In this document: one piece after another, positions 1 to 64,000 of the stretch | How positions within the stretch are numbered: position 1 is the stretch's first letter | Layout of the letters: every line of letters begins with the position of its first letter | Assembly: GCA_000827265.1 (NCBI GenBank) | Contig: KN834882.1 | Coordinates: 27,857 to 91,856, forward strand | DNA length: 64,000 nt | Origin: Collybiopsis luxurians FD-317 M1 | Lineage: Eukaryota; Basidiomycota; Agaricomycetes; Agaricales; Omphalotaceae | Direction: 5' to 3' | Made by a program: the position numbers and the translations under genes | Notes under the pieces: generated by a model | The model's database searches: none | Seen by the model: the letters and a program-made list of their open reading frames with translations, nothing else | Told to the model about the DNA's origin: nothing

Positions 1-2510
1 ATCCTAAGGTGAACTTTGAGTGCAGACCCAACAGATGCTAACCGGGTGCCTAAACTTCCTCGGCCCGACTGCGCTGTTCAATTATCTGGGTTGAAATACA
101 GTTTCCCTTTGGGATTGCCAATATAAGTCGGACTTAATCCTTGATTACGAGAGGCTAATCAACAAGGGGAGAATGAGCGAAACTGCATTGCACTAACCTG
201 AGCATTCCAGCTTGCTTATGGGTGATGCAACAATGACTCTCACCTGTGCACAGGTTAAAAGCATGTCATTGTACCAGGTTAGTACTTTAGCACCTCAGAG
301 CGCTGAGATATGCAGTCGACCAACTCAATTAGGCAAAGCTACCTTGTTTTTTCTTCCTTTCATCTTGCTAGTCATCTGTATTATTCACACCACCCTCCCT
401 TTTCCGCCCTGTTTTGTATGCTTTTTCCTTTTACTTTGTATAACTCGCTTTTTACACTATGTCAATCTCATTTTCATCTTATCTGTACCTTAACATCGCC
501 TGTACCCTTTTTCGGACTGTTCCTAATTTATTGGGGGCCCTATGGGGTTGCTCTTTCTTTGGCTATAGCGAAGTTCTCCCCTTAGTGTTGATTGGTAGCA
601 ATATTTGGCATCAATTAGTCACGGACTACTCACTTTCAAAGCAAATTTACAAAATTTACCATATTTAGAAGGAGACTGTATAAACGGCTGTTACGGCTGT
701 ATATGGCATGGGTTGATACGGGTTATACCGTCCCGTATCCCATACCGTATTTTTGACCTGGAAAATTGTGACAGTATGGGCACAGACCTGTATAGGCGGC
801 ACCCGTATACCATTGGTGTACGGGCACAGCGACATGCCCTAGATTAAGCAGGCAAATTTATCCTGGAGACCCTCCTTCTTGAAAGTTCCTGCAAAGAGGT
901 CATAGCCAAGAGGGTACCAGGCAATGTCATGCTGATGTTTCTGAACCTCCTGGTTATAATAACAAAGAGTCAGATATGCTGAGTGGAATAATACCTTTCA
1001 TCCTCTCTGGCACATTCTGGGTCAATAGAGAAAATACTAGGTTCGATTCAGGTGATATTTTGAGTGATGTGCTGCCATCAGACATGATGCAATATTGCAG
1101 CGGCAATGTGAGATATAAAATGACTGTAGGTACAAACAGCGAGTCTAAATGCGTTGATTTTGAACATGGAATAAGCCCCAACCCAAATATTACCCTGAGC
1201 TCTAATGACACTGAGTAGGACAGTGGTGACCTGTCGGAGGAATCGAAAAAATGACCGGCAGGGTATGAGAGCGCCAGGAGGCTACATATAGATAAGAGTC
1301 TAGCAAGTGAAGCTGCAGTGAAGTGCATTGTTATACTACAATAGTGTATGAAATTGGTGCAAACACTAGGTTTTTTTTATATTCCCAGAGAGTATATAAC
1401 AATAATGTTTAACTCGAAGGTTAGGATTCAGTAATTTCCCAAGGGTCAAGAGTTGGAGACCTTTTTTTGACTTGAGACTGTGCCTCTCATGCTATATAAC
1501 AGTATTCAAAATCCTCATTTATGAATCGGAGAGCCCTGGTCAACATGGCTCAAAGGTACAATGGTCATGGGAATACTTGGTCTGAGTGCAGTTGCCCAAT
1601 GGTTGCACTGATATTGTAGTAGCACCTCTGCTGGCACTTGAAAGGATTTCATTTATCATATCCGAGACATCCAATGTCAAGCTCAGTGCCAGGTAGAGAT
1701 GTTGGTTCCTACCCTCGAGATCTTTTTAAGTATAGCAATGAGCAGAACTTGTAAGACAACAAAATAGTGCTAGATGGCTTGGAACAATATATATCTCAAA
1801 AAAGTAGAAAGCTAAAAATAGCATCAATAATAACAAGTTAGCTATTACTGCAAAGATCTCTGCAAAGTACACCGTGACCTAAGACTAGCGAGGTCATTCC
1901 TCCATCCACTGCTGACAGAAGACTGACAGAAGGTCACTTTAAGAAATGAAAAGGCCTAAGGTATCGGAAAGAGTATGTTGAGCACAGAAGTATCTTGAAG
2001 AGACAGTGAACTGTCAGCAAAGTGTCTATAAATTCAAGCATAGTCAATGCATCACAGAATGACTTGGCAATAATAGAGAGCAAATAATGAGCCTTTAGAA
2101 TGAATGAGTTTAGAGATTGAAGTTGATTACTCGGAGGTGTACCAGAGGCCTTTCTAGCAATCCAAAGGCTACCTTCTCCCACACTGAGTCCTTTTTGCTA
2201 TGACCAACAAGCATGGAAAAAATATTTAAAAGCACAAGTGCTAAATGCAAGGAATAGATCCAACCTATTAGTGGTATTGATTTTTTTGCCAGGTGGCCAG
2301 TGCATCATTGAGAACTGGATTGAGACTTCTCAGTGTGTGCAGGAGGGTGTGAGCTCTGGAAGCATTGTGCATAATATTGTATACTAAGTGCAAACTAAAA
2401 GAGCAGAGACACTGAATAGGCCTGAAATATATGCAAGGAGATGATAGAGAATTAAACCTGCCATTGCTGAAGCCACATGCCGGGGGGAAATGCCAGCAGT
2501 GGGCCAGGCA
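1..2510. other. Gene-free, repeat-like flank
   Basis: I see no supportable gene. All open frames are short, mostly rely on non-ATG starts and show no recognisable domain. The only local structure is a GC-rich hairpin cluster around 680-840. CpG becomes rare from about 1.4 kb onward, as in the transposon-laden DNA that follows. Confidence 0.5.
715..739. repeat. Hairpin with 8-bp perfect arms
   Basis: GATACGGG at 715-722 and CCCGTATC at 732-739 form a perfect inverted repeat around a 9-base loop, and flanking ATGGG/CCCAT extends it with a small mismatch. Further GTATACC/GGTATAC-type words follow to about 830. This resembles the interior of a small non-autonomous transposon, but I found no convincing ends or target duplication. 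Confidence 0.4.
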
Positions 2511-2513
2511 ATG

Positions 2514-2990
2514 TTAGAACTCCACTTAATTTTCACTTTGAACACCCCACTCAGTGATGAACAACTGTCTAATATTTTGGTAGCATCATTTTTTGTTCCT
2601 CACATTTAATTAACTATATTCATACTGGCACTTTCATTGCCCGAGCGGCAGTACAGAAGATCACAACAATGCCACAGCAGACCTTAGATGTGCTGCACAG
2701 CAACTATTTGAGCTGTGCGATGCAGTTGGCAAGCTGACTTGACTGTGCTGCACAGTAATATAAACCCTGTGCTACACATTAACATAAAGCCTGTCCCGTG
2801 CAGTAATATAGTATGGTCATACACAGTTAACATGACTGAGACAATGACTCAGCTTTGTAACAATACATTTCCTGTAGTATAAATACTGAGGACTCGAACT
2901 CAAGCTCCTTAGCTTGAGTATTTTAACCTGTCAGTACATATCATAGTATTTACAGTTGTACTCTATAGCTAAACAATCATTACTGTTACA
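2514..2990 (+). mobile_element. Possible solo LTR or promoter-like remnant
   Basis: The stretch begins TGTTAGA and ends GTTACA. It contains a TATA-like box (GTATAAATA, about 2877) followed by a short inverted repeat around CTCAAGCTCCTTAGCTTGAG. This organisation is typical of an LTR. No partner LTR or target duplication is visible, so the boundaries are guesses. Confidence 0.25.
2744..2815. repeat. 24-bp tandem repeat, three copies
   Basis: Three consecutive 24-bp units share the pattern TGTGCTGCACAGTAATATAA with several substitutions between copies. A fourth partial unit lies at about 2690. Confidence 0.6.
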
Positions 2991-3557
2991 TCTTTGAAAT
3001 TGCTCACTAAATACTTGAACAAAGGTCTATCTCTAAGACTATACACTCAAGTAGCTCTATTAAATTGCATAATATCCACCATTAGTCAACTACAATTCCA
3101 CCTAAGTGATTGATTACCAAATTGCATCCATATACTAATGCTGTAGTCATAGCCATTGTTTACATACAGCAAAAATCTGCATTACACATCCAGCCATATA
3201 GTGCGAGTACATAACAAACAACCAGAAATGGCCTGATGAAACCATGTTTTATTGGACATTTCCAGGTGGCCATTACTCCCACCCACTCCCACCCATCCCC
3301 CAAAGCAGTTCAGAATTTTATGGTACTATACAGTATTAAACTCCTCCCAAGCCATCCTGAAATCTGTGGAAATTGGTATATAATGAATGGCAGCCAGGGA
3401 TGGGTACCCTATCATTGATAGCATATCTGTTTGATTTCTGATCTAAATGCATCTAGACTTACCCACTTACACTCTCTGCCTATCATCTACTCATAAGTAC
3501 TGTATAATTAGAGCTTTCTCAAGACATACAGTCTTGCTAAATTTGCTTCTATAAGTG

Positions 3558-3810
3558 AATGTTACATGCACTCCTACTTCTCCCTTACAGGGTTCAGACT
3601 ATGGGAAGAATGCAGGAGGGAACCTAGAATTGTGTTTGTATTGAGTGATGTGCATTACTGGGCAACATTTAATGACAAAAGTAAGAAGTTCATGGGCCAG
3701 CCTAATATGATCGAGGGATTGTCAAATAGGGGTTGTCAAGTAGGGAGTACTTTGACAAAGTGTGAGTTGTTTGTCAGTGAGTCTTTTGTGAGGTAGTTGT
3801 TCATCTGTTG
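3558..3810 (+). pseudogene. SDR pseudogene 1, exon-3 fragment
   Basis: This stretch aligns with 13,790-14,020 of the intact SDR gene, covering the exon-3 part that contains the catalytic-Ser strand and the 3' end of the exon. Many differences are CpG changes: TCGTATCGAG in the intact gene reads TTGTATTGAG here, and GGCGTCGTTT reads GGCAACATTT. The upstream exons are not recognisable, and the fragment ends where the Copia-1 insertion begins. It is the 5' part of a broken gene whose 3' part resumes near 7,940. Confidence 0.8.
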
Positions 3811-4886
3811 TTTTTACACCACTGGATAGTCTTCAGCTTCAATCTCATCTTTTCTCCTGTACTCTTTACTACTCATATAACCTTGTTTCTTGATTTCTTG
3901 ATGTGACACCTAGTGACTTTGATGCTATACTGAGGGCCTTGCTGCTATATCTCAGTAGTCAAGTTTACAGTTGCTGACAGAAGATTGAAGCTTATTTTAC
4001 ACTACTTGTTATGAAGCTCTTACCTTTGTATTTGTTATGCTTGGTGTACTGACCTATCATTATACTTCTGGATTGCATACCTGCTGTTGTTGTATTCAAA
4101 CCTTGATCTTGCTGACCTAGTTCTAATGTTTATAAAAAGGTGTTAGTGTTCTTGCATAACCTAGGCTGACAAACTCATAGTAGGGTCAACTGAGACTCCT
4201 GATTGCTTACCAAAGTTCACTATACTCTTCAGAGGAAGGTTCTACAGTATCGAGAAGACCCTTTTACCAACATACACCAATTTTTCTCTGTTGAAATGAT
4301 ATGAATGCTTTTGTGTATCATGGTGGATCATCTGATCAATATGAACTATAATTAGTACTTACACTGATCTGATTGAGCCACATATATTGTTTCATATTTG
4401 TATATAGTCTATTACTCATTAATGGCAGATATTACAATTCTCTCATAGCTACATTTATGCTATTTGGTCATCTATCTACACATGTCATATACTATGCTGT
4501 ACAACATATGAACCATTAATCCATTGCATGTTAACAAGTGGATGATTGTGTTCAATGAGGCTTCTGGTTGCTCACTCCTGAGTAATGAGTCTTGATGTAG
4601 TGCAAAATATGGTCATGGTATGGTTTACTCCTGATCATTTTTAATTACATAAAATCCTCATGTATTAAATACACATCTGTCTTGCTCACTAACACAGTAT
4701 GTACATAGGCACTCCACAAGAAATCAGATTGGAGATGGATATATGATGGACACAAAAAATGCTCACATCACTTGAATAACAAAAGTCAATTGGGTTAAGA
4801 CTTATGTTGATGCACCTTGAGTTCATAACTTGAGGGAACATGTCTCTGACTGTTAAATTCTCTTTATACAACCAAATCAGCTCACA
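3811..4886. other. Copia-1 leader/LTR region, no gene
   Basis: AT-rich, CpG-poor DNA lies between the broken SDR exon and the first Copia-1 gag codons. It should contain the 5' LTR and leader of the element, but the 3' LTR appears to be lost, so the LTR cannot be delimited by comparison. I see no gene here. Confidence 0.4.
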
Positions 4887-7660
4887 ATGTCTACCTCTAC
4901 TATTTCTCAAGTCCCCATGTTCAACAGCTCCAACTATGTCAGCTGGGAAGCTGGAATGAAGGCTTATCTTTGCCTTCAGGGAGTTTGGTGTATGGTTTCT
5001 GGAGATCTTCCACATCCAGAAGATGGCAATAAGACTGAACTTCATACTTGTAATATTCCTGCACAAGGAAACAGGGAGGCATATTCTGAAACATATGAAC
5101 ACTCTTACACCTCTCCAGAATGAGTCAAAGAGCAGAATGAATGGGATAAATGGGATGACATGGCTCTTGGTGCAATCCAAATGTGCCTTCCATCAGACAT
5201 TGCTTGTACAATGATTAAAGATACCTCTGAAGAAACCTGGGACAATATTCAAGCCACCTATGGGAAACCAGGTGCTGCTGGAAAATTCACCATCTTCTGT
5301 GAGGCAATCACTTTTACAATCTCCAACAATGTAGATCCAACTGGCCCTATTGCTTCTCTCATTAGTCACTTGGATGAGATGAATATTCAATTCTCTGATT
5401 CAATTGAAACCATGGTCATTCTCACTGCCTTACCAGCTTCTTGGGATTCATTCTGTGCTACAATTCTTGCACAATCTGACACCCTTCTTCCCCAAAAATC
5501 ATCCCTAGCATTCATGATGAATACTGTCAATGAAAGTCTGGCAATTCTTCAGGACTTGCTGGCACACAAATCACTGCTGTCCAATGACTCAATGATAACA
5601 CTTCTAATTGGAATTCCCAAAAGAAATGGAAAGGTCCCAAAAATGTGCCCCCTGGGCAGCAGCCTTCTCAGAAAAACTCTCCTTCCAATGGGAATAAACC
5701 AAGGAAGACTCACTGTGGTGGTAAGGGAGGGGAAGAAAAGGCAGCAAAATGCACAAAATGCACATGAATCTACTGCTGACACCTCATCTACTCTTATTGG
5801 TAACTTTGCCACTGCTTATATTTCCACCATTCCTTCCACTTCTCCTCTTATCAAACCACCTGTTGGTTGGACTCCTCTTAAAGGTATCTCTGAGACCAAA
5901 CCAGAATTCATTCAAAGATCCTCCAAGGAATCTTATGATCCTATTCTGGCTAATATGAAGAAGGGAGAAGAAGAGATCAATTTGTCAGCTGAAGAATTAG
6001 CCATACATCTTGACAATTTTTATGACTCTTATCTTGTCAACAAGCATGGTAATGACCTGGGAGATACCTATATGAATGACATGGATGAGGAAGAATATGG
6101 CTCTGGCAATGAAAAACTTATTTTTTGGCAAGTAGCACTCTCTAAATTTAAGAGAAATATTACTAATCAGTTGCATCATACTAAACAGATGTTCTCTAAA
6201 CTATGTGCACAACATCCAAAATCCTCAGTCTTTTCTCATTTGGACTTCTCAAATTATGCCATAGTATCTGATATGAACTCTGTAAATATGAATAAATATG
6301 TTTCTGCTTCTCCACTTGATGCAGACAATAAAATTTATTTGCAAAATGTGCACTGTTTAAATAAGAATGTTAAAAATAGTTTTGATCAGGAATTAACAGC
6401 ATGGCTCTTAGATTCTGGAGCTTCTGGGCATTTGGCACTATGTATAGAAAATTTTGCTAATTATAAAAAATTCCCTGATCCTATTCCTGTATAAACTGCC
6501 AATAAAAATTCAAAAGTTTTCATACTTGGTGCTGGAACTGTATTCATTACTCATGACAATGAACTTGGTACAACTCAAACAACTAAGTTATATCCCCAAC
6601 CACAATGTACACATTAACTCTTGTCAATCAGTCAAATAAACCAATCTGGTTATTATACAACCATTGATGAAGAAAAATCTGTTATCCATCTAAAGTCCAA
6701 TTAAAAGATTGTTATGACATAAAGCATATGATTGGTGCAGATGCCTTACACTGGCTCTGGGCATTGATTCAAAATCCACAACAATATATGGCCAGTCAAA
6801 AGACTGATGATTATAACACTTGACATAACCATTTTGGACATCCAGGTAAAATAGTTTTATGCAATGCTTCTAAAAATGTAAAAGGTCTTCCTAAAATTTC
6901 TATTCCATCTGAAGATTCACCATGTTGAGATTGTGCACTTGGAAAGGCTGCTGCCAAATCTTACCCCAAGTCTGAGAAACAAGCAGAACATCCATTGGAT
7001 CTTGTTCATGCAGATCTCATTGAAATGCCAACCTTGTTGTATCACAAATTTAAATATGTGATTACAATTCTCAATCATGCTACATAAAAAATCTGAAAGG
7101 TCACAAGTGTTTAAAGATTTCAAGGCCTGGGCTGAAAAACAGACTGGCCACAAAATTAAAATACTATGCATCAATTGAGGGGGAGAATTCTGCTCTAAAG
7201 ATTTTATGGCTTATCTCAAATCAGAAGGAATTGAAGTTCAAATGCCAGAACCCATGTTCATCAACAAAATGGTCATGCAGAATGTATACATTGCACACTC
7301 TTAGACAAGTCTGAAGCAATGCATCATCATGCTTGCTGTCCAGAGTCATGGTGGAAATTTTCTCATTCCACTGCATTGCATGTATACAACTGAACACCAT
7401 TACATCAATTGAACTGGAAAACACCAATTGAAGTATTTCTGAATAAAAAACCTGACATTTCATACTTTAGAACCTTTGGGTGTGGTGCTTATGTCTATGT
7501 TCCTATTGACAAGCACTCAAATAAATTTAAACCACACTCTGAAGCAATGACCTTCATTGGTTATGATAAAGGAAGCAAAGGATACTTATTCATGCATATG
7601 ATAATACTATTTATCCTGCCTCCCAAGGCACCTTTTATAAAAATAGTTTCCAAAGTGTAA
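4887..7660 (+). mobile_element. Copia-1: degenerate Ty1/copia remnant (gag-protease-integrase)
   Basis: Parts of a Ty1/copia polyprotein are readable in order. A gag begins at 4887 and continues in another frame from 5160. An aspartic-protease motif (LDSGASGH) lies near 6412, and integrase-like sequence with the zinc-binding HFGHPG segment near 6830. An integrase C-terminal motif (FRTFGCGAYVYVP) is near 7463. Several stops and frameshifts break the frame. Reverse transcriptase and RNase H are absent, and sequence resembling the SDR gene resumes at about 7,940, so the element is truncated at its 3' end. It interrupts SDR pseudogene 1. Confidence 0.8.
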
Positions 7661-7939
7661 ATCAGACAAAAACAGAAATGAGAGACCCTCTGAACCTATC
7701 TGGTCTAACCCTGGTGATGAACCTGACCTACCTTTATTTGATCCATATATTCTGGACTCAAATATACCATTTATTTCTTCCAATGATGATCAGAGTCATC
7801 CACCTAACAGTGATAATGACAATGATTTGAATAATGATGCTTCTACCCAAGAGTGTCATATATCAATGGATCATCAATCTGCAGATAATAATCCTACTCA
7901 CACTCCTCCCTCTGTGTCAGACAATTCTGACACAGATGA
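7661..7939. other. Tail of Copia-1, no gene
   Basis: Acidic, Asn/Asp-rich reading frames typical of the linker between integrase and reverse transcriptase can be glimpsed (around 7720-7940), but they are broken. Nothing else is visible before homology to the SDR gene resumes. Confidence 0.4.
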
Positions 7940-8519
7940 ATTTAGCAGGTTTTGTCAATCTTTTCAAGGGATCTGAGTGGTTTTTGCCAGGTTATTTGAA
8001 AAGCTCCTGGTGATGACAGCTGAAGAGGGTGGGAGACAGTTGGTAAGGGCAGCAATCAGTAGTTTGGAAGATGGAGAGAAGCTTAAAGGTAGTTAGGTCT
8101 CATTGGGAGAGGTTATGGGACTGAATAATTATTTGGTTCATGAGGAGAAGTTGAGGGTCGAAGAGAAGTACTTGATGCAAAGTGGGCCAATACAGGACTC
8201 ATGCCCTTTTCAGTAATTGGAACAAATTACATACCTTGCGGATCCTGGATCATCAATGTAAGTAATGAAAACTAACTAAAATTGTATAAATTGCAGAAAT
8301 TAGATCAACTCAAATTCCCTGCCTTGGATCAGGCACAGAATTGTCAGAGCAGAAACTTAGTATTCCATTCCATTCAATGCACTCATAATTGGGAAGCCTT
8401 ATGAATAATGATCCTTGCTTTGAGTTGCTAAAGTCAAATTTTGTTGAAGAAATCAACAATGGGAGATGCTGAAAGGACAGGATGCAAGGGCCAAGCAGAC
8501 TGTGAATCTCCAAGATTGA
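7940..8519 (+). pseudogene. SDR pseudogene 1, C-terminal exons
   Basis: The sequence aligns with 14,255-14,637 of the intact SDR gene, including the segment encoding TTEEGGRQLV and the final exon ending in the same TGA (8517-8519). Frame-disrupting changes and an inserted segment around 8,180-8,430 show that it is dead. CpG sites of the intact gene are largely TpG/CpA here. The gene lies upstream of TIM50 copy A in the same orientation, defining tandem unit 1. Confidence 0.8.
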
Positions 8520-10262
8520 ATGGCAAAGGCAGATGCATGAGATTCAGTAGGATGATCCATCAGAAGGGATATACTCTCGATTGGGACAGTATACCATAAA
8601 CTCGGGAGGACTAATCGAAACCCAGCTGCCACTTGCACTTTGGTTATTGATCCAGGTGCACCTACTTTATCTATAGCCCGCATCCAATTCATTCGACGAT
8701 GGGTATGTTGCCTGCGGCGTATTGAAGTATCAAAGCAGCTAGGCTACTCTTACATCAAGCTTTATCTTCCTGTTATCCCGGTAGGCCCTATCGTCTGCCA
8801 TTTCAGCTTATCTTCGGTCCAAAAGATGTCATATACGCGGTATGCGCACAAAGCCCTCTATGTACCTGTTGGACTACCAACATCATTTTTTAAACTGTTA
8901 ATTTAGTATGTGAGCCATTTCGTCACCATCATCATTATCATACGACATGGTCAGGACTAGGGGGACCTTTTCTGATGAACAAGCGGGAATGCGGGGGTGA
9001 TTGTGTATAGTGTACTAAGTACATAGTAGGGTAGTCAATCTTTCAGGCTCATCGTGATGCTTTCGACTTTTAGGCCTGGCCCAGTAAGCTACTCGGTTCA
9101 ACGTTTCGAGGGTACAAAGAAAACTCAAGTATTACAGTTGATAACGCAGTTTTCTCAAGCGGTTTGAGAGCTATAAATTTGAGAAACGGGAGAAGGGACT
9201 TGTTCCCCGGGCTTGTCGCATTGACGTAGTTGCGCCAATCTTCGTTTTCTTTTGTCGACTTGTATATGCTGTATGTCATCAATCCGTATGTGATATATGA
9301 AGATGTTGAAACTTGAAGACGGTAACATTGAAGGCAAGCGAAAGTTGCCATTCCGTCCGATCTGGAGGGGAGAAGCTTAAGACTCCCATAAGAAGTTACA
9401 GGGAAGAAATGGATACATTGCATATGAAAAGATTCGAAAGCAGGGAAGCGCAAGTCGCCTGCGTATCGTGAGTAGCTGGATTCATTAGAGGGTGTGCGAG
9501 TAGTTTTCTTTTGGCGTACATACGATAACAATTGCCAGGATAGGGGGAGGATATTGAACTCGCTCGAATGAGGCTGGAATTTGGGGTCCACTGGTCAAGG
9601 GTCGATCGTATTAGTGAGTTCAGTGAACGTGAACATGAACATGAACGGGGAGATTGTGATGACCTGCACACGTACACTGAGAGAGTATTCATCTAGGAAT
9701 ACTCGGCCAGAATCCTGGATCGCGGGACGGAGTGTGGCGCTCTAATCAGTGGTCTAAGATAAGTAATCGATGGATTCATCTGTCAAAGCGTTTTTGTTTC
9801 CAAAATTTGGCACTGGGCAGACGTTCGGACGAGTCGAAAACATGTGCCCTGTGGTTGTATCATATAGACCAGGCCTGATTGAATATTTGGCCGTTGAGCA
9901 TGCGATGTATATGCATGAAGAAAAGAAGTGCTTCGCTGATGTTCTTAAATGTCAGTGCAGTTTTTGTTTGTTTTCTTAAGAAGAGAACCAGAAAACACGA
10001 TTTAACGACGTGTCCTTCTGAGATACTGGTTTGAACTAGACAACGTATGCAGCGCGTGGTTTTGAGAGTTGCATTAAGCGCCAGAATAAATTCCCCACGC
10101 TCTCATCGTTCCGTTGTTGAACAACCTTCCAAGCCTCCAGACTCCAGTGACGATGCACCCTCTCCTACCTCTCCTTCACAGTCTTCACCATCCTCAGCTT
10201 CCGAGCCCATGGAGTCTTGACAAGATTCAAAGAACCACAAGGGCTCGTGCTTCATTTCGGTC
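8520..10262. repeat. SDR-TIM50 spacer, copy A (uninterrupted)
   Basis: This intergenic spacer is closely similar to 29,937-30,755 followed directly by 60,481-61,434. In contrast to the DNA just upstream it keeps its CpG sites. It is the paralogue that lacks the giant insertion and thus provides an empty-site reference. It must include the TIM50-A promoter, but I recognise no core promoter element with confidence. A 69-codon ORF at 9,770-9,979 is shared with the other copy only because the spacer is duplicated. Confidence 0.85.
9326..9333. other. Empty insertion site (CATTGAAG)
   Basis: The single copy of CATTGAAG, in the context GGTAACATTGAAGGCAAGCG, corresponds to the 8-bp sequence found once on each side of the giant element (30,748-30,755 and 60,481-60,488). 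Confidence 0.9.
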
Positions 10263-12296
10263 ATGTTCTCCGCTGTGTCCAGGACTGTAAGCCGTCGTGC
10301 CATAGTCCAGTCTACACGATGTATGGCCAAAAAATCCCCTTCAAAGCCTCTGGGCTCTGCTGAAGATGTGCCACCACCTCCCCCTCCTCCGCCGCCCACA
10401 GAAAATGCGAAGACCAATACCGAACCTATAGAACCTTCACCTTTACAAGAATCAAAAGAACCATTATTAACGCGTTCGAGTGTACCTAGCTTAGACTTTT
10501 CGCCGCCGGATCCAGCTGAGCAAGGACGGACTGGTGCTTCAGGGAGGGATAACTTGTCTTCTGCTGACCGGAGGCGGAGGGCGTATGCGAGAGTGGCTTT
10601 GGGGTTGTTCACACTTGGTATTGGAGCTAATGTTGTTTTTATGGGAAGGGAATGGGAGCCGGAAGAGCTTAAGGGGAAGAAGATGGTTCGTCGGTCGAAT
10701 TTTTTGCTGGACACGTATCATTAACACCCCCGCCGCAGACACTGGAAAATGCCCCAGCTGGTCGTTGGGAACGGACAAAAACACGATATCAAGAAATGTT
10801 CAATGTACGTTTGCTCCTAGGGTTTCGTGAGCCTGGGTTTATAAGATCCTTTATTTCTAGTATTTCAGCGAACCAGTTACGACCGAACTCTTACCCCCGC
10901 GCGCACCTCCGCACCCCCAAGCACCTCTTAAACAATACACTCTTTTAATATCCCTTGACGACTTACTAGTTACATCCACCTGGGATGTAAGTTCCTTTGT
11001 CCGCGAATTCTTCCGTTTCACTCTAATTGACGGTTGTTGTTCTATTAACAGCGCCAACATGGATGGCGCACCGCAAAGCGGCCTGGGGTGGATTATTTCC
11101 TAGCTTATATCTCCCAGTTTTACGAGCTGGTGGTGTTTACGACTCAATATTCCTACGTGAGTCGCAACCTCTTTCTTTTATCCATTTTTTTTTTTCTTTT
11201 TGACGTTCCCTCATATCCCATGGTATAGACTGCGCTGCCAATATTGGACCAACTCGACCGGTACAACTTTTACATCGAGCACCGTCTCTTCAGGGAACAC
11301 ACGCGGTCTATCAACGGGGAAGCTGTCAAAGACTCGTCCTATCTTAACCGAGACTTGTCCAAAGTCATCCTACTCGATACTAACCCCGCCCATGTGGCGA
11401 CGCATCCCGAAAACGCCGTGATTATACCGAAATGGAAAGGCGATCCAAAGGATAATGGGTTGGTTGCAGTTATTCCGTTTTTGGAATGTACGTTGTCTCT
11501 CGCTTTCTCTCCCCCTCCCTTTCCCTCTCCCTCTCCCTTTCCGTTTCTCTCCCTCTCCCTTTCTCTCGCTCTAACTCTTGTGAATTACTCTCGTTAATAA
11601 TCATGTTTTGCCCTTTCGCCGAATACAGCCATCGCGATATACAAACCCCCAGATGTGCGACCGATTTTATCTGCGTACCATGGGAAAGACGTGCCTACGG
11701 AGTATGCTAAGCTAGAGGCGGAAGGGAAGCGGAAGCATATTGAGAATTGGACGCAGAATAAGGGGTCGAGGAGTAATTCGTTTGGGAGTTTCTTTGGTGT
11801 TTCGGTGAGTGGTGGTAGTGGTAGAGTGAAGTGGATGAGAAGCTGATCACTTTTTCTTTGTTTCCCCTCGTTCATTCTTTCCTCCGTCGCCCACTCCCAC
11901 ACCCGTACAACATGCCCCTCCACTCCACCATGCAACACCACATGGTCCCGCTCAACGCAAAACGCACCCCCGACCTACCTCGAACAAAAGCGCAGAGAAG
12001 CTCAACAGCAATACCTCGACGAGCAAGCGCAAATCGCGAAAAACAAGGATTATCTGGAGAGTTTATTGAAGCACGAGCAGGCGCTGATGGCCGCGCAGGC
12101 GCCGAGTAATATTTGGGAGGCGATAGAGGCTGTGAGGGGGAACCCCAAGGCGGTGGATGAGGAGTTGTTGGAGAGGTTGGGGAAGGGTGGGGTGGAGGGG
12201 GTGCCGCCGTTGCCGCCGCCTCCGCCCGGGATGGTGGTTAATCCGTTGGTGGTGCCGGGGCAGCAGGGGCAGGGGCAGGAGGGGAAGAAGGCATGA
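10263..12296 (+). CDS. TIM50: TIM50-like mitochondrial import subunit, copy A (last splice acceptor lost)
   Basis: TIM50 is the presequence receptor of the TIM23 translocase in the inner mitochondrial membrane, with an FCP1-like domain facing the intermembrane space. The exons are 10263-10685, 10739-10804, 10861-10986, 11052-11156, 11229-11487 and 11629-11804, plus a cognate of the last exon at 11946-12296. Their lengths equal those of copy B (sum 1506 nt). An N-terminal basic leader, a poly-Pro stretch, one membrane segment (about residues 110-128) and the FCP1-like region are conserved. The acceptor of the last intron reads GG (11944-11945) where copy B has AG. Without splicing the frame ends 14 codons beyond exon 6, removing about 117 C-terminal residues but not the FCP1-like domain. 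A Leu conserved in the family ([10 protein letters not shown]) is Ser here. It is probably a decaying paralogue. Confidence 0.85.
11944..11945 (+). other. Mutated 3' splice acceptor of TIM50-A
   Basis: The sequence is CACATGGTCCCG here and CACATAGTCCCG in copy B (63,039-63,050). The change turns the AG acceptor into GG. No other AG between 11,840 and 11,945 would restore the reading frame of the last exon. Confidence 0.8.
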
Positions 12297-13224
12297 GGTG
12301 GGAGGTAGCCAGCGTACGGGGTGGTTGGGAATAGAGGGAGATGGACGGACAGGTTGCATCTTACCTAAACTTAGTTTACTTTTTTTTACTTATTACCATC
12401 CATCCATCCATCCATTGTCCCCATGCATTTATTTCGAAGAAATCGAAAGCAAACCCCTCCCTGCTCATTCTAGATCCGACGATGATTGCTTTTTTTCTGC
12501 GTTTCTGAGTTTCTGAGTTGTTTGAGTTTTCGGGTTTCTGGGTTATTGGGTTATTGGGTTATTGGGTTTCTGTGTTTCTGAGTTTCTGCATTTCTGAGTT
12601 TTAATGTTTCTGAGATTTGGGGGTCGAGGTCGAGATCTTGAGAGATTGAGTGGAATTAAGTACCTGTTGCCTCCGCCGCCCGCCCCACCTTCTTCGCCCT
12701 CGACTATGATAATTGTGGTCAACCCGTTGGTGCAGCCAGTCTGGATTGGAATGGAACGAAGGAACAAAGGTTGAGCAAAGCGCCCACTGCTGTCGCTGTT
12801 CTTTGTAGACGTTCACTCCCTTTCGAGCAGCATTCGGGATATTCGGGGCATATTTAAGTAAGACTCTGGCTACAGATTTTGCCATGACCTTCATTCTGCG
12901 TTACACGGAAAAAGGATTACTACTTCGATTTTGATTTCTGAGCGCTTTTTTGATTACGAAACTTGTGCTCGGTCAGCAATTGCGGAAGAACGGATACATA
13001 CAATATAATTGCGAACAACGACGACGCGTTTCTCCCGCCTAGGTAATTCTTTGACTAATACACAGAACGTCGATCATCGATTCTTTGCGGCACCACCTCT
13101 CACTGGTGTCAAAATTTTCTATATAACGAAGACTTTCCTTTGTCTTAACGTTCAATCCATTTTCTACTCTTTCATCCAACTCCCCTCTAAGCTAAATCCT
13201 TTCCGAACTAACTTCAGAGTCAAA
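12297..13224. other. TIM50-A 3' flank and SDR upstream region
   Basis: The 3' flank holds TTTCTGAGTTTCTG-type simple repeats and a GGGTTATT array (12,539-12,567). At 12,664-12,745 there is a Pro-rich open segment whose translation resembles the TIM50 C-terminal tail. The same arrangement follows copy B. From about 13,000 the DNA is the SDR promoter and 5' leader; CT-rich tracts precede the ATG, but no clear TATA box is assigned. Confidence 0.5.
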
Positions 13225-14637
13225 ATGGGCCATCTCACCTTGTGGCGCTTCATCCGCGAACAGTACCAGACCATCAAGCCGGTCGAGACGGTTGACCTGA
13301 CTGGTCAAACCGTTATCGTGACGGGAGCTAATAATGGCCTTGGGTTTGAGGCTGCGAAGCATTTCGCGAGGATGAACCCGGAGCGTTTAATTCTTGCGTG
13401 TAGGAATCAGGAAAAGGGAAATGAAGCGGTGTCTAGTGCGTGCATATATGTGTTTAACCTACGTGTCTTATTTGCCTAATACTTACATTTACTACCTCTC
13501 CTGCGTATACTGGGTGAGTAGAACTTTCGCAAGAGACAGGCTACACCAGAGCGCAAGTCTGGATACTCGATCTTGCCAGCTTTGCCTCTGTGCGTGAATT
13601 CGCAGACCGGTTCGAACGTGAAGGTGGAGGGCGTTTGGATATCCTAGTCGAAAACGCCGGTATATCGGGTCAAACTACTTATCAGCAAACGGGAGATGGG
13701 TATTCTTCGGTGTAAGTAATTCTAATTTCGTGAATGTTCATCCTGAACTCTGAACTATGATAGCTTGCAAACCAACGTCCTGGGACCGTCGTTACATGCA
13801 CTCTTACTTCTCCCCTATATCGTTCAAACTGTAGAAAAATATGGGACGAAACCGAGAATCGTGTTCGTATCGAGTGATACACATTACTGGGCGTCGTTTG
13901 ATGATAAGAGTAAGAAGTTTGTGGACCAACCTAATATGATCGAGGGGTTGTCGAGTAGGGGGTATTTTGATAAAATGTGAGTTGTCTCTCGTTGAGTTTT
14001 TTCGTGGTGGTTGTTGAATCTGTCTGTCTGTGCTAGACCTATGCATAATCGTTACTTTGACTCGAAACGTAAGTACAGGGGCTTCCCTAAGTGCTACATT
14101 CTCCAGTTTTGAAAAGGTTTGACGAGCTTGTTTCCTTGCTTTTCATTTCTATCTCTAGTTCTTAATGTCCTCTTTGCGCGCGCTCTCCAAGCTCGCATCG
14201 GAGCCAAGACACCCTCGATCATCGTCAACGCTGTCAATCCAGGATACTGCTATAGCGGCTTTCGTCAATCTTTCACGGGGGTTCAAGCCGTTTTTGACTG
14301 GTTGATGGAAAAGCTGCTCGCGATGACGACTGAAGAGGGTGGGAGGCAGTTGGTTTGGGCTGCGGTTGGCGGTAGTGGCGGCTCAACGGGAGAGCAAGAG
14401 AAGCTTAAAGGCGGTTATGTCTCGTTTGGAGAGGTTGTGGAACCGAGCGATTATTCGATGAGCGAGGAGGGGTTGAAGGTTGAAGAGAAGTATTGGGCAA
14501 GTATAATGAATGATAGATCGTTGTTTCGAGTTGCTAATGTCCGTTTTTTTTTTTTTGGGAAGAATCAACAATTGGAGATTCTGAAAGGACAAGACGGGAG
14601 GGTAAAGCAGATTGTCGATCGGCATCTCCAGGATTGA
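13225..14637 (+). CDS. Short-chain dehydrogenase/reductase, retinol-dehydrogenase-like
   Basis: This is a classical SDR, expected to oxidise or reduce an alcohol/carbonyl with NAD(P); the substrate is unknown. Exons 13225-13435, 13534-13711, 13764-13976, 14037-14068, 14159-14496 and 14563-14637 sum to 1047 nt (348 aa), a usual length. Visible motifs are the dinucleotide-binding TGANNGLG (residues 33-40), NAG (111-113, preceded by Glu instead of the usual Asn), the Ser-bearing strand VFVSSD (about 163-168) and the catalytic YFDSK (Y207-K211). The last intron (14497-14562) must use a GC donor. It is the only intact member of three SDR copies in the window and sits just downstream of TIM50-A on the same strand. 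No signal peptide is evident. Confidence 0.88.
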
Positions 14638-15000
14638 ATAGCGAAGGCAGATGCATGAGAACCAATGGGATGATTTATTGGGTAGGCATATGCATTCAGT
14701 TGGCATGTTATACCCTATTTACTCAAGCTGGACTCGGAAGAGGGGGAGGGACTCAGAGGGCCCACCCCTGCCACTTGGTCCATTTGCTTGTCGATTGTGT
14801 TTGATGTAATACTGTAGTACCTAGATCAAAAATCCCTGCCAGGAAGCTCCTGCAGATTAATGCCAGTGTTTGCACCTACCTTTGAACACATTAATCCTTC
14901 TCAATCTGTTACTTAACGCATCGGTTGCTGGCTCACTATCTTATTAAACTCTGTATGCATTTTGGAGTAGACACACGGGACCCCATGTGGTTTGAATCTA
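14638..15000. other. SDR 3' flank, third spacer copy (partial)
   Basis: The first roughly 150 bases after the SDR stop are recognisably similar to 8,520-8,650 and 29,937-30,060, so the SDR-TIM50 spacer also starts here. Similarity then fades before the mariner insertion. No gene is seen. Confidence 0.6.
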
Positions 15001-15167
15001 CTCAGGGTCATCAAAAGTACCCAGCATGTATTAAATTAAGACAACGCTACTTTGCACATTAAAAATTTTGTTTGCGCTCGTTCTTACTCTCCACTGCCCC
15101 GATGCATATTTGCTTTTGTAAAGTAGATAACATTAAGAAATACAGGAATTCTGTGTACTCAGTATTT

Positions 15168-15597
15168 GGTGTGAGCCCCCTTCACCTTGATAATAGCCTC
15201 CATAATATGATCCAACCTGTTAATATACTCGTCAACATCCTTGACTGCAATCTCATCCCAGACTTTGTGCACAGCTGCAATCAACTGTTGTAAAGTGTTT
15301 GGGCAATGACCAAGAGCCCTGATACCCTTTTTGAGTTCATGCCAGACTGGTTCAATGGGGTTGACATCAGGGGAAGAAGGCAGGTGTGGGAAGATGGAGA
15401 TGCCATGGTCAGCGAGCCAGTTTTTTGTTCATTTGGCGGCATGGGCAGGTGCGCCATCTTGTTGGAATGATACCTCCCCCCTCTCTGATTGCATAGCAGT
15501 CCAAAATGGCAGCAAAACTGGCTCGAGCACCTGGTTTTTGTAGATTTCGGCATTGATCCCCCCCTTTTTGCCGCCATCATATTCCATCACCTGCAGT
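15168..15597. repeat. Direct duplication flanking the gap, copy 1
   Basis: As far as I compared, this 430-base block is identical to 15863-16292 and ends exactly at the N run, while the second copy starts exactly after it. This is the signature of a failed join of overlapping contigs rather than a biological repeat. Confidence 0.9.
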
Positions 15598-15862
15598 NNN
15601 NNNNNNNNNNNNNNNNNNNNNNNNNNNNNNNNNNNNNNNNNNNNNNNNNNNNNNNNNNNNNNNNNNNNNNNNNNNNNNNNNNNNNNNNNNNNNNNNNNNN
15701 NNNNNNNNNNNNNNNNNNNNNNNNNNNNNNNNNNNNNNNNNNNNNNNNNNNNNNNNNNNNNNNNNNNNNNNNNNNNNNNNNNNNNNNNNNNNNNNNNNNN
15801 NNNNNNNNNNNNNNNNNNNNNNNNNNNNNNNNNNNNNNNNNNNNNNNNNNNNNNNNNNNNNN
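15598..15862. other. Assembly gap (265 N)
   Basis: A run of 265 N inside the mariner element. Because both sides carry the same 430-base sequence, the gap probably represents a negative-length overlap and not missing DNA. Confidence 0.95.
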
Positions 15863-16292
15863 GGTGTGAGCCCCCTTCACCTTGATAATAGCCTCCATAA
15901 TATGATCCAACCTGTTAATATACTCGTCAACATCCTTGACTGCAATCTCATCCCAGACTTTGTGCACAGCTGCAATCAACTGTTGTAAAGTGTTTGGGCA
16001 ATGACCAAGAGCCCTGATACCCTTTTTGAGTTCATGCCAGACTGGTTCAATGGGGTTGACATCAGGGGAAGAAGGCAGGTGTGGGAAGATGGAGATGCCA
16101 TGGTCAGCGAGCCAGTTTTTTGTTCATTTGGCGGCATGGGCAGGTGCGCCATCTTGTTGGAATGATACCTCCCCCCTCTCTGATTGCATAGCAGTCCAAA
16201 ATGGCAGCAAAACTGGCTCGAGCACCTGGTTTTTGTAGATTTCGGCATTGATCCCCCCCTTTTTGCCGCCATCATATTCCATCACCTGCAGT
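15863..16292. repeat. Direct duplication flanking the gap, copy 2
   Basis: The second copy of the 430-base block (offset 695). It continues without a break into the rest of the transposase, so this copy is the one in correct context. Confidence 0.9.
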
Positions 16293-16985
16293 GGTCCCTT
16301 CTGCCCCTTCATAATGCAACCCCAGATCATAACACAAAGGCTAGACTGCTTGAATGTTGGAATCAAACAGTCCTCATCGAATTCCTCATCAGCTCAGCAT
16401 GTTATATAGACTCGGCCACTCTGGTCATCCAGGTAGATATAACATTCATCAGACCAAATGACTCTGGATGTGTCAAAACCCTTCTGCTCCTCTGCCCATG
16501 CTAACCTCTTCTTCTTCTGAGTCTCCTTAAGCAATGGAACCTTTCTCCCAACCCTCCTATGATATCCTTCTGCTGCAAGAAGACACCGAACAGTGGACTC
16601 ACTGACATTGAGATCCAGGTCAGTAGCAAGCTCTTGAAAGGGCTGTTGGCAGTTGGCTCATGCACATCTGACAAGCTTTCGGATGCCTTTCTTTGTGATT
16701 TTTCTTGGGTGGCCACTGTGAGGCTTGTTCAATGTAGAACCTGTCTTTTTATATTTTGTCCAAATATCACTGGCTGTAGTTCTCAGAATTCCAACATGTT
16801 CTGCAGCAGCAGTGATAGTATTTCCTGCTTCAATGTAGCCAATAAGCCTGTTCTTAGTCAGAGAGTGGTGCTCAGTAGCAGGCATTGCAAATGTACAGGA
16901 CAGAGATGTATATAATAAACAAAACTTTTGACGCGTCGCGCTGCTTCACACCCCACATGATGGATACTTTTGATGACCCTGAGTA

Positions 16986-17407
16986 CAACTGCGAGCCTGC
17001 AGGCATGCCTCACTCAAAAAGTTGCCATACTTGATATGAACGCCGCACATGTGGCCACCCATCCTGATAACTGTGATTATACCGAAATGGAAAGGATCCG
17101 AACAGTAATAATCGGCTTGTGGCTATGGCTAGTATACCATTCTTGAAATTGAGTGATATCTTCATGGTCCAAATTTTACTTATGATTCGAATCCTCTTCA
17201 CTCTAGCATTCAGCATCTAGACAATTTTGGGTCGTCAGACCTATCTTGTCAGCATACCGTGGTAGAGACATTCTTGTAGAGTGTGCCAAGCTGAAATGCT
17301 CCTCCAACCTACCATGAACAGAAGTGCAAAAAAGCCTAACAAAAAGACCTGGACTAGAGAAAGACCCTGTGGGCAGGAATTAGTGACCGGAAAAACTATT
17401 CCCAGCC
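16986..17407 (+). pseudogene. TIM50 fragment (third copy), broken
   Basis: From about 17,030 to 17,150 the sequence follows TIM50 exon 5, including the part encoding ...IIPKWKG and the following residues. Sequence near 17,225-17,300 follows exon 6, and 17,310-17,370 follows the start of exon 7 (YLEQKR region). Indels and stops break it. It sits downstream of the intact SDR gene in the same order as in the other two units, and Copia-2 interrupts it at 17,413. Confidence 0.75.
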
Positions 17408-17412
17408 CCATC

Positions 17413-17743
17413 TGTTAGGCGCAGGGTTCTAGAATAAGAAATAATATATAAATGAAGGTATCCGGCAATAAGGAAAGTGAGTAGTACCTAGAATAAGAAA
17501 TAATATATACTAGGTAAATCAGTTAGATGCCAGGTATATGCTACATATAAATAACTCACAATGAAGGGCAGTAGGTCGGTATCGTACTCGTAGAGTAAAG
17601 AAGAGAGGGTAAAGAAAAGGAATAGGAGAAAGCCAAATAAGTAGTTACACAGTAACTAAAGATCGGAAACGTATTAAGTAAGTGAGTACTAAATATAGTA
17701 AGTAAAAAGTCCATTAGGGGTATGAGCAGCGTATACCTCAACA
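17413..17743 (-). repeat. Copia-2 3' LTR
   Basis: 331 bp, beginning TGTTAGG and ending CAACA on the plus strand. It is the 3' LTR for the minus-strand element. Internal direct repeats AGAATAAGAAATAATATATA occur twice, about 60 bp apart, as in the other LTR. Confidence 0.93.
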
Positions 17744-17755
17744 CTCCCCCTCACT
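17744..17755 (-). promoter_or_regulatory. Polypurine tract of Copia-2
   Basis: On the minus strand GTGAGGGGGAG lies directly against the 3' LTR, the expected position of the plus-strand primer for reverse transcription. Confidence 0.7.
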
Positions 17756-17761
17756 GTGCAC

Positions 17762-20700
17762 TTACTCAACACCCATAGCATTGCGGAAATGGATGAATCA
17801 GATGCGACTGAGTGATTTGGTCATACAGTCAGTGACCATTTGATCTGTAGGAATATAAACAACATCAATTTTGCGTCGTTCAACATTTTTGTGAACGGAT
17901 TGAAAGCAAATATCAATATGTTTGGTATGCATATGGAAAGTGGCATCGGAGCTAAGACAAATGGCACTTTGATTGTTGCAGTAAAGAGTAGTGGGTCCCT
18001 GGACAAGAGAGGGAACGAGTTTGCGTAGGAGTTTGCGGCACCACAGGACTTCTTTTGTGGCGTGACTCAAGGCAATGTATTCGGACTCTGTTGTCAATTG
18101 AGTAATGAGATCCTGCTTCTTGGAGGACCACGAGACAACACCTTGGCCGAAAAAGAAAATGTAACCACTGACAGACTTATGATCTAAGTCAGAAGCGAAA
18201 TCGGCATCCGAATAGGCTTCTACAGTGAGTTTTTTGCCTCCCAACTCTAATCCCATATCGAGCATTCTGAGAATGTAATGAACAATGCATTTTAGGGCCT
18301 TCATGTGTGTGGATGTTGGACTTGATATATAGCGGGAAAGAACAGATACTGAAAAGGTGATATTGGGACGAGAGCTGTCAGAAAGGTAAATTAGAGAGCC
18401 CACTCCCATTCTGTACTGAGCCGCATCCTCGGTTGACAGCATTTCGGCTGAAACGCCCGCAGATCCAGGAGTGAGGTCAATGCCCAGTTTGAAAGGAGTG
18501 GAAATGGGATTCGCATCGGTAAGTCCCATTCTTTCGATTATAGTTTGCATATAGGCCTTTTGAGCTAACCTGATTGTTCAGCATTCATAGTCCCAAGTTA
18601 CTGTCATTCCCAGCAGCCAACCGATGCTTCTGAGCTCAGTTATATTAATCCTTCCTTGATACTCAACCACAAATCCCCTCGATGTTGCCCTACAGTCCAC
18701 GACTATGGAAAAGTCATCAGTGGCAACTCCCAGTGAAACATACATCTTCCCGTCTTTCTTGTGGAACATGCACAGATCGGCTGTACTGGTTTTGAACTTC
18801 ATGGTGTCAACGAGGATGCTGCAATTCTTGTTGTACCATTCTTTGGCACCTTGACGGCTTCTGTACAGTGGACGTTTGAGTCGGCAAACTGGATTTTTGA
18901 TGCGGGAGATGTCGGACTTAGGGGAGTAGTAGTCAATGAGGAATGGGGGAAGGTCCATATATATGGTGTGGTGAAGATCAGCTTGAAGGTAGGCGCTTTC
19001 TACATCAATTTGTTCAATGAAGGCACCTTTTGATGCTCCGTATGTGAATAGGATTCGAAGGGAAGATTTGTGAACAACGGGGGCAAAGGTTTTGTCAAAG
19101 TCAATGCCAAACACTTGGCTGTAACCGCCAACACAAATCTGAGCTTTATACTTCAAAATATTGCCATCTGTCTGAGCTTCTGACGTAGAGCCACAATGCA
19201 TTTAGCAACGTTGGTGCCGTCGCGTGGTCTCTCGACTATATCAAAGGTTTGGTAAGTTTTGAGGCAATCGATTTTGTTTTTGTATGCCTCAGCCCAAGCG
19301 TCTTTTTCAGGACCGGATAGAGCTTGAGCAATAGTGGAGGGAGTGCCGTTGACTGCTGCAAATGCAAGTTCAGCAAGTTTATTGGAGATGAGGTCCTCGT
19401 CGTCGTCTTGTTCAGTTTCGGCTAGAAGGGCTCCAAATGCTTTGTTGAATTTGGCTAGCCCTGCGGTCCTGCCAGCCACAAGGTTCTTGTAATAGCCAGG
19501 AGGAGGTCGTTGTCTAGTGGCGTGAGTTTCGGGAGATGGATCAGGGACAGAAGATTGAGGTGGTAAGTCATTTTTGTCAACAACTGGGCTGGAAGTTTTG
19601 AGTTCATCCCTTTGCTCCCCCTCAGACCCAGGAGTATTGAAAATGATATTTCCCAGATCATGCTTCTCATCATGCTCAATGCTAACAATGTGTCGACTTG
19701 GCCAATAGACGCGAACTGCTTTAGATTCGCAGTCAAATCCAATGAACTTGCCTTCTTTTCCTCGCTCCACATCCAACTTGTTGGTGTTGAGATCACAAAT
19801 AGTCAGCGGTGCACCCCAGGCTATCAATTCCTGAAAAGTAGGTTTCGTTCTGTGAACAATTTCAAAAGCTGATTTATCTCTGCCGAATGCTGGAATGCGG
19901 TTCTGAATCCAAATGGCATGGTTGATAGCTTCGGCCCATAGAAATTTGGGGAGTTTTGAGGCAGCCAACAGGGCACAAGCATTGGCAAGACAGATGCCAA
20001 TAACTCATTCGGCAAGGCTGTTCGATTTGGAAGAGTCATGAACATTGAGGTGGCGAATGGTCCCAGCCTTAGCAAGGTGAGTCTTGAACAGTTCACTCAT
20101 AAACTCACCGCCTCAGTCAGAGCCTAATATCTTGATAGATGTAACACCTCTGTGATTTTTCATGAACACCTCGTATTCCTCGTAACTCCCGAATGCATCA
20201 GACTTTGCCTTTAGGAAGTATGGTATGATTTTGTGACTGAAAGCATCAACAATAGGTTGGAAATATTGAGCATGGCCTAGACTTTGTACACTCACAGGAC
20301 CCCATAGGTCAGTCACCACTTTGTCACTGTAAGAACTATACTCTGTTTGACTCTCCTTTGGAAATGGCCTTCGTACGGCTTTAGCTTTAACGCACACATC
20401 GCAATAGGGGCATTCAGTGGTATATTCCACTTCAGGAAGGCCATCCGCTAATCGATTCTTCAAGACATTGATGCAAGAGTCGAAGTTAATATGGCCAAGG
20501 AGGTAGTGAAACTCCAAGAGAGTATATTTCTTCTTCAAAGAGAGAGCCACTATTTTGACTGGAGTAGGTGGTTTAGTGTTGAGACAGTAAAGTCCTCGGT
20601 TACTTGGGATCCGTGCAATGACTTTAGAAACTGGGGAAGGTGAGCGAATTGTGCATAGACCGCTGCCGATTTCGAGAGTATAACCTGCTTTGTCTAGCCT

Positions 20701-22071
20701 GAAGACAGAGATTAAAGTATATGACATCGATGGGGAATAAAGTACATTTTTGAGGGTAATGCTGGTTGGTTTCTCATTCGATCCCATAGGAAAAGAGACA
20801 ACCATATCCCCCTTGCCCACTGAGGAGAATACTCAGCTGTCAGCTGCACGAATCAGTTCTGGATCAGTTTCAACGAAGTTGATAAGTGCGTGTCGGTCAG
20901 GGGTGAAATGACTGCTCACACCTGTGTCGATTATCTTTGCAGATTCAGAGCCATTTAGTTCTGCGTGAAAAGCAGTTTGAAACTCTGGTGGATTTTGGGC
21001 AGAGCTAGGGGTTAGGAAGGAGTAGTTGTATTCCTTGGCATCGGAGTTGTTGACTTTATGCAACTCATTAAAAATGGCCGAAAATGCGTAGTTCTCTGGA
21101 GCTTCCTCCACTACATTAGCAGATTTCGGGTTAGCTTTATTCCCTCTTCTCTTCTGCCAGGGTGCTTGACCCTCTCGTCCACCACCTTTACCATAGCACT
21201 TCTCAGCTATGTGACCCTTTTTGTTGCAATTTGAGCAATGAAGGCTCAATTTGTTGACATGTGAGCTACTGCCCTTCTTCATAGAATGTCTAGGGGTTTT
21301 AGGACCATGTGAACCGGTACTCATCTTTCCACTTGCCATCATAGCTGCATTCTGAAGTGCCTTATTAGCTGCCTTTCGTGCGATGTGACCATCGTACTCC
21401 TCAAGAATAGGAGAGGTGATAGATGATACGGTTACTGTCCCACCGGTCGAATTAATGCCGGCAGTAACAGCTTGAGCAATGGCATGGTATGTAGGTGGAA
21501 GGGAGAGTTTAAGGTAGGCAATATATGTTCCAGTAGGCAGCAGATGTCCCATGGCAGGTAAAGACTGACAGAGGTTGTCCATAGTATTGAAATGCTCTTG
21601 GACATTGTCATCTTCACCACATCAAGTGGCTTGGAGAGTGCCGAGAACAGAGGTATGGACAAGATCCCCTTTCTTTTTGAATAGAACACAAAGTTTATTC
21701 CAAGCGTTGGCAGCAGAGCTGGCACCCTTGATGTGATTTAAGGTGCTCTCGGAAAGGCATTTGTAGATGATGTCCTTAATCTGCGCCTTGCATTGATGGT
21801 AGGTATTGAGTTCAGTTTTGATCTTGTCGACTTTAGTATCAGTTAGTGTAACCGCAGTTGTGGCGCTGCTTGAGTACCAGATTGTGCCTTTGAGAACAGG
21901 TTCGGTAGGTTGGGTGACTTGTCCAGTAATATGTCGATGAAGTCCGGGCTTGTTGACGATGTTTGTGTAGACCTTTTCTTTCCAGCTGTGCCAGTTGGAA
22001 CCATCATCAGCAAGCTTTGGGAGAACATCGAGTTTGTAAGAAGTTTCAATTGTCATCATGGCGGGGCCCAT
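17762..22071 (-). pseudogene. Copia-2 gag-pol polyprotein, decayed
   Basis: The frame starts at ATG 22071 and ends at TAA 17762-17764. In order: gag; a zinc knuckle with CSNCNKKGHIAEKC (about 21,245-21,200); protease with DTGVSSH in place of the usual DSG/DTG motif (about 20,925); integrase with an HH-CC-like region (YLLGHINFDSC...CPYCDVC) and an AE motif near 20,008; reverse transcriptase (QICVGGYSQVFGIDFDKTFAPV onward, split); and RNase H (YSDADFASD and TTESEYIAL). Stops at 21622, 20833, 20113, 20005, 18578 and 17798 are all TGA. A one-base frameshift lies near 19,165. The reverse-transcriptase YVDD box reads ATDD. The element can no longer encode a working polyprotein. Confidence 0.92.
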
Positions 22072-22075
22072 AACC
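22064..22075 (-). promoter_or_regulatory. Copia-2 primer-binding site, half-tRNA type
   Basis: Directly inside the 5' LTR the minus strand reads GGTTATGGGCCC. It is complementary to GGGCCCAUAACC, which matches the anticodon (CAU) stem-loop of initiator Met tRNA rather than a tRNA 3' CCA end. This arrangement is known from Drosophila copia, which is primed by a tRNA fragment. The gag ATG overlaps this site. Confidence 0.7.
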
Positions 22076-22406
22076 TGTTAGGCACAGGGTTCTAGAATAA
22101 GAAATAATATATAAATGAAGGTATCCAGCGATAAGAAAAGTGAGTAGTACCTAGAATAAGAAATAATATATACTAGGTACGTCAGTTAGATGCCAGGTAT
22201 ATGCTACATATAAATGACTCACAATGAAGGGCAGTAGGTCAGTATCGTACTCGTAGAGTAAAGAAGAGAGGGTAAAGAAAAGGAATAGGAGAAAGCCAAA
22301 TAAGTAGTTACACGGTAACTAAAGATCGGAAATGTATTAAGTAAGTGAGTACTAAATATAGTAAGTAAAAAGTCTGTTAGGGGTATGAGCAGCGTATACC
22401 TCAACA
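22076..22406 (-). repeat. Copia-2 5' LTR
   Basis: 331 bp, same length as the partner. Differences include GGCACAGG here for GGCGCAGG there, TCAGTA for TCGGTA, GGAAATG for GGAAACG, and TCTGTT for TCCATT, the last explained by independent decay of one ancestral TCCGTT. Confidence 0.93.
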
Positions 22407-22411
22407 CCATC

Positions 22412-22980
22412 GTAGGCCCATTGAGAAGCATTGACCGATGCATGTACAAGTATGTTATTGGGAGAAATGTGAAAGGAAATGGAGGTAGTTTATGGACAGC
22501 TGAAATGAATCTGTTGAGGAGTAGAGGTAGCAATACTGCTGCCTTCCTTCGATGCATCATCTTTTATATATTTTTTTTGTCAAGGGCCCGATAATTGTCA
22601 TTATACACACTACCAGCTGCCCGTCCGATTATTACGACAGTTACGAGCTTTGATCAGCTGGTCTTCCCAGGTGACCGATCAGCCATCCTGCATCTTGGAC
22701 CAACTCGGACATTAAATTCCTGACTGTTTCTTTCCACTGGCAGAGGTTCGAAATCAACGTTCTGGAGAGCAACGAGATCAAAAAAAAAGTGTCACGTTCC
22801 AAAAAATACAGCTGTGCTTGACATCATAGAATAAAAATATAACCATTCCAACTTCAGATAACTAGCTGGCAAGTCGCCATCTATGCATATTCCATCTTTA
22901 ACATCCTATTAAAGTGGAGTGGAGTCAGCTACGTGAACCTGTGAACGGTTTATATCAACAAACCTTTATATTGAGCTAAA
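22412..22980. other. No gene seen
   Basis: DNA between Copia-2 and the hypothetical gene at 23 kb. It contains only short, unsupported reading frames. Confidence 0.5.
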
Positions 22981-23730
22981 TTACAATCTCGTAACATTTT
23001 GCCATCTTGGGAGCCTCACATTCTCAACCACTCCAGCTCTCAATGATCCGAATTGAGGCACCTCGAGGGATCCAAGATTGAAAACTAGTTTTGATCTTGC
23101 TGTTGCTCCCGCCCAGAGGAAGAACTTGAATGCAAAGTAGACTCTGCCTTTTGGGGGTGGTGAGGTTCTTGGTGCATGGTCAGGGTCACAGCTGGTGCTG
23201 ATGATATGAAGATCCATCGAAACAAGAAACCCTACGACCTTCCAGGTCAGACACTCAAGGCGTCGTTGAGATCAGCCAATCGGGGCTTGACGTCTGCATC
23301 CACCTTATGGCTGATATTGACAACCGTCTGCGCTCCCATTCCCATTCATGTGCCCGCTCTCGCCTATCACGCATGGCAGCAAATGTAGCCGAAGATACAA
23401 AGCTGTTCCTGCCAGGCTGACGACCTTCTCCAAATCGGAAATCATTTTTTTCTTCTGCACGAGCCTGTCGGGTTTTGGAAGACGGATATGAGGGTCTTGG
23501 CCTTGGAAGGAGATGCAGGAGCAGGAGTACGATAAAGAATAGGTGGAGGTAGCACAGGAAGAGTTATTGGTGTTGATTTCGAAGAGGCAACGGGGGGTTT
23601 TTGAAGTAGCAGAAGTACTGGGCGAGGACAACTATGATGCCTTTGCTGAGAGGGAAGAAGGGCTTTTCCTCGAACTGGAAGCAACAGAACTCTTGCCCTT
23701 GCCCAACAACCGTTCATATGATGCTCGACG
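22981..23730 (-). CDS. Hypothetical protein, low support
   Basis: Two minus-strand open segments may be exons of one gene. A Ser/Pro-rich part lies at about 23,730-23,310. A part with RVYFAFKFFLWAG lies at 23,217-22,981 and ends in a TAA. I do not recognise either, and no set of splice sites was verified. The region is CpG-normal, unlike the transposons around it. It may equally be non-coding. Confidence 0.25.
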
Positions 23731-24302
23731 CGCTATGCATAACCAGTTGAATTATCACGGTGACCTCAACATACAGAGAAGTAAATACACACCTCTAATA
23801 GTCTCTATCGCCTCTGTCAAAATACCGCACGTTTACAGACTACAGTTTTTTTGAAGGTGAATAATCTTTCTTTATAGCGAGTCCAGATCGATCAGCTGGG
23901 TTAGAAGTGCTTGGAAAACCGAGTCCCATTCTGATTAGACCAAAGAGAAATACATATTAACGATTAGGAAAAGAGTGGACGAGGAATATGAGATGAGAAC
24001 ATACTCATCGTTTGGCCCTTGGGTGTTTTGGGCAGTTCGAGCCTTGTCAGAGAACCAGAGCACTGAAGTGTACGGATTACGATATTTGGGAGGGAAGAAA
24101 GAAAGAACAGAGACAAGGGGAACCTATGATGTTTTGGGCAGCATTTTGGTTTGATGAACGCTGAAATGAAAGAACAGATTCGATTAAGCGCCAATAGCAT
24201 CACGCATTTCGATGCGCGCAAAACCACCAGTTCTTCGAGTTGATAAGGTCCTCAAATTTCTGCTTTGGGGAGTTCTGACCCCCAATCCCTGAAAGCATGT
24301 AT
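23731..24302. other. No gene seen
   Basis: Only short open frames without supporting features occur between the hypothetical gene and the MITE. Confidence 0.4.
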
Positions 24303-24310
24303 GCCGAATA

Positions 24311-24908
24311 CAGTGTTGCCGCGGTCTGGTCCATGAACCTGAACCAGACCTTAGGTTCAGGTCCGGTTCAGGGAAAGTCCTGGACCAGACCTCCAGGTGT
24401 GGTTCAAGGTTCAGCAGGTCTCTGAACCTGCAGACCTGGACCTGAACCTCTGAACCTCCAGCTCCTGTGTGACACTGGAAGGTCAATATTTTGTAAAAAT
24501 TTATAGAGTTTTAGCTCCCTCTGTTGGGAGAAGCAATCTCGAGGTAACATTTTATCCAACTAGACCAGTTGCTGCTTCCGATTGACCAAATTGTACCTAA
24601 GATGTGAGCCTTATGTCATATGATAATTATGTCATCCTCCCAAATGTAATATGATGAGCCCTTCGCACTTAGTTTGGATCATATATTAAAGTAATTATTT
24701 ACTAATACATCAAAGAAATTGCACAAAGATGTGATTTCTTTTGGAAAAAAGTAAAGATAAATTTGCTGTTTGGTTGGAGGTTCGAACGTAGTGAACCGGG
24801 TCTGAATCCGGACCTGAACCTGAGGTTTGAGGTCCGAAAATTTCCGAACCGGACCTGAGGTTCAGGTTCGAGGTTCCGCAGAAAGAGAACCGAACCGCGG
24901 CAACACTG
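24311..24908. mobile_element. hAT-like MITE with 8-bp target duplication
   Basis: The 598-bp element starts CAGTGTTGCCGCGGT and ends with CCGCGGCAACACTG. It is flanked by GCCGAATA (24303-24310) and GCTGAATA (24909-24916), an 8-bp duplication with one CpG-to-TpG difference. The interior consists of GGTTCAGGT/ACCTGAACC words in both orientations and encodes nothing. The TIR and TSD size fit the hAT superfamily. Confidence 0.85.
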
Positions 24909-24916
24909 GCTGAATA

Positions 24917-26262
24917 TGATCTTAACAAAAAAGTGAGCGACAATTCTGAAAAAGATGTTATGCATGAAATCAAGAATGGACCAGGGATAACCTGTTGGCA
25001 TATAACATTGACCTGAAGGTGATGATCCTTGATTGGCAGATTGTGGATGGCAAAGTAAATGCTCCTGGATGAATGAGGTCACTCGAGAATACCAAACCTG
25101 AAAAGCAAGAGTGCCAGATAGAAATAAATGAGTATATGAGCTTACCAGTTGCCATCAATTATGAGATTCAAGCTGTAACGATGGTTACAGAGCTTGGCGA
25201 TCTCTTCTTCTCCATTGCCCTGGACATCTTGGATGGATCCCCACTCACCAATTTCACGTACAGTCTTGACAGTGTGATTGTACCAGTTGGAACTGTCCAA
25301 CATATTGTTCATCAAATAGTTGGCATCCTCTGTACTAGGGCAAGTCTTTCTATAGCTATCATGAATTGATTGAGCAAATCCTAGCTGCATCATCATACAG
25401 CACAAGCTTTCAATGATAGAAACTTGAGGATTGATCTTGGATGGTGTACAAACAATGTCTCCTTTACCATTGGTTGATTCTGAATATATAATTCTGTCAC
25501 AAGCAGGAACAGTGCAAGTTGGTCCATCAAGCTTTGACAGGTCTTGAGGGTGATAGTGCTTCCAGCAGGCTGGACAAATTGCATACTGAATGATCCACCG
25601 GTCAGGATCTATGCCAAGACGAGACTTTGCACCTGCAAGTGAGCAAACAGGGTGAGACTCTTCTGGTAGTACTCCAGCAATGTCAAACATATTTAGCACA
25701 TTGTTGAGTTGCTGCATAGCATCAAGAACAGGCAAACATCCATGAACATTAGCAAAGACAGCATTCATATAGGCCATTTGTACATGTGGAAGCTCTAAAA
25801 ATGCTCGAGGAATGACTGATGGCATATCTGTGGGATTTCGGCAGGAGATAGGTAGGATGTCATCAAAGTATTCAATACATTTCAAAGCTTCTTGAGGAAG
25901 TGGGGATGGACTGCAATTTTGATGGGGAGATGGACTGCGATTTGGAGGCAGATCATTGAACAGAACTGGACTTGATGGTTGCTCAGGGGTTCAATGTCTT
26001 CAATATGAAAGGACTCATCAAGTTCCATCAATCCATCTCTATTCAAAGACTCCAGATTATCTCTATTCACTAGCTGCGGGTTCTCGAGCTGGTTCTCCAC
26101 TGGAATATGGGCAGAGGTAGATGGCTGCTGTGTGACTGGAGCAAGAGGTTGACAAGGATAGTGGATAGAATGATTCTTTGCAGTTTTCTTCATTTGATAA
26201 GAGAAGCCTGGGGGTGCTTTTGAGCACTGTGCGCAGCGACAAGGAATACGAACAGAGGACAT
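24917..26262 (-). pseudogene. Tnp2-like (CACTA/En-Spm-type) transposon protein remnant
   Basis: From ATG 26262 (MSSVRIPCRCAQC...) a Cys-rich N-terminus is followed, in a different frame from about 25,885, by a segment with paired Cys motifs (CPACWKHYHP...CTVPACD). It then continues to LCNHRYSLNLIIDGNW near 25,142. This architecture recalls the N-terminal part of basidiomycete Tnp2-type transposase-associated proteins (recall, not searched). A possible intron follows at about 25,143, and later sequence includes LDFMHNIFFRI. The typical catalytic region is missing or rearranged, and the MITE lies directly downstream, apparently inside the same element. Confidence 0.55.
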
Positions 26263-26709
26263 GATGATGGTTGAGTGAGACAATGAGCTGAGATCGCTAA
26301 GTTCAAAAGATATTTACAGTATAATACATTGAAATTTTGTTTAATGAATTTCATTCAAATTACAGAATATGAAAATCTTGGAAGGATTAAAATCTACGGT
26401 AATTTATCGAAAATTTCAATTGCATGTGATTATGAGAAATTTGTAATTTCTGACTTTACGCTGTGAATGCCATGTTCACTGTCAAGTTTTCGTTTCGTCG
26501 CCCTCACCATAGTCAATAATCTGGTCCTCAGCTACAGCACTAAAGGCTCCCGCGCGAAGTTCCGTATTTTCGCTATTGAAATCTCTAAAGCTCCGCAGAA
26601 TGCTTGGAGCAGAGTACTGGCCATTAGCATAATGCCCATCCATAGGCTTAGGAATGGAGTTGCCGGTTACATTTGGAAGAACATTCGGTCGAGGTGCTTG
26701 TGGAAAACA
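26263..26709. other. Intergenic, no gene seen
   Basis: AT-rich upstream region of the Tnp2-like remnant, containing the 3' flank of the neighbouring exon set. No convincing open frame. Confidence 0.4.
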
Positions 26710-27130
26710 TCAAATAAGCTCTTCTACCCGAAAACCAAATGACTCACTATAGATTGCAGCTGAGGAAAGACTTTCCGGGTGGCGCCCTTCGCTGTGGATG
26801 TGCATATCCTGGAATCCTCCCACAGCGCTGAAGGTTCCAACCCCATAGGTAGCCGCTGGGAGCGGTCCTCCCCTGAAAACATCTGCACCGGTTCCGCTCC
26901 TATAATGTCCTGGCTTTACTACTGCCTGAGTTAGCTTCATCAAGCCACCTATAACTTCGAACGCCAGATGCGCTTCGTAAACTCGAAAGTGAAACTCACT
27001 TTGGCTGTTGTTATGCGACGGTTTCCGCCCTTTGATGCCAATTATTTGTTGCCCTCCAAGTGCGCTCAGCCCCCCGTCTCGGACGGTGGTTTGGGACAAT
27101 GTGAATGACGACGCGCTATTGAGTACGTTA
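26710..27130 (-). CDS. Gly-rich hypothetical exon(s), possibly 3' end of the neighbouring gene
   Basis: A minus-strand frame runs through this stretch with repeated GG/VGG segments (for example YGVGTFSAVGGFQDMHIHSEG). Sequence encoding PNVLNSASSFT near 27,120 is a duplicate of PKVLDSISSFT near 27,445 in the adjacent gene. It is therefore likely either a continuation of that gene or a duplicated exon. Function unknown. Confidence 0.35.
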
Positions 27131-27305
27131 GGACCTGTATGTCCGGGAGTTCTTTGTCCCTGGATTGTCAGTCTGTCATTGACACGACGGGTCCTGTTTG
27201 CTGTCTTGACAAGCATTGGATCTGTAAGTCTGGGAACTCTTTGTCCCGGGATTGTCTGTCTGTCGTTGACACGCTGGGTTCTGTCTGCTAATTTGACAGT
27301 TATTG
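27131..27305. repeat. Two tandem copies of an 87-bp unit
   Basis: 27,131-27,218 and 27,219-27,305 share the pattern TTTGTCCC(T/G)GGATTGTC(A/T)GTCTGTC and GACACG(A/C)(C/T)GGGT(C/T)CTGT. Together with the flanking PxVLxSxSSFT segments they indicate an exon-scale tandem duplication. Confidence 0.7.
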
Positions 27306-29185
27306 AACATTAGATCATCCAGAATGATAGACCCACCATCAGGCTGTCCAACACCATCCAAAAAATTTACTGGATTGTCTCTAGCTTTGGTGATATCTGT
27401 TCCGCCCGTATTCTCTGTGAATGACGATATGCTATCAAGCACTTTAGGACCAGTTGTTTGAACTGCATTATTATTGATCTCAAAAAACCCAACTGCAATT
27501 ATTTGAAATTTTTAGAATAAATTGGAAAGGAAAAGGGAATAATTTGCCTTTGACTCCATCAGGACGAACTTGAACAAAAACAGCTGGATGGCACTTCTCA
27601 AGCACTTCTGCAACAGTTACATATTCTCTATCCTTCAGACAAAGTTAGATTGCAGTAGATTGAACTTGAAATTGTTAGGATTTTTCCTTAGCCTCTATCA
27701 ATTTGGCATGTCCTAAGAGATCATCCTCATGAACGAGGGCAATCTCAGCATCTGATTTCTACAACTCAAAGTATATCAGTTATTCAGCTTGCATAAAACA
27801 TTATCTTACATCGAGAATATAGTCTAGAGCTGCATGCATATGATCCCAAGCCTAGAATGATAGATAAGATGAGCACCAGGGACCCAACTACAATGGAATA
27901 TTTATTCCTACTTACCTTTGTTTCCTCTTCTTCATCCTCCTCTTCTTTACTTGTAGGACTATACAGTAGGTTTTCTTCATCTGAATCTGAGTGCTTAGAC
28001 AAATCTTGAGGCTCTGCTGCTGCCTTTAACACTTTTGGAATCATTCTTTTAGGAGCTACCCGGCGCTTCATACGGAAACCACGTATGAAAACACACTGAT
28101 CTGCCCACTTCAAAATGTCTTCAACAGCAGTGAGCGTTTGATCTGGTGTTGCTTTGTGTGGATCCAAAGGTGGTGATAAAGTGGCTAAAGTACCTGCACC
28201 ATTACTGGCATTTGTTTTCCCTTCGGTAATTTGCCTTCTTTTTGCTTTTCCCTTTCCCTTTGCCTTTTGCTTCCCCGTCTCCTTTTTCCTTCGGGTATGT
28301 GAGGTGCTGCCGCCTGCCAGCTCAGTATCAGATATATCACTCGGAGAACTGTCAGACTCGGGAAACAAGTCTAGAGAGGAAATCAAGTCTTTGCGTTCAG
28401 TCGGGCCAGGATTTATAACACTCCCAGTCCAGTTTTCATGACCCTGTACACCTGTCAATATCTGCAAGCTGCTAGAGGGTACTGGAGTCAACGCAATGGA
28501 TAAGGTAAGGTCAACATCTTGACTTTGGCTCCTAGCAATGCCTGTTACCCATGACTGTACTCGAGTACATCCAGTGACCAAGATGAGATTCTCTGCATCC
28601 AGGTTATCCCTGCGAGACTGGGCAGCTAAAAGCCAATAAGACCCATTTTTGATAATCTGTTCCTTGTAGGTCTTGATCATAAGACATCGTTCTCGCATTC
28701 CATCATGAATGAAAGCAAAAGCACTTGTATTATGATCAACCGAAAATGCTATGCCTCCGTCAAGGTTTATAGGATTAGATCTAAAGCATATCATAAAAAG
28801 ATTCTGCGCACAAAAATTTATTGACATACATTTTGACTTTGGTCTTGAAAAGACGATTCGAACGCCTCTGAGATGTGTACACAATACGTGATTGAGTACT
28901 GATGTCAATGTCATTTTGTGGGTTAGATGGTATATGTTCGAATGGCACAGGAAGTGGACCAAAACCTTGGTCACTGTGATCTGATTCGAGATGAATATTG
29001 AAGAGACGAACAAAAGTTCCATCTGTCTCCATGTAGCCAACATCTCCTGGACGTACATGAGGCCGAAATTTCAGTTTCTTCTGATTATCCCTGAATATTC
29101 CGGGATGAGGATGCCAGATAGCAAGTCCATTGGACGTCGAAGAAATCTCCTTTGTGTAAAGAGTAACTGGATCAAAAGCGGACAT
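27176..29185 (-). CDS. Agaricomycete hypothetical protein (KEISSTxNGLAIWHPHPG type)
   Basis: ATG 29183-29185 opens exon 1 (28830-29185), which starts MSAFDPVTLYTKEISST and includes GLAIWHPHPG. Exon 2 (27916-28780) contains GGIAFSVDHN and a conserved LILVTGCTRVQSW segment, then a Lys/Ser-rich, acidic disordered tail. Short exons follow at 27810-27851 and further downstream. The last steps require two GC-AG introns (donors near 27,694 and 27,548), so the C-terminus is less certain. I recall this protein type as a large, uncharacterised family in mushroom genomes; no enzymatic motif is visible. The gene is convergent with the Tnp2-like remnant's side and divergent from SDR pseudogene 2. Confidence 0.7.
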
Positions 29186-29349
29186 CTGTGGGATAGGAAC
29201 GGATCGAAATTTATCAGAAGCTACATGTTCAAGTTTTTAACCTTCAGAAGATGGGGTCACATGTATGTAACCTCATGGGCTGTAAGATATCTAATTCCGA
29301 AACACCTTTCGCACAGTGAAACTTTCACACAGTGCGTTGATAACGTTAA

Positions 29350-29936
29350 ATGGGTCATTTGACCTTTCGGCGCTTCATTCGCGAATGTACCAGACCATCA
29401 AACCGGTCGAGAGGGTTGGCCGGAGAGGTAAAACCGCTATCGTAGGATTCGAGGCAGCGAAGCACTTTGCGAGGATAACCCTGGATTCTTCGGGAAAAGG
29501 GCAACGAAGCGCTTTCTAGTCCGTACATATGCATTTATTTCTTGATTTAAACACGTCTATACTCTCTGCCCGTGCTCAGCACATACTGTACGAGTACAGC
29601 ATTCTGAAGAGAAAGGGTACAGTCTGCGATCTTGCCAATTTTGCAAGGTCTCTGTATGTCAATTTGCGGACCGATTTGAGCATGAATGTCGAGGTCGTTT
29701 GGATATCTTAGTCAAAAATGCCGATATATCTGGTCAAAGTACATATGAGCAAATACTGGATGGGTTTTCTTCAATGTAAGGAACTTCCTTCTTGCAAAAT
29801 AGTTTGTTCAAGGAAAGTCCGCTTTGATCCTTTCTGCTACACGCTGCAGCCTACAGACCAACGCCATATCACCGTCGCTGCACACTCTTCGAGGGTCAAG
29901 TGCTAGTAGACTGTGGATCGATATCTCCAGAATTGA
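29350..29936 (+). pseudogene. SDR pseudogene 2
   Basis: ATG 29350 begins MGHLTFRRFIRE-like sequence, closely matching exon 1 of the intact SDR (13,225). Exon-2 sequence is recognisable at about 29,600-29,775. Exons 3-5 are almost wholly deleted, and the last codons (ending ATTGA, 29936) are joined directly. Deletions in the TGANNGLG region also destroy the cofactor site. CpGs are better kept than in pseudogene 1. It belongs to tandem unit 3 with TIM50-B. Confidence 0.85.
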
Positions 29937-30755
29937 ATAGCAAAGGCAGATGCACGAGATTCAGTAGGATGATCCATCAGAAGGGATATACTTTCGATTG
30001 GGACAGTATACCATAGACTCGGGAGGACTAATCGAAGCCCAGCTGCCACTTGCACTTTGGTTATTGATCCAGGTGCACCTACTTTATCTATAACCCGCAT
30101 CCAATTCACTCGACGATGGGTATGTTGCCTGCGGCGTATTGAAGTATCAAAGCAGCTAGGCTACTCTTACATCAAGCTTTATCTTCCTGTTATCCCGGTA
30201 GGCCCTATCGTCTGCCATTTCAGCTTATCTTCGGTCCAAAAGATGTTATATACGTGGTATGCGCACAAAGCCCTCTATGTACCTGTTGGACTACCAACAT
30301 CATTTTTTAAACTGTTGATTTAGTATGTGAGCCATTTCGTCACCATCATCATTATCATACGACATGGTCAGGACTAGGGGAATTTGGACCTTTTCTAATG
30401 AACAAGCGGGGATGCGGGGGTGATTGTGTATAGTGTACTAAGTACATAGTAGGGTAGTCAATCTTTCAGCTCATCTGGCTTCTTTCAACTTTTAGGGTTC
30501 CTTAGTACCCTAGCCTAGTAAGTTACTCAATTCGAGGTTTCGAGGGTACAAGGAAAATTTCAAGTATGACGGTTGATAATTCGGTTTGAGAGCTATAAAT
30601 TTGAGAAACGGGAGAAGGGTCTTGTTCCCCGGGCTTGTCGCATTGATGTGGTTTTGTAAATTTTCATTTTCTTTGGCTGACTTGTACGTGCAGTATGTCA
30701 TTAATTCATATGTAATATATGAAGACGTCGAAACTTGATGACGGTAACATTGAAG
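29937..30755. repeat. SDR-TIM50 spacer, copy B left half
   Basis: Nearly collinear with 8,520-9,333. It stops exactly at CATTGAAG, and the continuation is found 29.7 kb away at 60,481. Confidence 0.92.
30748..30755. repeat. Target-site duplication, left (CATTGAAG)
   Basis: Perfect 8-bp match to 60,481-60,488, single in the uninterrupted paralogue at 9,326-9,333. Confidence 0.92.
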
Positions 30756-30860
30756 GGGGTATAGATCAAGTGACATGTCGTCCAAACAGGTGCTGCCCGT
30801 CAAAGAAAGCGATCCTGCAGAGACATTTTTGTAGGCCCGCCGGCGGGCTAATTCAATCAT
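30756..30860 (+). repeat. Left terminal inverted repeat
   Basis: The first 45 bases match the right end (read inward) at roughly two thirds of positions, including TCAAG, ATG and the 12-mer GTCCAAACAGGT. About 60 bases further in, GGCGGGCTAATTCA matches GGCGGGCCTATTCA of the other end. A perfect palindrome GCCCGCCGGCGGGC lies at 30835-30848. Confidence 0.85.
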
Positions 30861-32037
30861 AGACAATATTGTCCTGTGCAAATAATTGAATTGCAATAGA
30901 TTCATTTGTCACAGGCAACGGACAGGATTAAAGATTGGCTGTATTTCTACTCAATAAATTGGCCAGTAACCGACAGCATTCTTGTTCTACAGGAGGGAGG
31001 CATTTAGCTGCTGCTTATATGTTCTGTCATGTAAAAAACTGAAATCCGTCTTAGTACATTTGAACTTGCAGAATATATATGCAATAAGCTTGCTCTAAAT
31101 TACTGAAGATACATTCTGAAGGACAAAAATATGACAAAGAGTAACGTATGAGTGCGCAATAACATTGTTTTGGGCAGTCCTACTGAAACGCATATGCAGC
31201 GGAGTAGCCCGCTGGCCACTGCGTAAACCTCCCACAGATTATAATGCAATGAACTGGCATTGCGGCCATGATATGTATGTCCCGCAGGTTCTACAGGACA
31301 AGACGCATTGATTCAAGGGCTAGCTCATTATATCATCGTCCTGTAAAGGAGTTGAGCTACCCAGTGATGAACGATTCAATCCATGAATCGATGGAGGTTC
31401 GATACAGAACCTGAAAGAGAGGCTCACTGTATTCATGATCCCCAGGTCAAAGATGACCGAGGAGCTCACTCATTGCATGTATATTCTGTAATGAGCTAAA
31501 GTACAATGTGCCGCATTTTTGAACCACGGGAAATAGAAACAGGAGCCACGTCTCCACCTCTTTGCTATTGAAGTTCTGTGCCACAGGAAATAGATATTGT
31601 GGGCCAGTACTTCAGCCACTGAATTTATGTCATACCGGACCTAATACACTGAGCTAATGCTGCATTGACTACTGTAAAGATGTTCGATGATTACCCTTCT
31701 ACGTTGCTGTAAAAGATGACAGAAATAAATTCTTTGCGGGCTGAATCCGTTCTCTTAGGAGGAACTGCACTCGGTATGATGTTCCAGGATATAGATAATG
31801 GGAGCTCTTTTTGCGCACAGTGTATTTATGCCCTCCAGGATCAGAACACAGTCCCTCCATTGGCACTGAATACTACTATAAATGTACAGCAGATAGATAC
31901 GGTGATCTGGTTCTTCAGTCACTACATTAGGTATGACGAGTTACAGGACTTGGATACAGCAGGTCAGCATTTCAGTCACCATATCATGATGAGTCAGCTT
32001 TCGACCTATTGCATACCGTATACCTGTTCTATAGGTC

Positions 32038-32345
32038 TTAAATACAGTGAGCCAATGGCTGACTCACCGTATACTCGTCCTGTAAGCCCTGAATACAGTG
32101 AGCCAATGACTGACTCACCGTATACTTGTCCTGTAGGCCCTGAATACAGTGAGCCAATGGCTGACTCACCGTATACTCGTCCTGTAGGCCCTGAATACAG
32201 TGAGCCAATGGCTGACTCACCGTGTACTCGTCCTGTAGGCCTTGAATACAGTGAGCGAATGGCTGACTCACCGTATACTCGTCCTGTAGGCCCAGAATAC
32301 ATTGAGCTAATAACTGACTCACTGTATACTTGTCTATACTCATCG
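32038..32345. repeat. Homogeneous sub-block of the 51-bp repeat (type 1)
   Basis: About six consecutive 51-bp units, CCTGTAGGCCCTGAATACAG/TGAGCCAATGGCTGACTCAC/CGTATACTCGT, with few differences between copies. This points to recent local amplification. Confidence 0.9.
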
Positions 32346-33889
32346 TGTAGGCCCTGAATACAGTGAACCAATGACGCCGGCATACAATGAGTCCATTGCT
32401 GAGTCACCGCATACATGTTCGACAGGGCCTACATATAGTGAGCCAAATGCTGATTCACTGCGTAGATATCCTGCAGGACTTAATTACATTAGTTTCTACC
32501 TCACTGTATAAATATGCTACAACTCCTAAGTAGTAAAGACAGCGAGTCACTTAAGTGCTGATTCGCCGTATACTTTACGTGTCCCACTACAGGTCCTACT
32601 AAATACAATGAGCCATCTAAATGCGACCAGCCGTACACACTGTGACCTAGTTCAGGTCCTAAATACAGTGCGCCAATTGCTGACTCGCATGCATTGACCT
32701 AAATATCATGAGCCCATCTGACTTATTACATACCTGTCTATGGGACCTGAATGCAGTAAGCCAATTGCTGACTCACTGGATAGATATCCTACAGGATCCA
32801 AACACAGAGTTAATTCCTTACTCACTGCATAGATATGCCACAGTTTCAAGTTGAATACAGCAAGTCACTTAAGTACTGCCAGTGACTAGCCGAAGGCCCT
32901 AAATATAGTGAGCCAATTGCTGCTTCACCGCATGCATAGTATCCTATAGCACCTAAATATCGTGAGCCAATCACTGATTCATTGCATACATGTCCTACAG
33001 GACCTCAATGCAGGAAGCCAATTGCCGACGCGCTGCATTAATGTCCTACAGGACTTAATCACAATGAGCTAATTTGTGACTCATGACATAAATATGCTAC
33101 AGTTTCTAATTGAATACAGCGAGCTACTTAAGTACTGACCAGCCGTATACATGACCTACTACAGGTCCTAAATACAGTGAGCCAATTGCTGCCTTACCGC
33201 ATGCATATCCTACAGGACCTAAATATCATGAGCAGATCGTTGACTCATTGCATATATTTCCTACAGGACCTCAATGCAGTAAGCCATTTGCCAACTCACC
33301 GCATGCATATCCTACAGGACCTAAATATCGTGAACAGGTCGCTGACTCATTGCATACATTTCCTACAGGACCTCAATGCAGTAAGCCAATTACCAACCCA
33401 CTGTATTAATGTCCTACGGGACCTATGGCACAGTGAACTAATTTCTGTCACTATGCTACAGTTTCTAAATTCAGTGAGTCACTTTAGTACTGACCAGCCT
33501 TACAGATGACCTACTACAATTCCTATAGACAGTGAATCAATTACTTACTCTTCGTGTGCATGGTCTCACAGGACCTAAACATAGTGCCAATTGCCTACCC
33601 ATTCCATACATTTCCTGAAGGACCCATATACAGTAATCCAATTGCTGACCCACTGCATAAGTGTCTTACAGAAACTAAATACTGAGCTAATTTAACTCAC
33701 TGCACAAATAGTAGGAAGCTACTTGAGTATTAAATTTAGTGCTAACTCACTCTATACATGTCCTAGTAGGACCTACTTTACGGGTACCTAAATGGATTGA
33801 GCCAATTACAGACTCACTCAAGCTGCATATGCATCATGCTACAGGACCTAAATACAGTGACTCAAATACTTCGCCGCATGCCATCATCC

Positions 33890-34310
33890 TACCACAGGAC
33901 TTGAGTACAGTGAACCAGCTACTGACTCACTGTACACATGTTCTACAGGACTTGAATGCAGTAAACCAGCTACTGACCCACCGTACACATGTTCTACAGG
34001 ACCTGAATGCAGTGAGCCAGTTACTGGCCCACTGTACACATGTTCTACGGGACCTGAATGCAGTGAGCCAGTTACTGGCCCACTGTACACATGTTCTACG
34101 GGACCTGAATGCAGTGAGCCAGTTACTGGCCCACTGTACACATGTTCTACAGGACCTGGATGCAGTGAGCCAGTTACTGGCCCACTGTACACATGTTCTA
34201 CAGGACCTGAATGCAGTGAGCCAGTTACTGGCTCACTGCCTACACGTTCTTCAGGACCTAAATACAGTGAGCCAGTTACTACTGACTCACTGCATACATG
34301 TTCTACTACA
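33890..34310. repeat. Homogeneous sub-block of the 51-bp repeat (type 2)
   Basis: About eight units of the variant TACAGGACCTGAATGCAGTG/AGCCAGTTACTGGCCCACTG/TACACATGTTC. Four central copies are nearly identical. A related block follows at 34,380-34,720. Confidence 0.9.
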
Positions 34311-36229
34311 GGATCTAAAAACAGTGAGCTAATGACTGACTCACCATATGCATGCCCTACAGGGCCTAAACATGCTCTACAGGACTTGAATGCAGTGAAC
34401 CAGCTGCTGACCCACTGCACACATGTTCTACAGGACTTGAATACAGTGAGCCAGTTACTGACCCACTGCCTACATGTTCTACAGGACCTAAATGCAATAA
34501 GCCAGTTACTGACTTACTGCATACATGCTCTATTACAGGATCTAAAAACAGTGAGCTAATGACTGACTCACCATATGCATGCCCTACAGGGCCTAAACAT
34601 ATTCTACAAGACTTGAATGCAGTGAACCAGCTAATGACCCACTGCACACATGTTCTACAAGACTTGAATACAGTGAGCCAGTTACTGAACCCCTGCCCAC
34701 ATGTTCTACAGGACCTAAATGCACATGTGAAAGTGGGCCATCGCGCTGTGCGTGTGGCAGGTACGAGTCCTGAAGGATGGATATTGCATGGAATCCTAGT
34801 GCTGTAAAGTACCTGTGCATTCAAGTACAAAGGAAAGGTCCCAAAATAGAGACTGAAAGAGATGGGAAAAAAAATTTGATGAAATCAAAGAATCGAGAAA
34901 TAAGCGCTATTGACCATCTATGGACGATTCGGTTACTAAAACGGGACTGATATGCCATAAGCGCCTGTGAAAATTCGACCATAAGGACGAGTTTCCTCCA
35001 TTCCATTCCGGACTCGTAAATGAGCCAGTTACTGACTCACTGCATACATATTCTACTGCCTACAGGACCTAATGACTGATCCACCATATACATGCACTAC
35101 GGGGCCTAAATACGGTAAGTTAATTATAACTCACATATACTACTAGTAGTACATGTCATATTGCAGATAGAAGCAGTGATCTTCACGTACGTCCAGGATT
35201 CCCGGTCTTCACTACACCAGTAATGTACTACAGGGAATGGGCACAGAAGGTCATTTTCTTACTCACTTCAAAGTTTAGGTCCTACAAGACCTAAATCAAC
35301 TAGTTTTCAGTAGGTAGATGTCCTGCGGCAGTTATAAGCATGGTTGGCCATCTGTTCCTTCAGTCGCTGCATCATGTTTGTTCTACAGGACACAAATTTG
35401 ACAGAGATCTCATTCTGCCGTCACTCCATACAGCTAGTAGATACAGTGACCTAGTTTTCATCTTCATTTATGGCCCACATGATTGAAATTTAATGATCTA
35501 GGCCTCTAATCATTGTGTAGACTCTGGATACAGGGATTCACTTTGCACAACTGATGTCCTTTAAGATGTAATTCAGTCATTGTATTTATATACTACAGAT
35601 CATAGATACAAAGACCCATCTCACTACCCGCTGCTTTATCTCTAGAAAGCCTACACAGTGGGCTCACCGTATAGGTGTTTATCAACAGATATACTTATAT
35701 AGGGAGTGGGTCTGCACAAGTTATATCTCACAGGACACCATCTTTGGTTATTGCATTTATATACGATAGGGGGACATAAATGTTGTGAGCCAGCTCATCG
35801 GTCACGGCATTTATGTTCCGCACTGACTAAGCAGATAGACGCCGTGATGTGGTTTTTCTGCCGTTGGGTTCTACAGGCCATAGTTATGGTCAGTGGGTTC
35901 CTCAGTCACTGTAACTATATTCTACTGGACTTGGATACAGCGAACCAGCAAGCCAGTTCACGGTCACTGCATTTATGTTTCCCAGGACCAAGATACAGTG
36001 GCTAATTCATATCCTGCAGCAGATTTATACAGTAGATCATTTATTGCATCAAATTCACCGGTGACCAAGTACATTACTCCAAGATAGGATTTGGAAATGT
36101 TTCCCCATAACTGATTTCCTTCATACCCCCGGCAGTGCAATTCCTATTGAAGGGAACCAATGAAATGAGTGTTCACAAGAGAATTTTATTTCCCATCAAC
36201 AATTACAAATGAATATTCGAAGGAGTAGT

Positions 36230-38345
36230 CTATAGCTGATAAGGAATACATGCCGCGCGTCCGAATACTTGTAAGAAAGAGTTAGTATAAAAATTAGCCA
36301 GCGCATACTCCAAACGAGTGATAAAAGCTCCAAAATCCCCCCCCTCGTCCTTGTGCGGCAAATTTAGCAGAAGCAGCTCGGGTTTCTCACCTTTCCAAGA
36401 TTGCATAACACGATGCAATGCTCGAAGATAGACCCACCGGTCCTTGACAGTGGCAGCGCCCAGCCCTTTCGAGGACATTCGTATGTCGACATGGCTCGCT
36501 GTTTCCTCCCAACAACCATTCAACAAACTTCGCCGCTGAGCTGCATCCATGTTACTCTCGTCCAGGCGCTGATCGAGAGCAACCAAGTCGCTCCTGAAAC
36601 CATATTCCTGCAACTCCCATATAATTTCCTGACCAATCTGGACTGACAAATCATTGTCTATTGGCAAGGGGTGACCATTCCAGGAAACCGGTTGTAGAGA
36701 GATGTTCTCGGCACTTGACTGTCGCAGATTATATAGCCAGTTTAGAAGTAGGCGCATCTCGCTCTGGCATTGACCTGTTAGCGTCGGAGCATCCGCATCG
36801 CCGTGTCTCCAGCCGGCAATCTCCAATAGGCAGCGCCATTGCTTGCTGGTGAGACATAACGGCAAACCGTTAAGCTGAGTCAGGATTATTTTGCGGATTC
36901 GTAGCCAGCCGTGGAAGAGGAGCCTGACAGTCTGGGCTTTTGTCGGGGAGATGATATTTCGAACGGGGGGAACTCGATAACCAGATTTGACCCCTGGCGG
37001 AGGTCGCAGCGCTTGGTTATGCTCAGACAGGATACGCAAGGCGCTTGACCAGTTTGGGAGAAGGGTTGGCATGAAGATGCTATCGGGTACGAGGAAGGTA
37101 TTGCTTATAGGGGCAAGTTTTGGGCTACCTTTCGTGTCTGCAAAATGAGTTTTAAGTAGTTATGTCCTTGTGCAAAAACAGTAGTAAAAGCGCACATGGC
37201 GTAAATTTGAGATCACCCTTTCGTCTTAGAGACAACTCTGTACGTTTTGGTCGAGGTCCGCTTAGCATTGGTGTTTCCGACAACAGCGAATCCAAGTATT
37301 TCGCCATGTTCCGGTAATGATCAGGTTTGTTAGGAAGACCGTCATAGATGATTTTGTGGGGTGGCGTAGCATCGGTAGCGTCGACAACGAATCCATCAGG
37401 CTGAGTTAACCGTTGGGAGTAATCTTCTCGTATGAAGGATACGACAGAATCAATGCGCACAAACGGCATTGATTTTACCGTACATATATACCACACTGGG
37501 ATTCCAGCATAAAACAGGAGGTCCAAATCACCCAGGTCCTCCGTAAATGCTCCAATCACCTGAACGAGCGGCTGTCTTATGTGTTTAGCGGCATCCTTCA
37601 GTCGTTGCCGCCACTCAACCCTGACCCAGCGTGACCGAGCATCCAACTCCAGCAAGTAACATTGAATTTGAGCGACCAAAACAAACATCTTCACCATAGT
37701 CCAGGGGATATCTAGTCGATCCAAGAACCTGCGCAAATTCGTTCCCAGCGAAGAAAGGTACATGTTGTCCACATATGCTGGAACCCCTTTTAAGACTTGA
37801 TAACTGAGTGCTGAGAGAGCTTTGTGAAACTCAGGGTCCAGTTTTCCTAATCCAAGTGGGCTGTTCATGACAATAAATTGGTTTGGGAGCGGGGTAAGCC
37901 ATGCATAATAGAAGTCGTCCATCGGATTTCGAGAAGGACAGCGCATCAAAGCGAGATGGCCGGACTCAATTATAAAAGGTTGGGGAAAGTACAAGGGGTC
38001 GTCAAAACCAAAGTGGTAATCGCGCCGAAGGCGAACACGGCATAGGTGAGGGGGAGCAAACAGATAATCAACGTTCGGAGAAAAAGTCAGAAGGTCATTT
38101 TCATTGACATTTCCGACCTTGCCGTCAAAGGGTCTACGCTCAGCTACAGAGTGTCAGTAATAATTTAGGCACCCAGGGAACAGAGTCTGATTACCTTCGT
38201 TTCTGGGAACTGCGTAGCGAGTTAGAACAGTGGGGTCCTTCTGCACATTCTCAGAAGTCAGGGGAAACGCTCGTGCTTTCTCTGTTGCTAAATCCTAAAT
38301 ACAAGCCGTCAGACTGGAATGGAAGATGAGGGGATGGTATACCAT
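36230..38345 (-). CDS. Cargo gene 1: uncharacterised 652-aa protein
   Basis: Exons 38343-38345 (only the ATG), 38195-38294, 37196-38143 and 36230-37137 sum to 1959 nt with one open frame, 652 aa. All introns are GT-AG and 48-58 nt. The N-terminal half contains YHFGFDDPLYFPQPFII and WVRVEWRQRL. The C-terminal half contains WLRIRKIIL, PLCLTSKQWRCLLE, ALDQRLD and ends FGRAACIPYQL. I recall similar uncharacterised proteins in mushroom genomes but know no function. No signal peptide, membrane segment or catalytic motif is apparent. It is the first gene inside the left repeat array and points toward it. Intactness argues that the element is young or its cargo is maintained. Confidence 0.8.
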
Positions 38346-38663
38346 AATTAGAAGGCTTATGCCCTGATTAAAATGAGCCTATCGAATGAGTACGGGTTAA
38401 ATTGCATAAGAGACACTTCTTCCCCATGTCCCGCACTGAAAACGAGTTCGCAGAGGTACGGAGAATTGAAAAAGAGAAGTAAGTCCCAGTTGCGTGCTTG
38501 AAATATGCTTTTTACAAAGAAGTTTGAGGAAGAGAAATATAGAAAAGAACAGAGGGTTTAAGCGCCCACTGGCGCCAGCTCGCATGACGTTCCGTCAAAA
38601 TTTGGGATGTTATTCGGCTAATGTAAAATATACTACCGACATAGATGAAAGACACAATACGCA

Positions 38664-41600
38664 TTATTTCGAAGACATCCCCACCAGTCTTCGAACTCCT
38701 TTTGCTTTGCGTGACTCAACCGTTTCCTGCACCCGATGAAGCCAAACCTCCACGTCTTTATTTGCTTTAGCCTGGTTTTCCTCCTCCTTCTGAACAGTTG
38801 CCAGACGAGATTCCAGTCGATTGATCATATTTCGCAGTCGGACGCTTTCCAGACGGTCTACCACATAATGACCCTCCTCATCCTTCTCCTTGGTCCAAAC
38901 ATCGTCCAAGCACCAGGTCGTCACTTCCTGCACTTGACCTAATACTAGCTCACGTAGACGAGGATGCAAATATTGCGTGTTCCAGCCCTCACTGCTCCAC
39001 CCAGGCTCACCTTTCCTTGTCCTCGACTCAATCTTCCCAGTCTTAAACAGAAAAAATTCAAATAGAGCTTTCTCCCAATGACAACCGCAGTGCAGAGCTC
39101 CTTCCTCCAATGTTTCTCCCGCTTTTTTTGGTCGGTAGGGCACCCCAGTAATATTCCATGGTCTGGGTGTGCCTGACCAATCGTTCTGTTTTGCATTGCG
39201 AGTATTTGCGTGTTGAAGGCACCGTATATGACCATGAGTCGTCGTTAAGATCTCCATAGACAATTCAGGACAAGTACTGGTGCACTCCGGTATGAAGAAG
39301 TTGACTGTACGCAAGAGATATTTGATGTCTCTGGAAAACTTTTCTCCACTCGTCAAGAAAGCCGTTATCTCTTCTCGAGCTTGTCCTATCATTCAAAAAC
39401 ATTTGGCCGGGGCAACACATCAAATTCTAGCTCACTCACGAACTGTATCTTTGTCCCCTGCTATTCTCCTACATCTTTCATCTTATATACATGGTGAGCA
39501 GTAATCATGATGGAACTAGGAAAGTGAACTCACATTCATGTTCGTCGTCTTTCTTTTTTTTGTTAACTCGCCTCTTTTTACCCAAAAAATCTCTACCGCT
39601 TTCATCGTCATCATCATCGGCTATATTTGGGAAGTCTTGCTGATGGAATTCCCCAAGGTCAAGTAATTCACCTTTGATCACTAATGCATGATTTAAAAAA
39701 ATAGGTCCTTTGATATATGAATAAATGACAAACCTCGCTTCTGTTTGACTGCCACAGTTACGCCAGGATGAACTACTGGTATTTGCCTCGAATTGGAATT
39801 TTCAGCCTCAGCCTTTAACGTCTCACTGTCGTCTTTGTCTGGAGCACACTCAAGCTCTTCCCCATTAAAATTAATCAATTTGAGTCCCAGTTGTGCCGCC
39901 GTTTTCATCATTTCCCGAAGTTTGTCTGATGCTACTCCTTCCCCAGAAAGTACACTAGACAGGGATTGCAGTGCTGTGGGCAGCAACAAAGAACCATGGC
40001 CCTCCTGTTGAGGAGATGAAGCTGGCTCTAGATCAATGGATGGTGGATTTAGAGCTATAGAGGCATTCCGAGCAGGATAGCCAGGAAGGGAAGGATCTAG
40101 AGTTGAATATTCCGGGGAAGATCCATCGGCCACTTTGGCATTGGAAACAGCAGAAACCGTTGAGGGATCGAAAATGGCTGGAATAGATGGAGGCAAGGAT
40201 TGGGGTGTTGTGGGCAGTAACAAAGAACCACTGCCCTCTTGTTGAGTGGATGAAACTGAATCTAAAGTCATGGGTGGTGGATTGAGAAGTACCGGGGAAG
40301 TCCAAACAGGATTGCCAGAAAGGGAGGGATGTAGAGTTGGATATTTGGACGAAAGTCCATCAGGCACAACAGAAACTTCTGAACCTTCGCCCTCTTGTTG
40401 AGGAGATGAAGCTGAGTCTAAAGCCATGGACAGTGGATTAAGAAGCACAGGGGAATTCTCAACAGGATTGCTGGAAAGGGAGGGACCTAGAGTTGGATAT
40501 TCGGGGGAAGGTCCATCGGTCACAGCAGAAACTGCTGATAGATTGGAATCGGCTGGAATAGATATGGAATTCTCAGTAGATGAATTAATTTGAAAGCTAT
40601 CTTCGTGGGGAGCTGCCGGGTTGGAAGGATGGAGAGATACCGGGTTAGCAGTTTCCAGGGCTGAAGTCAGAGTACTATCCCCCGAGGCTGGACTCTCTAA
40701 ATATGGGAAGCCAGGGATCGGGGTGGGGTAGAGCACATCTGTAGATTCCACAGGCAGACTCGATGTATGGGACTTCATACCCGCTCGATGAACAGTGAGC
40801 TTTGGTTGACTGAGAACCTCAGCTCCAGAGGAATGAGGAGCCACAACGGTTCCATCAACAGTCGAAGTTAAGGCTGGAAAGGATTTAGACTGAACTGGAT
40901 CGATCCCGGATTTCAAGTTATCATCTGAAGTGGAGTTCGTTGAGCAATGGTCGCGCCAATATCGATGATATCGCCAACCTAACATTAGACTCCGGGCCTC
41001 AGCAGAGAGTCCAGTTCCAGAGTAGCCAGTTGGGCCTTCGACAGAAATTGCAGTAGAAGGAGAGGCTGGATGAATTAAGTTGAAGATGAATCGGTTTTAT
41101 GAGAAAGTTTCCGACTCACGAGTAAGATGCCTTCCCATAGCATTGTCAAGTATCTCTCCAACACGCTCCCCAATTTCAGTCAGCGAGCGACTAGTTGGCC
41201 TAGCTGGATGAGACTCTACACTACCAGATGCAATGACGGTTTTATTGAACTCGGAGTTCCCTATAGCTAGTACTGGTGTCATTCGAAGATCAACGTCAGT
41301 GGGACTCCCGGCGAAGACATTTTCACGCATAGCCGAACTGACAGAGAGTGGCTGCTTTTGTTCTGTTCCTCGTTATCACTCAAGACTGCCAGCATACCAG
41401 AAGAAATAGCGTACCCTTTTTTCCTTTCAATGGTGTTGCGAGATCAGTGTCGCTAAACATTTTGTCTCCGCTGCCTGCAAACTCTCATGATGAGGGAACG
41501 GCTAAAGACTGACAGACACTACGTACCATCAATATCCGTCAATTCTGAAGAGCCTCTTACTGCACTCAAAGGCTCAGTACTTCTTGTGGCCTCAGGGTTA

Positions 41601-41952
41601 ACGCCGCCTACTGTGCTCAATCATCATTTAGAAATGAAACGAGAGGAAAAAAATGTTCAACAAACCACTCTGGCTTTCTTCGACAGAATGTTGTTTTTTG
41701 AGAAGGAGTTCTTTCTTCAAGGTCTCCACCTTTTCCTGGCGAGTGGTGATGCTGCGTTCTATCTGTTTCGTGTTATTGCACCTGGCCATCGCTAGCTTCT
41801 GCGTTTGAACAACAATCTGGGATTCCAGTCGCACAATTTCTTGTTCAATAGTGAGACATTGGTCCTGGGCAGTCGTTCGGACTACATACAAGGAGGGAAA
41901 TATTAGAGAGGCATCTCGGGTGTATCACATATTGGATCAACGTACAATTCAT
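38664..41952 (-). CDS. Cargo gene 2: uncharacterised 947-aa protein with Ser/Pro-rich repeats
   Basis: Nine exons (41946-41952, 41666-41881, 41527-41607, 41414-41470, 41120-41368, 39734-41065, 39534-39671, 39440-39481, 38664-39385) sum to 2844 nt in one frame, 947 aa. The seven-base first exon encodes only MN plus one base. It is followed by a coiled-coil segment (LTIEQEIVRLESQIV...), then a short basic/aromatic motif (LGWRYHRYWRD). A long Ser/Pro/Leu-rich region with three imperfect repeats follows. Next come a putative nuclear localisation signal (GKKRRVNKKKKDDEHE) and a C-terminal domain with CGCHWEKALFEFFLFKTG and a second coiled coil. Function unknown; the layout suggests a nuclear scaffold or DNA-associated protein (inference). 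Confidence 0.75.
39977..40545 (-). repeat. Three imperfect internal repeats in cargo gene 2
   Basis: Three blocks (about 39,977-40,165, 40,207-40,380 and 40,390-40,545) each encode a unit running ...SPEYPTLxPSLSxNP... ...LNPxxMxLDSxSSxQQEG. They differ by small insertions and many substitutions. Confidence 0.8.
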
Positions 41953-43068
41953 AGAGAAAAAAAGTTCTGCAGAAAAAAATAGCTTCAAAACCAATCTGCC
42001 ATGAGAGGTTTTGAGTGTGGCCTTTTGTATGATGGGCCTGCTGCTCTTTTTGGTAATTGCTACAATGGAAGATCTTGGGTAAACTACCGATCATTCATAC
42101 AGTGCAGCATTCTCGCTGTATTTCCTAAATCGATCTCAAATGCCAAATGGTCAGAACTCGTTACCTGAACCTTTCTTCGCATGCGTTTATTCAAATGGAA
42201 CGATCAGATTATAATCTCAGACCTGACATTTCAGAGCAAGGGGAAGTCACTTAAACGCTGTAAAGCATGTCTGTATTTGCCTATGGCATACGGAGGTCCA
42301 AATGTCAACTCCACCATTGTTTTTTTAACTACCCTGCCACATTCTCACTCCCAATACCGCGGTGGAATCTCGTATCTGGACGATATACAATGGAAAATAT
42401 GTAGTCATTTAGTTTTCTACGTCTACAATCCACAGGAAATTATGCGCTGTCAGTTTTAAGTTACATATTAGGGAATTCTGGGCCTCATAATCGACAAATG
42501 GTTTGGTAAGAAGTTGCCCAGACCTCCTAACCCAATGTATTTGGGTGGCAGTTGTCGGATGCCCTTGCATACAGGCGTTCCCGGCAACTCGTATCGATTT
42601 CTCTCTGCAATTTCTTCGATCTCCATTTGGATTCACGCAGCGAGGTGCTCTTTTTTCCACTGCTTTTGGCATAGGGGTTAGGTGGGTGTTATGGACGATG
42701 GGAAGGGATGGAGGTGGATGAGGACACCACATATTTTTCTGGGTTTTCCTTTGCTTTTATGGTGTTTGGGATTGCAATCATCAATCCATCTCGATTTGAA
42801 ATCGATTTTCTATCTCTCTCAATACAATGGCATAAATTTTTCACTACAGAATGATAGGTAAATATATCAAATTTCCCATTCTCTCAAATTTACCACATAG
42901 TTCGTGTCTCCCGCAAACATAAGGGATAGAGATTGAAGATTGAAGATAATTGCGATAGCACCGTTTTATTCCTTTGGTGGCATGCAATAACCAGGTCCAC
43001 CAACCAATCATCATCGCAGCTGTGCGGGGGCACGTCAGTATAATCCTAGCCCAACTTGATCCATTGAC
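41953..43068. other. Intergenic inside the giant element
   Basis: No gene is supported. Short frames at 42,181-42,459 and 42,409-42,732 have no recognisable features. This stretch holds the cargo gene 2 promoter and the 3' flank of cargo gene 3. Confidence 0.45.
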
Positions 43069-44003
43069 TTACTCGAATGCTATGTGCTCGTAACTTTTGA
43101 CAATAATATTTATGAAACGAGGCATGCAGTACTCATCGGCTAGGAAATTACAGTCACTAAGACGGTATATTATCTGGAACCTCGCTGCGCCATAGACCAC
43201 TGACCACCCGTGAAGAGGGAGGAATGAAGTGATATTGCCATTTTCTATCGCTATGGGCAGGCTTAGACGCCACTTCCACATAGATCCGTCGCCCAATTGA
43301 TGGGGGCCAAGTAAGAATTCTTTTCCGGGAGCACCTGAGAAATGAGAAACATTGACTCCGAAAGAACCTTGACACCCCCCAGTAATGAAGCTAAAAGTTT
43401 TATGGGTGATTATGGGAGTGGGCTCCTGACTGTCGAATGTCGAAGATGGAAAGACAGACCAGGCATCAGTGGCTGAAATGAGGTTGTGTAAGATTGCTGG
43501 GCAGAGAAATTCAGTGGGAATGCTTAAATCGGTTTAGGAAAGGACTTACTTGACTCCTGCGCAAAAATAGCATGCAGAATACCATGGGTGGCACCAAAGA
43601 CATGTATTATGACTTCTTCATTTGTAAAACAATACAAAATTGCTTCCTCTTTGCTTCCACAGGCCCATGTTTCATTCGACTCGAAGGTTTCTTGGAAACG
43701 CTGTTGGTGATCAGGGAAGAGCTCTAGTCGAGCAGAACAGTACTGGAAACCCATAGGGCGCAAGATTTTTGCAAGGGCGGGAACAAGACGATGGGCGACA
43801 AAAACATCCAAGGGACACATTGATGGTGCCAGGAGGGCAGCCCTGCGAAGAAAAAGGTATGACCACACTCCTGAAAGCACAGCACCGAGACGTTGCTGAT
43901 GATTGCGGAATCGACGAGCTCGGGCAGTAGTACCCAGATATGCCACCAAGCTTGCCTCGATATCCAGCTTTTGTGCCATAAACATATCGACCAACGTTCT
44001 CAT
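43069..44003 (-). CDS. Cargo gene 3: uncharacterised 285-aa protein
   Basis: Exons 43550-44003 and 43069-43472 sum to 858 nt, 285 aa, with a GT-AG intron of 77 nt. The start is the first in-frame ATG (MRTLVDMFMAQK); in-frame stops lie just upstream. The N-terminal part is helical with Arg-rich stretches (TTARARRFRNHQQRLG). The C-terminal part looks beta-rich (HGWSVVYGAARFQIIYRLSD). No known motif is recognised. It is divergent from cargo gene 4 across 360 bp, suggesting a shared promoter region. Confidence 0.7.
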
Positions 44004-44363
44004 TCCCCGACACACTCAACGAAGCCTCATCAACTCGCCATTGCCGAGCAAGTTGAATAGCTTCGCCAACGTGTTCTTTGTGTTCTCGTTAGGGATGAAT
44101 AAGGTTGAGGGAGGGAATTCGGAAGTGGAAACCAGTAGCCTGGTCGAGTCTTCCAGCAACATGGTGGGTTTTCTGTCCCGAAGAAAGTCAGTAAACTATA
44201 AGTATATGTCGAAAATACTTGGGCAGGAAATTATCCAAATCTGTGTCCATTTCGGGAAGTTGGATCTAGATAATGGTTAATTAAATGAATATTCATCGAC
44301 AGAGCTGCCCTGAACAGCCTCACAAGTATCTTTGATACAACCCACTCGTCTTTCACTCAGCCC

Positions 44364-45495
44364 ATGATGGTTTCTTCCAAGAAAGAAACCAAGCATTCTC
44401 GGTATTATGCTAAGTGGGCTTTTCAACGTCTCTTACTAGTGTCTACTGCCTTACCTCTTGTTCAATTTAGGCATCAGTTAGAGCGTCAAGCTCAGTCTCA
44501 AGAATACAGACTCAAATGTGCAGCCGCCTCGAAGCAGCATGAAAGTTTGAGAATGGATCCTTCTTCCCTCAACCAGCCACAGCCAATGTCTTCTCAAGCT
44601 ACAACAAAACACTCTCGTTACTATGCTAAGTAAGCCTATGCCTAGTCCTTTTCTTGTATCTGATGTCTTACCTACTTGATTTCTGGAATCTAGGCATCGC
44701 TCAGAGCGTCAGGCTCAGTCTCGAGAATACAAACACAGACGCACTACTGCCTCGAAACGGCGTGAAACCCCGAGAGTGGCTCCTCATTTCCTTGACCGGC
44801 CTCAATTATTATTCCCTCGAGCTGAGGGTCACATAGTCTCCATGTATAGAGAATTTCATGCTCTTCGTAACAGTATTGACGACTGGTGGAATCGGGCTGT
44901 TCCGCAGTTTCCGGCCATGAAGCCAGAGCTCATACCACAGTTTTCTACGCTTCTTCATTCAGGTGGAGCTCTTTCTAACGAGGTACATGTGTTCCTGGAT
45001 CACTATATTGACCACCTGTCGGCCTTCGATGACCTGGATCTCTGGCGGTTTTTCAAAGGTATCTGTGCCATGCAGCAGGCTCTCAGGAGTGGTAGAGCCA
45101 GATTGGTCTTCGAGATGGCACCTCATATGGAGATACCTCAGCCTACCTGGGGCAGTTCGACTCTATGGGTTCTGCAAGACTTGAGGAACAGTACAAACAT
45201 CATTTATCGAAGGTTGTTGAAGCTCCGGACTAGGACTGACAGGTTGACTAAAATTACAAAGAAGATGCAGCGGTATGATGGGGAATTGATTTGGAGATAT
45301 GAAGAGGTCGAAAAATGTATACATTCAGGATGGGATTTGGGGATGGACTGGTATACTATGCTGGACGATCTAGAGGAGGATCCGCCTGCTACAGATTTAT
45401 TGATGTTTATAAAGGAAGTTTCTCACACTTTGTACGAGCTTGGCCAGACTTTAGAGTACTTGACTTATGTCCTGCGGAAGCTCCCTAGGAAGTAG
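44364..45495 (+). CDS. Cargo gene 4: basic N-terminus plus helical protein, 336 aa, with exon duplication
   Basis: Exons 44364-44413, 44471-44629 and 44694-45495 sum to 1011 nt, 336 aa. Exon 1 and exon 2 both end in KHSRYYAK at the same splice phase. Exons 2 and 3 both begin with H(Q/R)xERQAQSxEY, so an intron-plus-exon unit has been tandemly duplicated. The basic N-terminus (RQAQSREYKHRRTTASKRR) resembles a DNA-binding or nuclear-localisation segment. The rest is mostly helical with many Trp/Leu residues (DDWWNRAVPQFP, LDLWRFFKGI). I do not recognise a family. It is divergent from cargo gene 3. Confidence 0.75.
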
Positions 45496-45602
45496 ATAGA
45501 GACCGATTAAATGTTGGAAATAGAAATACTACATTTCCCAACCATCCATGCAAGATTGAGGGAAATAGAGAATAAATGAGAAACTGAGCGTAGTCGCTAC
45601 CT

Positions 45603-45746
45603 GGTCACCAACTGCAGTCGCCGCTGGGTCGCCAACCGCAGTCGCCACTGGGTCGCCAACCACAGTCGCCACTGGGTCGCCAACTGCAGTCACCACTGGG
45701 TCGCCAACCGCAGTCGCCACTCGGTTGCCAACTATAGTCCTTAGCC
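45603..45746. repeat. 24-bp minisatellite, about six copies
   Basis: Unit GGTCGCCAACCGCAGTCGCC+ACTG. On the minus strand it would encode VATAVGDP repeats, but no gene context supports translation. It lies just 3' of cargo gene 4. Confidence 0.85.
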
Positions 45747-45749
45747 CAA

Positions 45750-47283
45750 GCGACAACCATGTCCCTAATCATAGTGGCAACCTACCGAGCTACAATCCAC
45801 AAGCCTGGGATCAACAGGTCCTCCTTACATATTCAAAATCTTTGCTTATATATGATTAGAGCATACATTGGAGATTTGCCATGGCCAGATCCCTAGATAT
45901 TAAATGACGAATTTTCGAAGCGATATTGCATAGGCCTTCTACTTTTATTTATTTATTTACTTCCAGCTACAATATGACATGTTCCAGATACCAAGCATAG
46001 ACCAACGAGTTCTAGCTGAGAATTTTATTAGCTAAGAGAGGAAAATAAGCAACATAGAGAAAGCTTACCGTATAAGATTCTAAGAATGAGAACCTCCTGG
46101 CATCGAGAACTAACTTCCAGCAATGATTTTTGGACAGACATTGCACGGAGTAGGTCCAGAGATGGAACATTTCATGTAATGCTATTTCTCTGCTAACAAA
46201 AATTGACAAGTCTTCGATATCACCAGCTGACCTATTTTTCAATCTACCGACTGGCCCTTTCCAGTTTCTGAACAACCTGTTATGAGTATGATATAATTCG
46301 GAAGGTGTCTCAAATTATTAGTAGTCGCATATCATATCAAGCGTCCCTCACGGCTGCACGTAGAGTGCAACAACTTCGTTGAGTTTAACTGCTTCTCTGA
46401 CTCAATCGCTGAGCGTTGTAAAGTTCCAAATTAGGAAACCAAGCGCCCAAAGAGCCAACCGAGTAACAGTGACATAATGTGCTGTCGATTGTAGCTCCAT
46501 TCACACACTTATTAATTACGAGCTCAAAACAGAAATAGTTGCATTCCAAAGGTTTCTCCAACAATTACAGCATTCTCTTGTACATACGGACCGAAAATCA
46601 AATTCGAATTAGAACTTTTAGAAATGTAAGCTGTAATTCTATATGAATCAGAAGGTCGTACCGAGAGGCTTTCCTTCTGCTTACCGGATTGAGTTGAAAC
46701 AATTGGCATTTTCCACGGTGAACATGGGTCAGTGAGTTGATGATACAGTAAAATACATAATCCACCCTGCTCTGCATCGCAGAAATCAACCATCCACAGC
46801 TCTCAACGCCGTGCTAAAGCATCTAATCCTAATGGACATAGTAGAATTGACAGCATTCCATTACCCATCCGCTGGTACAAGACCTTTATGTTGATCATTG
46901 CGCGTTCCTGCCATTTGCCTGAACAATATTCGCTAAGGAATCTGACATGAAGTGTTCATTTGAAACCATAAACCATCTGTTAGGCGTTAGGCGTCATTAG
47001 GCGTGGTCGGAGTGGATAATATCTAAAAAGGACGAATTGGCAGAGCCGAGCAAAACAAATATGTAATTGGAAAACAGGACTAACCATTAGTGGGGATGAA
47101 TTGGGAGGATTATGATGAAACCCTATGTGCCTGCTGTAAAATTTTTAAAGGGGGGGGGATTGGTGTTAACAGCACTACCCGAGCCTGGATGATTCTCGGG
47201 CTTCGTCAGGAGTACATACAGTAGGTCAGGACAGTGGCCGGGAGCTTCTTACATCCATTATGCAGGGTGGTGGATTTCGATGA
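45750..47283. other. Intergenic; possible minus-strand fragment at 46.0-46.8 kb
   Basis: Two minus-strand frames (46,793-46,524 and 46,275-46,012) could be exons of a small gene, but no splice model was found and I recognise nothing. A TTAGGCG-type direct repeat occurs at 46,979-47,002 and a run of nine G at about 47,150. Otherwise no gene is seen. Confidence 0.3.
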
Positions 47284-47777
47284 ATGATATGGATGTGTGG
47301 GGGCGGCAGGAAGGGCATCTTGAACGAAATCGAAGATTTTATTGAATTAGATGAGCAGCGACGGAATAGCGGTAAGTACGCACTACAACAAAACCCTCCT
47401 CGGCTAGGTCTCCATAGTCCATTCACCATACGGGAGACGAGTACTAAAACAACTGACAACTGGAGGGCTGTCAATGTCGCCTTTGACAGCACTGGACCCA
47501 ACGTATGTTGTCTCCAAAAGGGACGCAATCAGAGAAAGCTGCCAATGAGAATCAGGAGGAGGTACGGTTTCTGGAGATGGAGGATGAAAGCAGAAAGCTG
47601 CAACCTATTCAGCACGTCAGGGAAAGCGGAGAAGTTCTACCTACAGATCTTGTTTCTTACCCAAGGTATAGCCCTAACAGTTCCCAAACCAAGATAGCTC
47701 GGCGAAAGGCCCATACCGTTGCCTCTAGTAATTTCACCAACATGAATGCAGAACGCTTGCTCAGTTACGGAATCTGA
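47284..47777 (+). CDS. Hypothetical short gene, weak support
   Basis: Two overlapping plus-strand frames (47,284-47,697 and 47,505-47,777) might be linked by an intron near 47,500, where GTATG follows an open segment ending DSTGPN. The product would be small, charged and without recognisable domains. It could be a degenerate gene or chance. Confidence 0.2.
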
Positions 47778-48222
47778 ATCCGCCGAGTTTGTGCTACAAG
47801 GCACTCAAGGCGTACGAGAATCAGCTCAAACTGAACATTTATTTATTCGTGTTAAATATTAGTATGAAATAGGCTCTGAGCCTCAGTATACAAAGAGCAA
47901 ACAGTTGGACTGCAGTGGAGTACGAAAAAGTGAGTAGAAAAGTAACCGAAGTGGTAGTTGAAGAAAAAGGAATGAAGAAAGCATGTGCTTGCCAAACGAC
48001 AGACATCAGTAAAAATGTCAAATCACCTTTTCTGGCCCTTTTAGTACGCAGATGTTCCGACAGAAGGTTCAATTGTAGAGGTAAATATATACATAATTCG
48101 GCCAATTTCAACTTATATTGCATTGAGTATGTAACGAACTAAAACAGAAATGTTCTAATGAATTGAAATCCAACTCATTTGCCAAATCATGTATGAGCCC
48201 CGGGACCTTGCACCGTCTCGAG
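47778..48222. other. Intergenic, no gene seen
   Basis: 3' flank of cargo gene 5. Short open frames on both strands overlap each other and have no support. Confidence 0.4.
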
Positions 48223-49644
48223 TTATTGCGATAGCTCTGAGTTATACTGAACCGAATGGAGGAGCCTCTTATGTTGTTCTTCCAACTGCTGGTTTTTTGT
48301 ACGAAGATCAGCAGTCTCAGCTAGGGCTGCAGACAGAGCTGCTTCCTTAGCAATCAAATCAGCGGAGAGCTCAGCAGCATTGCTCCGGCGGGAACATTGG
48401 AGTGAGACAAATAATTTATTTGTTTCATTGTGGAGAGAGTCAAGAGTGGGTATCCAGTCCAGAGTCAGCCGACGGGATGTGTAGTGAGTGAAACTCTCAT
48501 GTGCATTAGGATGCTGCGCGGCGAGGTACATCCAACAGCCGGTCTCCTCTCCGAGTTGTTCACACTGGGTTTAATTAGGCCAAGGATGTGAACATTAAGA
48601 ATAAATACTTACACAACAAATGATCTTTTCGAGCTCGCATCGGTAGCGTCGAGTTGATTCAGAAACCTCAGTCCGAGGTGCAGGAACTGGTCTGTCTCTC
48701 ACAATGTCTGTAGGAGGTCAAATTAGTAAAGAAACTCGCACAAAAAAAAGCCATACTCCATTGTTGAGACCCTTTTGCTGCCCCTTTAACCCGACCAAAT
48801 AGTGGATCCTTCTGAGTTGCTCGATTTCGATGAGGTTTGGTGGGGGAAGACAGTGGGAAAGACATGGAGGAAGCTGGAGATGTCTGAGTCACTGGGGATG
48901 ACAAGCCAGGGGGCAAAGGTGTCCCCCTTGGGGGGCTCGAAGGCAGAAGTGATGACTCTCCGGTATGCACAAGCAGTGAATTGTCATTCAATCCCGTGGA
49001 CTCGGCCTGATTGGTTTGTTCACCATTTATGACCGGGAAATTGGGCTCCATAGTGAAAGGGTGCAGAGAGAGGGAATGACCTCTACGAGGGGGGCGAGCT
49101 GGAGTCTGGAAAAGATCATGTGGAGTGAGAGAAGTTAACGACGGGTTCCCGTCGCCAGTTTGTACAGCAGGAGTACTGTTGTCTTCATTGGGGACAGAAG
49201 GATCAACATTTGTGGAACGGACGTTGCCAGCCTCTAAATTGTGAGCAAGGTCTTCAAGCTGGGAAAATGGCGCTCCCGGTGCAACCTGAATGCCTGCATT
49301 TACCAAGGAGCGGTACTAGTACTGCAGAGTAAGATATCAGGAAGTACAACAGCTATCAAAGAAAGAAAAACATGAACTTTGTCTCCATAACTTTTACTGT
49401 GAATACAATCTGAAGAAGTCAGGACCGGGGACCCAATGCATTTTCTGCAACGACGCGGTTTTTGCGATTCTTTAAGTGATTTACTTGAGGCAATTCTACG
49501 CGGAGGAGACTGCTGGGGCTGGGAAATACGTTTCAGAGGTGATTTACGGGAGCCAGATTTGTTGGAGGATGTAGCGGTGGAGCGTTTCTTTGGAGTTTTG
49601 CCTCCAGAAGTCTTTCTGGAAGACTTGCGGGGGGAACGTGCCAT
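48223..49644 (-). CDS. Cargo gene 5: basic, Cys-cluster, coiled-coil protein, 420 aa
   Basis: Exons 49378-49644, 48757-49315, 48613-48707 and 48223-48564 sum to 1263 nt, 420 aa, all with GT-AG introns. The N-terminus is a Lys/Arg/Ser/Pro-rich tail (residues 1-65), followed by a small Cys cluster (RRCRKCIG...C). A disordered Ser/Pro region follows, then a conserved-looking stretch around QQWNIVRDRPVPAPR and CEQLGEETGCWMYLAAQHP. The C-terminus is a coiled coil (LIAKEAALSAALAETADLRT). It is transcribed divergently from the KDZ transposase with starts only 252 bp apart, so the two are probably co-regulated. It may be an accessory transposition or DNA-binding protein (inference). Confidence 0.75.
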
Positions 49645-49896
49645 ACTAAAGTCAGAGAGGCGGAGCGCCAGGGGATCCCTTTTATACTGCTACGCTGCTT
49701 ACTCAGCGGCACTGAGATAGTTCATACGGAGATTTGTAGAATCCTGATTTTTACCCATGAACTCATTCGTAGACGATACAGAGGGTCTCCCCTCCTTACC
49801 GTCATTACGATGCACAGACTTCGAGCCCGAAGAGATATACCACCCGGGACGAGAAATGTCCAAAGCTGAAGGGCAAGGCATTGTCAGCCCTCAGAA
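49645..49896. promoter_or_regulatory. Divergent promoter between cargo gene 5 and the KDZ transposase
   Basis: A 252-bp interval separates the two divergent ATGs. A TATA-like TTTTATAC occurs at 49,680-49,687. No other motif is assigned. Confidence 0.45.
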
Positions 49897-52810
49897 ATGA
49901 CCTCAAATTCAGCTTTATCACTCAAGCGTAAGTCGAGGGGGAAATCCAACCAGAAAAAAGCATCGGCCAGGCTTCAGGTCTTCTTCCGGCATTCAAACAA
50001 CGGACCAAGCTTCTTTGGAGACAAATGAACTACCATTCCTGGATACTGAAAATGCTGTAGCAATCCATCCAGAGAGCATGGCCAGTGACAGTACAGATGA
50101 TTTTGCAAAATATGCCGATGCAGTACAATGTGAATGTGTAGGCTTTATACGACTGCATCGTGGATTGTTCGTAGTAGAAGGGTGGGGGAAGGAGCAGGGG
50201 CAGGGAAATGTGAGTGTTCGGCACCCGTGGGACTGAATGCACAATTTTAACAGTTGGCAGAGGCACTGGTATCACTTTGAAGCATTAGGGCAGTTCAAGC
50301 AATGCCGGGTATCTTGTCTATGTCCCGCCGGGGCTTGGAATTGCTTCCATAAGCATTATTACACCCTATATGAGAGTGAGATAGAAGATGACATTCATAA
50401 TGAAGAAGGTTTGTATACCATTTCATTCAAATGTTAAAACTCATCTGCTGAATCTGGACCTGAAGGAACATATGCAAATGTAATCCTTTTTCTAAAAGAA
50501 AATATAGGATTTGAAGGTAATCAGGCCTCCAATGACCTTGTTGGAATATCTCAATGGGTTATTGTCAAGCATGAGGGCTCAGATGCTGGTGATGGTAGGT
50601 GGTACTGTTCAAGTCAGAACAAGGATGGCCCAATGTGTGGCCATATTGGAGCTGCTCAAAGATTCATGAAAGGTGAAAGTGATGCTGAGGGTTTGAGAAA
50701 GGTTCCTGAAGGCATAGATATATGTAAGCATTCCAACTCTATACTAGTTATCTTCTAGTACTAGTTACTCACTGCAAATCCACAAGCCTCAACCAAACAG
50801 TTTTCCTTCCAATCTTTACGAGCAGTGTCCTACCTGCCAATTTTGCCTCCAAAATGGTGCATGCTCCCTGGTGAGGTGGAATTCTATCCACGCCCTCGCC
50901 CACTACAACAGCCTCCTGCCCTTATTCAACTATCTGAAAAAGCAAGTTGTCCATGTTTAGATGGAGAACGGGCCTTCTTTGATCCTCTTCAACCAACAAT
51001 CACTTGTGAGTGTAAGGTTTACACTCTGACAGAAGCATTTTCTGTTCAAATTCAGCTTCAACAATGCCCTCGATGCCCCCAGGAAAGGCACCGCTACATA
51101 GGGCCAGAGCCAAGAGACATTGGGCTCTTCAACTTAAACAATTCTGCAATTTTCACCCATGAATTACTTAATGAATATACAAGTGCCTTTAGCAGCTCAG
51201 AAACACCTTTTGAACCCTGGGTTCAAACAATTGCTCGGCGGTATGAAGAGATGCAACCAAGTATTCCCTTTGTGGGTGGGGGACTCTTTCGATCAGTCTG
51301 GTTTGCATATATTCGACTGATCCAGTTTGAGGGAGACAAGACATGTCCAAGTTGTGGCACTTTTCCCAACAATGTTATCTGGGATGGGGTTTCAATTGCT
51401 TTTGGATGCAAACATGTAAATGATGAGCTGCAGCCCCCTACTGTAGTCCAAGCCAGTGCAATGGAACATCCAAGCAGGTCTTTATCTCAACAAGAATGGC
51501 TACAAGATGGAAAGATGAGGAAAAAACTTCGGGATTGGCTTGCTGAAGGAGGACTTAAAATTGAAAATGGAGCAGATGGTGGTGATAATCACATTGAGAC
51601 CAGCCTCAAGCAAGTCAAAATCCTGCAGCTAGAGTTGTATCCATGGTTACACACTCTGAGCCCTCATCTCAAAGATATGTTCAGTAAACATCTTGGTCAT
51701 GGGGCTGTCCAAAATGGAAAGGGTTGGAGTCCAAGGAAGGAGTACCTGGTTTTATTCCAGATTGTAAGTCAACTTGAAGATATGAACCACAGATTCAATT
51801 TAAAGATCTAATATACTGTATTTGTAGCTTTCAGCTGAAGAATCTACTATGCAAACAATGTCACATTCAACCCTTTGTAACCTAGAAACTTTCATCCAAA
51901 CCCCAACCCATGACAATATCCAAGGATTGCTTAGCACCCCAGCTTTAAATACCATCCTGGAGCTTGAATGGGCAAGAGAAGGTCACTATGCAACTGAAAC
52001 TTTGGGTGTTGCAGCATGGATGTACCATCATGGAAAGAAAGTTATGGATGCACTACTGGCTATGAATCCTGTGCCTCTGGACTCAAGACCCATGGAAAAG
52101 GCCACAATGATAATAGAAAAGAGTTCAGAAATACACCCCTGGGAGAAGGTAAGTGGTTGAAGAGGATGTAATTATTCAGGCTTATAAGCAAAAAAAAAAA
52201 GACAGGGTGCTGTTATGGCTTACCACAAATTCGAAATTGTCCCCGGTATCCCAAGCTACCTTATGATAGCAAGGCTGATGTGAGCAGAGAAAGGACTGGC
52301 TCATGTCAGAAATACTATGAGACTTATTCTCAGAAATGTTTAACTGGTGGAATCATGGCTTGTTGGTGCACTCATAGCATCTGCTATGGTTTTCATTGCA
52401 TTCCTGTTGGTGAAGGACGCAATGATGTATTTTCAGCTATAATCACCAGATGGCCCAAAGCTCCTTCCAGAGTAGTATATGATTTTGCATGTGCTCTTGG
52501 ACCTTATTGTTGGACCCGGGAACCTGAGTTCTTTGGTGACACTCAATTTCTAGTGGATGGCTTTCATGCACCTGGCCATTCAAAATGTTCCCCTGCAGCA
52601 TTTCTGAAGAGCTATTCTGCAGTGGATGCTAATTTGACTCACATTAACTCTAGTGCAGCTGAATGTGGAAATAGTGGAATGACAAGGATATGGAAGTCAG
52701 TAAGTTACATGGGACAAACTCATGCAATCCTGTATTGCTGGGCTTTCATTTCTGTGTGGAATCGTTTGCAGATTCGAGGGCTATATAAAAAGGCTGGAGA
52801 GTTACTTTGA
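49897..52810 (+). CDS. KDZ-family transposase, intact, 833 aa
   Basis: Exons 49897-49977, 50021-50209, 50261-50408, 50508-50723, 50826-51763, 51828-52148 and 52202-52810 sum to 2502 nt in one open frame. A basic N-terminus (SLKRKSRGKSNQKK) is followed by two SWIM-like Cys/His clusters (SCLCPAGAWNCFHKH in exon 3; WYCSSQNKDGPMCGHIG in exon 4). Cys-rich CxC modules occur in exon 5 (CPCLDGERAFF, CPRCPQERH, CPSCGTFPN), between which lies LNNSAIFTHELLNEYTSAFS. The last exon carries the hallmark KDZ core: LTGGIMACWC, VYDFACALGPYC, VDGFHAPGHSKCS and SSAAECGNSG, presumably holding the catalytic acidic residues. KDZ transposases are DNA cut-and-paste enzymes expanded in mushrooms. It is the natural candidate for mobilising the surrounding element. 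Base composition becomes CpG-poor from exon 4 onward. Confidence 0.9.
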
Positions 52811-54445
52811 CAGCAGGTTGAAATCTAACTGACCAGTTCTAAAATACTTATATCACTGTTCTATCATGCCTTCAGGCCTTGGAGTTATTTGTAGAATTGC
52901 AAAACACACTCTATTTTTTCTCTTATGTTACAGAATCTATGATTAGTTGAAAGTGCTTTTACTGTTTCCCTCAAGATTACTCAGGATCTCATTGACAATG
53001 CCATATTGAAGAAAAGGTAATTGATTAGGTTTCTCCCAGCATTATGATATTCTTGCCAGTATGTTAATGTCTTTTGCATAAACCAGCAAATGGTCATGCC
53101 TTATGGCCATAATTATGAGGGTCATATACCTTGAAGTTGCCCCCTGTGCTTGGTCAGTTCTATTTTCACTTGAGCCAAATTGTATCCAGTATACAATGCT
53201 ACTAGTAATAATTGCCAAAGGCTCTCCTATGACCAATTGCTTACTTGTACAGTATAGTTTCAATTGTCCATGTTGCTACTACTTAATACCTTTCTCTCAG
53301 ATCACTTGTAGTATTTCTTACCCTCTCTCAAACTACTCATTTATTCTCAAATTCTAAATGCACTTGGAATTTCCCATTTGAAGCCCCTATGACACCAGAA
53401 TGAAATGCAGGTACACAGATAGTCTCTGGGCATTTGAATTCAAACCTTGAATTATCTCTGAATTCTTCTCCAAGTTGTTATATAGAGATGTGTGATATAA
53501 ATACTGGCTATAGTCAGCTATATAGTACAGTCAGCTGAGAGTTGCATGCAGGTAACACTCTGCAAATGCACAGCATTGTAGTACTGTGGATACAATCTCT
53601 TTGAATATTCTTTTCAATGCTTGACTGGATTGGAAAAGTAAATGGATTTGGATACAGTGTATAATAAACCATATGGTATGGTTGCAGATATTTATAGATC
53701 TCCCAAGAGATTTCTTGTTAATTTCTCTTTTCATTAAGAAAACTCTGAAATCAGATGATTAGGATGCAAGCCTCAGCTGGCCTAAAAATGATAAATGTAA
53801 ATGAACCCTGCTGGACTTGAACTTCTAGCAGAATGTTTTTACAAGCTCATTTTATGTGCCACACTTGTGAGCATGAAGCTTACATGATGTTAATATGGAT
53901 TTACAATAAATCATGTACCCCCGCTGTATCTATCATGCCGAGCACAGGGTGAATAAATATAGTAGAGCTATACTTGAGACAAGTATTTGTTTAGCCTTAG
54001 GCAAAAATCACATACGTCAAAGGTGAATTTAAGAGACTTTGGTAAGCCCCAGCTGCCGGCTTACGTGGCTCGGCGGCCGTCTGAGCCAGATCCGGCATAT
54101 CACCAGCCATATCAAATTTTACTTCTATTAGGTCAGAAGGATAGAAGCAATCTGCAAGAATTTAGACTGAAGAGCCCAAATTTCATTCACTATGTACATT
54201 GAGTCAACTCAGAAAAAAATTTCTAGAACGCTTCACAGTGGCAGGAGGAGGGATCAACCTGAAAGTCAGCCTAGAATGGGCGATTGTATTATAACATCAT
54301 CCTACCATTACATATAATTCATCATAAATTGTATCAATGCGAAAAGGGTTTTAATACCAACGACAACGTGTGGGTAGATTCATGTACTTAGATCAAGGCC
54401 GAAACTAGTACTGGAATTGAACTATCCATTAATTTCAGTAAAAAG
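52811..54445. other. AT-rich, CpG-poor 3' flank of the KDZ gene
   Basis: No gene is seen. CpG stays rare to about 53,940, then returns to normal. Short open frames have no recognisable content. Confidence 0.5.
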
Positions 54446-54967
54446 TCAAATACAAAGACAGCCAGTCGGAGTTTTGACGTTGGTGTCCTTTGCAACAAGT
54501 CTCAAATTAGTTCCTTTGATTCCTCCATCATTTACACCTCCCGCTACAAGGTATTTGCTGTCGGCCCACCACATTCCATCCGTTGGAGCTGTCGCAGCCC
54601 AATTTTGACCCTGAGAAAGGAATGGTGTATATCGTGTCAGGACTAGGAATGAGGATCTCTGTAGCAATCATATCGTTAGGTAGAGGAGAAGAATTTAACT
54701 CATCGTAGAGACCTTCACGATAGAATCGACGTGACTAGAGGAGACGGGGAGGATATGTGCAGCGAGAGGACTCGTCAGCCTCAAGAAATAGCCCTCTGAG
54801 GATCCTTGGGGCGCCGGCAAAGCTATGGCAATGTGTCGAGTACCGCTACCCGCTTCGTTATCGATGTGACTGTCAACTTTCCAAGCGCCGTCAATAGATT
54901 TCTTGAGTCTGTGAACGATCTCTATCAACGGGTCCCCTGATTCTATACAACCTGAGGGGTGTGACAC
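54446..54967 (-). pseudogene. Possible small beta-rich protein remnant
   Basis: Two minus-strand segments may be exons: 54,967-54,700 (GSGTRHIAIALPAPQGSSEGYFLRLTSP...) and 54,667-54,446 (MWWADSKYLVAGGVNDGG...PTGCLCI). The arrangement vaguely recalls small secreted beta-sandwich proteins of fungi, but no start codon with a signal peptide is found and a stop lies just upstream. It may be a remnant. Confidence 0.3.
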
Positions 54968-56984
54968 TGGAGAACCTTTGACAATTCATTGGTGTGGCGC
55001 ACAGGCCGAGATGTCGGTCACGTGGATGGACACTAGAGTATTTCAATGTCAGCTTTTGTCTTTCTTCCACAGACCACCACGATCTTTTTGCCCTACCCAT
55101 TTGCTACCCATCATGATCTTTTAGCCCTTCCTTCGTGTTCAGTACACGTTCGTCAATTCGATTGACTGTCGCTGTTAGGCAGCCGTGATAACCCTTACGA
55201 AGCACCGTAACTCAGGTTCTTTGTTTTAAATAAAATAGTTCAGCAATTCTATTTTTTGTTTTGTTATATCCCTGTATTGAGAGTGTACAGGACATTTGAG
55301 AGTATGCAGGACATCCAAATTTCTGCTAAATTTAACAATAATCTTGAAAAACTCACCACAAAGCTGAAGAGGACATGGCAGTGTGCTGAAAAGGACACGG
55401 CAATTTGCTGCGGAGCTACGCAAGCTATGTTAGACCGGCGGGAACTACCATGGAAAGCATCGAAGCCCCTACCTTCGCGACGCCTATACATATTTTGTTT
55501 CCTGATTTCGAGAAGAGTGCACGGTAAATGGTACTCTGGATCTGGTAATTGCCGCAGTTCCAACTTCCCTCTCCCTCTCTCTGTCCCGCACTACCCGACT
55601 TACCTTCGACCGTACAAACTAGAGCCTTTACAGCAACGTAGGGCAGTCATTTCCTGTATCCGGGCTTCCTTCCAAGTTGGTCCTACGTATTGATGTTCCA
55701 TTGTTTTGACTCACGTACTATTTTGCGCGCGTTGAAACAGCTCTGAGAAATGGCCCCGACAAGTTTGAGCCAACAACTATGTTAAAGACCCTCACTTCAG
55801 CTGGTGAATTGAATGCCAGCTCCGACGACACTGACACTGGGAATGATAACACTTGGACTAACAGCGCTCGTTCAAGTGAAGGCACACGAATTGACGATGC
55901 CAGAGCTACCCCTTGCGTACGGAAATGTACCTGAAATATGAAGGAACGATGGGGCAAATATAGAGTTGAACAAAGGTTCGGGCGCCTATCCCACGCTTTG
56001 ACCAGGTTGCGTTTTTGTGTGGTCGTGTGTTTTGACACACGTCTTGGACGAGCGCCATCACGTAGAGAACAGTGTAGAGGATGAAGAACTAGACAAGGCT
56101 GCTCAAAAGCGTGAGGTTGGGGGAGAAATGATCACGAACACAACATATTTTGGCTGATTCTCAGTTTTTCCTTCAAAATTTCCACAATTTCGTGGTGGAA
56201 ATCAGCGCATGAAGGTAAAGATTTTGATTGTTTCAAATATTCGATGCGTCTGGGTGTGTTTTTTTTCAGGGATAAGACTAAATTTTCGAGCCACTGGAAA
56301 GGAAAACAATGGGACTTGATTATGAGTAAGCGATGAATTGATATTCAGTAATCTTGTTCGCGCGTACCATGCCAAATCCTTTCTCTGCTTGCTGACCACA
56401 TCTTTCTCTTCTCTCACTACGGTGGTTCGACAATCCGTTCCGACTTTTTCGATTTAAGTTCTGGCCTGAAAAGACGGGGGGTTGAATTGGAATAGCGCTA
56501 CAGTTTTTTTGGTATGTGGCTGAATTTTTTTTTCGTTTTATGCTCACTGAATTGTGTTTTGGAAGTCCTAAATTTTGGCATTCATTTTCTGTGGGCTCGG
56601 CTGCGCTCAGACAACATGTGCGACATTATTTCAAGCTCAACGACGTTCTTCAAGTTTCAACACGTCCAGGTAGGCCGAATATGCTTCAGCATGCGCATCC
56701 AAATTTCCAGAACCCCCTCCTGGCCTTTAGTGTCTTATATTTTTCGACTCACACTGCTCTACGTCCTTGAGTAGGCCATCCTCAGCAACTGCGTCGACTT
56801 ACAGTTAGTCCCTTTGCTTAACCCCCCCGCGACCGCTGACCTCAACAATTTTTTTACCCCTGCAGAAATTTTGTGGCGGTTCATTTGCGTCGATAGCTGC
56901 ATCGTCCGTGAACTCAAGATGATTCTTCCCTGCCTCCCTCAATGAATTTCTGTTCAATCCGTCATTTGCAATCTTGTATCCCCC
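54968..56984. other. Intergenic; no supported gene
   Basis: Frames at 55,256-55,693 (plus) and 55,718-56,038 (minus) are open but unrecognised. Short direct repeats of the type AGGACATTTGAGAGTATGC occur near 55,290-55,400. Any 5' exons of the GIY-YIG-like gene would lie at 56.5-57.0 kb. Confidence 0.35.
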
Positions 56985-57904
56985 TTGTTTCGCTCTCTGG
57001 CGTCCTCCTCGTTTCGCTCTCTGGCATCCTCCTCGTTTCACTCTCTCGGTACCTCATTTCATTCAACTCAAGCTATCCTATGCGCCAAGGGATTACCCAA
57101 CGACCTACTTTCAATCCCGCCTCAAGATATTTTGACCCTGAGGGAACCTATCGACTGGATCGTAAACCGCCTGCTTGAGGCAGAAGTCATCCGTCAAATC
57201 ACAGGTGGCTTCCAGTTTCTTCTACCAAACTGCGAAACAGTTGTCGCGTACCGAAAGGGTATGGCCCTAGGGTCCGCTTCATCTTTCGATGCTGGCGTCG
57301 AGCATTTCACATTCCCGGAATGAGCGGACTCTTTTGAACCTGGCACGCACGTGAACCTTCGTACTGCATGGTCCTGGACGATGGACAAAGACCTTTCCGA
57401 CTCCCACAACACTCTGGTATGCTTCTCAGCTCTCCCTACTCGGGCCACTATCCGCCGAAGACCCCACCAGGCGTTAGAGAAGAAACTTGCCACATTTCGG
57501 CCTCACAGGACTGGAAATGTTTCCTGGATCTACTGGTTCTTCGAGCCGCCTTGGACAATGAAAATTGGCAGAACTAACAATCTTTTGAGGCGTGTGAAGG
57601 AATGGAATAAGAAATGTCCAAATCCACTCCGAATGTGGTGCGGTGCTTTCGTATCGTCGTGTGGACCCAGTGTTGGTGTGTAATTACTCGTCTATTCGTG
57701 CTTTTCTCAAACTTCATTCCAGAGACACTCTGCCATTGGCGAATGGAACAATCAACTTATGATAGGCCTGTCACAGAATGTCGGTCTTGTGGTGTATCCC
57801 ACAAGGAGGTTTTCATAACTAATGGCAGTCTTGACGAGTCCGATAGCTTGGTGTTGTCGATTGTTTGGGAAATGGAGGAGATTTATTGCAGCATTCATCT
57901 TTGA
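56985..57904 (+). CDS. GIY-YIG (T5orf172-type) nuclease-like protein, start unresolved
   Basis: The core IYWFFEPPWTMKIGRT, followed by NNLLRRVKEWNKKCPNP, matches the GIY-YIG/T5orf172 pattern (I-Y, K-I-G-R-T and an Arg helix). A GT-AG intron (57670-57722, 53 nt) joins it to an exon containing QSTYDRPVTECRSCGVSHKEVF, which carries a Cys/His cluster that typically follows this core in mushroom homologues (recall). Stop at 57902-57904. An in-frame TGA at 57321-57323 interrupts the upstream frame, either an unrecognised intron or CGA decay. The N-terminus is therefore uncertain. The presumed activity is DNA nicking or cleavage; a role in transposition or genome defence is only inference. Confidence 0.6.
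56986..57057. repeat. 24-bp tandem repeat, three copies
   Basis: Unit CGTTTCGCTCTCTGGCGTCC+TCCT, three copies with increasing divergence, upstream of the GIY-YIG core. Confidence 0.7.
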
Positions 57905-58549
57905 AAGGACAGAAACAACGCATACTACTCTATAGCTATCTAATTTTATATCTATCAACGTATATATAACTCCCGGTAAATATCAGATATCTTGCTCATG
58001 TTGAAGTCTGATGCCGCTGGTAAAAATTGGTTCTCGGTTCATTCGGGATTGCTTAGTATGACGTCAGTTGGTTAAATGTTTCATGTGCTCTCTAAAGATC
58101 TAGTCTCAGATAGTAGATCACTAGTCAACCGGTATCCGAAGGTAAAGGTTAGCATCTCTCCCTGCTAATCAGTGTTACTACTGCAAATAGGTTGGGTCCA
58201 TTGCAGGCAAGCACACAACTAGTTTACAGGATATTATTTCAAGGGTTTCAGATCTGTTTGTAAACTGCAAAACATTTCTGACGAACTAAGGGCCGGTGAC
58301 TCGCTCATACCCGAGTTAATGGGTATCAGTTCAGTTGCACTCTAATTCACTAGATAACTTGATCCATTTCCGTGAGTCCGCCTGTTTTACTGAGTATCGG
58401 TTCCATTTGGCAAGTTCCTCTGTTTGTAACTACATGCCACTTCTGAAGAACTCAGTTTCGGTCAGTGGACCGCCTTACTTATTCCAACCTCAAGCTGACC
58501 CTAATTCATTTTGATCTGGGGAGTTCACGCCAGAACTACTGGGAATCAG
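57905..58549. other. 3' flank of the GIY-YIG-like gene, no gene
   Basis: No open frame of note. Degenerate repeat-like words such as TCAGTTGCACTC and TTTGTAAACTGCAAAACATT appear toward the right array. Confidence 0.45.
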
Positions 58550-59170
58550 CTCGAGTGGTCTCGTAGAAGGCAGCAATTACTTTCACATTGAGCAGGTATT
58601 TGAGTATGCAATCAATTGCAAAACAAATTCTGATTCTTTGGAGCATTTATTTGCATTGAAAAAATCTTTGAGGAAACCGCACCATTCATTCCCACTGAAT
58701 AGTCTTGTGGTAGGGAGCAAAAAATTACCACAGCATTTATTTGCAGTAAAAGAAGTTTGGAGAAAACAGCAGTAAGTTGCTGTAGTATGGATTTGTAGTG
58801 AGTGATCCCTTAGAGGGCTGCATTTAATTTCGATGGCAAGAATTTTCTATGGGGAATTTGTTAAGAAGTGGCACTCAAATTTAGTTGCTTTTATTTGCGA
58901 TGAGGTTTGGGAACCACTTGCTGACTATTAATGTTGTGAAAAGCAGCAATTAAGTTTAGTAGTGATGATTTGCAGTGCATGATCTAGTGTTTTAGGCAGC
59001 AAATAACCCCTGTAACATTGTCTCAGGCAACGAATATAGTATTACTAGTCTATTGTAAAGCAGTAATAAACTTCAATGTATGACTTCTGCAAAAAACAGC
59101 ACTCAGCTTCTGTGGCATGTATTCTCAATGAGTGGTAAACTCCTAGGAAGTATTTATTTACTGTAGCAAT
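58550..59170 (-). repeat. Right subterminal 51-bp array, inverted block
   Basis: Units read in reverse orientation, with words such as GTAGAAGGCAGCAATTAC and CAGCATTTATTTGCAGTAAA. These are the complements of the units in the next block. Confidence 0.8.
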
Positions 59171-59289
59171 GGTGTGCAGTAACTGATTCTTTGTAGTACA
59201 GAAATTGAATCATGATGCTAGTACAACCTACACTTAACCTAAGCAGAACGAAGTTTTTCCTGCTACTGAAACTATTCTCAGCCTCACAA

Positions 59290-60260
59290 AGGACAAGGAC
59301 CTTCCACTGTAAATAGATGCTCCGGCAATTAATACTACCTTATATAACATTTTTATAGCAGACATTTGCCACAGGAAGCGATCATTCCATAATTATTATC
59401 TACCTTTATTGTCTATATATTTTGTGTGCCGAATTTAATAATTCTATACTACTAGGAAATGTACTACTAGGGAATGAATGACAAGGAAACAATGTATTAA
59501 AAATTTCTGGTACTGAAATTGAAAGCTGCCATCTGTGAGACTATTCACGGAAAATAAATGCCACAGTAATCTATTGCTGTCTGTCCTAAAAACCATTGAC
59601 TGTAAATAAATGCTGCAGTAATTTGTTACTGTCTTTTCTAAAACCATTTACTGCGAATCAATTCCATGGCAATTAATTGGTGCTTCCCAAAATCATCCAC
59701 TGCAAGTAGATTCTATAGCAATTATTTGCTGCCTTCTACAAGATCATTCACTGCAAATAAATTCTGTGGCACTCAATTGCTGCCTCCCACTCAAGTTTCT
59801 TCACTGCAAAATACATATTACAGAAATTTGTTGCGCCTCTACAAAATTATTCAATGCAAAAACATCCCATAGTAAATAATTGCTGCTATCCAGAAGTCTC
59901 CTCACTGCAAATAAATGCTACAACAATATGTTGCTGCCTTTTATGAGACTGCAGTGCAACAATTCAATGGCTTTCTAACAAATCATTTGCTGCAAATAGA
60001 TGCTACCGAGAATGAGTTCTTAATCATGCACTGAAATAGTACTGGCTACCGAAATTTATTCCTACCTTGTACAGAGTAAGACCACTCGCTGCGAAACCTT
60101 CAAGTGCCATTGAAATTTATTGCAGTCTTATTTAAGTCTGTTTACTGTAAATCAATGCAATCAAAACCAATTGCTACATTCTCCAGTATGCTTCGTAATG
60201 CAGGACCACAATCATTTACAGCAAATAGATACTACAGCAATCAGCTATTGCCTAATAAAT
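59290..60260 (+). repeat. Right subterminal 51-bp array, direct block
   Basis: Degenerate units of 51 bp, roughly TCATTCACTGCAAATAAATG/CTACAGCAATTAATTGCTGC/CTTCTACAAGA. CACTGCAA recurs at 51-base spacing between 59,698 and about 59,900. The segment TCACTGCAAATAAATGCTACAG resembles TCACTGCATACATGTCCTACAG of the left array. Confidence 0.85.
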
Positions 60261-60374
60261 TTGTCATAGGAATTAATTGCTGTATACATGATACAACGAT
60301 CGCATACATTGGTCGTCTATACGTGTTGTATACTATATCATTCAATTTAATAGATCTGTACTATGAAATAAATG

Positions 60375-60480
60375 GAAAAATGAATAGGCCCGCCCGCGGG
60401 ACTTGGAAATCGCACAGGCAGGCTTGGTATATGGTACCCGCGGTACCTGTTTGGACGGCATACCGCTTGACACATATCTG
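60375..60480 (-). repeat. Right terminal inverted repeat
   Basis: Complementary to the left end: ACCTGTTTGGAC at 60,445-60,456 mirrors GTCCAAACAGGT. CCCGCCCGCGGG at 60,389-60,400 corresponds to the GC palindrome of the left end. It ends at 60,480, immediately before CATTGAAG. Confidence 0.85.
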
Positions 60481-60488
60481 CATTGAAG
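60481..60488. repeat. Target-site duplication, right (CATTGAAG)
   Basis: Second copy of the 8-bp target. It begins the resumed paralogous spacer (CATTGAAGGCAAGCGAAAAC). Confidence 0.92.
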
Positions 60489-61434
60489 GCAAGCGAAAAC
60501 TGCCATTCCGTCCGACCTGGAGGGGAGAAGCTTAAGATACCTATGGGTATTTACTGGAAATAAATGGATACATTGCGTACAAAAAGATTCGAAAGCAGGG
60601 AAGCGCAAGTCGCCTACGTATCATGAGTAACGGGATTTATCAGAGGGTGTGCGAGGAATTTTCTTTTGGTGTACATACGATAACAGTTAATAGGGTAGGG
60701 GGAGGATATTGAACTCGCTCGAACGAGGCTAGAATTTGGGATCCACTGGTCAAGGGTCGATCGCATTAAGGAGTTCAGTGAACGTGAACATGAACATGAA
60801 CGGGGAGATTGTGATGACTTGCACACGTACGCTAAGAGAGTATTCATATAGGAATACTCGGCCAGAATCCTGGATCGCGGGACGGAGCGTGGCGCTCTAA
60901 TCAGTGGTCTAAGATAAGTAATCGATGGGTTCATTTGTCAAAGCATTTTTGTTTTCAAGATTTGGCACTGGGCAGACGTTCGGACGAGTCGAAAACATGT
61001 ACCCCGTGGTTGTATCATATAGATCAAGCCTGATTGAGTGTTTGGCCATTGAGCATGCGATGTATATGCATGAAGAAAAGAAGAGCTTCGCTGATGTTCT
61101 TAAATGTCAGTGTAGTTTTTGTTTGTTTTCTTAAGAAGAGAACCAGAAAGCACGATTTAACGACGTGTCCTTCTGAGATACTGGTTTGAACTAGACAACG
61201 TACACGGCGCGTGGTTTTGAAAGTCGCGTTAAGCGCCAGAATAAATTCCCACGCTCCCATTGTTCCGTTATCATGCCATATTACAGTCTTGAACAACCTT
61301 CCAAGCCTCCAGACTCCAGTGTCGATGCACCTTCTCCCACCTCTCCTTCACAGTCTTCACCATCCTCAGCTTCCGAGCCCATGGAGCCTTAACAAGATTC
61401 AAAGAACCACAAGGGCTCGTGCTTCATTTCGGTC
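60481..61434. repeat. SDR-TIM50 spacer, copy B right half (TIM50-B upstream region)
   Basis: Collinear with 9,326-10,262. The giant element has therefore left only about 950 bp of the original upstream region attached to TIM50-B. Confidence 0.92.
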
Positions 61435-63395
61435 ATGTTCTCCGCTGTGTTCAGGACTGTAAGCCGCCGTGCCATAGTCCAGTCTACACGATGTATGGCC
61501 AAAAAATCCCCTTCAAAGCCTCCAGGCTCTGTTGAAGATGTGCCACCCCCTCCTCCTCCTCCGCCGCCCACAGAAAATGCGAAGACCAATACCGAACCCA
61601 TAGAACCTTCACCTTTACAAGAATCAAAAGAACCATTATTAACGCGTTCAAGTGTACCTAGCCTAGACTTTTCGCCGCCGGATCCAGCGGAGCAAGGACG
61701 GACTGGTGCTTCGGGGAGGGATAATTTGTCTTCTGCTGACCGGCGGCGGAGGGCGTATGCGAGAGTGGCTTTGGGGTTGTTCACGCTTGGTATTGGAGCT
61801 AATGTTGTTTTTATGGGGAGGGAACGGGAGCCAGAAGAGCTTAAGGAGAAGAAGATGGTTCGTCGGTTGATTTTTGCTGGACACATATCATTAACTCCCC
61901 CGCCGCAGACACTAGAAAATGCCCCAGCTGGTCGTTGGGAACGGACAAAAACACGATATCAAGAGATGTTCAATGTATGTTTGCTTCAAGGGTTTCGTGA
62001 GCCTGGACTTATAAAATTCTTCATTTCTAGTATTTCAGCGAACCAGTAACGACCGAACTCTTACCCCCACGCGCACCACCACACCCTCAAGCTCCTCCCA
62101 AACAGTACACTCTTTTAATATCTCTTGACGACTTACTAGTTACATCCACCTGGGATGTAAGTTCTTTGTCCGCGAATTCTTCTGTTTCACTCTAATTGAC
62201 GGTTGTTGTTCTATTAACAGCGCCAACATGGATGGCGCACCGCAAAGCGGCCTGGGGTGGATTATTTCCTAGCTTATATCTCCCAGTTTTACGAGCTGGT
62301 GGTGTTTACGACGCAATATTCTTACGTGAGTCCATTCTCTTTGTTTACAACCTCTTTTTTGACTTTTGTTTTCCTAACCTCCGATGGGGTATAGACTGCA
62401 CTTCCAATATTGGACCAACTCGACCGGTACAACTTTTACATCGAACACCGTCTCTTCAGGGAACACACGCGGTCTATCAACGGGGAGGCTGTCAAGGACT
62501 TGTCGTATCTTAACCGAGACTTGTCCAAAGTCATCCTACTCGATACCAACCCTGCCCATGTCGTGACGCATCCTGAAAACGCTGTGATTATACCGAAATG
62601 GAAAGGCGATCCGAAGGATAATGGGTTGGTTGCGGTTATTCCGTTTTTGGAATGTACGTTGTCTCTCGCTTCCTCTCCCTCTCCCTTTCTCTCGTTAATA
62701 ATCATGTTTTGCCCTTTTACTGTATACAGCCATCGCGATATACAAACCCCCAGATGTGCGACCGATTTTATCTGCGTACCATGGGAAAGACGTGCCTACG
62801 GAGTATGCTAAGCTAGAGGCGGAAGGGAAGCGGAAGCATATTGAGAATTGGATGCAGAATAAGGGGTCGAGGAGTAATTCGTTTGGGAGTTTCTTTGGTG
62901 TTTCGGTGAGTAGGAGTAGTGGTAGAGAGAAGGATGAGAAGCTGATTGTCTTTTTCTTTGTTTCTCCTCGTTCTTTGTTTCTTACTCGCCCACTCCCACA
63001 CCCGTACAACATGCCCCTCCACTCCACCATGCAACACCACATAGTCCCGCTCAACACAAAATGCACCCCCGACCTACCTCGAACAAAAGCGCAAAGAAGC
63101 TCAACAGCAATACCTCGACGAGCAAGCGCAAATCGCGAAAAACAAGGATTATCTGGAGAGTTTATTGAAGCACGAGCAGGCGGTGATGGCCGCGCAGGCG
63201 CCGAGTAATATTTGGGAGGCGATAGAGGCTGTGAGGGGGAACCCCAAGGCGGTGGATGAGGAGTTGTTGGAGAGGTTGGGGAAGGGTGGGGTGGAGAGGG
63301 TGCCGCCGTTGCCGCCGCCTCCGCCCGGGATGGTGGTTAATCCGTTGGTGGTACCGGGGCAACCGGGGCAGGGGCAGGAAGGGAAGAAGGCATGA
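61435..63395 (+). CDS. TIM50: TIM50, presequence receptor of the TIM23 translocase, copy B (intact)
   Basis: Exons 61435-61857, 61909-61974, 62031-62156, 62221-62325, 62395-62653, 62730-62905 and 63045-63395 sum to 1506 nt (501 aa), all GT-AG. The N-terminus is a basic mitochondrial presequence ([17 protein letters not shown]). A poly-Pro stretch and a membrane segment (about 110-128, [18 protein letters not shown]) follow. Then comes the FCP1-like intermembrane-space domain, with [51 protein letters not shown] and IIPKWKGDP. The FCP1 phosphatase DxDxT signature is not preserved, as usual in TIM50. The C-terminus ends in a Pro/Gly-rich tail. Last-intron acceptor CATAG (63,040-63,044) is intact, unlike copy A. 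This is most likely the functional, essential copy. Confidence 0.93.
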
Positions 63396-64000
63396 GGTGG
63401 GAGGTAGCATGCGTCCGGGGTGGTTGGGACTCGGAGAAGGAGAAGCAGATGGAGACGGAGACGGACAGGACAGGATAGGTTGCATCTTACCTAAACTTAG
63501 TTTACTTTTTTTTGCTTATTATCATCCATCCATCCATTGTCCCCTCATGTACCCTTGCATTTATTTCGAAGAAATCGAAAGCAAACCCCTCCCTGCTCAT
63601 TCTAGCTCCGAAGATGATTGCTTTTTTTCTGCGTTTCAGAGTTTCAGAGTTCGAGTTGTTTGCGTTTTTTGAGTTTTCGGGTTTCTGGGTTTTAACGTTT
63701 CTGAGATTTGGGGGGTTCGAGGTCGAGATTCGAGAATCTTCACAGACATACGCTATAAACCGAGATCTTGAGATGGAGTGGAATTAAGTATCTGTTGCCT
63801 CCGTCGCCCGCCCCATCTTCTTCGCCCTCGATTATTATAGTTGTTAATCCGTTGGTGCAGCCAGTCTGGAATGGAGTGGGATGGAGGAAACCCGGTCTTA
63901 TGTTCGAGCTACATCCGTATATACTAGTAGTTCGCGTCCCTGCACAACTCATTGAACACTGTGTATTCTGCGAAATATACTTTCTCTTCTGGCGGCTGGC
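63396..64000. other. TIM50-B 3' flank
   Basis: Collinear with 12,297-12,900, including TTTCTG/TTTCAGAG simple repeats and a Pro-rich open stretch at 63,793-63,870 resembling the TIM50 tail (IIVVNPLVQP). No further gene starts before the window ends. Confidence 0.6.

Follow-up and report, generated by a model that had tools for sequence, protein, structure and literature searches.

Eukaryotic cut-and-paste transposons are mostly small, Polintons/Mavericks are recognised by a 6-bp target-site duplication (TSD), a protein-primed DNA polymerase and an integrase, and the discussion of giant elements in fungi centres on Starships. Large exceptions among the cut-and-paste elements are the En/Spm elements of a red alga with 16-20 kb (PMC6431247) and Teratorn, a 180-kb piggyBac-herpesvirus fusion. 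Starships are giant multi-gene transposons of fungi that have also been reported from the basidiomycete Tremella fuciformis (PMC13066641). Elements of the KDZ (Kyakuja-Dileera-Zisupton) kind as such are already known, at about 11 kb in Cryptococcus. Zisupton, a member of the KDZ superfamily, has 8-bp TSDs and terminal inverted repeats (TIRs) (Kojima 2025, PMC12730594), and KDZ1 of Cryptococcus neoformans combines a KDZ transposase and CxC1 with 241-bp TIRs and 8-bp TSDs, and new insertions of it were observed (PMC12810828). Kyakuja elements with TET/JBP genes in Agaricomycotina show that in mushrooms a KDZ transposase can be accompanied by a further gene, and the two described families have 7-bp TSDs, CA..TG ends and no TIRs (PMC12730594). 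A DDD/E transposase and a second, homing-type nuclease are united in one element in KolobokP (PMC9587614). Moreover, a transposable element library of Marasmius oreades contains elements of up to about 42 kb, for which the available part of the source states no class (PMC9674265), and the KDZ TIR motifs of this species were characterised (PMC8290104). Here we describe a stretch of 64,000 nucleotides from Collybiopsis luxurians, called the window in the following, in which positions 30756-60480 very probably constitute a giant KDZ-type DNA transposon that has its own transposase and with which genes A-D and F travel as a core.

Insertion site and termini

The boundaries of the element are exact to the base by self-comparison, empty sites and TSD, and the features that define them are the following:

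30756-60480, no strand: transposon of 29,725 bp (comparison of flanks with copy A and C51; termini)
30748-30755, plus strand: left 8-bp TSD copy, CATTGAAG (self-comparison, motif count)
60481-60488, plus strand: right 8-bp TSD copy (self-comparison, motif count)
9326-9333, plus strand: empty site in the paralogous copy A, where CATTGAAG is present once (contig C51 has another empty site)
30756-30791, plus strand: left TIR, GGGG-TAT...GTCCAAACAGGT (terminus comparison, genome search)
60445-60480, minus strand: right TIR, CAGA-TAT...GTCCAAACAGGT (terminus comparison, genome search)

The original prediction had claimed an empty site in copy A and an 8-bp duplication around the insertion in copy B, and both were confirmed. 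The two copies correspond in the left flank at 8506-9334 and 29923-30756 (90.1% identity) and in the right flank at 9326-11527 and 60481-62693 (92.0% identity), and the overlap of both matches in copy A is CATTGAAG (9326-9333) plus one following G that matches by chance. This 8-mer occurs exactly three times on the plus strand of the window (9326, 30748, 60481); it flanks the element and is single in copy A and on C51. Alignment of the joined flanks with copy A, which had been proposed as a check, revealed no gap at the junction, and the same holds for a third copy on contig C51, which thereby represents a second empty site (an 11-base gap lies about 55-60 bases beyond the junction). An assembly artefact, in which two haplotypes or copies of the TIM50 region were misjoined around repeat DNA, has to be considered since a TIM50-like gene is present twice on the contig of the element, again on C51 and partially on C25, and since at least eight contigs of the assembly end just inside termini of this type. 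However, the exact TSD and the TIRs at the join, the independent empty site on C51 and four other giants with TSDs of their own, described below, render a misjoin extremely improbable.

The termini are imperfect inverted repeats that align gap-free and agree at 26 of the outer 36 and at 64 of the outer 100 positions, with the 12-mer GTCCAAACAGGT identical in both at positions 25-36. When the left 36-mer was placed at 127,928 positions across the window, one placement other than its own reached at least 26 matches, namely the right terminus. The predicted inverted, gap-free termini were therefore found, but they do not start from the boundary itself, as the outermost 4 bases differ between the ends (GGGG versus CAGA) and form no inverted repeat. 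The same asymmetry is seen in the sibling pairs, in which one end begins with CAGA and the other with GG in 10 of 10 cases. In the genome of the fungus, the left and right 200 bases have 15 and 37 matches, respectively, self included in both. The GC-rich palindrome that had been predicted is present about 80-93 bases in from each end of the element, and further repeats lie on the subterminal sides:

30835-30848, no strand: GC-rich palindrome GCCCGCCGGCGGGC, 80-93 bases in from the left end, with modest support
60389-60400, no strand: GC-rich palindrome resembling a hairpin, 81-92 bases in from the right end
31980-34788, no strand: subterminal array of 51-bp repeats (the sibling on C11 has an array of 51-bp period near its gene-A-side end)
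59552-59653, no strand: 52-bp tandem repeat in two copies, subterminal on the right

Of 38 distinct ends, 29 form 5 or more of the 8 palindrome pairs at the best centre, and in a control stretch 7 of 38 do so, which gives the palindrome moderate support only. Two 51-bp units of the element match the C11 unit at 28 of 51 positions at the best rotation, a value attained by 0.15% and 0% of 2000 shuffles; because one of these two units matches best in reverse orientation, a common origin of both arrays is only likely.

Transposase and sibling elements

The gene that would mobilise the element lies in its right half:

49781-52810, plus strand: KDZ-type transposase gene with several predicted exons (CxC4 exon 50765-51811, core exon 52172-52810)
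52481-52483, plus strand: candidate second catalytic Asp in a YDFAC motif (alignment with other KDZ loci)
52661-52663, plus strand: candidate catalytic Glu in AAECGNSG, which adjoins the GE..ER-like motif of other KDZ loci in different columns

The KDZ-associated cysteine cluster CxC4 (PF18717) is matched with 149.5 bits against a Pfam cut-off of 26.9, and the KDZ domain (PF18758) with 25.7 bits (E 1.1e-5), just under the cut-off of 26.6; the sibling on C11 reaches 24.9 bits, and C114 reaches 26.2 bits (26.6 with its neighbours). A genome-wide search with the KDZ profile gave 96 matches, from which the element's own copy is absent. In an alignment with 12 further KDZ loci from the same genome, the second Asp corresponds to YD in nine and YN in three, and an FH..H motif is present in 11; the candidate Glu is beside and outside the Glu columns of these loci, and the first Asp is without a settled position. 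Searched as a profile against PDB, the transposase core gave a best E of 0.35. No tyrosine recombinase family was matched in Pfam by 20 scanned open frames, which are a part of the element's frames. These data support the earlier claim of a transposase class other than that of Starships, with CxC4 above and KDZ just below the cut-off, and we place the transposase with its CxC4 module among the KDZ type and not among the Starship recombinases. Its splice donors are kept across three copies, judged by eye, the second donor being weaker in the element. At five sites of the transposase core where both siblings have Arg, the element has Cys, Gln, Cys, Trp and His, and the observed/expected ratio of CpG is 0.63 in the element versus 0.90-0.93 in the TIM50 stretches, although the first 15 kb of the window are similarly low (0.57). 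Because of the CpG depletion and the five lost Arg, this copy may be decaying.

Other copies with 8-bp duplications, for which a search had been suggested, were found in the same genome, so that the element withstood, within this genome, the refutation proposed earlier, a lack of any second element with such termini. A terminal pattern derived from the ends of the element, with one mismatch allowed, has 94 matches in the genome versus 30 for a reversed control, and 12 inward-facing end pairs including the element itself were chosen from these by eye. The TSD test covered 10 further pairs and left out a 0.7-kb pair on C20, whose flanks are similar and not identical. In all 10, the predicted boundaries are marked by an 8-bp duplication (eight perfect, two at 7/8), and the pairs comprise four giants of 27.2-37.9 kb and six short elements of 2.6-5.3 kb. 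The giants thereby total five, each with its own 8-bp TSD at a different site, and the prediction of a large TIR/TSD DNA transposon is supported by these siblings with the same end type and by the element's own transposase. In two of the five giants, C79 and C146, the transposase side bears the G-type end, so that the core is inverted with respect to the ends compared to C134, C11 and C81. C146 is larger because its subterminal, repeat-rich stretches and its spacer are longer, without added core genes. One end recurs with all 317 of 317 bases identical at a second place whose flanks differ, which is a sign of recent movement of a sibling family. Furthermore, the short elements with like ends, i.e., the six of 2.6-5.3 kb and the one of 0.7 kb, contain no KDZ match, so that ends of this type are apparently mobilisable in trans.

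A conserved gene core

Besides the transposase, five genes of the element are shared with siblings:

36230-39392, minus strand: gene A, core exons 38664-39392, 37152-38153 and 36230-37159
42415-44183, minus strand: gene B, main conserved exons 43536-44015 and 43072-43506
44680-45495, plus strand: gene C, from sibling comparison
48223-49689, minus strand: gene D, 82-87% identical in 48223-48570, compared with C11 and C146 only
56973-57904, plus strand: gene F, partial MUG113/T5orf172 (GIY-YIG-type) match at about 57555-57638

A less conserved N-terminal part of gene A may extend to about 41900. The element, C11 and C146 are colinear from gene A to gene F. Among 31 loci with a transposase exon, several of which are fragments, genes A, B and C are in the same order and on the same strands in 18, and gene F is also present in 12; eight have none of A, B, C and F in the canonical place, and in five of these gene A lies downstream on the same strand. 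Because 18 of 31 loci hold A, B and C in this arrangement, the genes beside the transposase are not random cargo. Across 23 loci, the identity of gene A to its counterpart in the element correlates with that of the transposase (Spearman 0.93). In comparison with two siblings, pN is lower than pS in 34 of 34 exon comparisons, and dN/dS is 0.03-0.30 in the 23 with computable dS, these values being rough since dS is near or past saturation, 11 of 34 have no computable dS, and the exons were taken from similarity matches whose adjacent pieces overlap slightly, with F3 partly in the wrong frame. One or two stops occur in the sibling stretch in six of the 34 comparisons.

The original description of the element as cargo-rich, like Starships, is not borne out by the comparison, as its non-transposase genes are a protein-constrained, colinear core common to many siblings. 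A Starship-like transposon, in which a small mobile part carries host genes that vary between copies, would fit the large size, the multi-gene content and the genes without assigned function. It is nevertheless very unlikely in view of the CxC4/KDZ transposase, the TIRs, the 8-bp TSD, the genes colinear among siblings and the lack of a tyrosine recombinase match in the 20 scanned open frames. We give just as little credence to a composite, in which the ends of a smaller KDZ transposon or of a neighbour bracket independent mobile genes and the 29.7 kb move passively. The short elements mobilised apparently in trans would agree with it, as would homologues of gene A at 11 loci that have no transposase exon closer than 20 kb, but five giants with their own TSDs at different sites, the identical core gene order in C11 and C146 and the ordered A, B and C elsewhere speak against it.

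Gene F matches MUG113 with 28.3 bits (cut-off 22.3), over profile positions 2-26 of 73 only, and T5orf172 with 24.0 bits (cut-off 20); its siblings reach 25.1 (C146, above cut-off) and 21.7 bits (C11, below) for MUG113 and 19.7 and 19.4 bits for T5orf172. Genes A, B and C have no Pfam match at E ≤0.01, and members of the exon alignments of genes A and C reach a best E of 0.26 against Pfam. In a PDB profile search the gene A exon gave a best E of 0.32 and the two gene B exons none and 0.37, and AlphaFold2 models of single exons without alignment had pLDDT values of 32.8 (gene A) and 47.5 (gene B), too poor for a fold search. That gene B might encode a degenerate nucleotidyltransferase-like protein is a hunch from motifs only, which we do not claim. 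Matches to Peptidase_C1 (0.16), DOCK_N (0.015) and Herpes_IE68 (0.085) in other frames are below cut-off and were taken as chance. Tet_JBP has no match in the 20 scanned frames, a result that does not extend to the divergent PE type (PMC12730594), and the single genome-wide match of PF12851 is below cut-off, on C26.

We read the element as one integrated unit, a giant KDZ transposon whose gene core is conserved and which probably moves by cut-and-paste. Points against this reading are the KDZ score just under the cut-off, the absence of this copy from the genome-wide KDZ matches, the placement of the candidate catalytic residues, the eight loci without A, B, C and F in the canonical place, the inverted arrangement in two of the five giants, the stops in sibling stretches and the signs of decay. 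The encoded transposase, of a KDZ type that is RNase-H-like (DDE), with its CxC4 zinc module would recognise both ends by the shared core GTCCAAACAGG, the terminal palindrome and perhaps the subterminal repeats, and would insert the 29.7-kb DNA at a cut staggered by 8 bp, which would yield the duplication of this length. Genes A-D, together with the GIY-YIG-like gene F, travel as a core that probably serves the element itself, with possible roles in binding the ends, building a large transposition complex, evading silencing or raising the copy number via a second nuclease. More speculatively, and rather doubtfully, these elements may be a distinct and self-contained machine, conceptually a fungal equivalent of bacterial multi-protein transposons like Tn7, in which the KDZ transposase depends on the fixed partners A-D and a GIY-YIG-type nuclease and which enables DNA of 27-38 kb to transpose and to be maintained as a large family.

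Comparison with known systems

Among the matches listed in the open-licence PMC literature, no giant KDZ element with such a core was found; the novelty is weakened because Marasmius oreades has library elements of about 42 kb and characterised KDZ TIR motifs. Polinton/Maverick elements differ from the element, which has an 8-bp TSD and no matches to their polymerase or integrase in the 20 scanned frames. KolobokP belongs to the Kolobok elements of animals and has long direct repeats at its termini and a nuclease of the His-Me finger type, whereas KDZ is combined here with a partial match to a GIY-YIG-type domain. Unlike the two Kyakuja families, the element has an 8-bp TSD, TIRs and GGGG/CAGA ends, and its scanned frames hold no Pfam match to the TET/JBP of Kyakuja. 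Zisupton resembles it in the 8-bp TSD, found at the element and in 10 of 10 tested pairs (two at 7/8), and in the element's TIRs, a likeness that concerns the ends; the size of 27-38 kb, the further conserved genes and the outermost 4 bases, unlike between ends, are different. With KDZ1 it shares a KDZ-type transposase, TIRs and 8-bp TSDs, but it has CxC4, 29.7 kb and a gene core, and the available part of the KDZ1 account makes no mention of a core like A-F (PMC12810828). The exact end sequences can now be used as queries against other fungal genomes, and the defined gene set would allow a role in moving very large DNA to be tested gene by gene. While Starships unite a tyrosine recombinase captain with accessory cargo, this element unites a KDZ-type transposase with a shared gene core, and a KDZ family of 27-38 kb with a conserved multi-gene core would represent a second class of giant fungal transposon.

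Insertion site and boundaries

The spacer upstream of a TIM50-like gene is present in two copies within the window. While copy A is continuous and carries no insertion, copy B breaks off after CATTGAAG at 30755 and picks up again with CATTGAAG at 60481, the element between them measuring 29,725 bp. The joined flanks of copy B align gap-free across the junction with copy A and also with a copy on another contig, C51, which represents a second empty site. An exact search of the window finds the octamer at three places on the + strand, i.e., once in copy A and at both element flanks. Compared in inverted orientation, the element termini agree at 26 positions out of the first 36 and at 64 out of the first 100, and the 26/36 match is reached nowhere else in the window. 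The empty site, 8-bp duplication and inverted termini of the original prediction are all confirmed by these data.

The label TIM50 stems from the initial sequence-only reading, and the domain evidence obtained here is a NIF phosphatase domain (Pfam). The gene forms a duplicated cluster with short-chain-dehydrogenase-like pieces (window 3561-14674, 29348-30755 and 60481-63889; SDR match below cut-off), and further TIM50-like copies lie on C51 (89%) and C25 (94%, partial). The window also contains a Ty1/copia-type retrotransposon (17412-22407) with 333-bp direct terminal repeats of 96.4% identity and an internal RVT_2 match, as well as a perfect 430-bp direct repeat (15168-16292) adjoining, as judged by eye, a mariner-like open frame.

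Related elements in the same genome

Matches to the element ends in its own genome number 15 for the left and 37 for the right end, each counting itself; 38 ends were compared and show sharp boundaries with differing flanks. A terminal pattern built from the ends of own-genome copies yielded, with one mismatch allowed, 94 matches versus 30 for the reversed control. Apart from this element, ten inward-facing end pairs were analysed for target-site duplications (TSDs), and other copies with such duplications do exist: all ten carry a TSD at the predicted site (eight with 8/8 bases, two with 7/8) and combine one end starting with CAGA with another starting with GG. Four pairs delimit giant elements, named by contig.

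Giant siblings among the ten TSD-tested pairs
C11, 27,242 bp
C81, 30,286 bp
C79, 32,201 bp
C146, 37,852 bp

The remaining six tested pairs are short elements of 2.6 to 5.3 kb, which are probably non-autonomous, since a KDZ family search of the genome gave no match within them. A 0.7-kb pair with the same two end types (C20:382884-383609), excluded from the TSD test, has flanks that by eye are alike, not identical, and is probably a miniature derivative. Relative to the two end types, the gene core is reversed in two of five giants (C79 and C146 versus this element, C11 and C81). Eight contigs (C8, C14, C52, C57, C72, C90, C137 and C199) end a few hundred bases inside a terminal repeat, which suggests near-identical copies that broke the assembly.

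Transposase and conserved gene core

Coding features of the element
36230-39392, minus strand, gene A
42415-44183, minus strand, gene B
44680-45495, plus strand, gene C
48223-49689, minus strand, gene D
50765-51811, CxC4 cysteine module of the transposase
52172-52810, KDZ match of the transposase
56973-57904, plus strand, gene F

The CxC4 module scores 149.5 bits (Pfam cut-off 26.9); the KDZ match lies slightly below its Pfam cut-off, and this copy is absent from the 96 matches of a genome-wide KDZ search. When the DNA of this copy is aligned with that of C146 and C11, the exons prove conserved, as by eye do the splice donors, of which the second is weaker here. Among 12 better-scoring KDZ loci of the same genome, the YD of YDFAC is YD at nine and YN at three, and FH..H is kept at 11; the putative catalytic Glu adjoins the GE..ER-like motif of these loci and is not aligned with it.

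Genes A, B, C and D gave no Pfam domain match above a cut-off. Gene F matches part of the MUG113 domain, with scores that exceed the cut-off in this copy and C146 and fall just short of it in C11. The element was originally described as cargo-rich, a view that the sibling comparison does not bear out, as the non-transposase genes are no passengers: genes A to F are colinear in this element, C11 and C146 (protein identity 39-89%, 34 exon comparisons; gene D was compared only in C11 and C146), pN is below pS in 34/34 exon comparisons with these siblings, and A, B and C stand in canonical order and strand at 18 of 31 transposase loci. Gene F is present as well at 12 loci and none of these genes at eight; the locus counts are lower bounds, because the loci are partly fragments and were searched exon by exon. 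dN/dS ranges from 0.03 to 0.30 in the 23 comparisons with computable dS. The best explanation for the shared core genes is that they serve the element.

The extra length of C146 resides in tandem-repeat-rich end-to-core stretches and in the spacer ahead of gene F, whereas its gene A-to-transposase stretch is about as long as here. In 10-kb pieces of C81, C79, C23 and C2, genes A and B are found throughout and gene C in the first three, the C2 piece stopping where gene C begins. Genome-wide, gene A lies within 20 kb of the transposase at 24/31 loci (19 upstream on the opposite strand, five downstream on the same strand), 11 of 35 gene A loci have no transposase exon inside 20 kb, and the identities of both genes are correlated (Spearman 0.93, 23 loci). 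A diverged group of five loci (C32, C55, C56, C71 and C81 at 134.9 kb), with gene A on the same strand 10.4-10.9 kb downstream of the transposase, is a second architecture of the family.

Probable mobility and relation to known KDZ transposons

The transposase probably brings the two element ends together as a pair, and insertion probably proceeds with an 8-bp stagger. One end is identical at 317/317 bases at two differently flanked sites, which suggests that a sibling family moved recently. This copy itself may be decaying, judging from its CpG depletion (0.63, compared with 0.90-0.93 in the TIM50 stretches, though the initial 15 kb of the window also have a low 0.57) and from five transposase core residues at which both siblings have Arg and this copy does not.

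KDZ transposons, additional genes within them and 8-bp TSDs are already known (PMC12730594), and a mushroom transposon library includes elements up to ~42 kb (PMC9674265). Our limited literature search found no report of a giant KDZ size together with a conserved core of unknown proteins and a GIY-YIG-type gene. The element shares 8-bp TSDs and terminal inverted repeats with Zisupton (PMC12730594), and 8-bp TSDs with KDZ1 of Cryptococcus, for which insertions were observed (PMC12810828), but KDZ1 spans ~11 kb compared with the 29.7 kb found here.
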